Program-made: the position numbers and the translations under genes
Source: Hyphomicrobiales bacterium
GTDB taxonomy: Bacteria > Pseudomonadota > Alphaproteobacteria > Rhizobiales > MH13
DNA: 64,000 bases
Direction of reading: 5' to 3'
Assembly: GCA_017642935.1 (NCBI GenBank)
Contig: JAEPOK010000001.1
Span: 1,719,192-1,783,191, forward strand
Shown here: positions 1 to 64,000 of the stretch, in pieces
How positions within the stretch are numbered: position 1 is the first letter of the stretch
Layout of the letters: every line of letters begins with the position of its first letter
Notes under the pieces: model-generated
Told to the model about the DNA's origin: nothing
Databases searched by the model: none
The model's input: only the letters and a program-made list of their open reading frames with translations

Positions 1-525
1 GCCCGGCAGGAAGCCAGCGATGAAGAGATCGGTGATCGAGACGCCGGTGATGACGCCGTAGATCACCATGGCTACCGAGGGTGGGATGATGACACCCAGT
101 TCGCCGGACGAGGCCGTAACCGCCGCACTGAAGGGGCGCGGATATTTTTGCTTCTCCATCTCCGGGATGAGCATGGACCCGATGGCGGCAGCCGTAGCGG
201 CCGACGAGCCAGATATTGTGGCAAACAGCATGGACGTCATGACGACGGCCGCCGCCAGCCCGCCTCGCACCCAGCTCACCAGGGCTTTGGCGAAATCCAC
301 CAAGCGACCGGCGATACCGCCATGCTGCATGAGCCGCCCAGCCAATATGTAGAGCGGCAAAGCCATGAGCGCGAAGCTGTCCAGCGCTTCGAAAATGACT
401 TGCGGAATGGCGATAAACGGGATGCCACGATCGACAAGCGTTGGGATCGCAGCCATGCCGAGCGACATCGCGATGGGTACGCTGGCAACAAAAAGCGCCA
501 ACAAAACAACAACGAGTAAAACCAA
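1..525 (-). CDS. dctM: TRAP transporter large permease DctM, N-terminal part (cut by window edge)
   Basis: The 175 visible codons match the start of the 12-helix DctM subunit of tripartite ATP-independent periplasmic transporters, which carries organic acids across the inner membrane. The hydrophobic first helix, the segment reading ALDSFALMALPLYILAG and the motif SGSSAATAAAIG are typical of the family. I place the start at a TTG (525-523): the only plausible ribosome site, GGAGGA, lies in the last codons of dctQ and there is no in-frame ATG nearby. The gene begins 3 bases after the dctQ stop, so the two are probably translationally coupled. The rest of the protein, and any dctP, lie beyond the left edge. 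Confidence 0.9.
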   Translation of the reverse strand, partial: MVLLVVVLLALFVASVPIAMSLGMAAIPTLVDRGIPFIAIPQVIFEALDSFALMALPLYILAGRLMQHGGIAGRLVDFAKALVSWVRGGLAAAVVMTSMLFATISGSSAATAAAIGSMLIPEMEKQKYPRPFSAAVTASSGELGVIIPPSVAMVIYGVITGVSITDLFIAGFLPG

Positions 526-528
526 GCT

Positions 529-1071
529 TTAGTCCTCCGGCGCGAAGTCGGAGGCGAAACGGATATCGCGACCCTCAAGGATGGTTTCGGCGATCAGGGC
601 CAGCGAGTTGAGGATCATCAGCACCATGCCGACGGGCATCGCCCAATAGACATAGTCCCTGGTGATACCAAGCACGGGGCTGCGCTCCGAGCGGCCGAGC
701 TCCAGGAAGTCCATGCCAACCCAGAAGAGCAGACCGAAAAAGGCCATACTCATAATCATCACGGCATAACGGAGTGGCACACCAACACCCTTGGGCAGTT
801 TGCGCACGCCGAACTCCAGCGCGATCATGCGGGCATGCCGCACCCCAATCGCGGCTCCCAGAAACACCATCCAGATCAGCGTGTAACGGGCAATCTCTTC
901 AGTCCAAGGGGCGGAGATATTGATGCCGAAGGCGGTGAGAATGAAACGGACCGTGACCTGGCCCATGACGGCGATCGCAACGATCGCAAGCAGCGCTGCC
1001 ACCACCACAGTGGCAACCGCGTTTACCCGATCCATAGCCGTCACAAACACCCGCAAAGGCCAGCCTCCCAT
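529..1071 (-). CDS. dctQ: TRAP transporter small permease DctQ
   Basis: This 180-residue membrane protein has four hydrophobic segments and the signature stretch PWTEEIARYTLIWMVFLGAA of DctQ, the small subunit that pairs with DctM. Length and helix pattern are normal for the family. It is the first gene of a leftward dctQM unit. The start is an ATG preceded by a G-rich stretch. The upstream region (1072-1190) carries a hairpin and a copy of the IclR-type box, so expression may belong to the regulon centred on the IclR gene at 42.5-43.4 kb. The substrate is unknown; being next to a carbohydrate-esterase-fold hydrolase does not settle it. Confidence 0.9.
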   Translation of the reverse strand: MGGWPLRVFVTAMDRVNAVATVVVAALLAIVAIAVMGQVTVRFILTAFGINISAPWTEEIARYTLIWMVFLGAAIGVRHARMIALEFGVRKLPKGVGVPLRYAVMIMSMAFFGLLFWVGMDFLELGRSERSPVLGITRDYVYWAMPVGMVLMILNSLALIAETILEGRDIRFASDFAPED

Positions 1072-1119
1072 CCCCGAACAGTCGCAGAGGTTAGCCTGCG
1101 TACAATTACTAAGGATGGA

Positions 1120-1136
1120 GCACTTTCAAAAAGTGC
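1120..1136. repeat. Perfect inverted repeat upstream of dctQ
   Basis: The arms GCACTTT and AAAGTGC are perfect complements with a CAA spacer. The repeat lies between the stop of the deacetylase gene and the start of dctQ, both leftward. There is no T-run on the leftward strand, so it is not a clear terminator. It could be an operator half-set or an mRNA hairpin. Confidence 0.55.
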
Positions 1137-1151
1137 GCAAGACAAATTTTT

Positions 1152-1166
1152 GTTCGTGATGCGCAC
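1152..1166 (-). promoter_or_regulatory. IclR-type operator box G (dctQM promoter region)
   Basis: Read on the plus strand the box is GTTCGTGATGCGCAC, the reverse complement of the consensus GTGCGNNATNNGAAC seen at six other intergenic regions. A degenerate partner with a CGC core starts 19 bases further on (1171-1185), keeping the spacing of the better pairs. It lies about 80 bases upstream of dctQ. Confidence 0.6.
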
Positions 1167-1190
1167 AACAGCAGATTTTACGCTCCTGGC

Positions 1191-2090
1191 TTACCCTTGG
1201 GTACGTACCCATTCAGCCAGTTCAGCGTGGGTGGGAAACCAAACCGAGCCTCGGGCTTTCGCGTGATCGATCAAGGCATCTAACAGCCAGATGCGCGAAC
1301 GATAGCCAATGACGAATGGGTGGAAGACAAGCTGGCAGACGCCGCCTTCTTCAAAGGCCATGTCGAATTCACGCTTGAAGATGTCGAGTACATCGGTCGG
1401 CGCCGTCCAGGGTCGTGTCGCAGGCTCGCGATTGAAGAGGAGGTAGACCGCATCATCGCGTACCCAATCGACGGGAATCTCGACTAAGCCGGTCTCGCGA
1501 CCCTCGGCCAGCAGCTCATAGCAGTTGTCATCGGCCATCATGCTGCTGTCGTAGGCAAAGCCTTCTTCGGCGACCAACTCGATGGTGTGAGCACTCAAAT
1601 CCCAATTGGCGGCGCGGTGTCCGACCGGCGTCGTTCCAGTCAGCTTTTCCAGCGTATCGCGAGATCGCAGCAAAAGCTCGCGTTCGGTCTCTTGATCCAG
1701 CTTGGACGTGTTTTCGTGAATCCAGCCATGAACGCCTATTTCGTGCCCGGCCTCAACGATCGGACCGAGGGCGCTCGGCTCAATCAACGCCGAAACGGCC
1801 GGGACAAAGAAACTCGCCTTGACGTCGTGCTTGTCCAGAACCTTCAGGATGCGCGGCACGCCGCGGCGGCGGCCGAACTCTCCCCAAGCAAGGCGTCCGA
1901 CAGCGGCCTTGCCCATCCCAAGCTCAAACGTTTCATGGTCGCAATCAAAAGACAGTGCCATCGCGCATTGCGCCCCACCCGGCCACGTTTTTGGCGCAAG
2001 CTCGCGGCCGGCGCGCACGCGATTAACAAGGCTACGCCAAGTTTCTTCGTCGGTCGCCCAGGGCTGGTCGCCGTTCATGCGTGGGTCCAT
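1191..2090 (-). CDS. Polysaccharide deacetylase family hydrolase (PuuE/HpPgdA-like)
   Basis: The 299-residue product has the NodB-type carbohydrate esterase fold: an early FDCDHET motif carrying the metal-binding aspartate, the metal-ligand segment EIGVHGWIHE, and a later HRAANWD segment. Relatives include peptidoglycan deacetylase HpPgdA and the cofactor-free allantoinase PuuE, so the substrate may be a sugar amide or a ureide-like cyclic amide. I chose the ATG at 2090; an in-frame TTG at 2105 would add five residues, and neither has a clear ribosome site. It is divergent from the GST gene across an IclR-type operator pair. Family assignment is firm; the reaction is not known. Confidence 0.82.
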   Translation of the reverse strand: MDPRMNGDQPWATDEETWRSLVNRVRAGRELAPKTWPGGAQCAMALSFDCDHETFELGMGKAAVGRLAWGEFGRRRGVPRILKVLDKHDVKASFFVPAVSALIEPSALGPIVEAGHEIGVHGWIHENTSKLDQETERELLLRSRDTLEKLTGTTPVGHRAANWDLSAHTIELVAEEGFAYDSSMMADDNCYELLAEGRETGLVEIPVDWVRDDAVYLLFNREPATRPWTAPTDVLDIFKREFDMAFEEGGVCQLVFHPFVIGYRSRIWLLDALIDHAKARGSVWFPTHAELAEWVRTQG

Positions 2091-2152
2091 AAAAAATGAG
2101 TCCAATGCGATTGGTGTTGAACGAGGGGCGCTTGCCAGCCAAGCTTACGCAT

Positions 2153-2186
2153 GTTCAACATGCGCACAAGTGTTACAATATCGCAC
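2153..2186 (+). promoter_or_regulatory. Paired IclR-type operator boxes F
   Basis: Two 15-bp boxes, GTTCAACATGCGCAC (2153-2167) and GTTACAATATCGCAC (2172-2186), lie exactly 19 bases apart in the divergent promoter between the deacetylase and GST genes. Their reverse complements fit the window-wide consensus GTGCGNNATNNGAAC (GTAAC in one). The second box ends 13 bases before the GST start codon, so binding could block that gene directly. Confidence 0.75.
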
Positions 2187-2199
2187 GACCAAGGACGCC

Positions 2200-2892
2200 A
2201 TGATCAAGTTCTTCTACAATTCCGCGCCGAACCCAATGAAAGTGGCGCTTTTCCTGGAAGAAAGTGGTCTGGAATATGAACCGATCCCCATCGATTCCAA
2301 ACGAGGTCAGCAGCACAGCAACACCTACAAACAGATCAATCCGAATGCGAAGGTTCCCGCCATCATTGACGGCGATGTACCGGTGTTCGACAGCAATGCG
2401 ATCCTGCTCTATCTGGCGGAAAAGACAGGACAGTTTCTGCCACCGGACGAGCCAGGTGCACGCGGCGCTCTGCTGTCGTGGTTGATGTTCATCGCCTCGG
2501 GCGTTGGGCCCTACTCCGGCCAAGCTGTACACTTCCGCAAGTTTGCGCCAGAGCAAATTCCCTACGCCATCAAGCGCTATGATTTCGAGGCGCGGCGGCA
2601 CTGGCAGATCATCGATGATCGCCTTATCAAAGGCCGCTACATGATGGGCGAAACCTACACGATCCTTGACATGGCGGTCTGGGGTTGGGGCGACCGGCTG
2701 ACCTATATGCTGGCCGATGACAACATCATGGAAAAGTATCCCAATCTTGATCGCTTGATGAAGGAAGTGGACGCGCGACCAGCCGGACAGCGAGCGAAAG
2801 CCTTGCCAACTCAGCACGCCTTCAAGCAGGAGTTCGACGAAGAGGCGATGAGGCACATGTATCCGCAGATTTTCGCGCCTGATCCCGTCTGA
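2200..2892 (+). CDS. Glutathione S-transferase family protein
   Basis: The 230-residue protein has an N-terminal thioredoxin fold (about residues 1-80) with the cis-proline motif at KVPAI (Pro53) and the glutathione-contacting DSNAILLYL at 64-72, then an all-helical C-terminal domain. It resembles bacterial Nu/theta-type GSTs and YfcG/YghU relatives, which conjugate or reduce electrophiles or disulfides with glutathione in the cytosol. The frame stays open far upstream, but the ATG at 2200 is where GST homology begins, immediately after the operator pair. The SDR that follows starts 3 bases after its stop, so they form one operon. The true substrate cannot be read from the sequence. Confidence 0.88.
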   Translation: MIKFFYNSAPNPMKVALFLEESGLEYEPIPIDSKRGQQHSNTYKQINPNAKVPAIIDGDVPVFDSNAILLYLAEKTGQFLPPDEPGARGALLSWLMFIASGVGPYSGQAVHFRKFAPEQIPYAIKRYDFEARRHWQIIDDRLIKGRYMMGETYTILDMAVWGWGDRLTYMLADDNIMEKYPNLDRLMKEVDARPAGQRAKALPTQHAFKQEFDEEAMRHMYPQIFAPDPV

Positions 2893-2895
2893 TCT

Positions 2896-3687
2896 ATGCC
2901 AGGCTCCCATTTGCGCGACGGCCCGTGGACGGCCTTGATCACCGGGGCTGCATCAGGCATCGGCAAAGCTATCGCGCAGCGTTTCGCCGAGGATGGCGCC
3001 ACCGTCATCTGCGCGGACATCAACGCTGAAGGCGTAGAGGCTGTCGCATCAGACATCCAGTCGAGCGGTGGGAAAGCCCATGCCCTGCATGCCGACGTTG
3101 CCGATGAGAGCTCGGTGTCAGGCATGGTCCAGGCCACCATTCAAGCCACCGGCAGGATCGACGCGGTCGCGGCGAACGCCGGGTCTATGATCGAAGGCGG
3201 CATCCTGTCTCTGTCGCTGGATGATTGGGAGCGATCTTTGCGCCTCAATGCGACGGCAGCGTTTCTCACCGCTCGCGCAACGCTGCCCCATCTTGTCGCC
3301 AGCGACGACGGCGCACTGGTTTTTACCACATCGACGGTCGCACTCTCCGGCATGAAGGGCGTTGCCGGTTACTCAGCCGCCAAGGGCGCCGTTGCTGCCC
3401 TCACACGGCAATTGGCGGCCGATTTTGCCGATCAGGGCGTGCGCGTGAACGCCGTTGCACCGGGCGCGGTGCGAACACCCTTATCGGAGTCGCAGTTTCG
3501 CGCCAGGGCGCGCGATGATGCGCATCTGGCGGAACTGCTGGACCAGGTGATCCAGCGCTATCCCATTGGGCGCTGGGGTGAACCGGAAGAGATCGCGGCG
3601 CTAGTGGCCTTCCTTTCCAGCCCGGGTGGCCGCTGGATGACCGGGCAGATCATCCCAGTTGATGGTGGCCTGTTGGAGCTGCGCTGA
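2896..3687 (+). CDS. SDR family NAD(P)-dependent oxidoreductase
   Basis: This is a classical short-chain dehydrogenase of 263 residues. It has the nucleotide-binding TGAASGIG at about 16-23, an NAG-type motif (ANAG), a serine in the TSTVAL strand, the catalytic YSAAK, and a C-terminal GQIIPVDGG typical of 3-oxoacyl reductase-like members. It is joined to the GST gene with a 3-base gap. In such GST/SDR pairs the dehydrogenase may process an alcohol or ketone derived from the same substrate, but this is inference. All catalytic residues are present. Confidence 0.88.
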   Translation: MPGSHLRDGPWTALITGAASGIGKAIAQRFAEDGATVICADINAEGVEAVASDIQSSGGKAHALHADVADESSVSGMVQATIQATGRIDAVAANAGSMIEGGILSLSLDDWERSLRLNATAAFLTARATLPHLVASDDGALVFTTSTVALSGMKGVAGYSAAKGAVAALTRQLAADFADQGVRVNAVAPGAVRTPLSESQFRARARDDAHLAELLDQVIQRYPIGRWGEPEEIAALVAFLSSPGGRWMTGQIIPVDGGLLELR

Positions 3688-3727
3688 CCAGCAATCTGCC
3701 ACAGTTGATTTCCTCGCCGCTGCCCTG

Positions 3728-3741
3728 TTGCGTAAGATCAA
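3728..3741 (+). promoter_or_regulatory. FixK/FNR-type box upstream of the universal stress protein gene
   Basis: TTGCGTAAGATCAA fits the FixK/FNR form TTG(A/C)-N6-TCAA; on the other strand it reads TTGATCTTACGCAA. Its centre is 62 bases before the ATG of the stress gene, so an activator bound at -41.5 would put the transcript start near 3776, just before the ribosome site at 3782-3788. A FixK-like regulator is encoded at 12212-12892. Confidence 0.65.
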
Positions 3742-3796
3742 TGGGAAATCCTGGTGCTGGGCCATCATCCGTTCCGGCTGCAAAGGAGATGTCGCG

Positions 3797-4651
3797 ATGA
3801 ACAAGTCCAGCGTTTTGATCCTGACCAACGGCAAAGTGGAGCGCGATCGCTTTGAGCGCCTTTGCAGCGTTGCCGCCCAGCGCGGCCTGCACCTTTCCGT
3901 CGTCGTGCTCGGTCGCCTGCCCATGCTCCCGATCTACGCCACGGGGATGGGCGATTTCGCCACGGTGGCGAATTATGGCGATTGGCAACGCGACTTGGAG
4001 AAGGCGAAGGCTGAGCTCGACGCTTCGGCGCAAGAGCTGAAAAGCTTTCTGTCGGAGCGTGGCGCAGCGTGCGATGTCAGTGCGCTTTCAGCCGAACCGG
4101 CAGCCTTCCCCGATGCGCTGGCACGGCGTGCCCTCACTTGCGATCTGGTGATTGTCCTTGGCGATCTGCGGGTCGACCGCGAGCTGTTCGATGACGCCAT
4201 GGGCGCGGCGCTGTTTCGTGCGCCCGTTGCTGTGGTTCTCAACACGCTACATATGCCCGAACCGCTGCTGCCCAAACGAGTACTCATTGGCTGGAACTCA
4301 GGACTACCGGCTTCGCGCGCCATTCGCGCCTCCATGCCCATGCTGCGCGCGGCCGAGGAAGTGATTGTCGCGGTCTTCGACCCAGTCATGACCACATTCC
4401 GTGACGGCGAGAATCCTGGCTCCGACGTGGCGCACTGGTTAAGCCATCACGGCTGCACGGTCTCGGTTCAGCAAATCCCAAGCGGTGGCAAGGAAATCGC
4501 TGACGGTTTGATGAACCATTCACGCGAGACGAAGGCCGAGCTTATTGTCATGGGCGCTTACGATCATTCGCGGATGCGCCAGTTCGTGTTTGGAGGGACA
4601 ACGCGCAGCATGATTGAGCAAACGGAACTGCCCGTTCTGATGGCGCATTAG
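3797..4651 (+). CDS. Universal stress protein, UspA family
   Basis: The 284-residue product is about twice the single-domain length and has a clear C-terminal Usp domain ending in the ATP-binding type signature VMGAYDHSRMRQFVFGGTTRSMIEQTELPVLM. The N-terminal half is a diverged second Usp-like domain. Such tandem proteins help cells survive oxygen limitation and other stress. The start is the ATG at 3797 with AAAGGAG just upstream, not the longer open frame from 3659. A FixK/FNR box lies upstream, fitting the oxygen-responsive control known for many Usp genes. It converges on the SulP gene. Confidence 0.85.
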   Translation: MNKSSVLILTNGKVERDRFERLCSVAAQRGLHLSVVVLGRLPMLPIYATGMGDFATVANYGDWQRDLEKAKAELDASAQELKSFLSERGAACDVSALSAEPAAFPDALARRALTCDLVIVLGDLRVDRELFDDAMGAALFRAPVAVVLNTLHMPEPLLPKRVLIGWNSGLPASRAIRASMPMLRAAEEVIVAVFDPVMTTFRDGENPGSDVAHWLSHHGCTVSVQQIPSGGKEIADGLMNHSRETKAELIVMGAYDHSRMRQFVFGGTTRSMIEQTELPVLMAH

Positions 4652-4677
4652 CCTGCGCTGACGCCCTGTGATCTGAC

Positions 4678-6435
4678 TTACGCGGCCGTACGTTCCGCAG
4701 GCGGCTGGACTTGGCGTAACGTTTGAAAAGCCTCGTATTGCGAAAGGAAGATGCGCCCGGTCAGATGATCAAGGAACGCGCTACGGCGAAGCCGGTCCAT
4801 GACCGGACCTTTCACTTCCGACAGGTGCAGCGTGATCTCCATGTCGCGCAGACGATCGTTGATGGTCTCAAGGCTTTCCAACGCACTAAGGTCGACCTCG
4901 TTGACCGCTGAAAACATCAGGATCAGATGGCGCACGTCGGGATCATCGGCGACGCGGGCGTAGATGTGGTCTTCCATCATCCGCGCATTGGCGAAGTAGA
5001 GGCTTTCATCGATGCGAAGGCTGAGAACCTGCGGGTCGGTTTCGACCTCGTGGCGCAGAATGTTGCGAAAATGTTCGCCACCCGGCACCAGTCCGACCTC
5101 GGCAATGTGCGGGCGCGACGTCTTCAGCAGGTGCAGAAGAAGCGAAAGGATGACGCCGCTGGCAACACCGGCTTCGACACCAACAACCAGCGTGAGTGCC
5201 ATGGTGATCGCCACAGCGGCGAAATCGGCCCGCGAATAGCGCCAGCTTCGTTGCAGAATGGTGAGGTCCACTAGCGTCAGGACCGCAACGATGATGGTCG
5301 CAGCCAGCGTCGCCTTGGGCAGGAAGAACAGGTACGGAGTCAGGAATAGGGCCGCTAGGCCAATCCCGATGGCAGTAAGCGCGCCCGCTGCCGGGGTTTG
5401 CGCGCCAGCATCGAAATTAACGACCGACCGGGAGAATCCTCCCGTCACCGGAATGCCGCCGGAGACCGCCGAGGCGACGTTCGACGCGCCCAAACCGATG
5501 AGCTCCTGGTCGGGATCAATGCGCTGACGGCGCTTGGCCGCCAGCGTCTGCGCCACCGAAACCGATTCAACGAACCCAATGAGAGAAATCAACGCCGCCG
5601 ACCCCAGAAGAGCCAACCACAGATCGGCGTTGAACGTGGGAACAGACAATTGCGGCAGTCCGGATGGCACGTCGCCGACCAGGCTGACGCCCAAACTGGC
5701 GAGATCGAACTGCCAGGCCGCCCAGGTGGTCGCAATCACAGCGAACACGGGACCGGCTTTCACCAGCGGCCCAACAAGGCCCTTCGGAACTCCAAGTCCT
5801 GACAACACGCGCGCCAGCCCACCGCGTACCCAAACAAGAAAGGCCGTCGCAAGCGCTCCGATAAGGATGGTTGGCAGGTTGATCTGATCAATGGCGGCTA
5901 CGAGCGCCGTGAGGATTTCCGGCAAAGTGTGTCCGGAAATCGGCACGCCGAGAAGATGTTTCAATTGGCTGGCCGCAATAAGGATGCCCGAAGCCGTGAT
6001 GAACCCAGAAATCACCGGGTGGCTCAGAAAATTAGCGACAAAACCAAGACGCAACGCCCCCATAGCGAGGAGGATCACGCCGGAAAGAAGCGCAAGAACC
6101 GCCGCGGCCGCAACGATTTCGGTGGTGCTCTGCAGGTTCAACTGGGCGAGCGCGGCTGCGGTCATCAGAGAGACTATGGCGACCGGCCCAACCGACAGGG
6201 TGCGGCTTGATCCGAACAGCGCGTAGGCGACCAACGGCAGCATCGAAGCATAGAGCCCGATCTCGGCTGGCACCCCCGCCAGCAAGGCATAGGCCAGGGA
6301 TTGCGGGATCAACATGATTGTCACAACCACGGCGGCGATGCCGTCGCCGATCAAGGCTTCACGGTTATAGGCCCGGCCCCAGGCCAGGATCGGAAACACA
6401 TGCGGCAGGCGGCCGTGAGATGTGGGGGGAGACAT
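4678..6435 (-). CDS. SulP family anion permease with C-terminal STAS domain
   Basis: The 585-residue protein begins its membrane domain with the SulP signature region (IPQSLAYALLAGVPAEIGLYAS) and has roughly ten to twelve hydrophobic segments, followed from about residue 460 by a STAS domain. SulP proteins move sulfate, bicarbonate or related anions. A longer open frame extends upstream over the DUF442 gene; I start at the ATG at 6435, four bases after the DUF442 stop. As the last gene of the persulfide operon it may export sulfite or sulfate made by the dioxygenase, which is an inference from position. Confidence 0.9.
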   Translation of the reverse strand: MSPPTSHGRLPHVFPILAWGRAYNREALIGDGIAAVVVTIMLIPQSLAYALLAGVPAEIGLYASMLPLVAYALFGSSRTLSVGPVAIVSLMTAAALAQLNLQSTTEIVAAAAVLALLSGVILLAMGALRLGFVANFLSHPVISGFITASGILIAASQLKHLLGVPISGHTLPEILTALVAAIDQINLPTILIGALATAFLVWVRGGLARVLSGLGVPKGLVGPLVKAGPVFAVIATTWAAWQFDLASLGVSLVGDVPSGLPQLSVPTFNADLWLALLGSAALISLIGFVESVSVAQTLAAKRRQRIDPDQELIGLGASNVASAVSGGIPVTGGFSRSVVNFDAGAQTPAAGALTAIGIGLAALFLTPYLFFLPKATLAATIIVAVLTLVDLTILQRSWRYSRADFAAVAITMALTLVVGVEAGVASGVILSLLLHLLKTSRPHIAEVGLVPGGEHFRNILRHEVETDPQVLSLRIDESLYFANARMMEDHIYARVADDPDVRHLILMFSAVNEVDLSALESLETINDRLRDMEITLHLSEVKGPVMDRLRRSAFLDHLTGRIFLSQYEAFQTLRQVQPPAERTAA

Positions 6436-6439
6436 CGGG

Positions 6440-6787
6440 TTATCCGGCCTGGCGTTCAGCCGGATCGAGACTCTGCCAAAGATTGGTCGATCGATTGCCG
6501 CTGCGGCAGTAGGCGAGCACCGGTTTGGGAAGTGCCTGCAGCTGTCGTGCAAACTCGAGGCGATCGGTAACCGTCGCGCCGGTCGGGGCGACCGGAACAT
6601 AGGCGGCGTCGAGACCGACGCGTTGCGCGCTTTCGGCAATCGTTTCGAACGCAGGTTGGTCTGCGCCCTCTCCGTCCGGGCGGTTGCAGATCACAGCCTT
6701 GAAGCCAAGTTCGGTAATCTTTGGCAGATCGGCTGGCGTGATTTGATCGCTCACGCCAAAGCTCTCATTCAAACGACGGATTTCCAT
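6440..6787 (-). CDS. DUF442 / TIGR01244 sulfur transferase-like protein
   Basis: This 115-residue protein has the tyrosine-phosphatase/rhodanese-like active loop CRSGNRS with Cys94 and Arg99. Members occur alone or fused to a metallo-beta-lactamase persulfide dioxygenase (the Blh protein of the BigR operon), where they are thought to move sulfur between thiols and glutathione persulfide. Here it is a separate gene 11 bases after the dioxygenase gene, and it runs almost directly into the SulP permease gene. Family assignment is firm; the sulfur role is from relatives. Confidence 0.85.
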   Translation of the reverse strand: MEIRRLNESFGVSDQITPADLPKITELGFKAVICNRPDGEGADQPAFETIAESAQRVGLDAAYVPVAPTGATVTDRLEFARQLQALPKPVLAYCRSGNRSTNLWQSLDPAERQAG

Positions 6788-6798
6788 TGAGGGGCCTC

Positions 6799-7674
6799 TT
6801 AGAGCGTGTTGACCGGCACTTTGAGAAACTTCTTGCCATCCTTGTCAGCTGGCGGAAGCTGACCGGCGCGCATATTCACCTGCAAGGAAGGGATGATGAG
6901 CTTGGGCATCGCGAGCGTCGCGTCGCGTGCGTTGCGCATCGCAACGAACTCTTCGCGTGACTGCCCCTGGCCAACATGGATGTTTTCGGTTTTTTCCTGC
7001 GCGACCGTGGTTTCCCACCGGATTTCGCGACCGTTCGGCCCATAATCATGGCACATGAACAGACGGGTATCCTCGGGAAGGGCGAGGACCTTCTGGATGG
7101 AATCGTAGAGAATGCCAGCATCGCCGCCGGGAAAATCGGCGCGCGCTGAGCCACCATCCGGCATGAACAGCGTGTCACCGACGAAGGCGGCATCACCAAC
7201 CACGTATGTCAAACAGGCAGGCGTGTGCCCAGGCGTGTGCAGAACCTTTACGTTCATTGCGCCGATCTTGAACGTGTCGTCGTCCTCAAACAGCCTGTCG
7301 AACTGGCTGCCGTCTCGGGCGAATTCGGTGCCTTCGTTAAACACTTTGCCGAAGGTGTCCTGGACGACAGTGATATTCTTCCCGATGCCGATCTTGCCGC
7401 CGAGCTTCTCCTGCAGATAGGGAGCGGCGGACAAGTGGTCAGCGTGGACGTGGGTTTCCAAGAGCCACTCGACGGTTAGATCATGTTTCTTCACATGGTC
7501 GATGATGGCGTCAGCATGATCGAACGTTATCCGACCGGCCGCATAGTCGATATCCATGACGGAATCGACGATCGCTGCACTGTTAGAGGACGGGTCTTTG
7601 ACGACGTAGCTGATCGTGTTTGTGGCCTCGTCAAAAAAGGCCGTGACGTCCGGACGAATGGTTGAACTGGTCAT
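6799..7674 (-). CDS. MBL-fold persulfide dioxygenase-like protein (Blh/ETHE1 type)
   Basis: The 291-residue enzyme shows the metal-binding motif THVHADH (His75, His77, Asp79, His80), followed by the HTPGHTPA and GDTLF motifs. This is the ETHE1/Blh branch of the metallo-beta-lactamase fold, in which one iron oxidises glutathione persulfide to sulfite in the cytosol. The start is the ATG at 7674 with GAAGGAG just upstream; the TTG at 7689 lies on that ribosome site. Upstream are two YeeE-type transporter halves and downstream the DUF442 and SulP genes, a set known from bigR-type sulfide detoxification operons. Confidence 0.88.
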   Translation of the reverse strand: MTSSTIRPDVTAFFDEATNTISYVVKDPSSNSAAIVDSVMDIDYAAGRITFDHADAIIDHVKKHDLTVEWLLETHVHADHLSAAPYLQEKLGGKIGIGKNITVVQDTFGKVFNEGTEFARDGSQFDRLFEDDDTFKIGAMNVKVLHTPGHTPACLTYVVGDAAFVGDTLFMPDGGSARADFPGGDAGILYDSIQKVLALPEDTRLFMCHDYGPNGREIRWETTVAQEKTENIHVGQGQSREEFVAMRNARDATLAMPKLIIPSLQVNMRAGQLPPADKDGKKFLKVPVNTL

Positions 7675-7714
7675 ATTGATCTCCTTCAATGGAGGAAAAA
7701 ACGAGGGTGTGCCG

Positions 7715-8155
7715 TTAGGCAGGTTGTCTGGTTGCGCGACCGGCTGTCAGGCGCATGAGAAAACGGGCGGCGAAGATGCCGGCAAGCAGCGCCGCGACGA
7801 ACAGAAAGACCCGCGTATCGAGCGTGCCGAGGGCGGGCAGCGCGCCGCCCGGGCAGAAGCCGGCAATGCCCCAGCCAATGCCGAACACGGCTGATCCGCC
7901 GATCAAACGGGCGTCCAAGTCACGCCGCGTGGGAACATCGAAGGCCGGTTCAAAAACCGGACGCTCTCGGCCCAAAACGATGCGGTAGCCGATGAAGACG
8001 ACGATGACAGCACCGCCCATGACAAAGGCCAAGCTTGGATCCCAAGTGCCAGCGACATCAAAAAAGTTGATGACCTTGGCGGGGTTCGCCATGCCCGACA
8101 GCGAGATGCCGAGTCCGAAAAGCACGCCAATCAGATAGGTAAGAACGTGACGCAT
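7715..8155 (-). CDS. YeeE/YedE family transporter half, DUF6691 type
   Basis: This 146-residue membrane protein carries the GFCPGGALPALG motif (Cys101) found in the C-terminal half of YeeE/YedE thiosulfate and sulfur-compound transporters. It starts at an ATG sharing one base with the stop of the preceding half (TGATG). The open frame continues upstream but only as a shadow of the other half. Together the two genes form a split YeeE-like channel that probably passes a sulfur species used or cleared by the dioxygenase downstream. Confidence 0.85.
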   Translation of the reverse strand: MRHVLTYLIGVLFGLGISLSGMANPAKVINFFDVAGTWDPSLAFVMGGAVIVVFIGYRIVLGRERPVFEPAFDVPTRRDLDARLIGGSAVFGIGWGIAGFCPGGALPALGTLDTRVFLFVAALLAGIFAARFLMRLTAGRATRQPA

Positions 8156-8592
8156 CAGATCACCCCCGGGAACAGATGACGGACGGCATAAACGGTCAGT
8201 CCGGTGGTCAGCATGAAGGTCAGCGTCGCAACGATCGACCGCGGGGAGAGCCGGGCCATACCGCAAACGCCGTGGCCAGAGGTGCACCCGGAGCCATAGG
8301 TCACGCCAAGGCCGACTATGAAACCACCGACCAGTAATGCGCCTAGTCCGACGGGCACCTCGATCGCAGGCATCTGGCCAAACATGAGCATGTAGACCAA
8401 CGGGCCGGTGACCATGCCAAGCAGAAGCAAGGCACGCCATGTCCAATCGGACCTGTCAGCAGGATAGAGAACACCAGCTAGGATGCCCGTGGCACCAAAG
8501 ATGCGCCCACGAAGGGCCATCAGGAGCACTGAGGCAAGGCCGATCAGCAGTCCGCCGACGAGTGAAGCAAGGGGCGTGAATTCAGTTTCCAT
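8155..8592 (-). CDS. YeeE/YedE family transporter half (sulfur transport motif)
   Basis: A 145-residue membrane protein with the hallmark [13 protein letters not shown] (Cys103 and Cys110), the conserved cysteine loop of YeeE/TsuA-type transporters. The start is the ATG at 8592, beginning METEFTPL, which is where homology begins; the longer frame to 8694 overlaps the DUF2892 gene. It overlaps the second half by one base. With its partner it forms the usual two-gene arrangement seen next to bigR- or sqrR-controlled sulfur genes. Confidence 0.87.
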
Positions 8593-8596
8593 GACT

Positions 8597-8812
8597 TTAT
8601 TTCGGTCCTGTTGAGACGCCAAGAATGCGGTAAGCAGGACAGAAGCGCATGAAGGCGGTTCCAACCAGCACCAGGCCGATGACAACGGCGCCAATAGTTA
8701 GGGTCGTGCCCAGTGCCGCTCCAAGATAGGAGGCGATGACGGGCGCGGCCAAGAGCAAAAGGCCTGCGATGAAGCGGATGGCTCGGTCGGCGGTTCCCAT
8801 ATTGACGGTCAT
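8597..8812 (-). CDS. DUF2892 (YgaP-like) small membrane protein
   Basis: The 71-residue product has two hydrophobic segments and the sequence RFCPAYRILGVSTG near its end, typical of the DUF2892 membrane part of YgaP, which in E. coli is joined to a rhodanese domain. Here the rhodanese part is absent. It is the first gene of the leftward sulfur operon, directly behind the palindrome cluster at 8874-8904. A role in handling persulfides at the membrane is suggested by family and context only. Confidence 0.8.
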   Translation of the reverse strand: MTVNMGTADRAIRFIAGLLLLAAPVIASYLGAALGTTLTIGAVVIGLVLVGTAFMRFCPAYRILGVSTGPK

Positions 8813-8873
8813 AACGGCGGTCCTTCTCTTGAGTTCGATGGACCCGCTTTAGCGTTGCTCAGGGCGAGCCGTC

Positions 8874-8904
8874 TGTGACCAAGTCACACCGATGGTGTCA
8901 CACC
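8874..8904. promoter_or_regulatory. Overlapping palindromes in the persulfide-operon promoter
   Basis: Three perfect inverted repeats overlap: TGTGAC-CAA-GTCACA (8874-8888), ACACC-GAT-GGTGT (8886-8898) and GGTGT-C-ACACC (8894-8904). The 11-mer GTCACACCGAT also occurs twice, 14 bases apart. TGTGA...TCACA half-sites are the type recognised by Crp/Fnr proteins, although the spacer is 5 rather than 6. The cluster overlaps the 3' end of the Crp/Fnr gene and lies upstream of the DUF2892 gene. Confidence 0.65.
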
Positions 8905-9572
8905 GATATGGAGTTGGCCGACTGGGCAAAGCGGGCCAAGGCATCCCGGTTGGTGATCGTGAGGATGCCGCGAGAAAGAGCCAACCAGCCGCGGCGTTGA
9001 AAGTCTTGCAGCTGCCGGGAAACAACCTCGCGTGCTGTCCCAAGTTCAATAGCCAGATCCTGGTGTGTGGCGCGCACATCATCGCCGTCGCCGGCCAGAT
9101 CAATCAGTTTGGCAGCAAGCCTCAAATCGACACGGCGAAAGGCAACCTCCTCGATCACGGTCAGGAGGTCGGTGATGCGGCGCGAATAGGCCTTGAAGAT
9201 GAGCCCGCGAAAGGCTTCAGAGGTCGCCACCAGCTCATCGAAAACGGCCTGTGGAATGGCCATCACCTCTAGATCGGTCTCTGCAATACCAGTAGCGGCG
9301 TAATCCTCATGGGCGAGCAGACAGGCCGTTGTCAAAATGCAGCTCTCACCCGCATGCACGCGATAGAGTACCATCTCGCGGCCGCTTTCGGCGAGTTTTT
9401 GCACCCGCAAGGTGCCCGAAATCAGCAGGTAAAGGTTCTGTGCCGGCTTCCCAGGGCTGAAAATTTCCGTGCCGGCCTTCACGCGCTGCTGACGGGCATG
9501 GCGCATGATATGAGTTTGCAGATCTTCTGGAAGATGATCGAGGAAAGGTGGTCGTTGAATGGTCGTAGACAA
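8898..9572 (-). CDS. Crp/Fnr family regulator with two cysteines (putative persulfide sensor)
   Basis: The 224-residue protein has a cyclic-nucleotide-binding-type sensor domain (about 10-125), a dimer helix and a C-terminal winged helix containing ATHQDLAIELGTAREVVSRQLQDF. It has only two cysteines, Cys78 and Cys84, in GESCILTTACLL at the effector pocket. The frame has no ATG upstream (a stop lies four codons before); translation probably starts at the TTG at 9572. It directly precedes the sulfur operon, the place usually held by the ArsR-type regulators BigR or SqrR. Control of that operon through cysteine persulfidation is my inference. Confidence 0.85.
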   Translation of the reverse strand: MSTTIQRPPFLDHLPEDLQTHIMRHARQQRVKAGTEIFSPGKPAQNLYLLISGTLRVQKLAESGREMVLYRVHAGESCILTTACLLAHEDYAATGIAETDLEVMAIPQAVFDELVATSEAFRGLIFKAYSRRITDLLTVIEEVAFRRVDLRLAAKLIDLAGDGDDVRATHQDLAIELGTAREVVSRQLQDFQRRGWLALSRGILTITNRDALARFAQSANSISV

Positions 9573-9627
9573 GGGCGCTTGCTTTCATTTGATGCTCACT
9601 CAGGAATACATCGCTACGACATTCCCC

Positions 9628-9645
9628 GGTTGACCTGGCTCAACC
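9628..9645. promoter_or_regulatory. FixK/FNR-type palindrome in divergent promoter
   Basis: GGTTGA-CCTGGC-TCAACC is a perfect 6-bp inverted repeat and contains TTGA-N6-TCAA, the FixK/FNR core. The centre is 64 bases upstream of the Crp/Fnr start, a good distance for activation at -41.5 with a short leader, and about 165 bases from the kinase start. The rest of the 229-base intergenic region 9573-9801 shows nothing else I can name. Confidence 0.6.
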
Positions 9646-9801
9646 TCCGCGCGAGAGCTTGGTGGACAATCTAGAAGGCATTAAGGGCCTGGCGCACACT
9701 GCAGCTGATCAATCTTGCGCCCGTCGAGGCTCTTATGGCTAGGTCTCGATCGTTCAGGCGGGTAATGACCAGCGGACGGCCGGTCTGGTTGGAGGGATAG
9801 T

Positions 9802-11334
9802 ATGACGCCTTCAGACGATCACCAGGTGCTCAACGCCCTTTTGAATGCGGCTGTCGATGGCATCATCATCACAGATGCCGACGGCACCATGCTGCGGGTC
9901 AACGCCGCTGCAGGCGCCTTGTTTGGACACCCGAGCGAGCAGATGGTTGGCATGCATATCAGCATGCTCATGCCTGAAGATATGCGCGAGCCGCATCACG
10001 GTTACATCGAACGCTATCTAGAAAGCGGAACCGCTCACGTCATCGGCAAGGGCCGCGAGGTTGAGGCTCTTCGGCACGACGGCTCTCTGTTTCCCGTCCA
10101 CATTGCACTCGGCCAAGCGCAGGTCGATGGAGAGACCGTGTTTGTCGCCATGATGCACGATTTGACGCGCCGTAAGGCGGCCGAGGAAGCAGCGGCTCGA
10201 TCTCAAAGGATGGACGCAATTGGGCGGATGACCGGCGGTATTGCCCACGACTTCAACAACCTCCTGACGGTGGTCATCGGCAATCTGGAATTGCTCGACT
10301 TGGAGCATATGCCCAAGAACGCCGATCAGATCATCGCCGACGCGCTAGCCGCGGCCGAGCTCGGCGCGGATCTGACCTCACGACTGGTGATGTTCGCACG
10401 CAAACGCCCGTTGCGGTTGGAGTTGATTGATTTGAACGCTGGACTATCGAGCGCCGTGTCGCTCTTGCGGCATACGATTGGCGCCCAATGTCAGCTTGAT
10501 CTGGCAATGGGTGACGACCTCTGGCCGGTGCAGGCCGATCCAACTCAGCTTCAGACGGCGATATTTAATCTGGCACTCAACTCGCAAGATGCGATGCCAG
10601 AGGGCGGGCGCATCTTTCTTGAAACCAGCAATGTCGAAATTGACGATGGTTATCTGGCACAAGAGATTGGTGTCGCCGCCGGCCGTTACGTACGCTTGTC
10701 GGTGAGCGATACCGGCGAAGGCATGTCGGACGAGCAGCGAGCGCTGGCGCTCGAGCCGTTCTATACAACCAAGGCAGTCGGAGAAGGTACGGGCCTTGGC
10801 CTGTCCATGGTGTACGGCTTCACCAAACAAGCTGGCGGTCACGTCGCGCTCTACAGTGAGCCGGGTCAGGGCACGACAGTCAGCCTCTACTTCCCGGCCG
10901 CTGAGGCACAAGAGGAAGGAGGGTTGGACGCCAATGCGCCTCGCGCCGAGCACGAGGTGCAAGGATCGGAGCGGACGATCCTGATTGTCGAAGACAATGC
11001 GCAGATACGCCGCTTGACCGAGGCCAGGCTCGGCGCGCTTGGTTTTCGCTGCATCAGCGCGCCTGACGCCAACACGGCCTGGAAGCTCATCCAATCACAA
11101 TCAGATTTCGCGCTGGTCTTCACCGACATGGTGATGCCAGGTCCCCTCTCGGGCTACGAGTTGGCGCGAATGGTGGCCAAGGATTATCCGGACCTGCCGG
11201 TTCTGATCACCTCAGGGTTTTCAGAAAACGTATTGCGCGAGAAGACAATCGGCGCGGACTATCCAGTGCTGCGTAAGCCTTATCGCCAAGCCGATTTGGC
11301 TGAAGCGATCTTTGCGGCCTTGGCCGGCAGCTAG
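9802..11334 (+). CDS. FixL-like PAS hybrid histidine kinase with C-terminal receiver
   Basis: The 510-residue protein has one PAS domain (about 5-125), a HisKA helix with phospho-acceptor His149 in GGIAHDFNNLL, an ATPase domain with N-box DPTQLQTAIFNLALNSQDA and G-box DTGEGMS, then a receiver domain (about 390-508) with the aspartate in FTDMVMPG. The PAS sequence MPEDMREPHHGYIERY...IGKGREVEALRHDGSLFP matches heme-PAS FixL closely, with His65 at the heme-ligand position. It has no transmembrane segment, so it is probably a soluble oxygen sensor. Its 3' end overlaps the convergent response-regulator gene at CTAG. Heme binding needs testing. Confidence 0.88.
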   Translation: MTPSDDHQVLNALLNAAVDGIIITDADGTMLRVNAAAGALFGHPSEQMVGMHISMLMPEDMREPHHGYIERYLESGTAHVIGKGREVEALRHDGSLFPVHIALGQAQVDGETVFVAMMHDLTRRKAAEEAAARSQRMDAIGRMTGGIAHDFNNLLTVVIGNLELLDLEHMPKNADQIIADALAAAELGADLTSRLVMFARKRPLRLELIDLNAGLSSAVSLLRHTIGAQCQLDLAMGDDLWPVQADPTQLQTAIFNLALNSQDAMPEGGRIFLETSNVEIDDGYLAQEIGVAAGRYVRLSVSDTGEGMSDEQRALALEPFYTTKAVGEGTGLGLSMVYGFTKQAGGHVALYSEPGQGTTVSLYFPAAEAQEEGGLDANAPRAEHEVQGSERTILIVEDNAQIRRLTEARLGALGFRCISAPDANTAWKLIQSQSDFALVFTDMVMPGPLSGYELARMVAKDYPDLPVLITSGFSENVLREKTIGADYPVLRKPYRQADLAEAIFAALAGS

Positions 11335-12068
11335 CTCAGCGGTTGCGCCGCAGACGTGAGCATATAGCCGATCCCACGAATGGTCTTGATCAGGCGCGGG
11401 CTCGAGGGATCGCGCTCGATCTTTCGGCGCAGGCGCGCAACCTGATTGTCGATAGTTCGGTCGAGCGGCACCCAGGCGGGTCCATCGATCAAATCCATCA
11501 GCCGGTCACGTGAGAGCTGGCGGTTGGGATTTTCCAGGAACGCCTTCAGCAGCTTGAAATCCGCCGTCGTGAGATCGCACAACTGTCCATCTCGGTCGTG
11601 TAAGAGGATCTGGTTGAGGTCGATCGTCAAACCATCCAAATCGACCCTATCGTCCCCAGACCTAGGTTTCTCTACTGCAGCTTCCGGGGGCCGGCTCTTG
11701 CCCTCGTAGCGGCGCAGAACCGAGCGAACGCGCGCCAACAACTCGCGGACATGGAAGGGTTTGGTGATGTAGTCGTCAGCGCCGAGTTCCAAGCCAACGA
11801 CGCGATCAATGAGGTCGTCTTTTCCGGTGATCATGATGATCGGCACATCATACTTGCTGCGAATGTCGCGGGCGATATCCAGCCCATTGTCGCCGGCCAG
11901 ATTGATGTCGAGTGTAATTAAATCAGGCCGGCTTCCTAGCAAAGCGGCGTCAACGCAGCTGCCATCGTCGCATTCACTGACGATAAAACCATCGGCCTCG
12001 AAACAATTCCGCAGGAGCGTACGCACCTTTGGGTCATCTTCGACAACAAGAATGTGCTTTTCGGCCAT
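11331..12068 (-). CDS. OmpR/PhoB-type response regulator
   Basis: The 245-residue protein has a receiver domain (1-120) with the acidic pair Asp11/Asp12, phospho-acceptor Asp54 and the usual Thr and Lys, a linker, and a winged-helix DNA-binding domain (about 145-240) ending IKTIRGIGYMLT. It lies tail to tail with the hybrid kinase, sharing a 4-bp CTAG, and head to head with the FixK-like gene. FixL normally pairs with the NarL-type FixJ; an OmpR-type partner would be unusual, so pairing is inferred from position alone. A perfect inverted repeat lies 35 bases upstream of its start. Confidence 0.9.
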   Translation of the reverse strand: MAEKHILVVEDDPKVRTLLRNCFEADGFIVSECDDGSCVDAALLGSRPDLITLDINLAGDNGLDIARDIRSKYDVPIIMITGKDDLIDRVVGLELGADDYITKPFHVRELLARVRSVLRRYEGKSRPPEAAVEKPRSGDDRVDLDGLTIDLNQILLHDRDGQLCDLTTADFKLLKAFLENPNRQLSRDRLMDLIDGPAWVPLDRTIDNQVARLRRKIERDPSSPRLIKTIRGIGYMLTSAAQPLS

Positions 12069-12102
12069 TGGCAGACTTTACGTGGTCAAAAGAACTTTGG
12101 CG

Positions 12103-12123
12103 ACGTCGGCTGGAGGCCGACGT
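12103..12123. promoter_or_regulatory. Perfect inverted repeat between response regulator and FixK-like genes
   Basis: ACGTCGGC-TGGAG-GCCGACGT has perfect 8-bp arms and lies in the divergent promoter between 12068 and 12212. No T-run follows on either strand, so an operator for the adjacent OmpR-type regulator or FixK-like protein is more likely than a terminator. Confidence 0.55.
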
Positions 12124-12211
12124 GCGGATACACTTTGATACAATCGCATGGAAAGGGCTGCGACAAAGCAGATGCATTAGTGAACGTGCATATAACTTGG
12201 AGGCACCTGGT

Positions 12212-12892
12212 ATGTACGTCACGCTTGCAAACCCCAGCGATGACCAAGACGTCATCTGCGATATCGCTGTTGCATCCCGCCCACAAGTCCAACCGCACGC
12301 CCGTCGCCACGTCTTCGTCGGTCAGCATTTGTTTCACGAAGGCGACGACGCCCATCACATCTATGAAGTCGTCAGCGGGCTTTTGCGTCTGACACGTGTG
12401 TTGGAAAACGGTTCACGGCAGGTGATCGCCTTCGCCCTGCCAGGCGATTTGGTCGGGTTTCCAGATGGAACTTTCCACCATACCGATTGCGACGTTCTGG
12501 TTTCCGGCGAAGTGGTCGCTTACCGCCGGCAGATGCTCGAAGATGGGAGCGGTGACCCAGCACTGCATGCGCGATTGTTGCGGGCGGCGCTCAATGAAAT
12601 CAGCGCCATGCAGGACCATTTTATGATGCTGGCCCGCAAATCCGCACTCGAGAAGGTCGCCTCTTTTCTTCAGGTCATGGCGGAGCGCACCGGGCTTCGA
12701 GACGGGCCGACGACCCGTATCGTGCTGCCCATGAAGCGCTCCGATATTGCCGATTTTCTCGGGCTCACGATCGAAACGGTGTGCCGGTCCTTCACCCGCT
12801 TGCGCAAAGCGAAGATCATTGCGCTTGAAGACGCTCAGACCGTGCTCATTCTTGACTCGCAACGCTTGGCCGACGCGGCTTTGCTGGATTGA
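12212..12892 (+). CDS. Crp/Fnr regulator, FixK-like
   Basis: The 226-residue product has a cNMP-type sensor fold and a C-terminal helix-turn-helix reading KRSDIADFLGLTIETVCRSFTRLR, very close to FixK/FnrN proteins of rhizobia. It lacks the N-terminal cysteine cluster that holds the iron-sulfur centre in FNR, so it is likely FixK-like and not itself an oxygen sensor. The start is the ATG at 12212 with GGAGG eight bases upstream; the open frame from 12029 has no family similarity. Boxes of its likely target type (TTG-N8-CAA) occur at 3728-3741 and 9628-9645. Confidence 0.87.
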   Translation: MYVTLANPSDDQDVICDIAVASRPQVQPHARRHVFVGQHLFHEGDDAHHIYEVVSGLLRLTRVLENGSRQVIAFALPGDLVGFPDGTFHHTDCDVLVSGEVVAYRRQMLEDGSGDPALHARLLRAALNEISAMQDHFMMLARKSALEKVASFLQVMAERTGLRDGPTTRIVLPMKRSDIADFLGLTIETVCRSFTRLRKAKIIALEDAQTVLILDSQRLADAALLD

Positions 12893-12931
12893 GTTTGAGC
12901 AACGCGTTTCTAGTGTCCACCGTCATGCACG

Positions 12932-13771
12932 TTAGGCGCGGCGCACGTTCTGATGCTGCTCGCCGAGACCGTCAATGCCGAGGCGCATCGTCTCGCCGCC
13001 ATTTAGCCATTTCTGCGGCTTCAGGCCCATACCGACGCCCGGAGGTGTGCCCGTCGAAATGACGTCACCGGACTGCAGTGACATGAACTGGCTGACATAG
13101 TGCACCAGATGCTGCACCCCGTAGACCATGGTCTTGGTGGAGCCGTTCTGATAGCGCGTGCCATCAACCTCCAGCCACATGGAAAGGTTTTGAGGGTCAG
13201 CAACTTCATCGCGCGTGACCAGCCACGGCCCGATGGGTCCAAACGTATCGGCTGATTTGCCTTTTACCCATTGGCCAGCGCGTTCGATCTGAAAGGTACG
13301 CTCTGAGATATCGTTGATGACGCAATAGCCGGCCACGTGGTCCATGGCATCGGCCTCATCGATGTAGACGCCGCCCTTGCCGATAACGACGCCAAGCTCG
13401 ACTTCCCAGTCGCATTTGTCGCTGCCACGTGGCACCAGAACATCGTCATTGGGGCCGCAAATCGCACTGGTCGCTTTCATGAACATGACCGGTTCAGGCG
13501 GCACGTCCATGCCGCTTTCAGCTGCATGATCGGCATAGTTGAGACCGATACAGAGGAACTTGCCAACGCCGCCAACACACGGCCCAATGCGATCAGCCTC
13601 TACCTCTGGAAGCGATGCAAGATCGATGGCCTGCAGCCTGGCGATCCCATGTGGCGTTATCGCCTCACCGGCAATGTCTTCGACATGACCCGAAAGGTCC
13701 CGAACCTTGCCCTCGGCATCCAAAGCGGCAGGACGCTCGTGGCCGGGCTGACCGATACGCATCAGTTTCAT
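12932..13771 (-). CDS. Fumarylacetoacetate hydrolase family protein (likely 2,4-diketo-3-deoxy sugar-acid hydrolase)
   Basis: The 279-residue enzyme has the FAH fold with metal-binding acidic residues in WEVELGVVIGKGG, FLCIGLNYADHAAESG near residue 75, and TGTPPGVGMG near 245. FAH members cleave C-C bonds in diketo acids in the cytosol. In the non-phosphorylating L-rhamnose and L-fucose routes a homologue (LRA6 type) splits 2,4-diketo-3-deoxy-L-rhamnonate or -fuconate into pyruvate and lactate. As the last gene of an operon with a mutarotase, an enolase-superfamily dehydratase and an RhaSTPQ-like transporter, that role is the best guess. Alternatives are homologues acting on aromatic ring-cleavage products. 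Confidence 0.85.
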   Translation of the reverse strand: MKLMRIGQPGHERPAALDAEGKVRDLSGHVEDIAGEAITPHGIARLQAIDLASLPEVEADRIGPCVGGVGKFLCIGLNYADHAAESGMDVPPEPVMFMKATSAICGPNDDVLVPRGSDKCDWEVELGVVIGKGGVYIDEADAMDHVAGYCVINDISERTFQIERAGQWVKGKSADTFGPIGPWLVTRDEVADPQNLSMWLEVDGTRYQNGSTKTMVYGVQHLVHYVSQFMSLQSGDVISTGTPPGVGMGLKPQKWLNGGETMRLGIDGLGEQHQNVRRA

Positions 13772-13818
13772 GGAAATCTCTCTTTGTTGGATTGGTGTTC
13801 AGACGATGTGGGATGGCT

Positions 13819-14133
13819 TCAAGCCATATAGAATTGTTTGGGCAACAGGAATGGGAACTGGGTCTGCTCGTCGATTTCGATCTTCATGATCGGCCCCATC
13901 CATTCTGCCCATCGGGCGTTCACTGGATCATCGGCGAGTGCAGCTTTGGTCGCCTCGAGATCGGCGGTCTCAAAGTAGCCGAATAAGGTCAGTCCGTGGC
14001 GGAAGATGTTGTAGTTGGTGATGCCGGCTTTGCGCAGCGCTTCCAGCATGTCCGGCCAAATCTCATCGTGGCGCTTTTTGTATTCTTCCTCATAACCAGG
14101 GCGAACCTCAAGCACCCACGCATAACCGGCCAT
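13819..14133 (-). CDS. L-rhamnose mutarotase family protein (RhaU/RhaM-like)
   Basis: This 104-residue protein belongs to the dimeric ferredoxin-like RhaM family, which interconverts alpha and beta anomers of L-rhamnose and related 6-deoxy sugars. It has the typical early tyrosine, YKKRHDEIWPDMLEALRKAGI with the conserved histidine, and a C-terminal tryptophan pair region (ARWAEWMGP). Length is standard. It lies 5 bases downstream of the TIM-barrel gene and 47 bases before the FAH gene. It is the main marker that the operon handles a 6-deoxyhexose. Confidence 0.88.
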   Translation of the reverse strand: MAGYAWVLEVRPGYEEEYKKRHDEIWPDMLEALRKAGITNYNIFRHGLTLFGYFETADLEATKAALADDPVNARWAEWMGPIMKIEIDEQTQFPFLLPKQFYMA

Positions 14134-14138
14134 TGTCC

Positions 14139-14966
14139 TTACCCCTCATTCCAGGCGTTGAAGCAATCGCGCAAGGCGACCATCTCGGTGAGATTATCGT
14201 CGAACCACGTGTTCATGTAATCCTGATGGACCGGCTCGATCGAAACATAACCGCCGTAACCGGCCTCCCGAAGCGTCGCAAACATCGCTGGAAAGTTCAG
14301 CGTGCCATGCGCGAACTTCTCCTGCAGTTTGCCTGGAACGGCTTGGCGCAGATGCACATGAACAGCATGAGCCGCCAATGGATCGATCTGATCCTGCGTA
14401 AAGCCAAGGCAGGTAAAATGCGCGTAGTCCAGGCACACGCCGACCCCAGACGCCTCGACCAGCCGGAGCGCCATCTCGGGGCTTTCAGCAAATGAGTGGA
14501 CGTGGGGCTCAAAGCATAAGTTTGCCGCGTGGTCGTCGGCGAGCGCCTTCATCTCTTTCAAGCTCTCAGCCGATACCGTCAGCGCATCCATGCGGGACTG
14601 GCCTGGATTCACCACACCGGGCAGCACAAACACGCTGGCAACGCCGGCGGCGTCGGCAAAGGTCAGCGCCTGTTCCAGGTCTTTCAGATTCTGATTCAGC
14701 GTTCCGGCAAGCGCAAGGTTGCGGCCATCCAGTGTGTCGCCGAAGAGGTGGTAAAGATTGGGCATCGTGATACCGACCGCTTTGGCCTTTTCGGCCTCTG
14801 CGATTGGATCAGCGAGGATCGCCTGTTTGTCGAGCGCAGACGCATAGAAGTAACCGACATCCAATGCAGGGATGGCCAGCGCTTTTGCGATGGCAGCGCA
14901 TTCTTCCAACGCGCAGGCCGGCATCGTCCAACAGGTGGTGCTGAGTTTCATGTCACTAGCCGGCAT
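14139..14966 (-). CDS. Sugar phosphate isomerase/epimerase-like TIM barrel protein
   Basis: The 275-residue product is an AP-endonuclease-2-type TIM barrel with metal-ligand motifs CFEPHVHSF, CLDYAHF, HVHLRQA and SIEPVHQD near its C-terminal end. Family members include xylose isomerase-like enzymes, hydroxypyruvate isomerase and inosose dehydratase. I start at the ATG at 14966, with GGGAG eight bases upstream; the frame also opens at a TTG at 14981. It begins four bases after the oxidoreductase stop. Paired Gfo/Idh and TIM-barrel genes often interconvert keto-sugars; the exact reaction is unknown. Confidence 0.82.
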   Translation of the reverse strand: MPASDMKLSTTCWTMPACALEECAAIAKALAIPALDVGYFYASALDKQAILADPIAEAEKAKAVGITMPNLYHLFGDTLDGRNLALAGTLNQNLKDLEQALTFADAAGVASVFVLPGVVNPGQSRMDALTVSAESLKEMKALADDHAANLCFEPHVHSFAESPEMALRLVEASGVGVCLDYAHFTCLGFTQDQIDPLAAHAVHVHLRQAVPGKLQEKFAHGTLNFPAMFATLREAGYGGYVSIEPVHQDYMNTWFDDNLTEMVALRDCFNAWNEG

Positions 14967-14970
14967 CGGA

Positions 14971-16017
14971 TTAGCTCCCAATCGTGATCAGGCTGTCGGT
15001 TTCAGCCGAGCGGTAAAGCGCATGCAGCAGCTCGGTGACACGCGCGCCGTTTTCGCCGTTAGAGGCATTTTCGACCGTCTCACCTGCACAAAGCTTGGCG
15101 AAAATCTCTACCGGAAGAGCACCGTCATATTCACCGTCCTCTGCGCTCATCGCCACGACCTCATCGGCTTCGTCGTCGCGATAAAGGGCAAGGCGGGCTT
15201 CGGCGTTGTTGAAGTCAATCATGCCCTCGCTGCCAAAGATCTTGATGTCCATGTACATGCCGACATGCTTGGGCACGGTGGACGATCCCGAAAGCGCAAT
15301 GGTGGCGCCATTGGTGGCTCGGGCGCAGGCTGCATCATAGAAATCGACGCCGGTTGGTGAGCGTCCGACCATGCAATAAGCGTTCGCTGCTTTGAGATCA
15401 GAAACGTAGAAGAGCCAGGCAAGCGCGTGGGATAGCTGGCCCCAGCCATAGCCGCCGGCGCGCTGCGGATCGGCCCATGTGGAGGCCGGTGGGCGGTACA
15501 TGTGGTCTGTCGTTTCGAGCATGGGCTCACCAGCGAACAGATCGGACAGGGCCGACCCCATCTGGCAAGCCGCATGACGGACCTCGCCAATGCGGCCATC
15601 GCGCACCCACTGCGACGCCTTTATCGAAAACCACTCAAAGTTCATGCCGGTTGGGACAAGGACTTCTTTACCTGCCCTACGCGCGGCTTGCGCAATAGCC
15701 CAGCCATCATCGGCCGTCGTGGCCATCGGCTTTTCAACCAGCACATGACAGCCGGCTTCGAGCCCCATGACCGCCGGCTCGCGATGCGCCACATGTGGCG
15801 TCGAGACGATCAGCCCGTCCAAGTTCTCTTGGCGAAGCATCGCTGCCAAATCAGTGTACCGGGAGGCAATGTCGAAGGTTTCACCGACCTGGTCGATACG
15901 GTCGGCGTCGAGATCGCAAATGGCGATAAGATCAGCGACAGGAGACTTTTGTACGGTCGGGATGTGATTGAAGGTCGCCCACCAACCCGCGCCGACCAAT
16001 CCGATACGCGCGGTCAT
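14971..16017 (-). CDS. Gfo/Idh/MocA family oxidoreductase
   Basis: The 348-residue protein starts with a Rossmann motif GLVGAGWW (7-13) and carries the EKP motif (Lys96) that holds the catalytic lysine in glucose-fructose oxidoreductase, inositol dehydrogenase and MocA. The C-terminal half is the usual alpha/beta substrate domain. It oxidises or reduces a sugar or polyol with NAD(P). The start overlaps the GntR gene stop as ATGA. In this operon it may act as the sugar dehydrogenase that opens the pathway, as no dedicated L-rhamnose dehydrogenase is otherwise evident. Confidence 0.87.
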   Translation of the reverse strand: MTARIGLVGAGWWATFNHIPTVQKSPVADLIAICDLDADRIDQVGETFDIASRYTDLAAMLRQENLDGLIVSTPHVAHREPAVMGLEAGCHVLVEKPMATTADDGWAIAQAARRAGKEVLVPTGMNFEWFSIKASQWVRDGRIGEVRHAACQMGSALSDLFAGEPMLETTDHMYRPPASTWADPQRAGGYGWGQLSHALAWLFYVSDLKAANAYCMVGRSPTGVDFYDAACARATNGATIALSGSSTVPKHVGMYMDIKIFGSEGMIDFNNAEARLALYRDDEADEVVAMSAEDGEYDGALPVEIFAKLCAGETVENASNGENGARVTELLHALYRSAETDSLITIGS

Positions 16018-16754
16018 GTCTTTTCCCCCTTTTTCATGTCCGGCTGCTCGATTGTCACGCGATAGACGTTCTGCATGTGGCTCTCGGCGGCTTTTGCAGC
16101 CGCCTCGGCGTCACGGGCTTTCAGCGCGGCGAAAAGCACTTTGTGATCAGCATAGCTTTGACGCAGAACGGCATGGCTTTCGGATGCACGTTTGCGGAAC
16201 TCCAATCCGATGACGTTCAGGCTTTCTCCGATCCGTTTCAAAAAGGCGTTGCCCGAACCGATCCAGATAAGTTCATGAAAGGCATAATCCGAGGCGCGAA
16301 AGGCATCGGGGTTGTCGAGGCAGTCGGCCTGCGCCGTCAGGATCGCTTCAAGACGCGCGAGACTGGGTCCATCGATATTGACTGCCGCACGCCGCGCCAC
16401 ATCGCTTTCGATCAGCGAGCGCGCATCATAGAGCTCGGTGACGTTGAGGTCTTGCAGTGACAAGAAAAACTGGATCGGGCCGAGCAGCGCTTCTGCGTCG
16501 AGATCGGAAATGTAGGCGCCGCCACCTTGGACCGTGCGCACAACACCGAGAATGGCCAATCCTCGAATGGCTTCACGCACCGATGGGCGGGAAACATTGA
16601 GGCTTTGCGCCAAGTCCCGCTCGGTGGGCAGTTGATCCCCCGGCTTCAGCGTTCCAGCCTTCACCATGTCCAGAATGCGCCGCGCGACCATTTCGCCGAC
16701 GGGCATGCGTTCCAACGGCGTATCGAACTCCAGTTTTTGAGCAGGCGTGTTCAC
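16014..16754 (-). CDS. GntR family regulator, FadR subfamily (FCD domain)
   Basis: The 246-residue regulator has an N-terminal winged helix ([32 protein letters not shown]) and a C-terminal all-helical FCD ligand domain with histidines for a metal and carboxylate ligand. Such proteins usually repress sugar-acid genes and are released by the acid itself. Translation starts at GTG 16754, overlapping the permease stop as GTGA. It sits inside the operon it probably controls. A palindrome fitting FadR-type sites lies at 24488-24504 in the operon promoter. Confidence 0.9.
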
Positions 16755-17746
16755 GGGCCCGCCTCCCCTTTTGTTTGGCGACTGGTGAGTGCAGGCAGCT
16801 TCAGCCGCGGTAGCAAGACCGAAGCAATAAGCAAGATGCCGATGACGCCGGTTTGGATGTGCCCGGTGATGTTCAAAAGCGCCATGCCGTTGCGCAGATT
16901 GAGCACGATCAGAATCGCCAGCAGCGTGCCCAAGAGTGTTCCCGATCCGCCAAATATACTCACGCCGCCCAGGAGCACCATGGTGATGATATCGAGCTCA
17001 AAGCCAAGCGCCACATCGCCGCGCACAGCACCGACGCGAGCCGCGTAGAGCAAACCAGCAAAGGCAGAAACCAGACCCGACATGATGAACAGGATCATCT
17101 TGTGCTGGTTGGTATCGATTCCAGCGAACGCCGCGACGTCTCGGTTGGTGCCGATGACATAGGTCTTCCGGCCAAATCCTGTTCGCTGCAGCAGCACGTA
17201 AAGCATTGCAAAAAGGACAAAGAACGCGATCAGGGCAAAAGGTATCGGACCAACCAGCCCTTGCTGACCCAGCGCATCAAACCATTCAGGAAAGTCGGTG
17301 ATGCCACGATCTTCGACCAGGACGCGTGCAAGGCCGCGAAACCCGATCAAGGTGGCCAAGGTGACCACAAGCGACGGCAAACCGATGGATGTAATAAAGA
17401 AGCCGTTGAGCGCACCGCCCGCTGCCCCGAGGATCAAGACCAGTCCGATCGCGATCACAGGGTCAATGCCGGCTTGAAACAGAAAACCGAACGCGCAGGC
17501 GGCCAGCCCCATCATCGATCCGACAGACAGATCGATCTCGGCATTGATGATGACGAAGGTCATCACCAGTGCGACGATGATCTTCTCGATCGAGAGCTGG
17601 AACAGATTGATCTGGTTGCCCAGCGTCATGAACTGCGGCGATAGGGCGGTGTTCATCAGCACGATGAAGATCAGCGCGCAGACCAGAAACCCTTCCCAAG
17701 TTTGAACGCGCGCCCACATGGCGGCGAGGACAGAACGCTCAGCCAT
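16751..17746 (-). CDS. Sugar ABC transporter permease (RbsC/RhaQ-like)
   Basis: A 331-residue inner-membrane protein with about eight to ten hydrophobic segments and the BPD_transp_2 signature region ([14 protein letters not shown]...[15 protein letters not shown]). It forms the channel of a carbohydrate uptake (CUT2) importer with the permease encoded just upstream. I start at the ATG at 17746, which overlaps the previous stop by eight bases (ATGGCTGA); the longer frame has no membrane or family features. Two permeases with one double ATPase is the arrangement of the rhamnose importer RhaSTPQ. Confidence 0.9.
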
Positions 17747-18776
17747 GCGCCACCTCTTTCTCGCGTTTTTCGTGGTGTTTAGCGGCGCGCAGCGCCACGA
17801 GTCGGCGCATAACAACCGCATCAAGCGCAACCGCGGTCAGTATCAGAGCGCCGAGCACAGCCTCACGCCAGAACTCGGACACCAACTGCCAGCGCACCAG
17901 ACTGGTCTCGATCAAATCCACGAGCACCGCGCCGATCAACGCACCGAAGACAGTTCCCGATCCGCCGAAAATGTTGACGCCACCAACAACGGCAGCGGCA
18001 ACCGACTTCAGTTCAAACCCTAGGCCCGCGACCACGGTGATATTGCCGAACCGGGCAAGGAACATGAACCCGGCCAGCCCTGCGAGAGCGCCCGCGCAGA
18101 CAAAAGCGACGAAGACGGTCGCTTTTTGATTGATGCCGGCCATCTCAGCAGCCTCCGGATTGGAGCCGATGGCATAGAGTTTTCGCGCGACCCGCAGGCG
18201 CTGGAGCGCGATGTGCACTGCCATCACGATGACGACGGCGACGACGAAAGAAGCGCGAAACTGGAAATCGCCAATCTCAAAGAGCCGCGTGTTGGGGAAG
18301 CTGGTCAACCATTGCGGCAGTTGGGACGACGTAATGCTGCGGCCGTCGGCGAACTCCACCAGCAGGGATCGAAACAGCGCCAAGGTCGCAAGCGTAACGA
18401 TGATCGCCGGCACGCGCGCATACGCGACGAAGAAGCCGTTGAAGGCACCGAAGCATGCGCCGATCACCATGGCGTAGCTGACCAAAAGCAGCGGGTGAAG
18501 CTCTGGGACCGCTGCGATAAGGCTGCCTGTTGCGAACGCTGTGAAGCCGACGACCGAGCCAACCGAGAGGTCGATGTTGCGCGTTAGGATCACTAATGTT
18601 TGCGCGGTCGCGATCAGCGCCATGATGGCCACGGAGGACGAAATCCGGTTGAACAGCCGACCGTTCAGATAGTTCGAGATTTGCGTCGAAAAGAACAAGA
18701 TTACCAGGGCCAGCACGACGAGGAGTGCGATGATGCGCAGTGTCTGTGGATTGAGGTTGGAGAGCGCGCGCATCAT
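17739..18776 (-). CDS. Sugar ABC transporter permease (RbsC/RhaP-like)
   Basis: The 345-residue permease has the CUT2 signature [16 protein letters not shown] and [16 protein letters not shown], clearly homologous to its partner downstream. It overlaps the ATPase gene as ATGA and the second permease by eight bases, so both are probably made in fixed ratio. The N-terminus has two adjacent methionines; the first matches the overlap pattern. Substrate is inferred to be a 6-deoxyhexose from the mutarotase and the binding protein. Confidence 0.9.
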
Positions 18777-20281
18777 GCGGCCTTCTCCGTTTCGCTTTGC
18801 CCCGTTGCGAGCGCCATGATCCGTTCCTGGTTGGCTTCGGCATGGTCGAGGATGGCCATCTGCTCGCCCTCGCGCATCACCAAAACGCGGTCGCCCATCG
18901 CAAGGACTTCCGGCAAGTCGGACGAGATGACGATCGCCGCTCCGCCCTCCTTGACGAAGTTGCGGATGAGCTCGTGCACTTCAGCCTTGGCGCCAACGTC
19001 AATGCCGCGTGTCGGCTCATCAAAGATGAGAAGATCTGGCCCCATGTTGAGCCATTTGGCGAGCATCACCTTTTGCTGGTTGCCACCGGACAGCATGCCA
19101 ACTTCGGTTTCGATGTCGGGCGTTCGGATGTTAAGCCGCTCGCGAAAATGATGCGCTGTTTCGGCCTCTTTGGTTCGGTTGATCAGGCCAATCTTGGACA
19201 AAAAATCGCCGAGGGTCGCCAATGAGATATTAGCGCGAATGGCCATCGGCATGGCAAGACCCAGCTTGCGACGGTCCTCCGAAACGTAGGCGATCCCGGC
19301 ATCCATCGCCTGTTTCGGCGAGGTGATGTGGAGCGTCTCACCCTTGTAGGCAACCGTACCGGATGTGGCTGGCTGGATACCGAAGAGCGCGAGCGCAACG
19401 TCGGTGCGGCGCGCGCCAATCAAGCCGGCCATTGCCAGGACTTCACCACGCTTCAGATCGAAGTGTATGCCTTCAAAAACGCCGTCCAGTGACAGGTCGT
19501 TGACGGCGAGAATAACCTCCTCGCGTGCATGGTTCTCGCCCTTGGCAAAATAGTTGCCCACTTCGCGGCCCACCATTTCGGCGATCATCGTATCGGTATC
19601 TGTTTCGCCGATCAGGCGGGTGGAGATGTGCTCGCCATCGCGGATGACGGTGACGCGGTCGGCCACCTCAAATATCTCTTCCAGCCGATGGGAAATGTAG
19701 ACGACAGCCACGCCATCGGCGGCGAGCTGGCGCGCGATACGGCGCAATTGCTCAGCCTCATGGGCGGACAGCGAGGCGGTCGGTTCATCCATGATGAGGA
19801 TGCGCACGTCCTGTGATAAGGCGCGGGCAATTTCCACCGCTTGCTGTTCGGCCAAGGTTAGCCCACTGGCAGCACGATCAACGTCCAGATCCATGCCAAT
19901 GCGCTCGATCAAAGCCCTGGCGTCCTTACGCTGCTTGGCCTTATTCTGTAGCCAACCACCGCCGACCTGGCTGATAAAAATGTTCTCGGCGACATCTAAG
20001 TCGGGAAAGACCATCGGCTCCTGGTAAATTGCCGCAATGCCAAGTTCTCGCGCGGTCTGGGAGCTTGAAATCGTGCGGGTGGCGCCATCAACGGACACCG
20101 ACCCATCGCTCGGTTGATGGATGCCGGTCATGGTCTTGATCATGGTCGATTTGCCGGCACCATTTTCGCCAACAATGGCATGAACCTCGCCTGGAAAAAG
20201 CGCGAGCGACATATCGCTCAAGGCCAGGGTGGAGCCAAAGCGCTTGGACACATGATCAAGGGAAAGAACAGGTTCGGTCAT
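18773..20281 (-). CDS. Sugar ABC transporter ATP-binding protein (RbsA/RhaT-like, duplicated)
   Basis: The 502-residue protein has two ABC domains. The first has Walker A GENGAGKST, signature LTLAEQQ and Walker B ILIMDEPTASLS. The second has a degenerate Walker A (MAGLIGARRTD), signature LSGGNQQK and Walker B LLIFDEPTRGID. Loss of the second Walker A is normal for CUT2 ATPases. It powers import of the sugar bound by the product of the upstream gene. The 78 bases between the binding-protein stop and this start form a strong hairpin, suggesting lower expression of the ATPase than the binding protein. Confidence 0.93.
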   Translation of the reverse strand: MTEPVLSLDHVSKRFGSTLALSDMSLALFPGEVHAIVGENGAGKSTMIKTMTGIHQPSDGSVSVDGATRTISSSQTARELGIAAIYQEPMVFPDLDVAENIFISQVGGGWLQNKAKQRKDARALIERIGMDLDVDRAASGLTLAEQQAVEIARALSQDVRILIMDEPTASLSAHEAEQLRRIARQLAADGVAVVYISHRLEEIFEVADRVTVIRDGEHISTRLIGETDTDTMIAEMVGREVGNYFAKGENHAREEVILAVNDLSLDGVFEGIHFDLKRGEVLAMAGLIGARRTDVALALFGIQPATSGTVAYKGETLHITSPKQAMDAGIAYVSEDRRKLGLAMPMAIRANISLATLGDFLSKIGLINRTKEAETAHHFRERLNIRTPDIETEVGMLSGGNQQKVMLAKWLNMGPDLLIFDEPTRGIDVGAKAEVHELIRNFVKEGGAAIVISSDLPEVLAMGDRVLVMREGEQMAILDHAEANQERIMALATGQSETEKAA

Positions 20282-20307
20282 CGGACCCTAGCGGCGTTCC
20301 AAAAGGT

Positions 20308-20336
20308 TCCGGCGCGGCGGGAGGGACCGCGCCGGA
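20308..20336 (-). other. Strong intercistronic hairpin between binding-protein and ATPase genes
   Basis: Perfect 10-bp arms (TCCGGCGCGG and CCGCGCCGGA) enclose a 9-base loop, with no T-run after it. It follows the binding-protein stop by 23 bases and precedes the ATPase start by 26. Such GC-rich stems commonly protect the upstream message from 3' degradation, allowing excess binding protein. A weak terminator is the alternative. Confidence 0.75.
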
Positions 20337-20359
20337 GGTTCGGCAGACAAAGGCTACTG

Positions 20360-21412
20360 TTACTGCGCAGCAGCCTCGACATTGTCAGCCGTGTAGACGG
20401 TGAATGGTCCCATCAGGATGCGCTTGGAGCCGGGGCGACCTGGATCTTCTTCGATCGTGTAGTCACCCATGCGCCCGGCGGTGAAGCTTTCGCCGATGTC
20501 GCCGGACAGCTGGCCTGTGGCGAGACCATAGGCAGTGTAATAGGTGAGGTAGCCGAGGTCGCGGAAATCCCACAGGGCGAATTCCGGCGCACAGCCATTC
20601 ATCGTGTAGGACACCATCTCCGATGGTAGTCCGAGGCCGGAGACGCGCACTTGATCGCAAAGGCCCTCATCCTGCATGGCCTTGGCTGAAGCCTGAATGC
20701 CAACCGTCGTTGGCGACATGATGAGGCCAAGGTCGGGGTACTGATCGACCAGGGCCAGCGCGCGGTTGTAGCTAACTTCAGCTTGGTCATCACCATAGAC
20801 AACATCGACCAATTCAATGTCGGCATACTTGTCGTCCTGAAGCGCTTCCTCCATCGCCGCGATCCAGGCATTTTGGTTGGCTGCATCTGGTGTCGCCGAG
20901 AGTACCGCCATCTGGCCTGAGCCACCGAGAATGGAGTGTGCCATATCGGCCATAACAACGCCAATGGAGCCAAAATCGACCTGGGCAACGAACACATCTT
21001 CGCCGTCACCGGACGGGATCGGGCTATCCCAGGTCACAACGCGCGTCCCAGCTTCTTGCGCAGCCTGCGCGGAAGGTACGATCTGGTCACCGGCATTGTT
21101 GGAAAGCATCACCGCGCCTTGGCCCTGCGTGGCCGACGTCGTCATGATTTCGATTTGACCGGCAACTGAGTTTTCAGGGGTTGGACCGACGAAGAGTAGC
21201 TCACCGGGATTTCCCAGTTCGGCATGGGCCTCCTGCGCGCCTTCATGGGCCTGGTCGAAGACCAGGATGCCGAGGAATTTTGGCAGCAGAACCATGTCGA
21301 CGGACTCGCCGCCGTCCAGCATCATTTGTGCAGACGCCGGGATTGCCGCGACCGACATTCCAGCTGCCAGAAGCGCCGCAGCGGCGCAGCTCGTGGTAAG
21401 GTGTTTCATCAT
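20360..21412 (-). CDS. Sugar ABC transporter substrate-binding protein (RhaS/LsrB-like)
   Basis: A 350-residue periplasmic protein with an N-terminal signal peptide (cleavage likely after ASA at about residue 28) and a type I periplasmic binding fold. The segments [26 protein letters not shown] and TWDSPIPSG resemble the rhamnose-binding RhaS and autoinducer-2-binding LsrB group. A good ribosome site (GGGAGGAAA) precedes the first of two adjacent ATG codons. A hairpin follows the gene. Together with the mutarotase gene this supports a deoxyhexose ligand; the real ligand is untested. Confidence 0.88.
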
Positions 21413-21521
21413 TTCCTCCCGTTTCGGGTCTGTTGGCCGCCTTGTGGCGCACCGTTCTTGGGTGTGCGAGCTTCATTCCAGCATTGATTGCGGGTTCCCG
21501 GCTCGCGCGGGCATAGCTTTG

Positions 21522-22481
21522 TCATCCTGGAACCGGTTTGCGCGGCCCCTCCCCTTTCAAGGCAAGTGTAATGTCCTCGGCGACCAGCCCTTGCAGTCGG
21601 TCGATCGCGACTTCCGAGTACCAGGCCGCGTGCGGCGTCAGAATGAGGCCGGGCGCATCACGCAGCGGCGACGAATCCGGCAGCGGTTCGGCCTCAAAGA
21701 CGTCAAGCGCGGCACCGGCAATGGTGCCGTTGCGAAGAGCTTCAGCCAGATCATTCTCATTGATCAACTGGCCGCGCGCGGTGTTCACCAGCAGGGCATG
21801 TTTTTGCATCTTGGCAAGGTTGGCTGCATTGAAAAATCCAATCGTGCCTTCGGTTGCCGGTGCATGGCAGGTGATGATGTCAGCTGTAGCAAGAAGCGTG
21901 TCTGCATCCACGAGCGTGATGCCCAAGGCGTGCGCTTCTTGTGCGGTTAAGCCTGGGTCAGAAGCGATGACACGAAAACCAAATCCCCGAATGCGCTGAA
22001 GGACCGCCGAACCGATCTGGCCAATGCCGAAGAAACCGAACACGGTCTCGCCAAAAGGCTTGAGCGGTTTGGCATGCTTGACCGCTGCCCATTCGCCAAC
22101 GCGAACGCTGGCATCCAGCGTCGGAAGTTTGCGCAAAAGGGATAGTGCCAGCGCGGCGGTGTGATCGGCCACTTCATCGGTGCAATAGTCGGGCACATAC
22201 CCGACTTTCAGTCCAGCCGCATCGGCGGCTTTGACATCGATGTTGTCGTAGCCAACGCCGTAGCGAATGACCGTGGCGCCGGGTTTGACGGCCTTGGCCG
22301 CAGCTTCGGTAAACGGCGCGAACTGGACAACTGCAACATCAGCGTCTTTGACGGCGGCGGCGACATCGTCCGCGGTTTTGCATTGGAAGCCCTCAAAGTC
22401 TGCTTCGGCAGCGCGGGCAGCCGCTTCCTCCTGCGCCAGATTGGGAAAAATCGTATCGGTGACGACTACGCGCGCACTCAT
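21522..22481 (-). CDS. D-isomer-specific 2-hydroxyacid dehydrogenase (C-terminal-binding-protein-like)
   Basis: The 319-residue enzyme has the NAD-binding motif GFFGIGQIGSAV, the catalytic arginine in NTARGQL, the acidic partner in DVFEAEPLP and the catalytic histidine in LTPHAAW. It interconverts 2-keto and D-2-hydroxy acids with NAD(H). It overlaps the acetoacetate-decarboxylase-like gene as ATGA. In this pathway it could reduce or oxidise a keto-acid intermediate or D-lactate; which one is not evident. Length and residues are complete. Confidence 0.9.
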   Translation of the reverse strand: MSARVVVTDTIFPNLAQEEAAARAAEADFEGFQCKTADDVAAAVKDADVAVVQFAPFTEAAAKAVKPGATVIRYGVGYDNIDVKAADAAGLKVGYVPDYCTDEVADHTAALALSLLRKLPTLDASVRVGEWAAVKHAKPLKPFGETVFGFFGIGQIGSAVLQRIRGFGFRVIASDPGLTAQEAHALGITLVDADTLLATADIITCHAPATEGTIGFFNAANLAKMQKHALLVNTARGQLINENDLAEALRNGTIAGAALDVFEAEPLPDSSPLRDAPGLILTPHAAWYSEVAIDRLQGLVAEDITLALKGEGPRKPVPG

Positions 22482-23266
22482 GACGTCGTCTCCAAATAGT
22501 CATGCAGAATGGTGCCCTGAACGAGAGTGAAATCGGCGCGCCAGTAGAACCCCTCCAGCGGCTCCAAAACAGGCAAACGGAACAGAGGAAGCTGCGCGTT
22601 GGGGCGCAGCTCCACCGTGCACGGGCCGGCCCAAGCTTCGTGGATCACCACATCGGTCAGCGCGCGCGAGGTCAGTTGGCGGATCGCGGGCCGGCCATCG
22701 ATATGGTCAATGGCCTTCAGGTTGATGTTTGTGCCGAAGTCGAAATGCGGCTTGATCGCCGACGCATCTACCGCGCTTTGCTTGTAGGCCATCGTGCCGG
22801 TCAGAACGTCGATGCCGTTGCGCTCCACGGTCCCGACCAGAAGGTCACCACGTGCCTCGATCTGCGGGTGCCCATGCTTTTTGGGCTGACCATGGATCTC
22901 GCGGCCATGAACCACCCCACTATCTGATGACAGTGCCAGATAGGGCGAGTAACCGCCGTTTGCTTTCCCCGGCAGTTCGGCGCCAACCATGACGTTCATC
23001 TCGCCATAGGGGCCGATCCAGTCGGGATCGTTCATCTGATAGATGTGCGCGCAGGCGATATCACCGGTGCGCTTCAAAGGCGGAGGGAGAAGGAAATCAA
23101 TGGCGTCCGGGTCAGTGCGCCAGTAGAGCGTCATGATCCGGCAGTCGCGGAACTTAAACGGAAAGGGCGGCACCATTGGTGCATCCCATGGCGTGGAAAA
23201 GCCGGGCGCGAGAATGTCCTCCACAGTCGGTGGGGTCATGCCAAAGCGAGTCGGCCGATCACTCAT
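22478..23266 (-). CDS. Acetoacetate decarboxylase family protein
   Basis: The 262-residue protein belongs to the acetoacetate decarboxylase superfamily; the adjacent lysines in GREIHGQPKKHGHP (Lys129/Lys130) match the Schiff-base lysine pair of the enzyme. It is fused by ATGA overlaps between the enolase-superfamily gene upstream and the hydroxyacid dehydrogenase downstream, so it is a core pathway gene. Superfamily members include decarboxylases and also aldolase-dehydratases acting on keto acids. A decarboxylation or retro-aldol step on a sugar-derived keto acid would be new for this kind of operon, and that is inference. Confidence 0.83.
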   Translation of the reverse strand: MSDRPTRFGMTPPTVEDILAPGFSTPWDAPMVPPFPFKFRDCRIMTLYWRTDPDAIDFLLPPPLKRTGDIACAHIYQMNDPDWIGPYGEMNVMVGAELPGKANGGYSPYLALSSDSGVVHGREIHGQPKKHGHPQIEARGDLLVGTVERNGIDVLTGTMAYKQSAVDASAIKPHFDFGTNINLKAIDHIDGRPAIRQLTSRALTDVVIHEAWAGPCTVELRPNAQLPLFRLPVLEPLEGFYWRADFTLVQGTILHDYLETTS

Positions 23267-24390
23267 GCTGCCGCCGCCAAACGCTGAACGACGTCTTCCT
23301 GAACCTCAATCCCGAGGCCAGGCCCAGTGATGGGGTAGGCCCAGCCATCCTTGTGCCAGAGTTTCTCTGCGACCAGGTCGTCCTGAACCACGACGGGGAA
23401 CGGTTTGTATTCAAAGATTTCGGCATTCGGTGAGGCGAGCGACAGATGCAGGCTCGCCGCCGTTGTGATGGCCGTTGACCAGGCATGGGCGTTGATCGTC
23501 TTGCCGAAAGCTGTGCACAGCGCATCGACGCGTTGAAAACCCGTGATGCCCTCGACCCGCGCAGGATCGACGCCATAAACATCCACCGCGCCCATTTCCA
23601 TCTGGCGACGATAGCCGGCTTCTGTGAACTCGCGCTCGCCCGAGGCGATGCGCACGGAGGTGTTGGCGGCAAGTTTTTTGTAGCCCGCATCATCGGTTGG
23701 GTAGAGCGGTTCCTCGTACCAGCCGATGCGATACTCGCCCATGCGATTGCAGACCGAGATGGCGGTATCGACGTCCCATCGCACGCCGTTTCCGATGTCC
23801 ACGAGAATCTCCGCCTCATCGCCAAGGGCTTCGCGAAGCGCGCGGATGAAGCGCACATCGGTATCAGGATCGCCGCCAATGTTGCTTTCGCCTTTCTTGG
23901 CAAACCCAAGCTTGGTGGAGCGGAAACCCGCCTCGAAGAAGCCGACGACCTCGGCGACGCAAGCCGCCTCACCCTTTTTGTTCACATGGCTGGAGGCGTT
24001 GGCGACCAAGCGCTCATGCTTAAGACCGCCGACCAGTTCGTAGAGCGGTTTGCCTGCTGCTTTGCCAGCAATGTCCCAGAGCGCCATGTCGACGCCCGAA
24101 ATGGCCATGGAGGCGATGCCGCCCTCACCATACCACCAGACATGGCGCCGCATCTTCTCCCACGCCGCCGCGGTATCAGTCCCATCGTCGCCTTTCAGGA
24201 TGGGTTCCAGCCCGTCGGTAATGATGGTGGCCACTGACTTGCACGCCTCCGGCCACATAGCGATGCACTCGCCCCAGCCAGACGCGCCCTCCTCCGTGGT
24301 GACTTTAACAAGCACGGTGCGCCGGATCGTGCCGAAATCATTCGGGTCGGGATAGGCGATTGGCAAGGGTTCAATGGCGCGAATGCGCAT
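23263..24390 (-). CDS. Enolase-superfamily (mandelate racemase/muconate lactonizing-type) dehydratase
   Basis: The 375-residue enzyme has Lys160, metal ligands Asp198 (LVDIGNG), Glu226 (WYEEP) and Glu252 (SGERE), and His302 in INAHAW, the acid/base set of the mandelate racemase group. Many members dehydrate sugar acids (rhamnonate, fuconate, galactonate). It is somewhat shorter than the usual L-rhamnonate and L-fuconate dehydratases. As first gene of the operon behind a GntR-type operator, it probably removes water from the aldonate made from the imported sugar. The specific aldonate is unknown. Confidence 0.88.
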   Translation of the reverse strand: MRIRAIEPLPIAYPDPNDFGTIRRTVLVKVTTEEGASGWGECIAMWPEACKSVATIITDGLEPILKGDDGTDTAAAWEKMRRHVWWYGEGGIASMAISGVDMALWDIAGKAAGKPLYELVGGLKHERLVANASSHVNKKGEAACVAEVVGFFEAGFRSTKLGFAKKGESNIGGDPDTDVRFIRALREALGDEAEILVDIGNGVRWDVDTAISVCNRMGEYRIGWYEEPLYPTDDAGYKKLAANTSVRIASGEREFTEAGYRRQMEMGAVDVYGVDPARVEGITGFQRVDALCTAFGKTINAHAWSTAITTAASLHLSLASPNAEIFEYKPFPVVVQDDLVAEKLWHKDGWAYPITGPGLGIEVQEDVVQRLAAAA

Positions 24391-24487
24391 ACGTTAAGGC
24401 CTCCCCCGGGATCAGCGCTTTTTGCTTGGCCTCTTAGTGCTGAGCGTTGAACGCTTTGACACCGGGCAGATGGCACTGTATCCATCA

Positions 24488-24504
24488 AATTGGACAGACC
24501 AATT
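24488..24504. promoter_or_regulatory. GntR/FadR-type operator in the sugar-acid divergent promoter
   Basis: AATTGG-ACAGA-CCAATT is a perfect inverted repeat of 17 bases. The other strand reads TTGGTCTGTCCAA, close to the TGGTNNNACCA form of FadR-subfamily sites. It lies between the leftward operon (first gene starts at 24390) and the rightward SDR (24537), so one regulator could control both. The FadR-type gene at 16014-16754 is the obvious candidate. Confidence 0.7.
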
Positions 24505-24536
24505 AAATAACCAGACGAAAACGAGGTCAAGCCCTT

Positions 24537-25295
24537 ATGGTCAATCTCAGCGATCTCAAGCCGATCACGGTCCCCGATCTTTCCGGCCGGACCATTCTTC
24601 TGACCGGCGCCGACCGGGGCATTGGTGCCACGCTGGCGAGGCTTTTGGTGGACAAAGGCGCGCATGTCATTGCGGGCGTCTATGGAAAAGTAGCCGATAC
24701 CAAATTGCTCGATGGGGCAGAAACCATCAGCCTCGATGTCACTATCCAGGCGCAGGTCGATGCCGCGATTGCGACGGTGGGCGACAAACTCGACGTGTTG
24801 GTCAACAATGCCGGCGTTATCGACCCGATTGGCCACGCAGCCGACCTCCCGACCGATACACTGCGCACCGCTTTTGAGGTCAATGTGCTTGGCGTTCACC
24901 GCATGACGGTTGCCGCTCTGCCGCTCCTCAAAGCCTCGCAGGGCGCCGTGGTCAACGCCGGCACCGGGGCTGCCACCACGCCGATGGAAGGCTGGACCGC
25001 CTATTGCGCATCGAAAGCCGCGATGCGGATGCTGACCCAAATGTTTGCGATGGAGTTAGAGGGCACCGGCGTACGCCACACCTTCATTGGCATTCCACCA
25101 ACCGACACTGACATGCAGGGCGCCATCCGCCAGGCGGGACTTAACCCGATCTCCAAAATCGCCCAAAGAGATCTGGTGGACCCGGTGGTGCCTGCCTCAG
25201 TGATGGCGTGGCTGTGTAGCGCTGACTCCGCAGTACGTTCGGAGGTTATCCAGGATGTCCGCGATGAGTTTTTCACGCGGAAGATGGCGCTGTAA
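24537..25295 (+). CDS. SDR family oxidoreductase
   Basis: The 252-residue protein has a nucleotide-binding motif LLTGADRGIGATLA, NNAG, a strand ending VNAGTGAATTP in place of the usual serine strand, and YCASK as catalytic tyrosine-lysine. It is transcribed divergently from the sugar-acid operon and shares its operator. In the non-phosphorylating deoxyhexose pathway an SDR oxidises the sugar (LRA1 type) or the 2-keto-3-deoxy acid (LRA5 type), and this gene could be either. The short C-terminus differs from most such enzymes. Confidence 0.85.
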   Translation: MVNLSDLKPITVPDLSGRTILLTGADRGIGATLARLLVDKGAHVIAGVYGKVADTKLLDGAETISLDVTIQAQVDAAIATVGDKLDVLVNNAGVIDPIGHAADLPTDTLRTAFEVNVLGVHRMTVAALPLLKASQGAVVNAGTGAATTPMEGWTAYCASKAAMRMLTQMFAMELEGTGVRHTFIGIPPTDTDMQGAIRQAGLNPISKIAQRDLVDPVVPASVMAWLCSADSAVRSEVIQDVRDEFFTRKMAL

Positions 25296-25337
25296 CGCCA
25301 GTCGGCGGCTTCAGCACCAATCCACAGTTCAGCAGCC

Positions 25338-26075
25338 CTAGTGCCGCAAGATTTTTCCAAAGAAATCGCGAGCACGCTCAGCCTTCGGTGCATCGAACAG
25401 GATCGCTGGCGGCCCTTCTTCGACCACCTCACCCTCGTCCATGAAGATCACCTTATCAGCGACCTCACGAATGAAGGCCATCTCGTGGCTAACCAGGATC
25501 ATCGTGATGCCTTCGGCGGCGAGACGGCGAATGGTGTCGAGCACTTCGTTGACCAGCTCGGGATCGAGTGCCGAGGTTACTTCGTCGAGCAGGAGAATTT
25601 GGGGCTTCAACGCCAACGCACGTGCAATCGCAACGCGCTGTTGTTGACCGCCCGATAGTTGATCGGGAAAGGCCGCGAGCTTGTCAGCGAGACCCACCAT
25701 GGCGAGCAGTTTTTCTGCTTCCAGCCGCACCTCGGCAATCGGTCGCTTTTTGATCTTGGCCGGTGCGACCGTCACGTTTTGCAGGACGCTCATGTTCTGA
25801 AACAGATTGTACTGCTGGAAGACTATAGCCATCTGATCGCGTGCTTCGCGCACGGAGGCCGCACTTTTGTAGTTGATGGTCTTGTCGTGGATCGTGACGC
25901 TGCCGGACGTGACCGGTGTCAGCCCAACAAGCGTGCGCAGCACCGTCGATTTGCCTGACCCAGATGGACCGACAAGGCCGATCACCTCCCCCTTTTCCAT
26001 GGAGAAGGAAACGCCCTTGAGAACCTCAATCGCGCCGTAGCGGGCGCGCAGATCGTTGACCGCGACGTGTGGCAA
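25338..26075 (-). CDS. Polar amino-acid ABC transporter ATP-binding protein (GlnQ-like)
   Basis: The 245-residue ATPase has Walker A GPSGSGKST, signature LSGGQQQRVAIARAL and Walker B ILLLDEVTSALD, as in GlnQ/HisP of polar amino-acid importers. The start is a TTG at 26075, preceded at seven bases by GGAG; no closer ATG keeps the first beta strand (HVAVNDLRARYG). It overlaps the permease gene by 50 bases. It is the last gene of a four-gene importer and converges on the SDR gene. Confidence 0.9.
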   Translation of the reverse strand: MPHVAVNDLRARYGAIEVLKGVSFSMEKGEVIGLVGPSGSGKSTVLRTLVGLTPVTSGSVTIHDKTINYKSAASVREARDQMAIVFQQYNLFQNMSVLQNVTVAPAKIKKRPIAEVRLEAEKLLAMVGLADKLAAFPDQLSGGQQQRVAIARALALKPQILLLDEVTSALDPELVNEVLDTIRRLAAEGITMILVSHEMAFIREVADKVIFMDEGEVVEEGPPAILFDAPKAERARDFFGKILRH

Positions 26076-26739
26076 GGCGTTTCTCCAGATACTGGCCCAG
26101 CATGCTGAGCGGGAAGGACATAAGGAAATAGCAAAAGGCGATGGTTCCAAACACCAACAGGGCCGAGAAGCCCTGATTGTTCAGCTCCTTGCCGCGAAAA
26201 GTGAGCTCAAAAACCCCGATCTGGCTGACGAGCGCAGTGTCTTTGATGAACGAGACGGCAAAGGCGATTGCTGGTGGGATGATGACCGGCCATGCCTGCG
26301 GAAGCACGACGGTTAAGAGCGTGCGCAGCCTCCCAAAATTCATTGCCGTTGCCGCTTCGACCTGTGTTTGCGCCACCGATTCAATGCCGCCGCGAATGAT
26401 GTCGGCAGTGTAGGCTACCGCGTAGATGCAGATTGCGATGACAGCGATGGTGAACAAGGAGGCATCGGTCGTGATCGTCTGGATGAAGAAGAGCACCAGA
26501 TAGATCACCACGATAAAGGGAATGCGGCGGAAAATCTCCACATAGGCGATGCAAATCGCGCGCAAGGGCAGCGCCCACAGTCCCGGGGTCTGGCGCAGAT
26601 AGACCAGGACAAAAGCCAGCCCAAATCCGATCAGACACCCCATGGCCGTCATGGCCAGCGTCAAACCGGCCGATTGGGCGAGAAGCACCATATTGTCGAG
26701 CGTAAAAAAGCGCGGGATCTGTTCGATGATCCGTTCCAT
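26026..26739 (-). CDS. Polar amino-acid ABC transporter permease
   Basis: A 237-residue HisM-type permease with about five membrane segments and the EAA-loop region EAATAMNFGRLRTLLTVVLPQA. The start is the ATG at 26739, 17 bases after the upstream permease stop. Its 3' end overlaps the ATPase gene by 50 bases, implying coupled translation. With its partner it makes the membrane channel for the amino acid or opine-like compound captured by the binding protein at 27542-28351. Confidence 0.88.
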   Translation of the reverse strand: MERIIEQIPRFFTLDNMVLLAQSAGLTLAMTAMGCLIGFGLAFVLVYLRQTPGLWALPLRAICIAYVEIFRRIPFIVVIYLVLFFIQTITTDASLFTIAVIAICIYAVAYTADIIRGGIESVAQTQVEAATAMNFGRLRTLLTVVLPQAWPVIIPPAIAFAVSFIKDTALVSQIGVFELTFRGKELNNQGFSALLVFGTIAFCYFLMSFPLSMLGQYLEKRLATRRGQRSARPLRRD

Positions 26740-26755
26740 CAGCGGCGATCCATCC

Positions 26756-27433
26756 TCAAAAAATCCTCGCCTTGACGCGGAATGCCCAACGACCCAGCAA
26801 TGCAAGCCCGATGGACGCGATGAACGTCAGCACGACGTACATGACGGCGACGATCGAGAAATATTCCAGCCAGCGATAGTTGACGGTCGATAGGTTGATC
26901 GCCTGACCGGTCAGCTCGTCGACGCCGATCAGCGCGCCGATGGAGGTGCCCATCACCAGGACAACGATGAAAAAGTTGGCGAGCGCTGGATACACCGACT
27001 TGGCGATGTGTGGGACGATGATGTAGCGGATTTGCTGGACCAGCGAGAAGCCGAGCGTCTGGCCCGCTTCCAATTCGGTTCGTCGTACGGACAAAAACCC
27101 GGCTCGCAGGATCATCGTCAGGTAGGCCCCGGCATTGAGGATCAAGCCGATCAGCACGCAAGCTTCGTTTGACCAGCGGATGCCCACTTCTGGCAGCCCA
27201 AAATAGAGAAAGTAGATTTGGATCAGCGCCGGCGTGTTGGTGATGAAAACGACATAGCCATCGACCAGAAGCCGCAAAGGCTTGGCGCCAAAGGTGTTAA
27301 TTGCCGCTCCGACCAACCCGATGACGGCGCCGCCACCGAAAGCCACAACGCCGAGTTGGAAGGTCAGCCAAGCGCCCGCCATGAGCGCATCAAACTGGCC
27401 CCAAACGACGCCGTATTGGAACGTGTAGTTCAT
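26756..27433 (-). CDS. Polar amino-acid ABC transporter permease
   Basis: The 225-residue permease begins at ATG 27433 and has the His/Glu/Gln/Arg/opine permease signature: a first helix in MAGAWLTFQLGVVAFGGGAV and EAA loop ELEAGQTLGFSLVQQIRYIIVPH. It pairs with the permease downstream. The 108-base gap to the binding-protein gene holds a weak hairpin. The HisM/GlnP subfamily includes octopine and nopaline importers, which fits the opine-oxidase-like genes in the same region. Confidence 0.88.
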   Translation of the reverse strand: MNYTFQYGVVWGQFDALMAGAWLTFQLGVVAFGGGAVIGLVGAAINTFGAKPLRLLVDGYVVFITNTPALIQIYFLYFGLPEVGIRWSNEACVLIGLILNAGAYLTMILRAGFLSVRRTELEAGQTLGFSLVQQIRYIIVPHIAKSVYPALANFFIVVLVMGTSIGALIGVDELTGQAINLSTVNYRWLEYFSIVAVMYVVLTFIASIGLALLGRWAFRVKARIF

Positions 27434-27485
27434 GGCGAACCGGCGACCCTATATTCTACCCGGCACTGCACCCGGCCCTGCCGCT

Positions 27486-27530
27486 GACGCTGAAATCAGC
27501 AAGACGAATGGCAAGACCGGGGGCAGCGTC
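27486..27530 (-). other. Possible intercistronic stem after the amino-acid-binding protein gene
   Basis: GACGCTG and CAGCGTC are perfect complements separated by 31 bases, and a short nested palindrome GCTGAAATCAGC overlaps one arm. It lies between the binding-protein stop and the first permease start. It is weaker than the hairpins at 20308 and 44915 but in the same relative place. Confidence 0.35.
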
Positions 27531-27541
27531 GGGAAGACGGA

Positions 27542-28351
27542 TTAGAAGTAGGGATTGGGCGTGATATCACGCAGCATCGGCGAGCCGTAGTGCGCTTCCC
27601 ACCGTTCGTTGACGAAGCCCGAGGAATGCAGACCGTAGAGCAGGATGTTCAGCACTTCGGTCAGATTATCGTTGCCCTGTGCAACGCCGATTGCGCAGTA
27701 AGCCACGAAGATCGGGTTTTCGACCACGCGCCAATCGACATCGGGATAGTTTTCAGTAAAGGCCATGAAGAAGTCGATGTTTTCGACAATGGCATCAGCG
27801 CGTCCCTGCGCTACCAAACGAACCGTGTCGGCCAAGGTGTCGACAAGCTCCAGCTCGACATTGGGCATGTTCTCTTCAATCCAACCCACAGTCCAGTTGC
27901 CGCGCATATTGGCGAGCGTCACGCCTTCCTGGTTGAATTCCTGCCAGCTGTTGCCGTCGATCTCGGACGTGGCGAGCACAGCCAGCACTTCGGTGTGCAA
28001 CGGCACCGTATAATCGATCAGCATCGCCCGTTCGGCATTGCGTGTCAGGGCGCCAAGCGACACATCGATGCGATCGGAAACCAGGAACGGCACGCGCTGC
28101 GGTGTCTCGGTTGGAACCCACTCGACTTCAACGCCAAGCCCTTCGGCCAAAGCATTGGCAACGTCGATGTCAAAGCCTTCCCAATCGCCCGCGTCATTGC
28201 GCGTGCTCATGTTCGGGAAATTTGGATTGATGCCGACGCGCAGCACGCCTTCCGACAAGATTTCATCCAGGGTGCGCGCTTCGGCGACTGCCAACGGCGC
28301 GCTCAAAATGGCAAGGCCGGATAGGGCCGCAACGAATGTGCGTTTGAGCAT
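27542..28351 (-). CDS. Polar amino-acid ABC transporter substrate-binding protein
   Basis: The 269-residue protein has a signal peptide (cleaved after about residue 25 at AEA) and a type II periplasmic fold of the family 3 kind: LRVGINPNFPNMS, DWEGFDIDVANALAEGLGV and the IDVSLGALTRNAERA strand. Such proteins bind glutamine, arginine, ectoine or opines. It is first in the leftward importer operon and faces a promoter with a pair of IclR-type boxes about 70 bases upstream. The ligand cannot be read off. Confidence 0.88.
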   Translation of the reverse strand: MLKRTFVAALSGLAILSAPLAVAEARTLDEILSEGVLRVGINPNFPNMSTRNDAGDWEGFDIDVANALAEGLGVEVEWVPTETPQRVPFLVSDRIDVSLGALTRNAERAMLIDYTVPLHTEVLAVLATSEIDGNSWQEFNQEGVTLANMRGNWTVGWIEENMPNVELELVDTLADTVRLVAQGRADAIVENIDFFMAFTENYPDVDWRVVENPIFVAYCAIGVAQGNDNLTEVLNILLYGLHSSGFVNERWEAHYGSPMLRDITPNPYF

Positions 28352-28422
28352 TGATCTTCCTCCACGATGGGTTGGCCCGATGTCTCACCAGCCAACAAAA
28401 GTGAAAGCCCACATAGCGTTCT

Positions 28423-28456
28423 GTGCGCATTACGAACTTTCGTGCGGATTATGGCG
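28423..28456 (-). promoter_or_regulatory. Paired IclR-type operator boxes E1/E2 (amino-acid ABC promoter)
   Basis: GTGCGCATTACGAAC (28423-28437) fits the consensus well; 19 bases on, GTGCGGATTATGGCG (28442-28456) matches in its first half and AT core. The pair lies in the 296-base divergent region 28352-28647 between the importer operon and the AcoX-like gene. The middle of that region (28457-28580) shows no other clear signal. Confidence 0.65.
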
Positions 28457-28580
28457 CATTGTCGCACCTTGCTGTCAATGGCGCATCCGTACGTGCAAAC
28501 CGCTATGCGCGCATTCTGTACGTTCAAAGGATAAACGGTCGGATTCCAATCGATGGCGACCCCTCCCCTTTCGAACAACT

Positions 28581-28595
28581 GTGCGTATATTGAAC
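28581..28595 (+). promoter_or_regulatory. IclR-type operator box E3 (AcoX-like gene promoter)
   Basis: GTGCGTATATTGAAC fits the consensus fully. It ends 52 bases before the ATG of the AcoX-like gene. A partial copy ending in GAAC lies 19 bases upstream (28562-28576), keeping the pair spacing. Confidence 0.7.
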
Positions 28596-28647
28596 GCTGT
28601 CGCCACGTTTTGGCGCAACTGCGATGCGTTGATGGGCACGGGCAAAC

Positions 28648-29760
28648 ATGCAGATTGGATTGATCGTAAACCCGATTGCCGGCTTGGGCGGGCGCGTCGG
28701 ATTGAAGGGCACCGATGGCCCCGGCACGGTGGCCGAAGCGTTGAAACTGGGCGCCGAGCCACAGGCCGGGCCGCGCACTTGGCGGGCGCTTGCTCGCCTT
28801 GCTGACCGTGTTCCAGGCGCGAAGCTTCAAGTTGCTCCCGGGCCACTTGGCGCGGATTGGACAGAGGGTCTCGACCTGACACTTGATGTGCTGGACACCG
28901 AAACCAGCACGCGAACGGCGCGTGATACGCGACTTGTTGTTGAGGGCATGTCGGACCGAGACCTGATCGTTTTTGCCGGCGGGGACGGCACGGCCCGGGA
29001 TGTCGCATCCGCCGCCCGTTCGGGCCAAGCGATCCTGGGCATCCCTTGCGGTGTGAAAATGCACTCGGGCGTCTTCGCCGTTTCGCCAGAAGCTGCCGGA
29101 GCCTTGTTGGCCGACATCTTGACCGCCCCAGAGCGTATTGCCTGGAACGAGGAGGCGGAGGTCATGGACATCGACGAAGCGGCCTTGCGTCAGGGTCACA
29201 TTGCGCCGGAGCTTTATGGTCATGCCCGCGTGCCTCTGGTGCGCAGTCGCATGCAGGCGTCGAAGGGAGGGCTCCGCAAAAACTGGGGCGCGGCTCTGGC
29301 AGGCGCTGCGGCAGAACTGGCGAATCAGATGGACCCAGACACGCTCTATGTCATTGGCCCTGGAACAAGCGCCGGTGCCGTGATGAAGGCAATGGGTCAC
29401 ACGCCGACGGTCCTGGGAATTGATGCCATGCGGGGCGGCGAAGTTGTCGGGCAAGATCTGAGCGCGGCGGAGTTGGAACGTCTTGCCGGTGATCGTCCCG
29501 TGAAGATTGTGCTTGGCGTGACAGGAAAGCAGGGCTTTCTCATTGGTCGGGGCAATCAACAAATCAGCCCCAAACTGCTCGCAAAGACCGGTCGTGATGG
29601 TCTGATCGTGCTGGCGGCAGAGGACAAACTCATGGAGCTTGCCCAACCCCGCCTCTGGGTGGACAGCGGCGAACCGAACCTCGACGCCGAACTGGAAGGC
29701 TTTCTGCGCGTGCGGACAGCGCCTGGTCGAGAAACGATGATGCGGCTTTCTGCCGGTTGA
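28648..29760 (+). CDS. ATP-NAD kinase family protein, AcoX-like
   Basis: The 370-residue protein has the GGDGT motif (111-115) of the NAD kinase/diacylglycerol kinase superfamily and the overall layout of AcoX, a protein often encoded with acetoin dehydrogenase but of unclear function. The N-terminal MQIGLIVNPIAGLGG is also typical. Here it stands alone with its own IclR-type box, 110 bases upstream of gcvPA. Phosphorylation of NAD or of a small molecule in this catabolic route is possible. A 447-codon open frame on the opposite strand is a shadow. Confidence 0.83.
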   Translation: MQIGLIVNPIAGLGGRVGLKGTDGPGTVAEALKLGAEPQAGPRTWRALARLADRVPGAKLQVAPGPLGADWTEGLDLTLDVLDTETSTRTARDTRLVVEGMSDRDLIVFAGGDGTARDVASAARSGQAILGIPCGVKMHSGVFAVSPEAAGALLADILTAPERIAWNEEAEVMDIDEAALRQGHIAPELYGHARVPLVRSRMQASKGGLRKNWGAALAGAAAELANQMDPDTLYVIGPGTSAGAVMKAMGHTPTVLGIDAMRGGEVVGQDLSAAELERLAGDRPVKIVLGVTGKQGFLIGRGNQQISPKLLAKTGRDGLIVLAAEDKLMELAQPRLWVDSGEPNLDAELEGFLRVRTAPGRETMMRLSAG

Positions 29761-29790
29761 AATCGCGCCTTCGTTGGCTTGATTTCATCT

Positions 29791-29824
29791 GTGCGTTATG
29801 TGAACTTTTGTGCACTATTTGCAC
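29791..29824 (+). promoter_or_regulatory. Paired IclR-type operator boxes A (gcvPA promoter)
   Basis: GTGCGTTATGTGAAC (29791-29805) and GTGCACTATTTGCAC (29810-29824) lie exactly 19 bases apart. The first is identical over all 15 bases to the box at 38672. The pair ends 46 bases before the gcvPA start codon. Confidence 0.78.
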
Positions 29825-29870
29825 GCCCATCAAGGCTGCCAACCATTTCCCGTGATCCAAGGAGCATTGT

Positions 29871-31292
29871 ATGTCGAGCGAGCCCAGGCCCACACAGTCC
29901 CGATCCCACCCTTGGATGGCGCTTTCCGCCCCCGGTGTCATCGACGAGATGCTGGCTGAAATCGGCGCGCCCTCGGTCGAGGCTCTTTTTGAGCAAATTC
30001 CGCAAGATCATTACCGAAAAACACCGCTTGATCTGCCGCCAGCACTCACCAGCGAGATGGAGCTTAAACGCGACCTGGTTACGCGGTTGAAGCAGAACGA
30101 AAGTTGCGAAGACAATCTGAGCTTTTTGGGCGCAGGCGTCTGGCAGCATCATGTGCCAGCCATCGTCGATGAGATCGTCGGGCGCACCGAATTCGCGACG
30201 AATGTGTGGGGTAGCTATCAGTCCGACCATGGTCGCAACCAGACTTGGTTCGAGTTCTCCTCTCAGCTCGGCGCGCTACTGAACCTAGATGTGGTGCAGT
30301 TGCCCGTCTATTCCTGGGGCTGCGCGACCGGCCACGCGATCCGTATGGCGGCCAAGATCACCGGGCGCAAAAAGGTCCTCGTTCCGCAACTCAGCGATCC
30401 TGAGCGCCTGTCTGTCATCCGCACCTATTGCCAGCCGCAGGAGATGGAAAGCGCCATCGAGGTTGTCATGGTGGCGGCTGACCCGACATCGGGACGCCTT
30501 GATCTCAATGATCTGAAAGCCAAGCTCGGGGCCGATGTGGCAGCGGTCTATTTCGAGAACCCGGCCTATCTCGGCACCATCGAAACCGGAGCGGCCGAGA
30601 TCGCCAAACTAGCGCGCGCAGCAGGCGCAGAAACCATTGTTGGCGTCGATCCGATCAGCCTTGGCGTTATGACCGCACCTAGCGACTATGGCGCTGACAT
30701 TGTCACCGGCCCGGTGCAACCGCTGGGCGTCCACATGCAATGCGGCGGCGGCGCGGGCGGCTTCATCGCCTCACGCGATGAAGAAGCTTACGTGCGTAGC
30801 TACAACGGCTTCTTGGTTTCGATCGCCGAAACACTGGAACCTGGTCAACACGCATTCGGCCTCGCCTGCCCACACCAGAATTCCTATGGCATGCGAGAAG
30901 ACGGCAATGATTGGACCGGCAACTCCACCTATCTCTGGGCGATTGCTGGGGCGGTCTATATGAGCCTGCTTGGGCCGGAAGGTTTCGCCGAAGTAGGCCG
31001 CCTGATTGTTTCGCAAGCCCGCTATGCTGCCAAGCTTCTGGGTGAGGTGCCGGGTGTTCAGATCATCTGGCCGGACACGCAATTCAAAGAGTTCGTCGTC
31101 AACTTCGATGACACGGGCAAGACCGTGGCTGAGATCAACGATGCTCTTCGCGCCAAAGGGATCTTCGGCGGCAAAGACATTTCAGGCGAAGGGCTAGGTG
31201 TTGGTCAGTCCGCGCTTTACTGCGTGACCGAAATGCACACTGCCGCCGACATTCAACGCCTTGCCGATACCATGAAGGAGGTTCTGTCATGA
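29871..31292 (+). CDS. gcvPA: Glycine dehydrogenase (decarboxylating) subunit 1
   Basis: The 473-residue protein matches the N-terminal-type subunit of split glycine decarboxylase (P-protein): SFLGAGVWQHHVPAIVDEI, the PYQSDH-like block WGSYQSDHGRNQ and GGPLG-type region near VTGPVQPLGVHMQCGGGAGG. The P-protein takes CO2 from glycine with PLP and passes the aminomethyl group to lipoyl H-protein. A good ribosome site (GGAG) precedes the ATG. It overlaps gcvPB as ATGA. The first block differs from the usual Y-x-P-Y-Q, so a different amine acid substrate is possible. Confidence 0.88.
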   Translation: MSSEPRPTQSRSHPWMALSAPGVIDEMLAEIGAPSVEALFEQIPQDHYRKTPLDLPPALTSEMELKRDLVTRLKQNESCEDNLSFLGAGVWQHHVPAIVDEIVGRTEFATNVWGSYQSDHGRNQTWFEFSSQLGALLNLDVVQLPVYSWGCATGHAIRMAAKITGRKKVLVPQLSDPERLSVIRTYCQPQEMESAIEVVMVAADPTSGRLDLNDLKAKLGADVAAVYFENPAYLGTIETGAAEIAKLARAAGAETIVGVDPISLGVMTAPSDYGADIVTGPVQPLGVHMQCGGGAGGFIASRDEEAYVRSYNGFLVSIAETLEPGQHAFGLACPHQNSYGMREDGNDWTGNSTYLWAIAGAVYMSLLGPEGFAEVGRLIVSQARYAAKLLGEVPGVQIIWPDTQFKEFVVNFDDTGKTVAEINDALRAKGIFGGKDISGEGLGVGQSALYCVTEMHTAADIQRLADTMKEVLS

Positions 31293-32851
31293 GCCGCTTG
31301 CCGAATTTTCACGCCGCCAAATGGGACGAGCCGGTTGTCATGGAAATGGGACGTCCAGGCGGTCGTGGACAAGTCTTCCCAGCCCCTGAATCTGAGGTCG
31401 CCAGCAGCGTAGGCGAGAATTTAATCCCTGGCGCGATGGCGCGCAAAGACCGCCCGGAACTGCCTGAGATCACAGAGTTCGAAGCGCAGCGGCATTATCT
31501 GCATTTGAGCCAGATGACGCTTGGCATGATGGGCGTCAGCCTCTTCGGCACCTGCACTATGAAGTACAATTCCAAGACGTCGGAATATGCGACGTTGCGG
31601 CCCGAACTAGCAGACGTACACCCCTACCAGCACGAAGACACGCTTCAGGGTGTTTTGGGCATCATTCACGAGTTTGACGGCATTTTGCGGTCGCTCTCAG
31701 GCATGGATCAGTTCATCTTTCAGGCTGGAGGCGGTGCGGATGCGGCCTACACCATGACGGCCCTCGCCCGCGCCTATTGGAAAGACAAAGGCTTGCTTGG
31801 CCAACGCACGGAGATGGTGACATCGGCGCAGTCGCATCCCTGCAACCCAGCAACCGCAGCCGCTGCTGGCTTCAAGGTGGTGAACCTTCCGCTGGAAGAA
31901 AACGGTTACCCATCGCTGGATGCGTTGAAGGCCGCTGTGAGCGACAAAACCGCGCTCATTATGCTCAACAACCCTGATGACATGGGCATTTATAACCCTG
32001 AGATCAAAGAATGGGTGCATGTTGCCAAAGAGGCTGGGGCACTCTGCTTCTACGATCATGCCAACTTCAATGGCGTTATGGGCAAACTGTCCGCGCGGGA
32101 ACTCGGCTTCGACGCCTGCATGTTTATGCTCCACAAGACCTTTGGTGCGCCGAAGGCCGGTGGTGGCCCCGCCGTTGGAGCCTTTGGCTGCTCGGATGAC
32201 CTCGCGCCCTACCTACCGACGCCAGTCGTGGTCAAAGAGGGTGATCGCTATCGGCTGGATGAGGATCGCCCGAAGTCGGCCGGCAAGGTGCGCGAATATT
32301 GGGGCAATGTTCCCCAAGTTGTGAAAGCCTATGCCTGGGCGCGCGGCATGGGTGCCGAGGGCATTCAGTTGGCGTCGGACATTTCTGTTGTTGCCAACAA
32401 TTACATGGACAAGCGCCTGTCCGAAATCGACGGGCTCGCGATTTCGAACCCTGATGTCAAAGCCCATCGAATGGAGATGACGCGCTGGTCGCTGGGCCCG
32501 CTGGCTGAAGAAACCGGCATCGGCACCGTCGATTTCGCCAACCGTATGGCTGACTTTGGCATCGACCCCTGGTGGATGAGCCACGAACCCTGGATCGTCG
32601 CCGAACCCTTCACGCCCGAAGCCGGCGAGCTTTGGTCGAAAGAGGATATCGATCTTTGGATCGATGTCGTCGCCAAGATCGTCGAGGAAGCGCGGACTGA
32701 CCCTGACATGGTGAAATCAGCGCCGCACAATCAGCCCGTTGCGCAAGTGAAGGGCGACGTTTTTGAGGACCCAAGCCAATGGGCGATGACCTGGCGCGCG
32801 TACCAGCGTAAGATCATGGGTGGCGCACAAGCTGATCGCGGCGCGGCTTAG
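31289..32851 (+). CDS. gcvPB: Glycine dehydrogenase (decarboxylating) subunit 2
   Basis: The 520-residue subunit holds the PLP site: Lys283 in LHKTFGAPKAGGGPAVG, preceded by the substrate/PLP region CFYDHANFNGVMG, and GTCTMKYNSK in the N-terminal part. It is the catalytic half of split P-protein and forms a heterotetramer with gcvPA. No gcvT (aminomethyltransferase) or gcvH (lipoyl carrier) gene is in this window, so it must either use the housekeeping T, H and L proteins or act independently. It converges on a flavoprotein gene after 21 bases. Confidence 0.9.
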   Translation: MSRLPNFHAAKWDEPVVMEMGRPGGRGQVFPAPESEVASSVGENLIPGAMARKDRPELPEITEFEAQRHYLHLSQMTLGMMGVSLFGTCTMKYNSKTSEYATLRPELADVHPYQHEDTLQGVLGIIHEFDGILRSLSGMDQFIFQAGGGADAAYTMTALARAYWKDKGLLGQRTEMVTSAQSHPCNPATAAAAGFKVVNLPLEENGYPSLDALKAAVSDKTALIMLNNPDDMGIYNPEIKEWVHVAKEAGALCFYDHANFNGVMGKLSARELGFDACMFMLHKTFGAPKAGGGPAVGAFGCSDDLAPYLPTPVVVKEGDRYRLDEDRPKSAGKVREYWGNVPQVVKAYAWARGMGAEGIQLASDISVVANNYMDKRLSEIDGLAISNPDVKAHRMEMTRWSLGPLAEETGIGTVDFANRMADFGIDPWWMSHEPWIVAEPFTPEAGELWSKEDIDLWIDVVAKIVEEARTDPDMVKSAPHNQPVAQVKGDVFEDPSQWAMTWRAYQRKIMGGAQADRGAA

Positions 32852-32872
32852 GCCGTGCCACGAACCGCTCCA

Positions 32873-34012
32873 TCAGTCGGCCAAAACGGATATGCCCTTA
32901 AGGTCAGCACTGGGTCTCTGACCAAGCACCAATTCGGCAACAACCTGCGCAGTCATGGGTGCAGCACTAAAACCGACCCAGGGAAAAAGCGCCAAAAAGA
33001 ACCCTGGCGTGCCGGGTACTTCGCCGAGAATCGGGCGCCAATCTGGCGTACCGTTGACCCAAGCTGTCCAACTGCGCACGGCGCGCATGTGACCAAGTTT
33101 CGGCACCACATCGGCGGCAATGCCCATATTGCCGGTCAAGCTCGATGGGTCGGTGGCAAGCGTGCCATCGGAACGCAAAGCGGCCGGCCATCCACCCCCG
33201 ATGATGCAACCGCCATTGGACGCCTGTTTCAACGACAGTTTTCCTGCCGCCGAGTAGACCAAATGTGGGATAATCGGCGCCACCGGTTCAGTAACCGTGA
33301 CCTGCAAGGGAAACCCGTCGATCTCAATGTCCACGCCGAGCATGGCCGCGATTTCACCGGCTCTCGCGCCCGCGGCGTTCACAACACGGCTGGCCTGCAA
33401 GGTTCCGCGCGACGTGGCGAGCTGAATACCGCTCGCCTCTTGCGCCATTCCGGTGACCATCGTGTTGCGCATGATCGATACGCCCGCGACTTCAGCCGCC
33501 TCCGCCACAGCCGGCGTTGCACGCAAAGGATTGGCTTTGCCTTCCAACGCGCAAAAACCGCCGCCAATCGCTTTGTCCGACAGATAGGGCGCAACGACAC
33601 GCAACTGATCACGATCCAGAAGCGTGGTCTCGACACCATGCTCGGCCTCGATCACGGCCTTTTGCTCAATCAGTTGCATCTGAGCTTCGGTTCGCGCGAC
33701 GACAATGCCGCCGCCCAGTTTGACGTCCAGATCCTCGCCCACACGCTCCGACAACGCCTGCCAAAGGCCAAGCGACTCTTTCAAGAAACGCAGGCACGGT
33801 CCGTACGCACGAGCCCAATCCTCTCCGTACAGAGCGAACTCGGGGTACTGAATCTGCAGGTGCAGCGACCCAGCATTGGCGCCAGATGCCTGAGCACCAA
33901 GATCACCGGCCTCCACCAGCGCCACCGAGGCACCAGCCTCTGCCAAGTTCCAGGCGGTCATCAATCCCGTGATGCCACCGCCGATCACCAGAACATCAAA
34001 ACGATCTGCCAT
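32873..34012 (-). CDS. FAD-dependent amine oxidoreductase (HcnC/opine oxidase beta/D-hydroxyproline dehydrogenase-like)
   Basis: The 379-residue flavoprotein has the FAD motif VLVIGGGITGLMTAWNLAEAG at its start and the ANAGSLHLQ segment characteristic of HcnC, opine oxidase subunit B and the beta subunit of D-hydroxyproline dehydrogenase. The same segment occurs in the paralogue at 41337-42464. These enzymes oxidise a C-N bond of an imino- or amino acid, passing electrons through a partner iron-sulfur subunit. It is divergent from the DapA-family gene with only 41 bases between the starts. Substrate unknown. Confidence 0.85.
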   Translation of the reverse strand: MADRFDVLVIGGGITGLMTAWNLAEAGASVALVEAGDLGAQASGANAGSLHLQIQYPEFALYGEDWARAYGPCLRFLKESLGLWQALSERVGEDLDVKLGGGIVVARTEAQMQLIEQKAVIEAEHGVETTLLDRDQLRVVAPYLSDKAIGGGFCALEGKANPLRATPAVAEAAEVAGVSIMRNTMVTGMAQEASGIQLATSRGTLQASRVVNAAGARAGEIAAMLGVDIEIDGFPLQVTVTEPVAPIIPHLVYSAAGKLSLKQASNGGCIIGGGWPAALRSDGTLATDPSSLTGNMGIAADVVPKLGHMRAVRSWTAWVNGTPDWRPILGEVPGTPGFFLALFPWVGFSAAPMTAQVVAELVLGQRPSADLKGISVLAD

Positions 34013-34053
34013 CAGTGCAGCATTCCTTTCCGCTTCGATCCAATGAGGACAGC

Positions 34054-35004
34054 ATGAGCAAGAGTTTTTCCGGCAGTCACACCGTCACCGTCACACCGTT
34101 CACGGAAGGTGGGCGTGCCATCGACTTCCCTGCTTGGGAGCGGTTTCTCGATTGGCAGATGGCGTGCGGCGTACCCGGCGTCATCATCCTGGGCACGACA
34201 GGCGAGTTTCTCACCATGACCGACGAGGAGCGCGAGCAGTTCGTCGAACACACGGTCAAATACATCAACGGCCGCATCACCGTTTGGGTCGGCACAATGA
34301 ACGCCTACACGCCGAACGCCGTACGCTATTCCAAACAGGCCGAAGACCTTGGCGCCGACGGGCTGATGATCATTCCGCCTTACTATTACACGCCGACTGA
34401 CGACGAGATTTTCAACTATTACCAGGCGATCTGCGACGGCTGCGATCTGCCAATCATGCTCTATAACAACCCCTTCACCTCGAACGTTGATATGAGCGCT
34501 AAGCTGGTGGGAAGGCTCACCAAGAGCTTCAATCAGATCCGCTACATCAAAGAGGCAAGCCAGCGCATCGAACGCATCCACGACATCATCCTCGAAAGCG
34601 ACGGGCTGATGAATGTCTGGGCCGGGCAACGGGTTTTGGAAAGCTACAAGATGGGGGCCAAGGGCTATGTGAATCCCTATGGCAACTACATTCCGCGTGC
34701 CTCTGTGAAGTTCGTTGAGTGGGCAGAACAAGGCCGCTGGGACGATGTGCAAGCCGTCCAAACGGTGATTTCGAAGTTCGACATGATCATCACCGAAGGG
34801 CATCCGCTCTATGGCCACCAATGCTATTCCAAGGCTCTCGCTGCCGCCGCAGGCTACCCAGTCGGCGATGTGCGTGCGCCGATCACGACGTTCGAAAGCC
34901 TCGGTGAGGAAGGCCGCGATCGTGTGGCTCGTATGGTGCCGCTGATGGAAGAGTTGGACCGGATTGTCGATGGGATCGAAGGTCGCCAGGTCGCTGCGGA
35001 ATAG
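34054..35004 (+). CDS. Dihydrodipicolinate synthase (DapA/NAL) family lyase
   Basis: The 316-residue TIM-barrel enzyme has the family motif GTTGEFLTMTDEER, tyrosine in MLYNNP and Schiff-base Lys166 in YIKEAS. The family covers synthase, aldolase, dehydratase and deaminase reactions, including the pyrroline-hydroxy-carboxylate deaminase of D-hydroxyproline breakdown. The ATG at 34054 follows GAGGAC; the frame opens earlier at a GTG with no support. Neighbouring opine-oxidase-like flavoproteins and an aldehyde dehydrogenase would fit that pathway, but no epimerase is present here. Confidence 0.87.
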   Translation: MSKSFSGSHTVTVTPFTEGGRAIDFPAWERFLDWQMACGVPGVIILGTTGEFLTMTDEEREQFVEHTVKYINGRITVWVGTMNAYTPNAVRYSKQAEDLGADGLMIIPPYYYTPTDDEIFNYYQAICDGCDLPIMLYNNPFTSNVDMSAKLVGRLTKSFNQIRYIKEASQRIERIHDIILESDGLMNVWAGQRVLESYKMGAKGYVNPYGNYIPRASVKFVEWAEQGRWDDVQAVQTVISKFDMIITEGHPLYGHQCYSKALAAAAGYPVGDVRAPITTFESLGEEGRDRVARMVPLMEELDRIVDGIEGRQVAAE

Positions 35005-35019
35005 CATCGAAGAGCAGCC

Positions 35020-35781
35020 TTAACGAATGTAGGCCGCGCCGTTCACGTCGATGGTGGCGCCCGTCAGATGGCGGGCGCGGCCAGTGGCCAAAAAGACTGC
35101 CGTCTCTGCGATGTCTTCCGGCGGCACCCACTCGCCCATGGGCAAGGTCGCCGTTACCGCCTCTTCACCACCAACTTTGGCGGCAGTCTCGACCGACATG
35201 CGTGTGCGCACGACACCTGGGGCGATGACATAGGCAAGGATGCCTTGGGCCGCATAGTTACGCGCAACCGTTTTGGTCGCGGCGGAGATCGCCGCCTTCG
35301 ACGCGGCATAAGCAATGGCGCCGGGATTTGAGGTGCCGCGCGTCGTTACCCAACTGCCGATTCCGATCACCGAGCCTTTGGTTTCTGTCTCAAGCCAGTT
35401 GCGCACAGCATGGCGCATTAGACGGGCGGGGGCATGCACATTGACGGTCATGGCTTCAGTCCAGACCGCATCCCATTCCTCAATGGGATCGGAAATACCG
35501 CCGCTCTGACGCATGATGCCGGCATTGTTGATCAGGACGTCGACACGTCCCCCAGCTAGCTCCCACGCTTCGGCCCAGAAACGATCGACTGCTTTCAAAT
35601 CCTTGAAATCGGCTTGAACCAGGTGGGCTCTGCCCTCTGCCGCTGCTTCCACGCCTGCTCGATCGCCACCATAATGGGCGATTACGGTCGCACCGGCATC
35701 AAGCATTGCTTTGGCTGTGGCAGCGCCGATGCCCTTTGAAGCACCGGTCACGATAATGGTCTTGCCTGCTAGCTCACTCAT
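35020..35781 (-). CDS. SDR family oxidoreductase
   Basis: The 253-residue dehydrogenase shows IIVTGASKGIG, INNAG, the serine in GIGSWVT and YAASK, and ends in GATIDVNGAAYIR. All catalytic residues are present. I start at the ATG at 35781 that overlaps the flavoprotein stop as ATGA; the open frame extends upstream only as a shadow of that gene. It is second in a two-gene leftward operon with the OYE-type reductase, and its promoter region holds a pair of IclR-type boxes. Confidence 0.87.
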   Translation of the reverse strand: MSELAGKTIIVTGASKGIGAATAKAMLDAGATVIAHYGGDRAGVEAAAEGRAHLVQADFKDLKAVDRFWAEAWELAGGRVDVLINNAGIMRQSGGISDPIEEWDAVWTEAMTVNVHAPARLMRHAVRNWLETETKGSVIGIGSWVTTRGTSNPGAIAYAASKAAISAATKTVARNYAAQGILAYVIAPGVVRTRMSVETAAKVGGEEAVTATLPMGEWVPPEDIAETAVFLATGRARHLTGATIDVNGAAYIR

Positions 35782-36884
35782 CGTTCGCTCCGTTTGACAA
35801 AGGGGGTTGCCGCAAGCGCCGGATTGCAGCGCGCATAGGGCGCTGGCAACGCTATTTCGGCGCCCAGCGCAACCGCAGCTTTCCATGTCCAACGCGGGTC
35901 CCAAAGCATGCCGCGCGCCAGGGCGACCAGGTCAGCCTGACCGGTGGCGATGATCGTTTCGGCCTGCACGGGATCGGTGATCTGACCAACAGCCATGACG
36001 GGCATTCCGGCCTCGCAACGGATGGTTTCGGCAAATCCGACTTGGTAGCCTGGCCCAGTGGTGATTTTCTGGCGCTGATCAAGACCGCCGGAGGTGACGT
36101 CGATCATGTCACAGCCAGCCTCTCTTAGGGCTTGGCTGAACGCAAGCGTTCCGGCCATATCCCAGCCGCCATCGATCCAATCGATCGCCGATAGCCGCAC
36201 GATCACCGGCTTTTCTTTCGGGAAGGCTTCGCGCACGGCTTTGAAGACATCAAGCGGGTAGCGCATGCGATTTTCCAGCGAACCGCCATACTGATCTTGG
36301 CGGTGGTTGGTGATCGGCGACAGAAACTGGTGCAGCAGATAGCCATGCGCTGCGTGCAACTCGATCAAATCAAAACCGGCGCGCTCAGCGCGCTTGGCAG
36401 AATCAACGAAGGCGTTACGCACGCGCTCCAGCGCTCCATCATCCATCGCGCGCGGCTCGGGCCAGCCAGGAAGATAAGGAATCGCCGAAGGAGCGTCGGT
36501 CACCCAGGCGCCCTCGCCTTCGATCAAGCCGCCCCCTTCCCAGGGCGCCACCGTGCTTCCCTTACGCCCAGCGTGGCTGAGTTGAATGCCCACACGCATA
36601 TCGCCGACCGACTTCATGAACGTGATAATACTGGCGAAGGCTTCCTCACACGCATCATCGTACAGGCCTGTACAGCCCGGCGTGATGCGGCCATCTGGCT
36701 CAACGCCTGTAGCTTCAACGAAAATGGTGCCCGGACCGGACATCGCGAACTGGCCCAAATGGGCCAAATGCCACTGTCCCGGCACACCGTTGATCGCCGC
36801 GTATTGGCACATGGGAGAGACGACAACGCGATTGGGCACTGTGAGCCCACCCAGTTGGAGGGGCGTGAAAAGCTGAGCGGCCAT
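35778..36884 (-). CDS. NADH:flavin oxidoreductase / old yellow enzyme family (YqjM-like)
   Basis: The 368-residue FMN protein has the OYE barrel with NRVVVSPMCQYAA near the N-terminus, active-site HxxH in LIELHAAHGYLLHQFLSP and the phosphate-binding C-terminal region AVGQITDPVQAETIIATGQADLVALARG. Such enzymes reduce C=C bonds of unsaturated carbonyls or demethylate amines (relatives include trimethylamine and dimethylglycine-type enzymes). The leftward operon starts here, just behind the box pair at 36931-36964. A role in reducing an enone or imine in the IclR-linked pathway is inferred. Confidence 0.88.
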   Translation of the reverse strand: MAAQLFTPLQLGGLTVPNRVVVSPMCQYAAINGVPGQWHLAHLGQFAMSGPGTIFVEATGVEPDGRITPGCTGLYDDACEEAFASIITFMKSVGDMRVGIQLSHAGRKGSTVAPWEGGGLIEGEGAWVTDAPSAIPYLPGWPEPRAMDDGALERVRNAFVDSAKRAERAGFDLIELHAAHGYLLHQFLSPITNHRQDQYGGSLENRMRYPLDVFKAVREAFPKEKPVIVRLSAIDWIDGGWDMAGTLAFSQALREAGCDMIDVTSGGLDQRQKITTGPGYQVGFAETIRCEAGMPVMAVGQITDPVQAETIIATGQADLVALARGMLWDPRWTWKAAVALGAEIALPAPYARCNPALAATPFVKRSER

Positions 36885-36930
36885 GGCTGACTTTGAACCT
36901 GTTGGAAAAGGCGATTGATCGATGCCAATC

Positions 36931-36964
36931 GTGCGTTATAGTAACTTGTGTGCGCTATTTGAAC
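36931..36964. promoter_or_regulatory. Paired IclR-type operator boxes B (divergent promoter)
   Basis: GTGCGTTATAGTAAC (36931-36945) and GTGCGCTATTTGAAC (36950-36964) are 19 bases apart and fit the consensus closely. They lie between the OYE gene (starts 36884, leftward) and the isomerase gene (starts 37002, rightward), so one pair can serve both. Confidence 0.78.
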
Positions 36965-37001
36965 ATGGCGCGGAAATGCAGACAAGCAGAAAGGTCCGTT
37001 T

Positions 37002-37841
37002 ATGTCCCCGCTCCGTGTTGCCGCCAGTACCTTTCCCTTCCTTTATTCACATGGCGGTTTGGATGCGCTCAAGCATCTGAAAACGCTCGGATATGACACT
37101 TATGAGTTGATGATCTTTCCGCCGCATTGCTGGCCGCGCGAACTGACGGTCGCCGACAAGCGCGACTACAAGGCTTGGCTTAATGGCGAGGGCGGTCATG
37201 TGAGCAGCTTCTGCTACCCGCTGCTCGACAACAATCCCAATGGCGTCGATCGTCTGATGCGTGGCTACACGCTGGATCGCTACAAAGAGGCGATCGATTT
37301 CGCGGCCGAGTTGGAGTGTCCCTATGTGGTCGCCATCCCAGGACCGGTGAACAGCCTGATCAACCCGCCCTACCAGTGGATGCTCGACTGGTTTGTTGAA
37401 GGTGTCAAAGAGCTGGTGGCCTATTCCAAGGGAACAGGCGTCGAGATCCTGTTGGAAAACGTGCCGTTCACGTTCTTGCCGACGGCCAAGGACATGGCCG
37501 ACACAGCCGCCCTGATCGGGCCGGAAGTCGGTGTGAACTTCGATGTCTGCAACAGCGCCTTCATCAAGGAAGACCCTGCCGATGCCATTCGTATGCTCGG
37601 CGGCCTTGTGAAAAACGTTCACATTTCCGATTCAGGCTATGACGATTTCAAGCACGAAAAACTAGGCACCGGTATTGTTGAACCTGGCCCTGCAGCGCAG
37701 GCGCTCAAGGACATCGGATACACCGGTGTTACTGTGTTGGAAATCATCACCGATGCTCTGGCCGAGGGTGCCGACCCCGACGGTGAAATCAAAGAAAGCC
37801 ACGATATCCTGACCGCCAACGGGTGGGCGGCCAGGGGATAG
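37002..37841 (+). CDS. Sugar phosphate isomerase/epimerase family TIM barrel (hydroxypyruvate isomerase-like)
   Basis: The 279-residue protein is an AP-endonuclease-2-type TIM barrel. It shows ILLENVPFTF with a metal-binding glutamate, NFDVCNSAF with an aspartate, NVHISDSGYDDF with histidine and aspartate, and a final glutamate in TVLEIITDA. Substrates in the family range from hydroxypyruvate and tagatose to inosose. It stands alone, converging on an SDR gene 4 bases away, under the IclR-type box pair. Its substrate is not evident. Confidence 0.83.
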   Translation: MSPLRVAASTFPFLYSHGGLDALKHLKTLGYDTYELMIFPPHCWPRELTVADKRDYKAWLNGEGGHVSSFCYPLLDNNPNGVDRLMRGYTLDRYKEAIDFAAELECPYVVAIPGPVNSLINPPYQWMLDWFVEGVKELVAYSKGTGVEILLENVPFTFLPTAKDMADTAALIGPEVGVNFDVCNSAFIKEDPADAIRMLGGLVKNVHISDSGYDDFKHEKLGTGIVEPGPAAQALKDIGYTGVTVLEIITDALAEGADPDGEIKESHDILTANGWAARG

Positions 37842-37845
37842 GCGC

Positions 37846-38604
37846 CTAAGCGAGGCCCGCTTCCACGGGTAGGATCACCCCTGTCATTCCTGCTGAGGCG
37901 TCCGACGCCAGGAAGTAGGCTGCGTTGGCCACATCCAGTTCTGTGGCAAGACAACCCAACGCCGATTCGCTTTCCAATGCTGCTAAGGCTTCGGCGGGCG
38001 ACGGCCCGCCAGCCCTATGCCGCGTCTCAACGCGTCCCATCAGCGCTTCGGTGGCAATTGGCCCCGGCGCCAGTCCATTGACCCGGATCTTGCGTGGTCC
38101 AAGATCAAGAGCAGCCGCGCGCACCACTCCGATGACGGCATGCTTGGAGGCTGTGTAGAGCACCTGTTTGGGGTGGGCCTTGTAGCCGTTGATGGAGGCC
38201 ATCGCGACAATGGACCCATGGCCGGACTGTTCCAGCGAGTCGGCAAACGCACCGATAGTCGCAGCGACGCCCCAGACATTGACCCGCATGACGCGATCCC
38301 ACTCGGCAAGATCAAGTTCGTCCAAGCCACGCCAAGGCGGGACCAGGCCAGCATTTGCGACCAGGATGTCCACTTTGCCAAGCCGCGCGGCCAGTGCCTT
38401 CAGTTGGGCATCGGCTGTGTCGTTGGCCAGATCGACGCCTTCTGCCTGCCACGCGTCAGGCAAGTCGGACAGTCTGTCGGGCAAATCAACGGCAACGATG
38501 GTGGCACCACCGGCCGCTAGCCGTTCTGCGATCGCACGCCCAAGGCCACTGACCGCACCAGTCACCACAGCCAGGCGCCCCTCAACGGAATGATTGTTTT
38601 CCAC
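37846..38604 (-). CDS. SDR family oxidoreductase
   Basis: The 252-residue protein has VVTGAVSGLGRAIAERLAAGG, VANAG and catalytic YTASK with serine in AMASINGY. I start at the GTG at 38604, preceded at eight bases by GGAGGG; the longer frame to 38667 has no family similarity and would run into the operator. It is divergent from the 3-hydroxyacyl-type dehydrogenase, sharing the box at 38672-38686. Activity is probably on a hydroxy or keto intermediate of the IclR-linked pathway. Confidence 0.86.
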   Translation of the reverse strand: MENNHSVEGRLAVVTGAVSGLGRAIAERLAAGGATIVAVDLPDRLSDLPDAWQAEGVDLANDTADAQLKALAARLGKVDILVANAGLVPPWRGLDELDLAEWDRVMRVNVWGVAATIGAFADSLEQSGHGSIVAMASINGYKAHPKQVLYTASKHAVIGVVRAAALDLGPRKIRVNGLAPGPIATEALMGRVETRHRAGGPSPAEALAALESESALGCLATELDVANAAYFLASDASAGMTGVILPVEAGLA

Positions 38605-38671
38605 GGCAAAACCCTCCAACACAGGGGCATCAAGTGATGACCCAATTCGTGATTGCCTCTCCCGCACACTT

Positions 38672-38686
38672 GTGCGTTATGTGAAC
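38672..38686. promoter_or_regulatory. IclR-type operator box C, two bases before a start codon
   Basis: GTGCGTTATGTGAAC is identical to box A1 at 29791. It ends two bases before the ATG of the 3-hydroxyacyl-type dehydrogenase and 68 bases upstream of the divergent SDR. A copy at 38653-38667 keeps the 19-base spacing but matches only in part (CGCAC end). Confidence 0.72.
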
Positions 38687-38688
38687 TC

Positions 38689-39633
38689 ATGCAAGACAAA
38701 TCGTTAGATTCTCCGAAGATCACCATCCTGGGCGCCGGGTCGATTGGCGTGTCGTTTGCCGCTTTTTTCTCCGATATCGGCGCGCATGTAAGCTTGATCG
38801 ACCCCGATGCAGAACGGCGTGTAGCAGCCTCTCAAGGGTTGGCAGACCAGAGAGAATCTATGCGTGAGGCTGGTCTCTTGCGCGGCGGTGCCGGTCCAGT
38901 GGACACCCTCGGAAACCTCGAAACGGCGCTCCCAAAAGCTGATCTTGTCATCGAGTGCGGGCCAGAAAACCTTGCAACGAAGCAAGAGATTTTCGCCGAT
39001 CTCCTAGCTAGGAGTGGGTCGGAAACAGTCTTGGCGACAGCCTCGTCGGCGATCACAATTTCAGAGATCCTGCCGAATCCATCCCAGCAAAAGCGATGTC
39101 TGGTCGCGCACCCGGTTAATCCGCCCGCAATCCTCCGCGTTATTGAGTTGGTGCCCGCGCCCGGCACTGACCAACAGGCAACAGCGAAGGCTGCCTCACT
39201 TTTCCAGTCAGCTGGGTTTGAGACCGTCCAACTCGGCCATGAGATTGAGGGGTTTGTGCTCAATCGCCTGCAAAGCGCTGTCCTGCGCGAGGCTTACCGG
39301 CTGGTCGATGAGGGCGTGACGGATGTCGCTGGAATCGAGACCATCATGAGGATGGGCCTTGGCCCACGATGGGCGCTATCGGGTCCGTTTGAAACGGCGG
39401 AGCTCAACACGCCGGGCGGCATCAAGGCGCATGCCGCGCGAATGGGGCCAGCTTACAAGCGCATTGGCGAAGCCCGCGGGGAAACGGTTGATTGGAACGA
39501 TGCTCTTATCTCCAAGGTCGATGCGCAAAGGCGCGAGGTTTTGTCGTTGGGCGAACTTGCCGGGCGGGCGACATGGCGTTCGCGCGCTGTCGCTCGTCTT
39601 GTTGCCGTGCGCGATCGGCTGATGCAGGACTAG
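38689..39633 (+). CDS. 3-hydroxyacyl-CoA dehydrogenase family NAD-dependent oxidoreductase
   Basis: The 314-residue protein has the Rossmann motif ITILGAGSIGVSFA, ECGPENLATKQEIF, and HPVNPPAILRVIEL containing the active-site histidine, then the helical C-terminal domain. This subgroup includes L-gulonate dehydrogenase/lambda-crystallin and L-carnitine dehydrogenase, which act on free hydroxy acids rather than CoA esters. There is no ribosome site before the ATG: the IclR-type box ends two bases upstream. Either translation is leaderless or it starts at the TTG at 38653, placing the box inside the gene. It leads the three-gene flavoprotein operon. Confidence 0.85.
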   Translation: MQDKSLDSPKITILGAGSIGVSFAAFFSDIGAHVSLIDPDAERRVAASQGLADQRESMREAGLLRGGAGPVDTLGNLETALPKADLVIECGPENLATKQEIFADLLARSGSETVLATASSAITISEILPNPSQQKRCLVAHPVNPPAILRVIELVPAPGTDQQATAKAASLFQSAGFETVQLGHEIEGFVLNRLQSAVLREAYRLVDEGVTDVAGIETIMRMGLGPRWALSGPFETAELNTPGGIKAHAARMGPAYKRIGEARGETVDWNDALISKVDAQRREVLSLGELAGRATWRSRAVARLVAVRDRLMQD

Positions 39634-39640
39634 CCGTGCA

Positions 39641-41350
39641 ATGACCGAGATCGTTTTTCAGTACCAAGGGCGTGAGATCGCCGCGCGCGAGGGAGAAAGC
39701 CTCGCAGCGGCCCTAACGCAGGCGGGGGTCCGCGCGTTTCGAGAGACTGCCAAGGGTGCTGAACGCGGCATTTTCTGCGGGATGGGCGTCTGCCAAGATT
39801 GCCTGGTTGATGTGGACGGCACGCCGAACCGTCGCGCCTGCATGACGCCGGTCGAAAACGGCATGTCCGTCACGCGGCAGGTCGCGCTGCCAGAATTTGG
39901 CCACGAGGTGAAAACGCCGGATGGTGAGGCACTGCACCTTTCACCGAATGTCCTAGTTGTTGGTGGTGGCGCAGCGGGTCTTTCGGCAGCCATCACCGCC
40001 GCCGAAGCCGGCGCGGAGGTGGTGCTGCTCGACGAGCGCAAGGTGGCTGGCGGGCAATATTACAAGCAGGCCGCCAACGGCACGATCCTGGACCAACAAC
40101 AGGATGATGGCGCGCAGCTTGTCGCGCGTGCCAAGGCATCGGGCGCGAGATTGATATCCGGCGTTGAACTTTGGGGCGCGTTCGACGGGCTGCTTTTTCT
40201 CGGCCATCGAGAGGGTGCGCCACTTATCGCGAAGCCAAAAACCGCGATCATCGCAACCGGCGCGTACGAACGGCCGGTGACGGTGCCTGGATGGACGCTT
40301 CCCGGTGTGATGACAACCGGAGCGGCGCAAACCTTGTGGCGTAGTTATCAGACCTTGCCTGGAAAACGTATCGCTGTGTGCGGCTCGGGACCACTCAATG
40401 TTCAAGTCGCACTAGAGCTGGCGAAAGGCGGCGCTGAGATCGTTTATCTCGCCGAGCGCGCTCCGGCTGCCATCACCAAACCGTTGACCGCTCTGGCTAT
40501 GGCGGCGGCAGACCCAAAGCTCACCTTGCAGGGCCTCAACATGCTGGCCGGTCTGCGCCAGCACGGCATCAAGGTGCGGAACAACAGCGAACTCCGTAAA
40601 GTTGTTCAAGACGGAGATGGCTTGGCCGCGACGTTCACCGCTTCTGGAGGCGAAGAAACGGTGCATGTCGATGTGCTTTGCATGAATGCTGGTTTTGAAC
40701 CACAGAACGAGATCCTTCGCCTCCTTGGCGCGTCGATGCAGTATGACGCAGCCATGGGCCATCTGCGCTGCGAAAAAAACACACGCATGGAGACAAGCGT
40801 ATCCGGCCTCTACGCGATCGGGGACTGCACCGGGCTTGGCGGTGCGCCTGCCGCCCGCATCGAAGGTGAGATCGCAGGGGCTAATGCCGCTGCCGCAACC
40901 GGCCATGGTGAGCCAGGCGACTTGTCCGGCAAGCGCCGCACGCTGGCCAAGCATCGGAAATTCCAAACCAAGCTTTGGACGCTTTACGACATCACGCAGC
41001 GCGATACAGCGCCACTACCGGACGAGACCACAATCTGCCGCTGCGAGGAACTGACCCTTGGCGATGTTCGCACTGGATTGGCGACAACGCCCGGTCATGT
41101 CGGTTCGCTGAAGCGCGCAACACGGGTTGGCATGGGACGCTGCCAGGGACGCTATTGCGGGCCAATCGCTGCGCGCATGGTGTCTGACGCGACTGGCAAG
41201 GCCATTGAAGATTTGAGTTTTTTCGCGCCGCGTGTGCCAATCAAACCCGTCGCCATTTCAGCCATCTTGGCTGCTGAAGAGGCCATCGGCGAGGTGCAAG
41301 GCGAAAGCTTGGTCGAGGCCGTCATCGAGGCGCCCGATGACAGCGGCTGA
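39641..41350 (+). CDS. Fused 2Fe-2S/FAD oxidoreductase (HcnA-HcnB or opine oxidase alpha-like)
   Basis: The 569-residue protein joins two usually separate subunits. Residues 1-95 are a 2Fe-2S ferredoxin domain with Cys46, Cys51, Cys54 and Cys67, like HcnA. Then comes an FAD/NAD domain beginning VLVVGGGAAGLSAA near 105, and a C-terminal BFD-type iron-sulfur domain with CRCEE near 466 and GRCQGRYCG near 500, as in HcnB/OoxA. It is the electron-transfer partner of HcnC/OoxB-type oxidases. Its stop overlaps the following HcnC-like gene by 14 bases. D-hydroxyproline dehydrogenase and opine oxidase have the same composition. Confidence 0.9.
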   Translation: MTEIVFQYQGREIAAREGESLAAALTQAGVRAFRETAKGAERGIFCGMGVCQDCLVDVDGTPNRRACMTPVENGMSVTRQVALPEFGHEVKTPDGEALHLSPNVLVVGGGAAGLSAAITAAEAGAEVVLLDERKVAGGQYYKQAANGTILDQQQDDGAQLVARAKASGARLISGVELWGAFDGLLFLGHREGAPLIAKPKTAIIATGAYERPVTVPGWTLPGVMTTGAAQTLWRSYQTLPGKRIAVCGSGPLNVQVALELAKGGAEIVYLAERAPAAITKPLTALAMAAADPKLTLQGLNMLAGLRQHGIKVRNNSELRKVVQDGDGLAATFTASGGEETVHVDVLCMNAGFEPQNEILRLLGASMQYDAAMGHLRCEKNTRMETSVSGLYAIGDCTGLGGAPAARIEGEIAGANAAAATGHGEPGDLSGKRRTLAKHRKFQTKLWTLYDITQRDTAPLPDETTICRCEELTLGDVRTGLATTPGHVGSLKRATRVGMGRCQGRYCGPIAARMVSDATGKAIEDLSFFAPRVPIKPVAISAILAAEEAIGEVQGESLVEAVIEAPDDSG

Positions 41351-42464
41351 CACGCTCGTCATTGGCGGCGGCGTAACCGGCACCGTCGCAGCGATTGCCT
41401 TGGCCGAACAAGGCGCGCGCGTCACGATCCTCGATGCTGCAACCAATGCCGGTTCAGACAGCAATGCCGGATCGCTGCACGTGCAAATGCAAAGCCGTTT
41501 TATGCGCCTCTATCCCGATCAGGTGGCCAACGTTGAAGCCTCCCTGCCCTTTTATCGTGAAGCAGCCGACGTCTGGGCACAACTTGACCAAGATCTTGGC
41601 GGCCTCGAGTTGGTGCGCCAAGGCGGGTTGATGTTGGCCGAAAGCGCCGACCAATTGGCGTTCTTGGAAACCAAAGCGAAACGGGAGGCGTCCAAGGGTC
41701 TCAAGGTCGAGATTCTTGACCGCACCGCCCTCGACAAGGTGGCGCCCTGGCTTGGTCCGCAGATTGTCGGCGCGGAACTGTGCAAGGACGAGGGCAAGCT
41801 CAACCCGTTGATAGCCAACGCGAAATTAAAGGCGTGGTCGGCGACGCTTGGCGTTGAACGCCGCACCGTGCGCGTTGAGCGATTGGACCAGGGGCCGGGC
41901 GACATATCGGCGGTCACGTCCGACGGAATTTTTGGCGCAGACCAAGTCATCATCGCCGCGGCGTGGGGATCGGGCGATCTGGTTGCCCCCTTTGGGATCA
42001 CGATCCCGACCAAGGCTGAGCCGCTGCACATGAACATCACGGAATCCGGCGCGCCAGCAATCCACCATCTGGTGCAGCATGCAGAGCGGTCAATCACGCT
42101 CAAACAGTTCGGCTCGGGGCAAATCGTGATTGGTGGCGGTTGGCCGGCAACGGGTCGCGGCGCCAACCATCCGCCTGCGGTGGCATCATCATCATTGATG
42201 GGCAACGTGGCTTTGGCCGCCAAGCTCGTGCCCAGGATCGCCGGTCTGCGGGTCATCCGCACCTGGGCCGGCATGAACACCACGATCGATGGCGCCTCGG
42301 TGATCGGTCGTCTGCCGCAGACCGACCGCATCATCATGGCGATACCCGGCGATGCCGGCTACACGCTTGGACCGCTGGTTGGGCAGGCGGCGGCCGCTTT
42401 TGCGCTTGGCGAAAAACCCGACACCGATGTCGAGCGTTTTTCTCCGCATCGCTTTGCCGCTTAG
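41337..42464 (+). CDS. FAD-dependent amine oxidoreductase (HcnC/OoxB-like)
   Basis: The 375-residue flavoprotein begins TLVIGGGVTGTVAAIALAEQG and has the subgroup segment SNAGSLHVQMQ, followed by GGLMLAES and the C-terminal IGGGWPATG and WAGMNT blocks. It is a paralogue of the protein at 32873-34012. Start is the ATG at 41337, inside the end of the preceding gene, implying a fixed complex with the HcnAB-like fusion. The complex should oxidise a secondary amine or amino acid with electrons passing through FAD and 2Fe-2S. Its 3' end overlaps the convergent IclR gene by four bases. Confidence 0.87.
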   Translation: MTAADTLVIGGGVTGTVAAIALAEQGARVTILDAATNAGSDSNAGSLHVQMQSRFMRLYPDQVANVEASLPFYREAADVWAQLDQDLGGLELVRQGGLMLAESADQLAFLETKAKREASKGLKVEILDRTALDKVAPWLGPQIVGAELCKDEGKLNPLIANAKLKAWSATLGVERRTVRVERLDQGPGDISAVTSDGIFGADQVIIAAAWGSGDLVAPFGITIPTKAEPLHMNITESGAPAIHHLVQHAERSITLKQFGSGQIVIGGGWPATGRGANHPPAVASSSLMGNVALAAKLVPRIAGLRVIRTWAGMNTTIDGASVIGRLPQTDRIIMAIPGDAGYTLGPLVGQAAAAFALGEKPDTDVERFSPHRFAA

Positions 42465-43354
42465 CGTCGCAATGCCTGGCTGATCTTGCTGACGGTGTCC
42501 TGCAGCTTGGGAAGGATGAAATCGACCATCTCGGTCGTTGTCATGCGCAAAGTCGGCACGCCGACATTGATCGCCCCGGCCATCACACCGGATGAAAGAT
42601 AGAGTGGCACGGCGATCGACATGAGACCGGTCTCGAGTTCTTGATCGACAAGCGACCAGCCTTTGTCGCGCACATCCTCCAAGACCTTTCGAAACTCGGC
42701 GCGGTCGGTCACCGTACGATCGGTCATACGCGTCAGCGGTATGCTTTGCAGCATGCCCAACCACTGATCTTCTGGAAGCCCAGCCAAGAGAACGCGCCCC
42801 GTCGCCGTTGCGTGTGCGGGAAAACGTCGTCCAACCGTAATGCCGACACTGATCACTCGATGAAACTGCGTGCCGCTGACATAAACGACGTCGAAATTGT
42901 CCAAGATCGCCGCAGAAACACTCTCGCGGGTCTCCTCCGAAAGATGTTCGATAAAGGGCCGCGCAATGTCCCATGTGCCTTTGGAGGACAGCACGGAAAA
43001 TCCGAGCTCGAGCACCTGCGGCGTTAGATCAAACAGTCTACCATCGGCCACCGCATAGCCCTCTCGCACCAATGTCAGGAGGATTCGGCGGGCGCCAGCG
43101 CGGGTGTTTCCTGTCTCGGCGGCGACCTCGGAGAGCGTCATTTTTCGTCGGGTCCGATTGAAAGCGCGCAGAACATCTAGCCCGCGCGCCAGCGAACTGA
43201 CGTAATCACGTGAATTGGGCGCACCGTTACCGGTCTCGTCCAAGTCATCCGGCGCTGCCGTCATCAATCCAGCAGGCGTATCGGAAGCCTTCGATTTGGC
43301 CTTTTCTGCAGGCATGCTTCTCCCGGCCGCCTTTTCTTTTGGCTTGTTCGCCAT
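42461..43354 (-). CDS. IclR family transcriptional regulator (PcaR/PobR-like)
   Basis: The 297-residue regulator has a lysine/alanine-rich N-terminal extension (about 1-48), a winged helix (about 50-112, with MTLSEVAAETGNTRAGARRILLTLV) and the IclR effector domain (about 128-295). The SSLARGLDVLRAF start of the winged helix is typical of the PcaR/PcaU/PobR branch. It is divergent from the sugar ABC operon, with a box pair at 43489-43522 between them. I infer that it binds the 15-bp boxes found at seven intergenic regions in this window. The ligand is unknown. Confidence 0.92.
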   Translation of the reverse strand: MANKPKEKAAGRSMPAEKAKSKASDTPAGLMTAAPDDLDETGNGAPNSRDYVSSLARGLDVLRAFNRTRRKMTLSEVAAETGNTRAGARRILLTLVREGYAVADGRLFDLTPQVLELGFSVLSSKGTWDIARPFIEHLSEETRESVSAAILDNFDVVYVSGTQFHRVISVGITVGRRFPAHATATGRVLLAGLPEDQWLGMLQSIPLTRMTDRTVTDRAEFRKVLEDVRDKGWSLVDQELETGLMSIAVPLYLSSGVMAGAINVGVPTLRMTTTEMVDFILPKLQDTVSKISQALRR

Positions 43355-43488
43355 GGCGCCTTCCTTTTCATCCTTCCTTCTCAGCCCACAAAGAAAGGCT
43401 GATTCCGCACAAGAGTCTGCCTAGCACACCGCATTTGCATCCGGCAGCCAACGAATTGCGGAAAAGCACTTGCGTAGATCGTCGGATC

Positions 43489-43522
43489 GGTGAATTATCG
43501 CACAAGCGTTCGCTATGTGAAC
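43489..43522. promoter_or_regulatory. Paired IclR-type operator boxes D (IclR gene and sugar ABC operon)
   Basis: GTTCGCTATGTGAAC (43508-43522) fits the consensus; 19 bases earlier GGTGAATTATCGCAC (43489-43503) matches the reverse form in its CGCAC half and AT core. The sequence around the main box (TATGTGAACTTTT) also matches box A. It lies between the IclR gene and the ABC binding-protein gene and may carry autoregulation. Confidence 0.7.
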
Positions 43523-43548
43523 TTTTTGAAGAAATGGGAGACTTCAAC

Positions 43549-44886
43549 GTGATCAACAAAAAAGACATTGCGCCGGGCATTTCGCGCCGAACAGCGCTCA
43601 AAGGCCTGGCCGCGACGACAGCTCTGGCAGCAACGCCCTTTAGCATTGCGCGGGCACAAAGCGATGTGACGCTCCGCTGGTGGTCGCCGCAAGCTGCTCC
43701 GGCGCAAGTTGAAGCCTACGAATTGCAGATTGCCAACTTCGAAGCCGCCACCGGCATTCGCGTTGAATTCGAAACCACCTCTGATGAAGGCTATGCGCCG
43801 CAACTGGCTGCAGCATTCTCCTCGGGCGAAGTGCCTGACATTGTCACCCACCTGCCGTCCTTCGCGGTACAGTCTTACTATGCCAACGATTTGCTGGTTC
43901 CGTTCAACGATGTGATCGAAGCCATTGGCTCCGACGACTACTTCCCCGGCGCTAACAATGTGTATCGCGCCGCCGACGGGAACTATTGCGGTACGGGCAT
44001 CGGAAACTCGGCGGCCAACATGCTCTGGCTGCGCCGTGACCTGATGGAAGAAGCTGGCATCGACAGCGCGCCTGAGACTTGGGACGAGCTGCGCGCTGCT
44101 GTCTCCGCCATGCAGACCGGTGGTCTGTTTGGTGCGCCCCTGCCCTATGGCCGCAACTCAATGACGTCGCTGATATTCATTGGCTTCATTCACCAGGCTG
44201 GTGGTCAGGTATTCTCGCCGGATCTTGAGGTCGCCATCGACAATGAAGGTACCCGCAATGCGCTGGAATTCTATCGCGAGATGCGCGAATTCTGCCCTCC
44301 CGGCGCGACAAACTATTCCTGGGGCGAAAGCCTGACGGCCTTCGTGTCCGGCGCAACAGCGACCGGCATCTACACCGGCCGCGTGCTTGCCAATGTCAAC
44401 AACCAGAACCCGGACATCGCCGACCATGTGACTTGCGTGCGCTACCCGCGCATTTCGACCGACGTCGCGCCGTGGACGTTCAACGACTTCCCGTCGGTAT
44501 TCATTCCGGCACAGTCGCAGAACATCGATGCGGCCAAGCAGTTTGCGGCCTTCCTGTTCGATCCGGAAGGGTACATCAAACAGTTGCACGCTGCGCCTGG
44601 TCATGTGCTGCCAGTGTTGCAGTCAATTAACAACAATCCGATGTACCAGAACAACGACATCATCCAGAAGTACGCGCCTGAAGTGGAGCTGATGGCTGAG
44701 TCTGCTGCTGGTGGTTTCAACCTCGGATACGAAAGTGCCGATCACCAGTCCAACGAAAAGGCTGGCGAGATCATCGGCTCAAACGTTATCTCCGATCTGG
44801 TGCAGAAGGTTGTGCTGAACGGCGACAATGTGGATACCGCGCTAAGCGATGCATCGATGGCCATCGAAGCCATCGTCAACGGCTAA
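43549..44886 (+). CDS. Sugar ABC transporter substrate-binding protein with Tat signal
   Basis: The 445-residue protein has a twin-arginine signal (ISRRTALKGLAATTALAA, cleavage near ARA) and a family 1 binding fold of CUT1 importers (LRWWSPQAAPAQVEAYE). The start is uncertain: I prefer the GTG at 43549 with GGGAG eight bases upstream; an ATG at 43534 would add five residues but has no ribosome site and lies 11 bases after the operator. The open frame runs far upstream without similarity. A strong hairpin follows the gene. Export in folded form suggests a bound cofactor or need for early folding. Confidence 0.87.
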   Translation: MINKKDIAPGISRRTALKGLAATTALAATPFSIARAQSDVTLRWWSPQAAPAQVEAYELQIANFEAATGIRVEFETTSDEGYAPQLAAAFSSGEVPDIVTHLPSFAVQSYYANDLLVPFNDVIEAIGSDDYFPGANNVYRAADGNYCGTGIGNSAANMLWLRRDLMEEAGIDSAPETWDELRAAVSAMQTGGLFGAPLPYGRNSMTSLIFIGFIHQAGGQVFSPDLEVAIDNEGTRNALEFYREMREFCPPGATNYSWGESLTAFVSGATATGIYTGRVLANVNNQNPDIADHVTCVRYPRISTDVAPWTFNDFPSVFIPAQSQNIDAAKQFAAFLFDPEGYIKQLHAAPGHVLPVLQSINNNPMYQNNDIIQKYAPEVELMAESAAGGFNLGYESADHQSNEKAGEIIGSNVISDLVQKVVLNGDNVDTALSDASMAIEAIVNG

Positions 44887-44914
44887 CACTCTAGCCAAAG
44901 CTTTGCGATCCCTG

Positions 44915-44944
44915 ACCGCCTCTCGACGGATGTTGAGGGGCGGT
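44915..44944 (+). other. Strong intercistronic hairpin after the sugar-binding protein gene
   Basis: ACCGCCTCTC pairs with GAGGGGCGGT over 10 positions with one G-U pair and a 10-base loop. It lies 28 bases after the binding-protein stop and 22 bases before the first permease start. No T-run follows. As with the hairpin at 20308, it probably raises the ratio of binding protein to membrane subunits. Confidence 0.7.
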
Positions 44945-44966
44945 TGGCGCCACTTGAAAGAAACCG

Positions 44967-45866
44967 ATGTCTGCGGCCCCAAAAACTTTGCTTGAACGGC
45001 GTTACGCTATGCTCGGCGTGATGCTGATCGCGCCAACGGTCATCGTGTTCGGGTCGGTTATCGTTTATCCGCTGCTTTCAGCGATTTATCTGTCTTTTTT
45101 CAATATTTTTACGCCCACGCTTGAGGGCGATTTCGTCGGCGTTGCAAACTATTTTGAGCTTCTGCAAACCGGTGCGTTCTGGAACGCGTTGGGTAACACG
45201 CTCATCTGGACAGTCGGCACGCTTACGCTGCAAATCTTGTTTGGCGTTGGCATGGCCTTGGTACTGCATCAGAACATCTGGTTCCGCAGCCTTGCCCGCT
45301 CGCTGATCCTCTTTCCCTACTTCATCTCGACCGTGGTCGCGGTGCTGGTCTGGAAGTGGCTGTTCAACGATCTCTACGGGATTATGAACCACTTCCTGAT
45401 CACGCTCGGTATCATCGATTTTCCGATCGATTATCTGGGCACCATGCCCAACGCGATGATCTCTGTGATCCTTGTCGGCGCATGGAAGTATTTTCCGTTC
45501 GTTGTGATAGCCGTGCTGGCCCGCCTGCAAACGATCCCGGACGCGCTCTATGAAGCCGCCAAGATTGATGGCGCGGGGCCAATCGCTCGATTCTTTGATG
45601 TCACGCTGCCGCAGCTTCGAGACGTGCTGGTCGTCATCATTCTGCTGCGCGCGATTTGGGACTTCAAAGAGTTCGACCTCATCTTCCTGCTCACAGGCGG
45701 CGGTCCCTTAAGCGATACCCAGACGCTGCCGCTACTCGTCTATCAAGAGGCCTTCGCGCTGAACGATATGGGCATGGCGTCGGCCTTCGCCGTGGTGATG
45801 ATGCTGATCATGCTTGTCTTCATGATTGTCTATATCCGACGCACGCGCAGCGAGGAGGACGCTTGA
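44967..45866 (+). CDS. Sugar ABC transporter permease (MalF/UgpA-like)
   Basis: The 299-residue CUT1 permease has six hydrophobic segments and the EAA loop DALYEAAKIDGAGPIARFFDVTLPQL near residue 195-220, which docks to the ATPase. The start ATG is unambiguous. It overlaps the next permease by one base (TGATG). It forms the channel of the importer fed by the Tat-exported binding protein. Confidence 0.92.
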   Translation: MSAAPKTLLERRYAMLGVMLIAPTVIVFGSVIVYPLLSAIYLSFFNIFTPTLEGDFVGVANYFELLQTGAFWNALGNTLIWTVGTLTLQILFGVGMALVLHQNIWFRSLARSLILFPYFISTVVAVLVWKWLFNDLYGIMNHFLITLGIIDFPIDYLGTMPNAMISVILVGAWKYFPFVVIAVLARLQTIPDALYEAAKIDGAGPIARFFDVTLPQLRDVLVVIILLRAIWDFKEFDLIFLLTGGGPLSDTQTLPLLVYQEAFALNDMGMASAFAVVMMLIMLVFMIVYIRRTRSEEDA

Positions 45867-46693
45867 TGTCGTTTGTCCGCAAGTTCGCGTTCAATATCTT
45901 CGCCTGGGCGATCGTTCTGGCTGTCGCATTCCCGCTGTTTTGGATGCTGGTCACTTCGGTGAAACCGGGATTTGAGCTGTTCCGCCGCCCGCCGACAATG
46001 CTGCCTGAAACCTGGACGTTCGAGCACTATTGGCACCTTATCGAGCGGACCAATTTCCTCACCTATTTCCGTAATTCAGTTGTGCTTTCCACAGTCACGA
46101 CCTTGGTGGTTGTCGCGATCGGAACACTCGGCGCCTACAGCCTCGTGCGCTTCAAGTTCCGTGGCCGTGAGAGCCTCGCGTTTCTGGTGCTCTTCACCTA
46201 TCTGCTGCCGTCGGTCGTGCTGATCATTCCGCTTTATCTGCTGCTGGTGAACCTTGGCTTGTCCAACACAATCTTCAGCCTGGTGATTGCCTACACGACG
46301 TTTGCCTTACCCTATGCGCTTTGGCTTCTACGCTCGTTCATGGCGGGTATTCCAGAAGACTTGGAAAGTGCTGCGCTTGTTGATGGCGCATCGCGGATGG
46401 GTGCCTTCTGGGATGTAATCCTGCCGCAGCTCCTGCCTGGCATCATTTCAACAGCGCTGTTCACGTTCATCCTGAGCTGGAACGAATATCTCTACGCTTT
46501 GGTATTGGTGAACTCCGATAGCGCGCGTCCGCTCACGACCGGCGTGATGAATATGCTGGTCTCATCCTTCAATATTGAGTGGTCGCTGCTGATGGCCGCC
46601 TCGGTGATGATGAGCGTACCGCTCATTATCGTCTTCGCCTTCCTACAAAGCTATTTGACCCGCGGCTTCGGTGCCGGCGGCGTGAAAGGTTGA
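45866..46693 (+). CDS. Sugar ABC transporter permease (MalG/UgpE-like)
   Basis: A 275-residue CUT1 permease with six membrane segments and EAA loop PEDLESAALVDGASRMGAFWDVILPQL. The real start is the ATG at 45866 overlapping the previous stop; the frame is open far upstream but as a shadow. Three bases separate it from the ATPase gene. With its partner it completes the transmembrane pore. Confidence 0.92.
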   Translation: MSFVRKFAFNIFAWAIVLAVAFPLFWMLVTSVKPGFELFRRPPTMLPETWTFEHYWHLIERTNFLTYFRNSVVLSTVTTLVVVAIGTLGAYSLVRFKFRGRESLAFLVLFTYLLPSVVLIIPLYLLLVNLGLSNTIFSLVIAYTTFALPYALWLLRSFMAGIPEDLESAALVDGASRMGAFWDVILPQLLPGIISTALFTFILSWNEYLYALVLVNSDSARPLTTGVMNMLVSSFNIEWSLLMAASVMMSVPLIIVFAFLQSYLTRGFGAGGVKG

Positions 46694-46696
46694 TTT

Positions 46697-47821
46697 ATGG
46701 CCGCTGTGGTCTTCTCAAACGTTAGAAAAGAGTTTGGCAGTTTCACCGCCGTGCACGGTCTTGATCTGTCGATTGACGAAGGTGAGTTCGTATCTTTGCT
46801 GGGCCCGTCGGGCTGCGGTAAGACGACAACACTGCGCATGCTGGCCGGCCTGGAATTCCCGACCTCCGGCAACATCCATATTGGTGATCGGGTGGTCAAT
46901 GACGTCGCACCTGGCCAGCGCGACATCGCCATGGTCTTCCAGTCCTACGCGCTCTATCCGCACATGACGGTGGCGCAGAACATCGCCTATCCGCTGAAAA
47001 AGCGTGGTGTTGGAGCGGCAGAGCAAAAAACGCAGGTCGCCGCAACGGCTGAGCTTCTGCAACTGACCGAATTGCTTGGCCGCAAACCACGCCAGCTTTC
47101 CGGTGGCCAACAGCAGCGGGTTGCACTTGGCCGGGCATTGGTACGCGATCCCAAAGTGTTTCTGCTCGACGAGCCGCTGTCGAACCTTGATGCCAAACTG
47201 CGCGGCTATATGCGTGTCGAGCTTGTTGAGCTGCACCGGCGCCTTGGCAGGACCATGGTCTATGTCACGCATGATCAGCTCGAAGCGATGACCATGTCGG
47301 ATCGCATTGCCGTCATGGAGGGCGGCGAGCTTCAGCAGTTCGCCCCACCAACCGAGGTGTATGCCGCACCGGCCAACCGGTTCGTGGCAAGTTTCATCGG
47401 CACGCCTGGCATGACACTGATGGATGGCGAACTTTCCAACGAAGGCGATAGCTGGATGTTCAAGGCCGACGGCGTGTCACTGACCGTCGGACAGCTTGGC
47501 GAAAACGCTGCCGCAGGCCCCGCATGCCTGGGCGTGCGCCCAGAGCATGTCCGGATCGGCGAGGGACCGATAAAGGGCGTCATTCAGGTGGTGGAAAAGA
47601 CCGGGCACGAAAACATCGTGCTGCTGGAGCTCTCCGGTGGCCATCGTCTGACCGGTCGCGTTCCGGCGCCGCAATCATGGAGCCCTGGGGAAACAGTTTC
47701 ACTATCCTTCGACGCGGACCACGCCCACATTTTTGGACCGGGTCCAAAAGGCCCAAGGCTCAATCGCGCAGCCAGCGTTGAGACAATGACCAACCCTGCC
47801 CTTCAGAAAGCCCTGCCATGA
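46697..47821 (+). CDS. Sugar ABC transporter ATP-binding protein (MalK/UgpC-like)
   Basis: The 374-residue ATPase has Walker A GPSGCGKTT, signature LSGGQQQRVALGRAL, Walker B VFLLDEPLSNLD and the H-loop YVTHDQLEAMT, followed by a C-terminal TOBE/OB-type regulatory domain (about 240-360). This is the CUT1 energy subunit. It overlaps the DapA-family gene as ATGA, so uptake and the first catabolic steps are in one transcript. Confidence 0.93.
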   Translation: MAAVVFSNVRKEFGSFTAVHGLDLSIDEGEFVSLLGPSGCGKTTTLRMLAGLEFPTSGNIHIGDRVVNDVAPGQRDIAMVFQSYALYPHMTVAQNIAYPLKKRGVGAAEQKTQVAATAELLQLTELLGRKPRQLSGGQQQRVALGRALVRDPKVFLLDEPLSNLDAKLRGYMRVELVELHRRLGRTMVYVTHDQLEAMTMSDRIAVMEGGELQQFAPPTEVYAAPANRFVASFIGTPGMTLMDGELSNEGDSWMFKADGVSLTVGQLGENAAAGPACLGVRPEHVRIGEGPIKGVIQVVEKTGHENIVLLELSGGHRLTGRVPAPQSWSPGETVSLSFDADHAHIFGPGPKGPRLNRAASVETMTNPALQKALP

Positions 47822-48735
47822 ACAGACACAGCATCGACTGGGCCGGTCCCATGCCGGCGGTGACCACGCCTTTTCATGCCGATCTTTCGATGGATGAAGA
47901 AGGGTTTGTCGCCAACATCCATCGCCTCCTGAATGCCGGCGCAACCGGCATAGTCGCTGCAGGATGCACAGGCGAATTCTGGGCACTGTCGCTGGCCGAG
48001 CGCGAACGCTTGGCCAAGCTGACCGTTGAAGCGTGCAAGGGTCGTGGCCCTGCCATCGTCGGCACGGGCGCGATCCGCGAAGGCGAAGTGATCGAGCAGA
48101 TTGACGCGGCCAAAACCGCAGGTGCGGACGCCGTGCTTGTGATGCCTGCCTATTTTGCCCATCTCTCCGACAGCGAAACCATCGAGCATTTCGAAGCTAT
48201 CGATGCGAAGTCGACGCTGCCCATCGTGCTCTACAACATTCCTGGCAATGCCGGGAATGCGATCACACCAGCCATCGCCGACAAGCTAGCTGACCTGGAC
48301 AATGTTGTAGCGATCAAGGAGAGCAGCGGCGCTTGGCAGAATTTTCATCAGACGCTGAACTTGGTGAAAGATCGTATTCGCGTGTTCTGCGGACCATCCT
48401 CGACAATTGGCGTGGCCGCTGCTCTGGCCGGCGCTGACGGCCACATCGACTGCTTCCCCAATGTTTGGGAAAACTGCCTGCAGCTTTGGTACAAAACTAA
48501 GGCAGGTAAGATGGATGAAGCCTGGGCATTGCAAGCGACGGGTCAGGCAATGACCGACCTTTTCATCAGCGAGGGGCGCACGCTTTATCCGGCGACCAAA
48601 GCTGCAATGAACTTTCTTGGTTTTCCAGGTGGCGGCGTTCCACGCCCACCTTTGCGCCCGCTTTCTGGCACTGCCCTTAAAGGTCTACAGGCGGGCATGG
48701 ACAGCCTGATTGGCACGAACAAGCAGGTCGCCTGA
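47818..48735 (+). CDS. Dihydrodipicolinate synthase (DapA/NAL) family lyase
   Basis: The 305-residue TIM-barrel protein has GCTGEFWALSLAERERL, tyrosine in VLYNIPGNAG and Schiff-base Lys167 in AIKESSG. It is the second DapA-family gene of the region and is distinct in sequence from the one at 34054. Family reactions include retro-aldol cleavage, dehydration and deamination of keto acids. It is first of five enzyme genes after the sugar importer, followed by two SDRs, an aminotransferase and an aldehyde dehydrogenase, and could split the imported compound to an aldehyde plus pyruvate. Confidence 0.87.
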   Translation: MNRHSIDWAGPMPAVTTPFHADLSMDEEGFVANIHRLLNAGATGIVAAGCTGEFWALSLAERERLAKLTVEACKGRGPAIVGTGAIREGEVIEQIDAAKTAGADAVLVMPAYFAHLSDSETIEHFEAIDAKSTLPIVLYNIPGNAGNAITPAIADKLADLDNVVAIKESSGAWQNFHQTLNLVKDRIRVFCGPSSTIGVAAALAGADGHIDCFPNVWENCLQLWYKTKAGKMDEAWALQATGQAMTDLFISEGRTLYPATKAAMNFLGFPGGGVPRPPLRPLSGTALKGLQAGMDSLIGTNKQVA

Positions 48736-48767
48736 CCGCTTACACCGACACGTAGGAGTAACTGACG

Positions 48768-49553
48768 ATGGATCTTGGATTGAAAGGTCGGCGAGCGATC
48801 GTGACTGCGGCGAGCCGCGGATTGGGCCTCGCGACGGCGCGTTCTTTGGCACGCGAAGGTGCTTCGGTGGTAATGAATGCCCGCAGCGAAGGCCCGCTTA
48901 GCGAAGCCGCCAAGGCGATCCAGGATGAGTTTGGCGTGGACGCCACGCCGGTCGCCGCAGATTTCAACAGCGACGACGGGCGGGCAGCGATCTTAGATGC
49001 GGCGGGCGGTTCAACCGATATTCTGGTGAACAATCCAGGCGTCCGGCAGGTACCGACGCCTTACGACGAAATCTCAGCCGATGATTGGCGCTACTGGCTG
49101 GACGTTCATTTCTTGTCCTCCGTCCAGATGATGCAGGCGGTTGCACCAGGCATGAAGGCGCAAGGCTTCGGGCGTATCGTCAACATGTCGGTGAGTTTCA
49201 TCAAATTCCCGCAGGTAGGCTTCGCCCACAGTCATGCGGCGCGGCTTGCTCTGTCGGGCGCATCGGCAGCCATGACGCGCGAGCTGATAGGGCACAATGT
49301 CACGATCAACACAGTCTGTCCGGGCCTGTTCGACACCGACGCTCTGCACACGAACCTTCACGGTCATGCCAAGCGCGGCAACACGACCTATGAGGCCATT
49401 GTGCAGGACCGCAAGGGCAACTGCCCAGCCGGCCGCTTTGCCGACCCGTCCGAGTGCGGCGACCTGATCGCCTATCTCTGCTCAACGCAGGCTGGCTTCA
49501 TGTCGGGCCAGAACATCGTCAATGATGGCGGCGTCTATCAGGGCCTTTTCTAA
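48768..49553 (+). CDS. Atypical SDR family protein lacking the catalytic Tyr-Lys pair
   Basis: The 261-residue protein has a normal SDR fold: TAASRGLGLATA for nucleotide binding, a serine in NMSVSF and the C-terminal SGQNIVNDGGVYQG. Where the catalytic Y-x-x-x-K should be, it reads HSHAAR: tyrosine and lysine are replaced by histidine and arginine. The NNAG motif is NNPG. A known divergent SDR group with SNAAR-type sequences shows similar loss. It may use other acid/base residues or be a non-redox partner of the SDR that follows, which overlaps it by one base. Confidence 0.85.
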   Translation: MDLGLKGRRAIVTAASRGLGLATARSLAREGASVVMNARSEGPLSEAAKAIQDEFGVDATPVAADFNSDDGRAAILDAAGGSTDILVNNPGVRQVPTPYDEISADDWRYWLDVHFLSSVQMMQAVAPGMKAQGFGRIVNMSVSFIKFPQVGFAHSHAARLALSGASAAMTRELIGHNVTINTVCPGLFDTDALHTNLHGHAKRGNTTYEAIVQDRKGNCPAGRFADPSECGDLIAYLCSTQAGFMSGQNIVNDGGVYQGLF

Positions 49554-50245
49554 TGACCAAGGTCGTCATGGTTTCGGGCGGCGGACGCGGCCTGGGAGCC
49601 GCGATCACGCAGAAGCTGCTCGACGAGGGTTGGACGGTGTCGCTCGGGCTGAGGGACCTGTCTCAAGCCGATGCCTTTTCCGGCTCCGTCTCGGCGCATT
49701 CCTTCGATGCGCGCGACCCTGCAACGGCCACAAGCTGGGTTGACGGTACCATCGCCAAACATGGGCAGATCGATGCGCTGGTGAACAATGCCGGTATCTT
49801 GCGCATGGTCGATTTTGAGCAGGGCGACGAGGACGATCTCGATGCCATGTGGTCGGTGAACGTCAAAGCTCCGTTCCGTCTGATCAAGGCTGCCTTACCG
49901 CATCTTCGTGCCGGGGGGCATGGCCGGGTTGTGAATGTCGCCTCGACCGACGCCAAGCGGTACCGCGGCGGGACATCGGTCGGCTACGCCATGACCAAGC
50001 ACGCACTGTTGGCGATGACGCAAGCGGTGCGCCACGCAGCCTGGGATGATGGTGTGCGCGCCACAGCACTTTGTCCGGGCGCCATCGATACCGAACTGCT
50101 CGCGGGCCTACCGGGCGTAACGCCGAAGGCCGATAGGATGACTCCGGAAACCGTTGCGGGCTTGGTTACCATGCTGCTTGCCTTACCCAACCAAGCAAGC
50201 GTTCCAGAACTTATCGCCAACACCCGGCTGGAGATCGTCATATGA
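49553..50245 (+). CDS. SDR family oxidoreductase
   Basis: This 230-residue dehydrogenase has [21 protein letters not shown], serine in NVASTDA and catalytic YAMTK. It is short at the C-terminus compared with 250-residue relatives. Its start overlaps the atypical SDR by one base and its end overlaps the aminotransferase as ATGA. Tight coupling to the Tyr-Lys-less SDR suggests a heteromer. Confidence 0.87.
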
Positions 50246-51624
50246 CTCTTGATCCTCGTATCAATGATGAGTTGGCCGCATGGGATCGGGATCATCTTCT
50301 GCACCCGACCACGCACACGGCGAACCACGCTCGCGGCGATGTGCCTGGGCGCATCGTCACTGGCGGCGAAGGTGTTTTCATCGAAGACCGGGATGGCAAA
50401 CGCTACCTCGACGCGTTCGCCGCGCTCTATTGCGTGAACGCTGGCTATGGGCGCACCGAGATAGCCGACGCGATTTCTGAGCAGGCGCACAAGCTTGCCT
50501 TTTTTCATTCCTTTGCGGGCCAGGGCAATGAACCGGCGATCCGGCTGGCCAAGATGATCATGGATCGCGCGCCCGATCACATGGCGCGGGTCTATTTTGG
50601 CCTGTCAGGATCGGATGCCAACGAGACCAATGTGAAGCTCGCTTGGCACTACAATATCTTGCGCGGCAAACCTGAAAAACGGAAGATCATCAGCCGCTGG
50701 CGGGCCTATCATGGCTCAGGGATCGTGTCCGGGTCGATGACCGGTCTGCAATCCTATCATGCACGTTTCCATCTTCCATTGGATGGGTTCTTGCACACGC
50801 ACAGCCCGCAATATCTGCGCCGTCCAGACGCCGACATGGGCGAGGCCGATTTCGTCGATTGGCTGATCGGTGATCTCGAAGCGATGATTGAACGTGAGGG
50901 CCCGGATACGATCTGCGCTTTTATTGGTGAACCCGCTATGGGGACTGGCGGCATCATGCCCCCGCCTGAGGAATACTGGGCGCGCGTCCAAGAGGTTTTA
51001 GCGCGGCACGACATTCTGCTGATCGCTGACGAAGTGGTGACCGGGTTCGGTCGCAGCGGCGCGATGTTTGGGTCTGAAACCTACGATCTGAAGCCAGACT
51101 TCATGACCATCGCCAAGGGGCTGACGTCGGCCTACGCCCCACTTTCGGGCTCGATTATCTCGCAGCGGGTGTTTGACGTTTTGATGCAAGGATCAGACGA
51201 TTTCGGCCCGCTTGCTCATGGCTGGACTTATTCGGCACATCCAGTCAGCGCCGCAGCCGGGATCGCGACCCTTAATCTGATCGACGAGATGGGTTTGGTG
51301 GAGAACGCTCACGCCATGGGTCCGGTTTTCCAACAAGCTCTGAACGAAGCCATGGATGGCCAACCGAACGTTGCTGAAGTGCGAGGTGTGGGCCTAATGG
51401 CAGCTGTGGAGTTTGCCGCCGACCCAGCCGATCGAGATTGGTTCCCCCCCATGACCGTTGGACCAAAAATCGCCGAAGCCATGACGCAACGCGGCGTAAT
51501 CGCGCGCGCCATGCCGGAAGCCAACACTATTGGCTTCGCCCCGCCGCTTTGTATTTCAGCTGATGAAATCACGACCATCGCTCAGACCCTGCGCGCCGCC
51601 GCAGATGAGGTTTTACCCCAATGA
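50242..51624 (+). CDS. Class III aminotransferase (omega-amino acid:pyruvate type)
   Basis: The 460-residue PLP enzyme has the class III signature around [19 protein letters not shown] and the PLP lysine Lys292 in [10 protein letters not shown]. It is similar to omega-transaminases and to taurine, putrescine or beta-alanine:pyruvate aminotransferases. It overlaps the aldehyde dehydrogenase gene as ATGA; this pair usually turns a primary amine into an aldehyde and then a carboxylate. The actual amine is unknown. Confidence 0.9.
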
Positions 51625-53075
51625 TCAATCCTTCCTTTTCATCCCTTGTTCGTGAGCAAAATCTCATCAACGGCGCATGGGTCGATGCCGACAACGGTCA
51701 GACCATCAATGTGACCGATCCAGCAATGGGCCAAACAATTGCGACCGTTCCGAACTCTGGCCAGACTGAGACGCAGCGCGCCATTGATGCCGCGCACGAC
51801 GCCTTTCCAGCCTATGCAGGACTGACACTTGGCGAGCGTGTGGCGCTGATGCGTAAGCTGCACGATGCGATCCAAGACAATTTGGAAGGCATGGCGCAGA
51901 TGTTGACCGCCGAGCAGGGAAAACCATTGTCCGAGTCGCGCGCTGAAGTGGGTTCATCCGCCGCCTATGTGCTGTGGTTTGCTGAAGAGGCGCGCCGTAC
52001 CAATGGCGCGATCATCCCCTCGCCCATCGCCGGTCGCAAACTGATGACCACCCGGCATCCGGTTGGCGTGGTGGCGGCGATCACACCCTGGAACTTCCCT
52101 TCCTCTATGCTCGCCCGCAAGCTTGGTCCGGCTTTGGCGGCTGGCTGCACGGTTGTGGTGAAACCGGCGAGCGCCACGCCACTCTCCGGTTTGGTGTGGG
52201 GGCATCTGGCAGAACAAGTCGGCTTTCCAAAAGGCGTGGTGAACGTTCTCACAGGCAGTGCACGCGCGATTGGTGGCGAGATCACGTCCAACCCCAAAGT
52301 GCGCAAGATCACCTTCACTGGCTCGACAGAAATCGGCAAACAGTTGCTCGCTGAAGCATCAAGTACGGTGAAGCGCATGTCGATGGAACTGGGCGGCAAT
52401 GCGCCTTTCATCGTGTTCAATGATGCCGATCTGGACAAAGCCGTGGATGGCGCGCTCATCGCGAAATTCCGCAATGCCGGTCAGACCTGCATCTGCACCA
52501 ACCGGTTGTTTGTGCAAGCCGGCATCTATGATCGGTTCGTCGAAGCTTTTGCCCAGCGCGTGTCCGCGATGAAAGTGGCGCCGGGTGCTGAAGACGGGTC
52601 TGAGCAAGGGCCGCTGGTCGATGGTGCAGCCCTGTCAAAAATCGAAGAGCTGGTCGCCGACGCCTTGTCGAAAGGTGGCGACTTGGTCACCGGTGGTGGT
52701 CGCCATGATCGCGGCGGTTTGTTCTACCAGCCCACGGTCATCGGCAATGCAACGCCAAGCATGCGCGTGACGACTGAGGAGATTTTTGGGCCGATCGCGC
52801 CAGTCTACCGCTTTAACGACGAAGAAGAGGCTATCAGCGCCGCCAATGACACCGATTACGGCTTGGCATCCTACGCCTACACCCAAGACCTAGCACGCGC
52901 GTTCCGCCTGCAAGACAAGCTTGAATACGGGCTAATCGGCATTAACGAAGTGCTGATTGTCGCCCCGGAAATACCGTTTGGCGGCCTCAAAGAATCCGGC
53001 CTGGGCAAGGAAGGGTCCTGGCAGGGGATCGATGACTATCTGGAGACTAAATACACCTGCATCGGTGGGCTTTAG
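51621..53075 (+). CDS. Aldehyde dehydrogenase (succinate-semialdehyde dehydrogenase-like)
   Basis: The 484-residue enzyme has catalytic Cys290 (GQTCICTNR), general base Glu256 (MELGG) and the NAD motif FTGSTEIGK. Length and the ending [22 protein letters not shown] place it in the GabD group. It follows the aminotransferase, a standard pair. It would also fit as 2-oxoglutarate semialdehyde dehydrogenase in a hydroxyproline-like route. Its 3' end overlaps the convergent TRAP permease gene by four bases. Confidence 0.91.
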
Positions 53076-54391
53076 CTTGCTCTAGCTAGCGATGGCAGCC
53101 AGAGCGCTAGGCTAGGAAACGCGATCAGCAACCCAACCAAAAGCAGCGAGCACGCAATGAACGGGATCGCTGCGGTATAGATGTCGCGCATGGTCGTATC
53201 GGGCGGCGCGACGCCCTTCATCACAAAAAGCAAAAGCCCGAAGGGCGGTGTGGTGAAGCTGATCTCCAGCGCCAGCAGCATGATGAGCGCGAACCAGACC
53301 GGCTCAAACCCGAGACTGATGGCCAGTGGGAAGAAGATCGGCACGGTCAGGAGCATGATGGAAATCTGCTCCATGAACATGCCCAAGACCAGCAGCACAC
53401 CGAACATAACGAGCAGCATCACCAGAGGATCAAGGTCGAACCCGGTCGCCCAGCCAATCAACCCGCGCGAGGCGCCCGAAAAGGCCAAGATCTGTGAGAA
53501 CGTCGCCGAGCCAAACACGATCAAATAGGCCATCAGGGTGACCCGCAGCGCGCCATGGACCGATTTTTTCATTGCTTCCCAGGAGAAGCATCGGAACACC
53601 ACTGACAACAGGATCGCGCCCAGAGCACCAAAGGCTGCCGCTTCGGAGGGCGTGGCAAAGCCCACGATCATCATGATGACAATGACCACCATCAAGCCGA
53701 CCATTGGCACCACATCGGTCATGACCAAAGCGAGTTTGGCACCGACGGATAGTTTGGGCACCTCGTAGGCCGGGGCAGCACCTGGGTCTAGGCGGGTCAT
53801 CACAAAGATGGCGACGATGTAGAGGCCAGCCAGGATCAAGCCGGGCACAACACCTGCGATCAATAGCGCACCAACATCTATCTGTGCGAGCGTGGCGAGC
53901 AGCACTGCCAAAGCCGACGGCGGAATGATGATGGCCAAACCACCGGTGCCAAGGATCGGACCGATGGACATTTTCTTCTTGTAACCACGCGCCGCCATCT
54001 CCGGCACCATCAGCGATCCAAGCAAAGCCGTGGACCCCATGGAGGAACCGGAAAGGGTGGAGAAACCGGTACCACCCAGGACCGTCACATAGGAAAGCCG
54101 CCCAGGCAGTTTCCCAAGCAATTGGTCGATGGCGTTGAACATGCGCTTGCCAAGGCCGGTGTGAAAAAACACCTCGCCCATCAGCAGGAACAGCGGGATC
54201 GGCATCAGCGCGAATTTCGTTAGCGCGCCGAGGCCATTGTTGAGCAGCAGCGCGACGCCGCGCTCGCCGCCCATAAAAATCCAGGCGCCGATGATATTGG
54301 CCGCCAGAAAGGCCAGCGCAATCGGCATACCCATTGCCATGAGCGCGATGATCGCGCCGAGCAGCAAGGCCAGCGCCTCATACCACTCCAT
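53072..54391 (-). CDS. dctM: TRAP transporter large permease DctM
   Basis: The 439-residue protein has about twelve hydrophobic segments and the DctM landmarks GSSMGSTALLGSLMVPEMAARGY and IIPPSALAVLLA. It is the ion-driven transport subunit for an organic acid. It is the last gene of dctPQM, downstream of the LeuCD-like genes. A 26-base gap separates it from dctQ. The substrate probably relates to the LeuCD/HyuAB set, such as a dicarboxylate or cyclic imide product. Confidence 0.92.
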   Translation of the reverse strand: MEWYEALALLLGAIIALMAMGMPIALAFLAANIIGAWIFMGGERGVALLLNNGLGALTKFALMPIPLFLLMGEVFFHTGLGKRMFNAIDQLLGKLPGRLSYVTVLGGTGFSTLSGSSMGSTALLGSLMVPEMAARGYKKKMSIGPILGTGGLAIIIPPSALAVLLATLAQIDVGALLIAGVVPGLILAGLYIVAIFVMTRLDPGAAPAYEVPKLSVGAKLALVMTDVVPMVGLMVVIVIMMIVGFATPSEAAAFGALGAILLSVVFRCFSWEAMKKSVHGALRVTLMAYLIVFGSATFSQILAFSGASRGLIGWATGFDLDPLVMLLVMFGVLLVLGMFMEQISIMLLTVPIFFPLAISLGFEPVWFALIMLLALEISFTTPPFGLLLFVMKGVAPPDTTMRDIYTAAIPFIACSLLLVGLLIAFPSLALWLPSLARAS

Positions 54392-54417
54392 GACGAAACC
54401 CCTTCTGACCGCTGGGG

Positions 54418-54924
54418 TTATTCATGGATACCAGCCTCGCCGGAATGCAGCAGATCGCGCCCGAACGTGAAGCGCGAAAACTCAATGGCCATCAAACCGA
54501 AGGAGATTGGAAACGCGATGGTGAGCAGCCAACGCGGGTAGAAGTAGGCGCGCACATCAAAATCGTTACGCTCCAAATTGGTCGCCACCAGATCGATGCC
54601 CTTCCAGGTGAGGATAAGGCAAACGACAACACAGGAAGCGGCTACTGCACGGCTCAACAGGCGACGTAGCCGAGGTGGCAGAACAGCGGTGACGAGCTCG
54701 ATGTGCACATGACCCTTTTTGCGCACCAGCCAGGGTGCGCCGAGCATCGTCATGTAGAGAATGGCATACTCGGCCGATGTAAAAAGCCAGGCGAACGGCT
54801 GAATCCCGGCATTGCGCATGATCACCGAGGTGATCACCGACACCATCAGCCACAGCAGCATGCCCGCCGCAATCAGCGCCATCGCATCGACCAAGCGATC
54901 ATAGAGGCGGGTGAGAAGGGCCAT
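54418..54924 (-). CDS. dctQ: TRAP transporter small permease DctQ
   Basis: The 168-residue membrane protein has four hydrophobic segments and the DctQ segment LFTSAEYAILYMTMLGAPWLVRKKGHVHIEL. I start at the ATG at 54924; a TTG at 54936 would add four residues. It lies between dctP and dctM in the usual order. It does not closely resemble the DctQ at 529-1071. Confidence 0.88.
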   Translation of the reverse strand: MALLTRLYDRLVDAMALIAAGMLLWLMVSVITSVIMRNAGIQPFAWLFTSAEYAILYMTMLGAPWLVRKKGHVHIELVTAVLPPRLRRLLSRAVAASCVVVCLILTWKGIDLVATNLERNDFDVRAYFYPRWLLTIAFPISFGLMAIEFSRFTFGRDLLHSGEAGIHE

Positions 54925-54994
54925 GGGCGCACTCAAACTGGAAACAGAAAAGGCGCGGCGCTTTGGATGAGCACCGCGCCCGTCTTTGAGGACG

Positions 54995-56005
54995 TTAGTC
55001 CATCGATGGGTCGTAGAACAGCTCGATCAGTCGATCATAATTGCCTGCACCCTGTGGGCTTTCTTCCATCAAGGTTCGCATCCGATTCCAGGTGGTGGAG
55101 CGGGCTGCTTCCAGATAGGCCGCGCGGGCTTCGCCTTCCAGCGAGAACACTTGCATGCCGCCTTCTTCAAGCGCAGCAAAGTCTTCGTCGCGCTTGGCAC
55201 GCAAGGCTTCAACGCTCATACGTTCATGCTCGATAGCAACCTCTTGCACCAAGGCACGAGACTCTTCAGACAGATTGTTCCAAGCCTCCAGATTGACGAT
55301 CACGCCAAGATCGGTGGAGAAGAAGTTTGGCTCGATACGCCAGTTCAAAAACTCGTTCCAGCGCAGGTCGATTAAGCCAATCTGCGTCCAACCGGTGGCA
55401 TCCACAGTGCCCCGCTCAAGTGCCGAATAGACATCGCCGGTGGGCAGATCGATCACCTGGGCTTCCAGATAGTCGGTGAAGAAGGCGTTGTAGACAGCGT
55501 TGCCACGCAGGCGGATGTCATCGATCACCAGATTGCCGCCTTCATCCACACTCGGCTCGTTGACCGACCAGAGATTGTAGGTGACGCCAGAGTCAAACCA
55601 ACCGAGATAGTAGAGGCCCATCTTCTCCTGATGGATTTCGTTGATCAGATCGATGCCGCCATTTTCACGCGTTTCGATGGCTGTCAGGTTGGAGGCAACG
55701 AGGGCGTCCTTCTCTGGCAACGCGCCGCCATAGAACGAGCCCGGCGTGTAGACCATATCAACCACGCCATCGCGCACGGCGTCGGGCTGCTGGAACATGC
55801 CGATGGCTTCCGGGCCACCAAGCACCTCGATCTGAACCACGCCTTCGCCACGCTCATTGACCATGTCAACGAACGACAGGAAGCTTTGCGTGTAAATCAG
55901 CGTTTCGGGAAACGCGTGAACCGCGGTGATGGTATCTTCAGCCCATGCGGCGCTTGCCAACATTGTGGATGCAGCCAGGGCGCCTGTGATCAGAGTTTTT
56001 CTCAT
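54995..56005 (-). CDS. dctP: TRAP transporter substrate-binding protein DctP
   Basis: The 336-residue protein has a signal peptide (cleavage after AWA, about residue 22) and the DctP fold. Its ligand arginine region is likely near IDDIRLRGNAVYNAF, where family members bind the carboxylate of the solute. A good ribosome site (GGAGAGGAC) precedes the ATG. A terminator-like hairpin lies just upstream, between it and the LeuD-like gene, so it may have its own promoter or rely on readthrough. Confidence 0.92.
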   Translation of the reverse strand: MRKTLITGALAASTMLASAAWAEDTITAVHAFPETLIYTQSFLSFVDMVNERGEGVVQIEVLGGPEAIGMFQQPDAVRDGVVDMVYTPGSFYGGALPEKDALVASNLTAIETRENGGIDLINEIHQEKMGLYYLGWFDSGVTYNLWSVNEPSVDEGGNLVIDDIRLRGNAVYNAFFTDYLEAQVIDLPTGDVYSALERGTVDATGWTQIGLIDLRWNEFLNWRIEPNFFSTDLGVIVNLEAWNNLSEESRALVQEVAIEHERMSVEALRAKRDEDFAALEEGGMQVFSLEGEARAAYLEAARSTTWNRMRTLMEESPQGAGNYDRLIELFYDPSMD

Positions 56006-56050
56006 AAGTCCTCTCCTTTAGGGTTTCGGCGGCATTCTTTTTGACCGTCC

Positions 56051-56071
56051 GAAAAATGGCGCTCACGCGCC
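56051..56071 (-). terminator. Rho-independent terminator-like hairpin between leuD-like and dctP genes
   Basis: On the minus strand GGCGC-GTGA-GCGCC is followed by ATTTTT, a short GC stem with a T-run. It lies 24 bases after the LeuD-like stop and about 46 bases before the dctP start. The stem is only five pairs, so termination is probably partial. A second small palindrome (CTAGGG-N6-CCCTAG, 56081-56098) overlaps the LeuD-like stop codon. Confidence 0.6.
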
Positions 56072-56094
56072 GGTTGGGTGCTAGGGTCAAGCCC

Positions 56095-56718
56095 CTAGTT
56101 TGGTGGTGAAAATTCTGCGTTTAGATAAGCCCACGGGCGCGTTGCCCGGTCTCTCTGGGAAAAGTCCGCAATGGCATCGGCATGCTTTGCGGTCATGTCG
56201 ATATCGTCCCAGCCTTCAATAAGTTTGGTGCGCCAAACCAGATCCAGCGCGAAGGGAATTGTCAGTTCGCCAAGCGTGATCTGGCAGGTTTCCAAGTCGA
56301 TGCTGAGCGAGCCAACATCATTGCCAAGAGCCTTGAACAGAGCTGTGTTGTCGGCTTCTGTGACCCTTGCAGGCAGCAAGCCGTTGTTGACAGCGTTGCC
56401 GGCGAAAATGTCGCCAAAGCTGGGTGCGATCACCGCCTTGAGGCCGAAATCAACCAAGGCATAGACCGCTGCTTCGCGTGATGACCCACCGCCAAAATTG
56501 CGGCCAGCCACCAGGATAGTGGCTTCTGGGTGTTGGTTCAGGGGATGACCAGCGTAGGCCGTGCCATCGGCGCCAAAGCGCAGATCATGTAGCAAAAATC
56601 GGCCATACCGTTCTGCGCGCGGCGTGGACATGAACCGCGCCGGGATGAGCTGATCGGTGTCGATGCCCTCCATCGGCAACGCCACAGCCGGCCCAGTATG
56701 GTTGCGCCAACCCGCCAT
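56095..56718 (-). CDS. leuD: 3-isopropylmalate dehydratase small subunit-like protein
   Basis: The 207-residue protein is a LeuD-type swivel domain with IDTDQLIPARFM, the loop GRNFGGGSSREAAVYAL and APSFGDIFAGNAVNNGLLP. It joins the large subunit to form a hydro-lyase of the aconitase family. It starts two bases after the LeuC-like stop; the longer open frame overlaps that gene. Context (HutC-type regulator, TRAP importer, HyuAB) argues for a catabolic hydratase such as maleate or dimethylmaleate hydratase rather than leucine synthesis. Confidence 0.85.
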   Translation of the reverse strand: MAGWRNHTGPAVALPMEGIDTDQLIPARFMSTPRAERYGRFLLHDLRFGADGTAYAGHPLNQHPEATILVAGRNFGGGSSREAAVYALVDFGLKAVIAPSFGDIFAGNAVNNGLLPARVTEADNTALFKALGNDVGSLSIDLETCQITLGELTIPFALDLVWRTKLIEGWDDIDMTAKHADAIADFSQRDRATRPWAYLNAEFSPPN

Positions 56719-56720
56719 GC

Positions 56721-58112
56721 TCAGGCTGCTCCGGCCAAGGGGCGGTTTTTGAGCAAAGCACGCGCGTCGGTAAGTTCTCCAGCAACAGCAGCAGCAGCCA
56801 CCATGGCCGGTGACATGAGGTGGGTGCGAGCGCCTGGCCCCTGGCGGCCGCGAAAATTGCGGTTTGTTGTCGAGGCGCAGCGCTTGCCCGGCGCAACGAC
56901 ATCGCCATTCATGGCAACACACATGGAGCAACCGGAGGCCACCCAATCCAGACCCGCATCGATGAAAATACGATCAAGCCCTTCGGCTTCCGCCAGCCTT
57001 TTCACGATCATGGATCCGGGCGAAACGATACCAGGAACTTTTGCCCGATGACCGGCTATCGCGGCGGCGGCGGCGCGCAAATCCTCGATGCGCGCGTTGG
57101 TGCACGAACCGATGAAAACCTGATCGATGGGCAACCCTTTGAGCGCCTGCCCAGCTCTTAACCCCATATAGTCGAGCGCCTCTTGCGGCGCATTCGCTGG
57201 AACGGTGCCAGAGATTGGCACAGCTTGTTCAGGAACGATGCCCCAAGTGACCGTCGGTGCGACGTCTCCGGCATCGATATCGATCTCACGGTCAAAGGTG
57301 GCATCAGCATTGCTTGCTAAGGATTGCCAATCGTCCAATGCCTCATCCCACTGATTGTCAGACGGGGCGAACGGGCGTCCCTTGAGATATGCAAAAGTCG
57401 TAGCGTCGGGCTCGATCATGCCGCACTTGGCACCGCCCTCGATCGAGAGGTTGCACAGCGTCATCCGCGCTTCCATAGACAGCGCGCGAACCGCACTGCC
57501 AGCATATTCGATGGCATGACCGCGCGCACCATCTGAACCAAGTTTGGCAATCCAGTGCAGCGCCATATCCTTGGCGGTGACGCCCTCTGCCAGCGTGCCG
57601 TTGAAGGTGAGCCGCATGGTTTTGGGACGCGTTTGCCACAAGGTTTGTGTTGCCAGAACATGCGCGACTTCGGTTGCGCCAATGCCAAACGCGAAAACTC
57701 CAAACGCGCCGTGTGTGGAGGTGTGACTGTCGCCGCAAACCACCATCAAACCTGGCAGAGTTAGGCCCTGTTCCGGCCCTGCAACATGAACAATGCCCTG
57801 GCGCGGATCGCTGAGACCGAAGTGGCGAATGCTGTGCGTTTTGGCGTTGGATTCTAGCGTCGCGATCATGCGGCGGATATCATCATTGGCGCCACCAGAC
57901 GCGCGCTCACGCGTTGGTACATAGTGGTCGCTGACGGCAATGGTGAGTTCAGGATGGGCAACTTTCAGCCCGCGCTCCGCAAGTTTACCAAAGGCGTGAT
58001 GCGATCCCTCGTGCACCAAATGACGATCCACCCAAAGCAGTGACGCCCCATCGTCGCGGCGAAGAACTTCGTGGGAACTCCACAACCGATCAAAGAGCGT
58101 TTGACCACTCAT
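56721..58112 (-). CDS. leuC: 3-isopropylmalate dehydratase large subunit-like protein
   Basis: The 463-residue protein has the iron-sulfur ligands of the aconitase family: GSCTNARIEDL and the pair in SGCSMC, with the HTST and GATEVAHVLATQTLWQTRP blocks of bacterial LeuC. It would dehydrate or hydrate a 2- or 3-hydroxy dicarboxylic acid using a 4Fe-4S cluster. Its start overlaps the GntR stop as ATGA. Maleate hydratase and dimethylmaleate hydratase have the same domain plan, and genes beside a regulator and TRAP importer suggest such a catabolic job. Confidence 0.87.
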   Translation of the reverse strand: MSGQTLFDRLWSSHEVLRRDDGASLLWVDRHLVHEGSHHAFGKLAERGLKVAHPELTIAVSDHYVPTRERASGGANDDIRRMIATLESNAKTHSIRHFGLSDPRQGIVHVAGPEQGLTLPGLMVVCGDSHTSTHGAFGVFAFGIGATEVAHVLATQTLWQTRPKTMRLTFNGTLAEGVTAKDMALHWIAKLGSDGARGHAIEYAGSAVRALSMEARMTLCNLSIEGGAKCGMIEPDATTFAYLKGRPFAPSDNQWDEALDDWQSLASNADATFDREIDIDAGDVAPTVTWGIVPEQAVPISGTVPANAPQEALDYMGLRAGQALKGLPIDQVFIGSCTNARIEDLRAAAAAIAGHRAKVPGIVSPGSMIVKRLAEAEGLDRIFIDAGLDWVASGCSMCVAMNGDVVAPGKRCASTTNRNFRGRQGPGARTHLMSPAMVAAAAVAGELTDARALLKNRPLAGAA

Positions 58113-58942
58113 GATGTGGCCTGTGCGTTGGTATCGAGGCCGTTTCCAAGCTGGACGATGGGTTCCCAGTGTCGGTTCTCGCCATGGCCAACACGATCCA
58201 GCGACATGGAAAGCTGATACCGGTCGGGGCGATAGGAGGCGGCCAGATACTCAACACCGCGCCCTTGTTCATCGCGTACGATACGTTCCAACGAAAGAAG
58301 GGCTGAGCCGGTCGGCACATCAAGCGCGCGGGCGATATCCGGCGCTGCCAGTGTCGCTGACACCGATTGCTGAGCACTGGCGATCCGCACGCCACCGAGT
58401 TCCAGCAAAGAATAGAGCGGTCGCGTGGCAAGGTCGGCTTCAGAATAGCTGAGCGCTACGTCTTCAGGCACATGCGTTACCAGATGCGAGAACGGTTGAC
58501 CGTCCAACAAGCGAACACGCACTGCGCGCTGCACCCGCGCACCTTCAGCAAGACCAAGCGCACTGGCGATGGCGGCGCTTGCAGGCTGATAGCCAAACTC
58601 CAACAGCCGGGCTTCGGTCTTGGCGCCCATTTCGGCCAGATGCGGAACAAGATTAGCAATGTCTGCCTTGATGGTTTGGCGCGTTGCGCGACCCGAACGC
58701 ACGACGGAGCCGCTTCCGGCGCGTTTTTCGATCAGCCCATCACCTGCCAGAGCCTCCAACGCACGGCGAATGGTGACCCGCGAAACGCCATAGGTATCGG
58801 CCAGCTTGTTCTCACCGCGCAAACTGGCGCCGTCTTCAATCACGCCGCGCGCAATATCGTCCTTAAGCTGGAGATAAACCCTGCGCGCTTTCCCACCTTC
58901 GGGAATGCTGTCTGTCACGTCTGGCGATGGCTGAACGACCAT
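58109..58942 (-). CDS. GntR family regulator, HutC subfamily (UTRA domain)
   Basis: The 277-residue regulator has a winged helix (GENKLADTYGVSRVTIRRALEALAGDGLI) and a UTRA effector domain (about 115-265). UTRA regulators respond to small acids, sugars or urocanate-like ligands. I start at the ATG at 58942 with GGAG eight bases upstream. It is divergent from the tautomerase/HyuBA operon and leads the LeuCD-dctPQM transcript, so it probably controls both sides through the inverted repeat at 59020-59049. Confidence 0.9.
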   Translation of the reverse strand: MVVQPSPDVTDSIPEGGKARRVYLQLKDDIARGVIEDGASLRGENKLADTYGVSRVTIRRALEALAGDGLIEKRAGSGSVVRSGRATRQTIKADIANLVPHLAEMGAKTEARLLEFGYQPASAAIASALGLAEGARVQRAVRVRLLDGQPFSHLVTHVPEDVALSYSEADLATRPLYSLLELGGVRIASAQQSVSATLAAPDIARALDVPTGSALLSLERIVRDEQGRGVEYLAASYRPDRYQLSMSLDRVGHGENRHWEPIVQLGNGLDTNAQATS

Positions 58943-59019
58943 TGACAAAGCTCCGCACTGATTGGTTCAGCCTAACGCCTGTTTTGCGAAATGCAAGATT
59001 TTTGTCCTATGATATTCTC

Positions 59020-59049
59020 AAAACCTGTTTTATATAAGATACAAGTTTT
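59020..59049. promoter_or_regulatory. Inverted repeat in the GntR/tautomerase divergent promoter
   Basis: AAAACCTGT (59020-59028) and ACAAGTTTT (59041-59049) are complementary at eight of nine positions around a 12-base AT-rich spacer. It lies 15 bases before the tautomerase start and about 78 bases from the GntR start. It is the best candidate operator for the HutC-type regulator. Confidence 0.55.
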
Positions 59050-59063
59050 GAGGGGGCGAATGC

Positions 59064-59624
59064 ATGCCATCAATCGCGGTTACGATGATCGAAGGCTATG
59101 ACGACGAGGCCAAAGAACGGCTTTGCACGGTGCTAACGGGTGCTGTTCGCCAAGTGGTGCCAGCCGATCCAGATGCCATCATCATCACCCTGCACGAGGT
59201 GCCAGCTGCCAACTATATGCGCGGTGGCAAGCACCGGCAGCCTGCGCCAGCTTTGCCAGACGCTGCCCAGTTGGTTCGCCAGTTTCTTGGCCACATGGAA
59301 GCGCGCGACCTGGGGTCAGCCAAGGCCATGCTCGCCGACACTTTCACGATGACCTTTCCCGGCGGCGTGAGAATGAACACACTGGAAGAAATGATCGCTT
59401 GGGCCAAGCCACGCTACAGCTTTGTGAGCAAAACCTACGAGCGCTTTGACACCGCACCAGGTGACGAGGGGCCTACTGTCTATTGCTACGGCACGCTTTC
59501 GGGCGAGTGGCTGGACGGCACAGCCCTCGAGGGCATCCGCTTTATCGACCGCTTTGAAACAGCAGGCGGCAAACTGACCCGCCAAGACGTCTGGAACGAT
59601 ATGGGCGAGATGATAAATGGCTGA
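59064..59624 (+). CDS. Tautomerase (4-OT family) fused to an NTF2/SnoaL-like domain
   Basis: The 186-residue protein starts MPSIAV, so proline would be the N-terminal residue after methionine removal, as in 4-oxalocrotonate tautomerases. Residues 1-58 follow the 4-OT pattern, ending HEVPAANYMRGGK. Residues about 65-185 resemble the NTF2/SnoaL cone fold (FLGHMEARDLGSAKAMLADTFTMTFPGG). The arginine equivalent to Arg39 of 4-OT appears to be missing. Its stop overlaps the hyuB start by eight bases. The GAGGGGGCG ribosome site supports this start. Its reaction is not known. Confidence 0.8.
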   Translation: MPSIAVTMIEGYDDEAKERLCTVLTGAVRQVVPADPDAIIITLHEVPAANYMRGGKHRQPAPALPDAAQLVRQFLGHMEARDLGSAKAMLADTFTMTFPGGVRMNTLEEMIAWAKPRYSFVSKTYERFDTAPGDEGPTVYCYGTLSGEWLDGTALEGIRFIDRFETAGGKLTRQDVWNDMGEMING

Positions 59625-61314
59625 AACCGACATCGACCCGATTACGCTTGCGGTTCTGGCGGGCCGCATGGAACAGATCGCCGATGAGATGGACGCAACG
59701 CTGTTCCGCAGCGCGTTCAACCCGATCATTGCCGAAGCGCACGACGCCTCGCACGGGCTTTATGATGCTGAAACCGGCGATACCCTGATTCAGGGCAAAT
59801 CGGGCCTGCCGATTTTCGTTGGTGTCATGGCGTTTGCTGTCAAAGCGGTGATCGAAAAGGCCGCGCGCGACGGCGATCTGGCTGACGGCGACGTTTACAT
59901 TTTTAACGATGCCCACATTGGCGGTACGCATCTTTCCGACATGCGGCTGGTGCGGCCCTATTTCCGTGATGACAAGCTTTTCTGCTACCTTGCATCGGTC
60001 GGCCACTGGCACGATCTGGGCGGTGCGGTGCCGGGCAATTACAACCCTTCTGCGCGCGAGGTTTTCCAGGAAGCGGTGGTTCTGCCACCGGTGAAACTGG
60101 TGCGCGCTGGCGTGATGCAAACCGACATTATCGACATCATTTTGCGCAACACTCGGCTCCCCCAATCCGCCCGCGGTGATTTGAACGGTCAGCTTTCAGC
60201 GCTCGACCTGGGTGTTAAACGCCTTGACGCGCTGCTTGATAGCTATGGTGCTGATACCGTGGGTGCAGCATTCACCAAGCTCGGCGACCGGGCCGAGGCG
60301 TTGATGCGCGCTGAGCTTGCAGACCTGCCTGATGGGCGGTGGGAAGCAACCGACTATCTGGACAATGATGGGATCACGGACACCGCGCTGCCGATCAAAG
60401 TTGCCTTGGAGGTGCGCGGAGATCATCTGACCATAGATTTTGAAGGCACTGCGCCTGTGACCGCCGGGCCGGTGAACATTGCCCTACCGACGACGATTGC
60501 CTGCTGCTACGTGGCGATCAAGCACATCTTCCCCGCACTGCCCGCCAATGCAGGTGTGATGCGACCGATCACCATCAGTGTACCCGAGGGGTCGTTGCTT
60601 TCGGCTGAATTTCCGGCACCGACTGGCGGCTACACCGAGACAATCTTGCGGATGATCGATGTGATCTTTTCGGCTGCCGCCAAAGCCGTGCCTGAGCGGA
60701 TTGTTGCCAACGCCTATGGCACCATCAACGCGCTTTCCATCGCCGGACAGAAGGCCAATGGCCAACGTTGGGTGATGTTCTCTTTTTACGGTGGCGGGCA
60801 TGGTGGATCGCTGGAAAGCGATGGCCTGAACCATGGCAACGCGCCAATTTCTACGGCAACCATTCCGCCTGCTGAGATTTTGGAAGCGGCCTATCCTGTG
60901 ATGTTCCGGCAATGGGCACTGCGGCCTGACAGTGCTGGGCACGGCACGCATCGTGGCGGCCTTGGCGCGGTCTACGAGATCGAGCTTCTGGAAGAAGACG
61001 CCGAAGCCTTTCTGTTTGGCGAGCGCGGACGTTTTGCCCCGCAGGGTGTGGCGGGTGGCGCGGAAGCCGCTAAGAACCAGTTTGCCTACGAAACCGACGA
61101 GGGCTGGGCCGAGCCAGCACTCGCATCAAAAATAGTTGGCATCCCTCTGAAACGCGGGCAGCGCGTCCGCTTGGAGACACCAGGCGGCGGCGGGTATGGG
61201 TCGCCCGAGAAGCGCGAGCTTGCGGCCATCGCCCGCGACGTCGCGCTGGGCTTCCTTAGTGAAGCCTCAGCCGATGCCGCCTACGGCCCTGCGTGGCGGG
61301 GGGCCGACGCATGA
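59617..61314 (+). CDS. hyuB: Hydantoinase B/oxoprolinase family protein
   Basis: The 565-residue protein is the HyuB subunit, with the early DPITLAVLAGRMEQIADEMD, GLYDAETG, the metal-region FNDAHIGGTHLSDM and GHWHDLGG. HyuA and HyuB together hydrolyse cyclic imides or hydantoins, in many cases with ATP (N-methylhydantoinase, oxoprolinase, acetone/acetophenone carboxylase relatives). It overlaps the tautomerase gene by eight bases and hyuA as ATGA. Substrate unknown. Confidence 0.92.
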   Translation: MAETDIDPITLAVLAGRMEQIADEMDATLFRSAFNPIIAEAHDASHGLYDAETGDTLIQGKSGLPIFVGVMAFAVKAVIEKAARDGDLADGDVYIFNDAHIGGTHLSDMRLVRPYFRDDKLFCYLASVGHWHDLGGAVPGNYNPSAREVFQEAVVLPPVKLVRAGVMQTDIIDIILRNTRLPQSARGDLNGQLSALDLGVKRLDALLDSYGADTVGAAFTKLGDRAEALMRAELADLPDGRWEATDYLDNDGITDTALPIKVALEVRGDHLTIDFEGTAPVTAGPVNIALPTTIACCYVAIKHIFPALPANAGVMRPITISVPEGSLLSAEFPAPTGGYTETILRMIDVIFSAAAKAVPERIVANAYGTINALSIAGQKANGQRWVMFSFYGGGHGGSLESDGLNHGNAPISTATIPPAEILEAAYPVMFRQWALRPDSAGHGTHRGGLGAVYEIELLEEDAEAFLFGERGRFAPQGVAGGAEAAKNQFAYETDEGWAEPALASKIVGIPLKRGQRVRLETPGGGGYGSPEKRELAAIARDVALGFLSEASADAAYGPAWRGADA

Positions 61315-63368
61315 GCATTGTTGGCGTTGATGTCGGCGGAACGTTCACCGACATTTTCATTCTTGATGAGGCAACCGGTAAGGCCGGCGTTGCCAAGGTC
61401 CCAACGACGCGGCCTGATCAATCCGGCGGTTTTCTTGCGGGCGTGAAAAGCGCTGGCGTTGATCTTTCTGCCATGCGGACGGTCGTGCACGGCACCACCG
61501 CTGGCACCAACGCATTGCTGGAGCGCAAGGGCGCGAAGATCGGCCTCATCACCACCCAAGGCTTCCGCGACACGCTGGAAATGCGCCGTCGTGACCGCCG
61601 CGCGACATGGGGCCTGCGTGGCGATTTCGAACCTGTAGTTCCGCGCGACCGGCGCTTAGAAGTGCCCGAGCGCACGCTGGCTGATGGCAGCGTTGAAACG
61701 CCGGTGGACATCGTGGCTGTGGAATCCGCCGCGCGCGAGCTGCTTGCTATGGGCTGCCAGGCGGTCGCGCTTATCTTCATCAACGCCTACGCCAACCCCG
61801 ACAACGAACAGGCAGCCGCTCAGGCTTTGCGCGCGGTTTGGCCGAACCCTCACGTGTCGGTCTCAAGCGAAATTCTGCCTGAAATCCGCGAGTTTGAACG
61901 CACGTCCACAACGGTTCTGAATGCCTATCTCCAACCGGAAGTGGCTGGATATTTGGGGCGATTGGAATCAGGTCTGCGCGATGGAGGCTTTGGTGGCGAG
62001 TTCCTGCTGGTCCAATCCAACGGCGGGGTTATGGCGGTCGAAACGGCCTGCCGCTTGCCCGTGCGCACCGCGCTTTCTGGCCCAGCAGCGGGCGTTATCG
62101 CAGCGGCCTATATCGCCTCAAGCGCAGGTTACGACAACATCATCACCGGCGATGTCGGTGGCACGAGCTTCGACGTCTCGCTGATCGCCAATGGTCAATC
62201 AGCCCTGGCCGCGCAGACCAGCATTGATTTTGGCATGGTTGTGCGCACACCGATGATCGAAATCACCACCATCGGCGCTGGCGGTGGTTCCATCGCCTGG
62301 GTGGACAAGGGTGGATTGCTCAACATCGGACCGGAAAGCGCAGGCTCCAACCCCGGCCCCGTCGCGTATGGCCGCGGCAACGACCGACCGACGGTAACCG
62401 ACGCCAACATCGTGCTTGGCCGCATCGATGCGGAGAAACCTATTGGAGGCGGTCTTGAAAGGCTGGACATGGAGGCTGCACGAACGGCCATCGACACCTA
62501 TGTCGGCGCGCCCCTTGGCTTGGAAACCGAAGATGCCGCCGAAGCCATTTTGAAAGTGGCCAACGCACGCATGGCAGGCGCCATCCGCCTGGTGAGCATT
62601 GAGCGTGGTCACGACCCGCAGACCTTTTCTTTCATGCCCTTTGGTGGTGGCGGGGCGTTGCACGCCTGCGCACTGGTGGAGGAGTGCGAGCTTGCTCGTG
62701 CGCTGGTCCCTCGTTTTCCCGGCGTGACATCTGCGCTCGGCTGCGTGATCGCCGACATGCGTCAGGATTTTGTGCAGACGATCAACACAACCCTGGCGGC
62801 GCTTGATGAGGTTGAGCTTAGCGCGATGATCCAAGCCCATGTCGATGAAGGCATGGCATTGCTTGATGCCTCTGGCGTGCAGTTCGGCGCACGTGATGTG
62901 CAGGTGGAACTGGACATGGCCTATGCCGGACAGACCCATACGGTGGCGGTGCCGATCACTGTTGAAATGACAGGCTTGCGGGTGATTGCGCCCACAAGCG
63001 ATGCAATAAAGGGTGCGTTTGAGAACGCCTATCGCGCAGCTTTCAGCCGCCTTTTGGAAGGCGGCGTACAACGCATTTTGAACTTGCGTACCAGCACCAT
63101 CGGCAGACGACCGAAGTTCGACCTTTCCTCACTGGCACCGGATGAAGCCAACGCCACCTCGACGCCCTATGGGTCACGCAGCGTGCGGATGAATGGTGCC
63201 TGGCATGACACCGCGCTGTACGACCGCCTGACGCTGCCCGTGGGCACAGTGATCGACGGCCCGGCCATTTTGACCCAGCCCGATACGACGATCTTGGTGG
63301 AGCCTGGGTTCAAAGGTCGGGCGGACAGCTTTGGCAATCTTATCCTTGAGCGGCAGGCGGCATCATGA
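61311..63368 (+). CDS. hyuA: Hydantoinase A/oxoprolinase family protein
   Basis: The 685-residue HyuA subunit has the actin-like ATP-binding motifs: GVDVGGTFTDIF (4-15) and ITGDVGGTSFDVSL, with GPAAGVIAAA between. It is the ATP-using partner of HyuB. Start is the ATG at 61311 overlapping the hyuB stop, not the earlier frame opening at 61293. It overlaps the next gene as ATGA. With the isochorismatase-fold protein downstream the set resembles N-methylhydantoin or cyclic-imide degradation, in which ring opening is followed by release of the carbamoyl or amide nitrogen. Confidence 0.92.
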   Translation: MSIVGVDVGGTFTDIFILDEATGKAGVAKVPTTRPDQSGGFLAGVKSAGVDLSAMRTVVHGTTAGTNALLERKGAKIGLITTQGFRDTLEMRRRDRRATWGLRGDFEPVVPRDRRLEVPERTLADGSVETPVDIVAVESAARELLAMGCQAVALIFINAYANPDNEQAAAQALRAVWPNPHVSVSSEILPEIREFERTSTTVLNAYLQPEVAGYLGRLESGLRDGGFGGEFLLVQSNGGVMAVETACRLPVRTALSGPAAGVIAAAYIASSAGYDNIITGDVGGTSFDVSLIANGQSALAAQTSIDFGMVVRTPMIEITTIGAGGGSIAWVDKGGLLNIGPESAGSNPGPVAYGRGNDRPTVTDANIVLGRIDAEKPIGGGLERLDMEAARTAIDTYVGAPLGLETEDAAEAILKVANARMAGAIRLVSIERGHDPQTFSFMPFGGGGALHACALVEECELARALVPRFPGVTSALGCVIADMRQDFVQTINTTLAALDEVELSAMIQAHVDEGMALLDASGVQFGARDVQVELDMAYAGQTHTVAVPITVEMTGLRVIAPTSDAIKGAFENAYRAAFSRLLEGGVQRILNLRTSTIGRRPKFDLSSLAPDEANATSTPYGSRSVRMNGAWHDTALYDRLTLPVGTVIDGPAILTQPDTTILVEPGFKGRADSFGNLILERQAAS

Positions 63369-63988
63369 GTGATCTTTCGGGTTTCAACCCAGCTAAAACG
63401 GCTGTCCTTACCATCGATCTGCAAAATGACTTCCTACACCCAGAGGGCGCCTATGGCAGGGCTGGCCAATCGGCACCCACCATCGCGGCTCTGCCAGACC
63501 GTGTAAAGCCGGTGGTCGATGCGGTGCGTGCGGCAGGCGGGCATTACATATCGGCGCAATTCACCCTGGTGCCTGGACCGAATGACGAGCCCCTGATCGC
63601 GCCACACCTGAAAAAGCTGCGCCCGTTCCTCACCAAAGGTGATTTCGCACCAGGCAGCTTCGGGCACACGCTGGTGGATGCGCTCGCTCCTGCCGATTAT
63701 GTGGTGGAGAAGGTGGCCTACTCGGCCTTCTACCAAACGCGCCTGGAATACATCATGCGCGCCGTTGGTATTGAAACGCTGATCATTAGTGGGATTGTGA
63801 CCAATGGTGGTGTGGCTTCGACTGTGCGCGATGCACATCTGCGCAACGTGGATACAATTTTGCTGTCCGACGGGTGCGCGGCTTTTAGACAAGATGTGCA
63901 TGACGCGACACTCATCTCTCTTGGCACGGTCACGCAGGTCATGTCGTGTGCAGAGGCCATTGACCTGGTTCAGGGGGCAACATCGTGA
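63365..63988 (+). CDS. Isochorismatase-fold hydrolase lacking the usual catalytic cysteine
   Basis: The 207-residue protein has the family aspartate in LTIDLQNDFLHPEG and the lysine in VEKVAYSAFYQT. The loop that carries the nucleophile in amidases (TN-x-C-V) reads TNGGVASTVRDA, so cysteine is replaced by glycine. In true isochorismatases the same position is glycine. N-carbamoylsarcosine amidase, ureidoacrylate hydrolase and maleamate amidase all need the cysteine, so the expected amidase role after HyuAB is doubtful. Start and stop overlap both neighbours by four bases. Confidence 0.87.
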   Translation: MSDLSGFNPAKTAVLTIDLQNDFLHPEGAYGRAGQSAPTIAALPDRVKPVVDAVRAAGGHYISAQFTLVPGPNDEPLIAPHLKKLRPFLTKGDFAPGSFGHTLVDALAPADYVVEKVAYSAFYQTRLEYIMRAVGIETLIISGIVTNGGVASTVRDAHLRNVDTILLSDGCAAFRQDVHDATLISLGTVTQVMSCAEAIDLVQGATS

Positions 63989-64000
63989 CCCTACGCGAAC
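63985..64000 (+). CDS. Start of a further gene in the hyu operon (cut by window edge)
   Basis: A GTG overlaps the previous stop as GTGA, and the five codons seen (V/M-T-L-R-E) stay open to the edge. The overlap style matches all other junctions in this operon. No product can be assigned. Confidence 0.4.

Follow-up and report, generated by a model that had tools for sequence, protein, structure and literature searches.

Candidate operators of a PcaR-subfamily IclR regulator at dispersed promoters of a Hyphomicrobiales genome

The 64,000-nucleotide stretch analyzed here (the window, G000:C1:1719192-1783191 of a 3.74-Mb genome) contains eight operators based on a 15-bp box of the form GTGCG...GAAC, the second half of which often reads TGAAC instead of CGAAC. 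The boxes occur far above chance and are conserved. Very probably they are the operators of the adjacent PcaR-subfamily IclR protein, which, judged from sequence, would bind them to control about eleven transcription units together with, probably, a further locus on contig C3. The operators, listed without strand, are as follows.

1133..1166: O1, upstream of the TRAP DctQ gene; box 1152-1166 has a degenerate partner, GTGCGCAAGACAAAT at 1133, that is conserved in L104 and L110
2153..2186: O2, a pair of full boxes at a 19-bp step, flanked by the divergent polysaccharide deacetylase gene and GST-SDR genes
28423..28446: O3, box 28423-28437 and half-site GTGCG 28442-28446, upstream of the amino acid ABC operon
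28572..28595: O4, half-site CGAAC 28572-28576 and box 28581-28595, in front of the gene for the AcoX-like protein (NAD-kinase fold)
29791..29824: O5, two boxes at a 19-bp step, upstream of the gcvPA-gcvPB-like genes
36931..36964: O6, a pair of boxes at a 19-bp step, flanked by the divergent OYE-SDR and TIM-barrel genes
38663..38686: O7, half-site CGCAC 38663-38667 and box 38672-38686, flanked by the divergent SDR and 3HCDH-flavoprotein genes
43499..43522: O8, half-site CGCAC 43499-43503 and box 43508-43522, flanked by iclR and the sugar-type ABC operon

Three of these operators (2153, 29791, and 36931) contain full-box pairs at a 19-bp step, four (28423, 28581, 38672, and 43508) combine a single full box with a CGMAC or GTKCG half-site at a distance of exactly 4 bp, and the 1133/1152 operator contains a box with a degenerate partner. 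In seven of the eight, a gap of exactly 4 bp therefore separates a 15-bp box from a second box or a half-site, giving the 19-bp register, and this register is found at every operator in the window, in degenerate form at 1133/1152. All of the boxes listed in the original prediction were present where it had placed them, and its 19-bp step was upheld, but its 28442 and 43489 entries and the stretch 5' of 38672 prove to be half-sites rather than 15-bp boxes. Conversely, the 28581 and 1152 boxes, which it had taken to be single, have partners: the half-site at 28572-28576, again in the 19-bp register, and the degenerate box at 1133, which is kept in two relatives. A whole-genome search for a box with a half-site at a gap of 4 bp, allowing one mismatch, returned all but one of the eight operators in the window and, outside it, C3:234417 and two places on contig C2 with one mismatch each; the reversed control also gave 2 matches, placing the C2 matches at chance level. 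On this result, pairing of the boxes is general rather than frequent. The operators are an unusually clear sequence-level example of the IclR-family architecture of a box, 4 bp, and a half-site.

Pattern searches covered the whole genome. Three of the four exact occurrences of GTGCGNNATNNGAAC lie within the window, which is 1.7% of the genome, and the fourth is inside a gene outside the window. The tandem pattern, with up to 3 mismatches, likewise had three of its four genome-wide matches in the window, and its reversed control had none in the genome. A matrix was built from 11 window boxes and used to scan the window, 20 stretches of 20 kb across the genome (a 400-kb sample that served as the background), and the flanks. 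It found 11 window sites above 16 bits, all of them intergenic when the GST gene is started at ATG 2200, and no such sites in the 400-kb sample or in 40 kb of flanks. The 2172 box was called coding by the automatic gene call owing to an early GST start; ATG 2200 is the natural start. Near-consensus matches elsewhere in the genome were rejected as operators, nearly all of them being in coding sequence with the exception of C3:234417; among those fetched, only C3:234417 and a weak site scoring 14.0 bits are noncoding. The original prediction had named equal matches in coding regions across the genome as what would count against it, and the matrix scan of the 400-kb sample thus favors it.

There is next to no chance that the boxes are random matches or a repeated element with no regulatory role. 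A loose scan allowing two mismatches does give this reading something, with 30 matches in the window against 25 +/- 5 expected, so that the window as a whole is not enriched. Enrichment is visible, however, for the exact pattern, for pairs, and by intergenic position, where it is strong and the controls are zero, and at orthologous promoters the sites have been kept where the flanking sequence has diverged. The pairs in relatives, the genome matrix scan, and the intergenic footprints already refute it.

Because the matrix was trained on window sites, its scores in the window are circular, and the relatives provide the independent test. These were 29 orthologous loci, each with a gene for a protein closely related to the IclR regulator; the genera represented include Roseibium, Roseicyclus, Oceanibium, Loktanella, Microvirga, Jannaschia, Hoeflea, and Roseobacter. 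With the window-only matrix, they yielded 43 pairs at step 19, none at steps 15 to 18, and 1 at step 20, and 68 sites above 16 bits compared with a mean of 0.75 (maximum, 2) for column-permuted matrices. A half-site at gap 4 accompanies 51 of the 82 strong boxes in relatives, whereas the other gaps from 0 to 12 gave 1 or 0. In about 30 genomes with an iclR ortholog, the same genes are preceded by the same boxes, although in a few relatives some of these promoters have only a single box or weaker ones. When three intergenic regions were aligned without the matrix, the operators were the best-conserved stretch, with 1.46 versus 0.83, 1.21 versus 0.75, and 1.52 versus 0.66 bits per column inside and outside the boxes, respectively. 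In each of the three regions, the most conserved 34-bp segment coincided with the operator start or lay no more than 9 bp from it, and O6 was the most conserved such segment among 22 sequences. Unlike most other steps, step 33 was also seen in relatives, with 8 box pairs (L092-L120).

The gene beside O8 encodes the putative box binder.

42461..43354, minus strand: iclR, PcaR/PcaU/PobR subfamily (PF01614/PF09339, TIGR02431), with its start at ATG 43354 or 43264

The protein scores 291.8 bits against TIGR02431, above the curated cutoff of 284.75, and carries PF09339 and PF01614. Among the four TIGR02431 matches in the genome, it alone exceeds the cutoff, the other three scoring 105 to 142 bits. 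Its PDB relatives include Pseudomonas putida PcaR (8eju), and the alignment to P. putida PcaR spans most of the protein, including the arginine-rich recognition region. In the nearest relative with the regulator (G002), the IclR protein is 89% identical. Across the order, the tandem pattern was found in 17 of 199 genomes, and a PcaR-subfamily gene is present in 15 of those 17 compared with 69 of the 199 overall (Fisher p=3e-6 on raw counts over the 199 genomes, with phylogeny ignored); in several genomes of the order, the pair lies within 1 to 3 kb of the PcaR-subfamily gene.

It is very unlikely that another IclR-family paralog of this genome, rather than the adjacent protein, is the main binder of the boxes. 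Three other IclR-family genes do match the subfamily model, if weakly, and the half-site type is common to many IclR proteins, according to PMC8222616. Against the paralogs are their scores of at most 142 bits compared with 292 for the adjacent protein, the synteny between boxes and PcaR-type gene across about 30 genomes, and the way in which pairs across the order track PcaR-subfamily genes. The adjacent protein as binder agrees with the IclR/PcaR-type reading of the original prediction, which is supported by the subfamily score, the conservation of the boxes with orthologs, and the match to published half-sites.

Those published half-sites, of PcaR and of group-1 IclR proteins (GTNCG...CGNAC), match the window boxes, whose inverted halves fit the group-1 motif GTNCG-N5-6-CGNAC given in PMC8222616, with GTNCG and CGNAC 5 to 6 bp apart. 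The same paper describes tandem sites at 18 to 22 nt and three-box sites for many IclR-family orthologous groups (Suvorova and Gelfand 2021). The window operators, with a second site centered in that range or an added half-site, resemble these and the three-box operators of PcaU, PobR, and HmgR in having a 15-bp palindrome and a half-site or second palindrome with centers 19 nt apart. The spacing that had been taken as a sign of tandem dimers is confirmed as a register, but it is a known property of IclR-family operators. The P. putida PcaR regulon (operator GTTCGATAATCGCAC) shares the subfamily TIGR02431 and the GTKCG...CGMAC half-sites in a 15-bp box; the box center differs, and the targets here are transporters and enzymes of amine or imino acid type, without protocatechuate or beta-ketoadipate genes. 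As no pca or pob genes were found among the annotated targets, the regulator is a member of the PcaR subfamily by its sequence but is not PcaR proper, the beta-ketoadipate regulator, by its regulon. No regulon combining GcvPAB, AcoX, OYE, a 3HCDH-flavoprotein, and several transporters turned up in the main text of PMC8222616. Since IclR half-sites and tandem and three-box sites have already been published, this is a well-supported new candidate regulon with an already-known type of operator.

The candidate target genes are given below.

529..1056, minus strand: TRAP transporter small subunit DctQ (PF04290)
1191..2090, minus strand: polysaccharide deacetylase family protein (PF01522)
2200..3687, plus strand: GST and SDR genes
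25338..28351, minus strand: polar amino acid ABC transporter operon; homologs with boxes lie inside the cluster in L084 and L085
28648..32851, plus strand: AcoX-like gene, then gcvPA and gcvPB homologs with their own operator
35020..36884, minus strand: OYE-family flavin oxidoreductase and SDR
37002..37841, plus strand: xylose isomerase-like TIM barrel protein
37846..38622, minus strand: SDR
38689..42464, plus strand: 3HCDH-like dehydrogenase, 2Fe-2S/FAD subunit, and DAO-family subunit
43549..53075, plus strand: UgpABCE-like ABC transporter, DHDPS-like gene, two SDRs, class III aminotransferase, and SSADH-like gene

The original prediction had tied these genes into a 42-kb regulon. Dispersed operators do lie in front of the listed genes, but the matrix scan found no intergenic boxes above 12 bits between about 4.7 and 27.4 kb, so the regulon is not one continuous 42-kb unit; some 23 kb in the middle has no intergenic box. 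On the box evidence, the sulfate permease, two-component, Crp-type, and ribose-type ABC genes of that interval (about 4.7 to 27.4 kb) are not members. The TRAP and deacetylase genes lie directly within the cluster in L104, L109, L110, and L111, and in L104, L109, and L110 the TRAP gene, box, and deacetylase gene are side by side. In two distant genomes of the order (G048 and G053), the IclR protein is 48% identical and gene order is rearranged, and boxes are retained before the amino acid ABC operon and the SDR/3HCDH and DHDPS-like genes, as well as before GcvPA in G048, which supports the amino acid ABC and GcvPAB genes as members.

The GcvPA and GcvPB homologs (29871-32851) exceed their NCBIfam cutoffs and stand next to the AcoX-like NAD-kinase-fold gene. 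GcvPB keeps the HKT lysine motif, and neither GcvH nor GcvT was seen among the genes annotated here. The open reading frame at 32855-34057 on the plus strand was rejected as a gene, having no family match on that strand; the minus-strand frame 32873-34012 encodes a glycine/sarcosine oxidase-like FAD protein that is conserved in relatives. A literature search found nothing relevant on a known pathway with this gene set. Its DAO-family and 2Fe-2S/FAD subunits, GcvPAB, aminotransferase, SSADH-like, and DHDPS-like members suggest a nitrogen-containing substrate.

The second locus (G000:C3:229000-243000; L035 and the start of L153) is probably a remote part of the regulon, judging from comparison with other clusters. 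Its 19-bp pair, C3:234417, separates an OYE gene from a peptide-type ABC operon, which is followed by an M24 (Xaa-Pro) peptidase gene; a GST gene is on the next stretch. The transporter and peptidase proteins are 65 to 82% identical to genes in the IclR cluster of Antarctobacter heliothermus and Roseicitreum antarcticum, and the OYE and GST proteins are 69% and 75% identical, respectively, to those of the Antarctobacter cluster. The box is the variant GTTCG...CGAAC, in which position 3 is T rather than G; a further IclR gene is found 23 kb from the pair. It is possible, though doubtful, that two regulons overlap here, the adjacent IclR protein serving the window operators and the other contig C3 IclR protein serving the C3 pair. 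That would agree with the variant position 3 and with the presence of an IclR gene near C3-type pairs in both genomes (about 6 kb away in G002, besides the one in G000). The IclR protein near the G002 pair, however, is only 32% identical to the C3 IclR protein of G000, so no single local IclR protein is conserved with the C3-type pair. The identities to genes of PcaR-type clusters also speak against a separate regulon, as does Roseicitreum, in which a box precedes the peptide ABC gene.

Computation shows the boxes with their register, conservation, and association with iclR; binding, tetramer formation, the sign of control, the ligand, and the substrate are what we infer beyond this. In the proposed explanation, in which the adjacent PcaR-subfamily protein controls both loci, operators would be built from GTKCG and CGMAC half-sites, with one IclR dimer on each 15-bp pseudo-palindrome. 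A second box, or a half-site across the 4-bp gap, would place a second dimer 19 bp away, about two helical turns, on the same face. With operators shared between divergent genes, a single regulator could switch about eleven transcription units for the uptake (TRAP, amino acid ABC, and sugar-type ABC) and breakdown of one compound, probably nitrogen containing. Box 1 of O6 overlaps a predicted -10, and the O7 box ends 2 bp before the likely 3HCDH start at ATG 38689. Because at least two operators thus overlap a likely promoter or start region, repression by occlusion of RNA polymerase, relieved by a pathway intermediate, appears the likelier mode. Activation, known for some PcaR promoters, where it depends on the position of the site (PMC12455658), is the less likely mode. 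The 3HCDH gene has no visible ribosome-binding site (38653-38700), which suggests a leaderless transcript with its -10 in the box.

The broader proposal, to which we give an even chance, is that one PcaR-subfamily regulator coordinates a multilocus pathway that is widespread in Rhodobacterales and Hyphomicrobiales and acts on an undescribed nitrogenous compound, with a standard set of operators in the 19-bp register that includes an unlinked locus. The pathway genes in this proposal are those for an amine dehydrogenase, GcvPAB-like and AcoX-like proteins, OYE, an M24 peptidase, and several alternative transporters. Through a well-defined operator, one regulator is linked, across about 30 alphaproteobacterial genomes, to some thirty genes with no previously assigned joint function. 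The operator-linked set would define an uncharacterized catabolic pathway, and the inducing compound would be a simple route to its substrate.

The cluster is also carried on a plasmid of Paracoccus aminophilus. Strong single boxes (about 17 bits), absent from the window, were seen inside the DHDPS-like coding region of several relatives (L101 at 18983, L105 at 11486, and L108 at 18927).

Follow-up and report, generated by a model that had tools for sequence, protein, structure and literature searches.

The window analysed here, a 64-kb stretch of DNA, encodes two adjacent proteins resembling the GcvPA and GcvPB subunits of a split glycine decarboxylase. Sequence trees give good support for placing this pair in a separate clade of P-protein-like subunits, and it very probably does not serve as the P-protein in glycine cleavage. 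We consider it probable that the pair is a PLP lyase acting on another substrate and, taking the reading as a whole, rather likely that it represents a clade of PLP enzymes independent of the H- and T-proteins, associated with a kinase-like protein in an inducible catabolic regulon. The three genes concerned, encoding the NAD-kinase-like, GcvPA-like and GcvPB-like proteins, are referred to below as the triad (Table 1).

Table 1. Features of the window discussed in the text (positions count from the first base of the window)
Feature	Position	Strand	Description
GcvPA-like subunit (P0001)	29871..31292	+	473 aa; PF02347, 157.9 bits; lacks YTxYQxE and REQHIRR
GcvPB-like subunit (P0002)	31289..32851	+	520 aa; NF003346, 483.6 bits; Lys283, MLHKTFxxPK, RxEMTR; alignments, fold match
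NAD-kinase-like (putative COG3199/AcoX-type) protein (P0003)	28648..29760	+	370 aa; NAD_kinase, NAD_kinase_C
Amino-acid (family 3) ABC transporter: ATPase, two permeases, binding protein	25338..28351	-	SBP_bac_3, 9.1e-23; divergent; shares box region
Catabolic neighbours: DAO, DHDPS, SDR, OYE, TIM barrel, SDR, 3HCDH, FeS oxidoreductase, DAO, IclR	32873..43354	.	order kept in many loci; some start codons uncertain
Sugar-type ABC transporter, second DHDPS, two SDRs, class-III aminotransferase, succinate-semialdehyde-type ALDH	43210..53075	+	
Box pair	28423..28450	+	between amino-acid ABC transporter and kinase-like gene
Box pair	29791..29818	+	before GcvPA-like gene
Box pair	36931..36958	+	between OYE-type and TIM-barrel genes; putatively same regulon

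A separate clade of P-protein-like subunits

The two open reading frames of the pair are present as the initial annotation had described them, and overlap by 4 bases. Both products pass the NCBIfam equivalog cut-offs (GcvPA NF001696, 410 against 364 bits; GcvPB NF003346, 484 against 441 bits). The GcvPB-like protein also matches Pfam Aminotran_5, and its GcvP2_C match lies slightly below the cut-off. The pair thereby shares the fold type I PLP domain (Aminotran_5, 4.3e-10) of class V aminotransferases and cysteine desulfurases, which are homodimers. A structure model of the GcvPB-like protein, of moderate confidence (mean pLDDT 69) and used for fold comparison only, matched 9a73_B and 1wyu_B as well as SufS structures; the best matches of this subunit, in sequence and in fold, are P-proteins.

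Identity to conventional GcvPB proteins does not exceed 36.9%: among the 40 best of 159 plasmid records found with tblastn, eight relatives stand at 53–81% identity and the remaining 32 at or below that value. A scan of genome contigs with two patterns, one of them carrying the clade signature GTCTMK, retrieved 272 confirmed relatives. The best 80 of these (L013–L092) were examined. Among them are Alpha-, Beta- and Gammaproteobacteria as well as Actinomycetota and a single Pedobacter; the plasmid set adds a haloarchaeal member. In a tree of PB sequences, the 89 clade members are monophyletic with respect to 31 fused P-proteins and 8 split PB subunits (support 0.994, stem length 1.13), and the PA tree separates 86 clade sequences from 37 canonical ones (support 0.984, stem 1.01). 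The comparison with housekeeping GcvP for which the initial annotation had called thus sets the pair apart through both of its subunits. Many of the loci are closely related to each other, and the counts given here therefore do not represent independent events. Within the open-licence literature, we found no title or abstract opening on this clade or its function.

The PLP lysine noted earlier in GcvPB, Lys283, lies within the motif LHKTF, which is conserved in all 128 PB/P sequences compared, and H183, D256 and K283 are among the invariants common to the clade and to canonical PB. Other motifs differ consistently between the two groups. The PA motif YTxYQxE is found in 0/86 clade sequences and 37/37 canonical ones, the PA motif REQHIRR..A..N in 0/86 and 36/37, respectively, and the PB motif NLHKTFxxPHG in 0/89 and 39/39. 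The clade has motifs of its own, namely MLHKTFxxPK and RxEMTR in PB (87/89 each) and Q-x-S-Y in PA (85/86).

The accessible part of a study of the human enzyme labels Y161 and Y164 as active-site residues, and Q366, I372, R373 and K376 as an H-protein interface derived from a docking model (PMC7259800). A check of the numbering identifies Y161 and Y164 with the two tyrosines of YTPYQ, and the interface residues labelled in that part of the source map in or beside REQHIRR. At this modelled interface, the equivalent of I372 is retained in 0/86 clade and 36/37 canonical sequences, that of R373 in 1/86 and 37/37, and the Lys of K376 in 19/86 and 35/37; at the position of Q366, no Gln occurs among the residues shown for 85 of the 86 clade sequences, against 35/37 canonical sequences with Gln. 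H371, which falls between the interface positions and is not itself labelled as one of them, is replaced by Tyr throughout the clade (86/86). In an alternative HMMER alignment, an aromatic residue of the window's PA pairs with one of the YTPYQ tyrosines, so that one ring may be kept. As judged from these alignments, the PLP core has been kept, and the predicted substrate-side and modelled H-docking motifs have been exchanged for an equally conserved set.

Glycine cleavage genes in the window's genome and beyond

The window's genome (3.74 Mb in 17 contigs, 98.8% complete) yields a single PF02347 match in a profile search, the GcvPA-like gene of the window itself, and the GcvPB-like protein used as a query retrieves only itself. 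The statement of the initial annotation that no aminomethyltransferase or lipoyl carrier is encoded in the 64 kb is borne out, as a profile search of the window gave no GCV_T or GCV_H match. Neither GcvT nor a true GcvH was found in the genome: the sole GCV_H match covers 38 residues of a 517-aa frame on another contig, probably the lipoyl domain of an E2 protein, and the single GCV_T match, below the cut-off, falls in a 284-aa frame on another contig that is probably YgfZ-like. A search for a second complete gcv set, proposed in the same annotation, accordingly returned none. That annotation had further held that a sole P-protein with gcvT and gcvH elsewhere under the same control would count against its reading; the pair is indeed the only P-protein-like one, and no gcvT or gcvH was found elsewhere in the genome. 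The option that the pair supplements housekeeping T- and H-proteins is abandoned for this genome, since no housekeeping T, H or P was found and the modelled H-interface motif is gone.

Two genomes of the same genus, G001 (95% complete) and G002 (97% complete), gave no PF02347 match in profile searches, no GCV_T match over the cut-off, and GCV_H matches that span just 36 and 35 residues. Some GCV_H match is present in 28 of 31 genomes, the window's included, and is of the short kind only in G000, G001, G002 and G047. It is thus well supported that the window's genome and these two relatives have no glycine cleavage system. A third genome of the genus, G045 (78% complete), encodes a GcvT (285 bits) and a PF02347 fragment at a contig start (39.6 bits), with no GCV_H match, so that loss is not established for the whole genus. 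SHMT is present in all four of these genus genomes. Because gcvT, gcvH and gcvP can form one operon (as in locus L093), we considered whether an assembly gap might hide them; a single gap is unlikely, as G001 and G002 are also without P, T and H. The incomplete G045 forms an exception to this argument. The GcvPB-like protein likewise finds no match in G001 and G002, which marks the triad as accessory.

GcvH occurs in 42/42 other triad genomes searched (43 of the 80 loci were submitted, of which 42 were searchable), so that in other genera the clade enzymes have access to an H-protein. A separate P-protein scoring at least 382 bits is present in all 39 other triad genomes examined, three of the 42 having been left out, with clade PA proteins scoring mostly 145–182 bits; in these genomes the clade is therefore no replacement for the housekeeping P-protein. 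Next to the pair itself, gcvT was detected in 0/88 clade loci and 25/39 canonical loci, and gcvH in 0/88 and 26/39. These figures come from tblastn with one Phyllobacterium GcvT and one GcvH query, where a single query under-detects and flank lengths differ. As 13 to 14 of the 39 canonical loci likewise lacked a nearby match to GcvT or GcvH, local absence is weak evidence by itself.

The pair resembles the two-subunit P-protein of Thermus (1wyt/1wyu) in its fold, its split genes, its PLP lysine and its core residues. It differs in having neither GcvT nor GcvH beside it or in the window's genome, in missing YTxYQxE, REQHIRR and NLHKTFxxPHG, in the gain of RxEMTR at the C-terminus and in its kinase-like partner. 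Among the defining features of a P-protein, homology in sequence and fold and the PLP lysine are thus present, and YTPYQxE, the modelled H-interface residues and, in the window's genome as in G001 and G002, the accompanying GcvH and GcvT are absent; the pair should therefore not be classed among the P-proteins of glycine cleavage.

Kinase-like partner, box pairs and neighbouring genes

Upstream of the pair, on the same strand, lies a gene that the initial annotation had not attached to it. Its product carries the Pfam domains NAD_kinase (1.1e-15) and NAD_kinase_C (1.8e-11), and its family conserves the motifs GGDGTARD and GVKM; with both domains and the GGDGT motif, it qualifies as NAD-kinase-like, and we take it to be COG3199 by name. 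The AlphaFold model of this protein (mean pLDDT 87, pTM 0.56) matches solved structures weakly, with no match at E ≤ 0.001; the top row is an unrelated SHMT, and diacylglycerol and sphingosine kinases are among the weak matches.

Linkage of this gene to the pair was counted by tblastn; in an ORF-based context table, antisense frames mask some of the PB, PA and kinase genes. The kinase-like gene accompanies the pair in 84/88 clade loci, on the same strand in 79 and on the opposite strand in 5, and in none of the 39 canonical P loci. Among the four loci that have no such gene, three have PA at most 175 bases from the end of the stretch, and the fourth is that of the haloarchaeon, whose plasmid carries a kinase-like gene at a distance of about 55 kb. 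The two-gene operon proposed initially is enlarged to a unit of three genes, the NAD-kinase-like gene belonging with the pair and having a box pair of its own. The neighbours of other kinase-like homologues (in Peptoclostridium, two haloarchaea, Pseudoalteromonas and Aeromonas) have no function in common.

By analogy, the kinase-like partner may be likened to AcoX of acetoin operons. The accessible parts of two reports connect AcoX with a C–C-cleaving enzyme and give it as a predicted kinase, acting on NAD or on a small molecule (PMC9676059, PMC10943186). The partner of AcoX is the acetoin dehydrogenase complex, whereas that of the triad protein is the P-protein-like pair.

The box-pair pattern GTGCG..AAC..GTGC has three exact sites in the window, a count that is circular when taken alone, since the pattern was derived from these very sites. 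Two further window sites have 3 mismatches, and a total of five sites was reached in 0/100 shuffles. With a looser pattern, the 89 loci (window included) contain 81 sites, and one reversed copy of them contains 2; most of the 81 lie before TIM (24), PA (23) and SBP3 (13) genes. The separate IclR-type box pair reported earlier in front of the pair is real. The conserved box pairs tie the pair to the amino-acid transporter, and the presence in the cluster of a gene for an IclR/PcaR-type regulator suggests that an IclR protein binds them. The view that the cluster is controlled as a catabolic one agrees with this evidence.

Among PDB sequences, the binding protein of this transporter comes closest to those of family 3 and to the cyclohexadienyl dehydratases related to them. 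On the Paracoccus plasmid pAMI4, the triad is followed by the same types of genes as those at the distal end of the window's cluster, from the sugar-type ABC transporter to the ALDH. Other contexts comprise an APC permease, an SDR and an AMP-binding ligase in Rhodococcus, the same set plus a primary-amine oxidase in Gemmobacter, and a Zn-ADH with an LLM oxidoreductase in Sphingomonas. A class-III aminotransferase occurs in 10/89 loci and an ALDH in 9/89, raw counts that include the 64-kb window. A recognised dehydrogenase is found within 5 kb in 54/89 loci, and same-strand dehydrogenases lie directly upstream (≤300 bp) in a few of the 89 loci (3HCDH in 4, SDR in 2, Zn-ADH in 2). An ephedrine-type pathway was considered as a precedent and set aside: the two Rhodococcus SDRs have only generic PDB matches among the 60 best of each, and nothing on such a pathway was found in the open-licence literature.

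Candidate reactions

The PLP lysine and the fold point to an amine substrate that forms a Schiff base, the loss of motifs suggests that the pair has given up glycine and the lipoyl arm as partners, and the neighbouring genes suggest that amines, aldehydes and acids are handled. From these three lines together we infer that, in a substrate other than glycine, a bond at the amine carbon is cleaved and that protonation follows. At the PLP step, the pair may work like a P-protein: Lys283 would form a Schiff base with the amine of the substrate, and the bond between the amine carbon and a carboxylate or acyl carbon would be broken. The PLP carbanion would then be protonated, not passed to lipoate, with release of a primary amine; this could be used by the class-III aminotransferases, primary-amine oxidase and aldehyde dehydrogenases that some copies have as neighbours. 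As routes to such an amine, we favour either a decarboxylation or the cleavage of an alpha-aminoketone. The suggestion in the initial annotation that a different amino acid is decarboxylated fits this evidence, any particular substrate being putative.

Several particular reactions have to be weighed. A catabolic glycine decarboxylase that uses another lipoyl domain, for instance that of an E2 protein, or free lipoate as acceptor would account for the P-protein fold, the PLP lysine and the NCBIfam matches, and the 517-aa frame could supply a GCV_H-like lipoyl domain. We regard this as very improbable, however: the active-site and modelled H-docking motifs are lost across the clade, no GcvT was found to take the methylene group nor gcvT or gcvH beside the pair in any of the 88 loci, and a separate housekeeping P exists in every one of the 39 other triad genomes examined. 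Closest to native P-protein chemistry would be the decarboxylation of a larger amino acid, or of a hydroxylated one, that the adjacent transporter imports, with an amine as the product; the family-3 transporter at the same box, together with the class-III aminotransferase and ALDH of the wider cluster, argues for it. This reaction is possible, if somewhat doubtful, as it leaves unexplained the kinase-like partner, and also those loci where acyl-CoA ligases are present and the stretch examined contains no family-3 transporter.

Alternatively, the module might cleave an alpha-aminoketone, made from a 1,2-amino alcohol or beta-hydroxy amino compound by a neighbouring dehydrogenase, into an acid and a primary amine. 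Three unrelated dehydrogenase families directly upstream in some loci are consistent with this, as is the Gemmobacter locus, where an SDR, an acyl-CoA synthetase and a primary-amine oxidase stand beside the module; the best PDB sequences for this SDR are 6ci9/6ci8 (2.7e-66), which we take to be 1-amino-2-propanol dehydrogenase. For RMM loci, the accessible part of PMC4207490 describes an SDR that converts amino-2-propanol to aminoacetone. The scheme nevertheless appears rather unlikely: its gene set occurs in some loci only, with no recognised dehydrogenase within 5 kb in 35/89, in loci of the window's type an amino acid is suggested by the family-3 binding protein, and the tie to AcoX is an analogy, a search of six triad genomes having found no second, AcoX-like copy. 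Improbable as well is a kinase and phospho-lyase couple, in which the kinase-like protein would phosphorylate an amino alcohol or amino acid on a hydroxyl group, and the phosphate would then be eliminated by the PLP pair. It would make sense of the near-constant partner with its GGDGT motif and weak likeness to diacylglycerol and sphingosine kinases, but that fold match does not reach E ≤ 0.001, and a P-protein-like heterodimer is not needed for such an elimination.

Returning to the PLP lyase that we favour, we tentatively propose a mobile, cross-phylum module in which a P-protein-like heterodimer, freed from lipoate and paired with an AcoX-like protein, might cleave a C–C bond beside an amine, in an alpha-aminoketone or an unusual amino acid. 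Such a module could be seen as a PLP counterpart of the AcoX-dependent acetoin dehydrogenase.

Seven of the eight plasmid records viewed carry annotation, and all seven name the pair glycine decarboxylase; the other had none. With such names, and with the NCBIfam cut-offs passed, genome-based predictions of glycine and one-carbon metabolism that count gcvPA and gcvPB could be wrong. If our reading is true, the clade would provide an enzyme that resembles P-protein and yet does without lipoate, together with a second context in which to ask what role AcoX-like proteins play.

Glycine-cleavage profile matches in a related genome

In a genome (100% complete) from a different family of the same order, no match to the P-protein profile PF02347 was found. 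Profile searches of this genome retrieved six GCV_T-domain matches, part of which lie in long frames, and a single GCV_H match scoring under the cut-off.

The kinase-like gene in other organisms

In the haloarchaeon Natronosalvus, the NAD-kinase/AcoX-like gene (L133, 7905-9122) has DHDPS, SDR and aminotransferase genes nearby and is separated by ~55 kb from the PA/PB pair carried on the same plasmid. In Peptoclostridium acidaminophilum (L132, 7992-10068), a relative of the kinase-like gene is directly followed by a gene of the PLP aminotransferase fold, and no GcvPA/PB is annotated within this 17-kb plasmid stretch.

Further features of the window

The minus-strand box-pair copy also matches the looser pattern and precedes the gene at 1191-2105. 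Both DHDPS-family genes are carried by a single catabolic region. The FeS/FAD protein resembles soxA, with a profile score far under the soxA cut-off; together with the DAO-clustered protein, it recalls two-subunit amino-acid or opine oxidases.

Additional features located in the window
Feature	Position	Strand	Remark
Weaker box-pair copy	1133-1160	+	3 mismatches; distant from cluster
Weaker box-pair copy	2159-2186	-	3 mismatches; distant from cluster
DHDPS-family gene	34015-35004		below dapA cut-off
FeS/FAD protein and DAO-clustered protein	39641-42464		
DHDPS-family gene	47818-48735		below dapA cut-off
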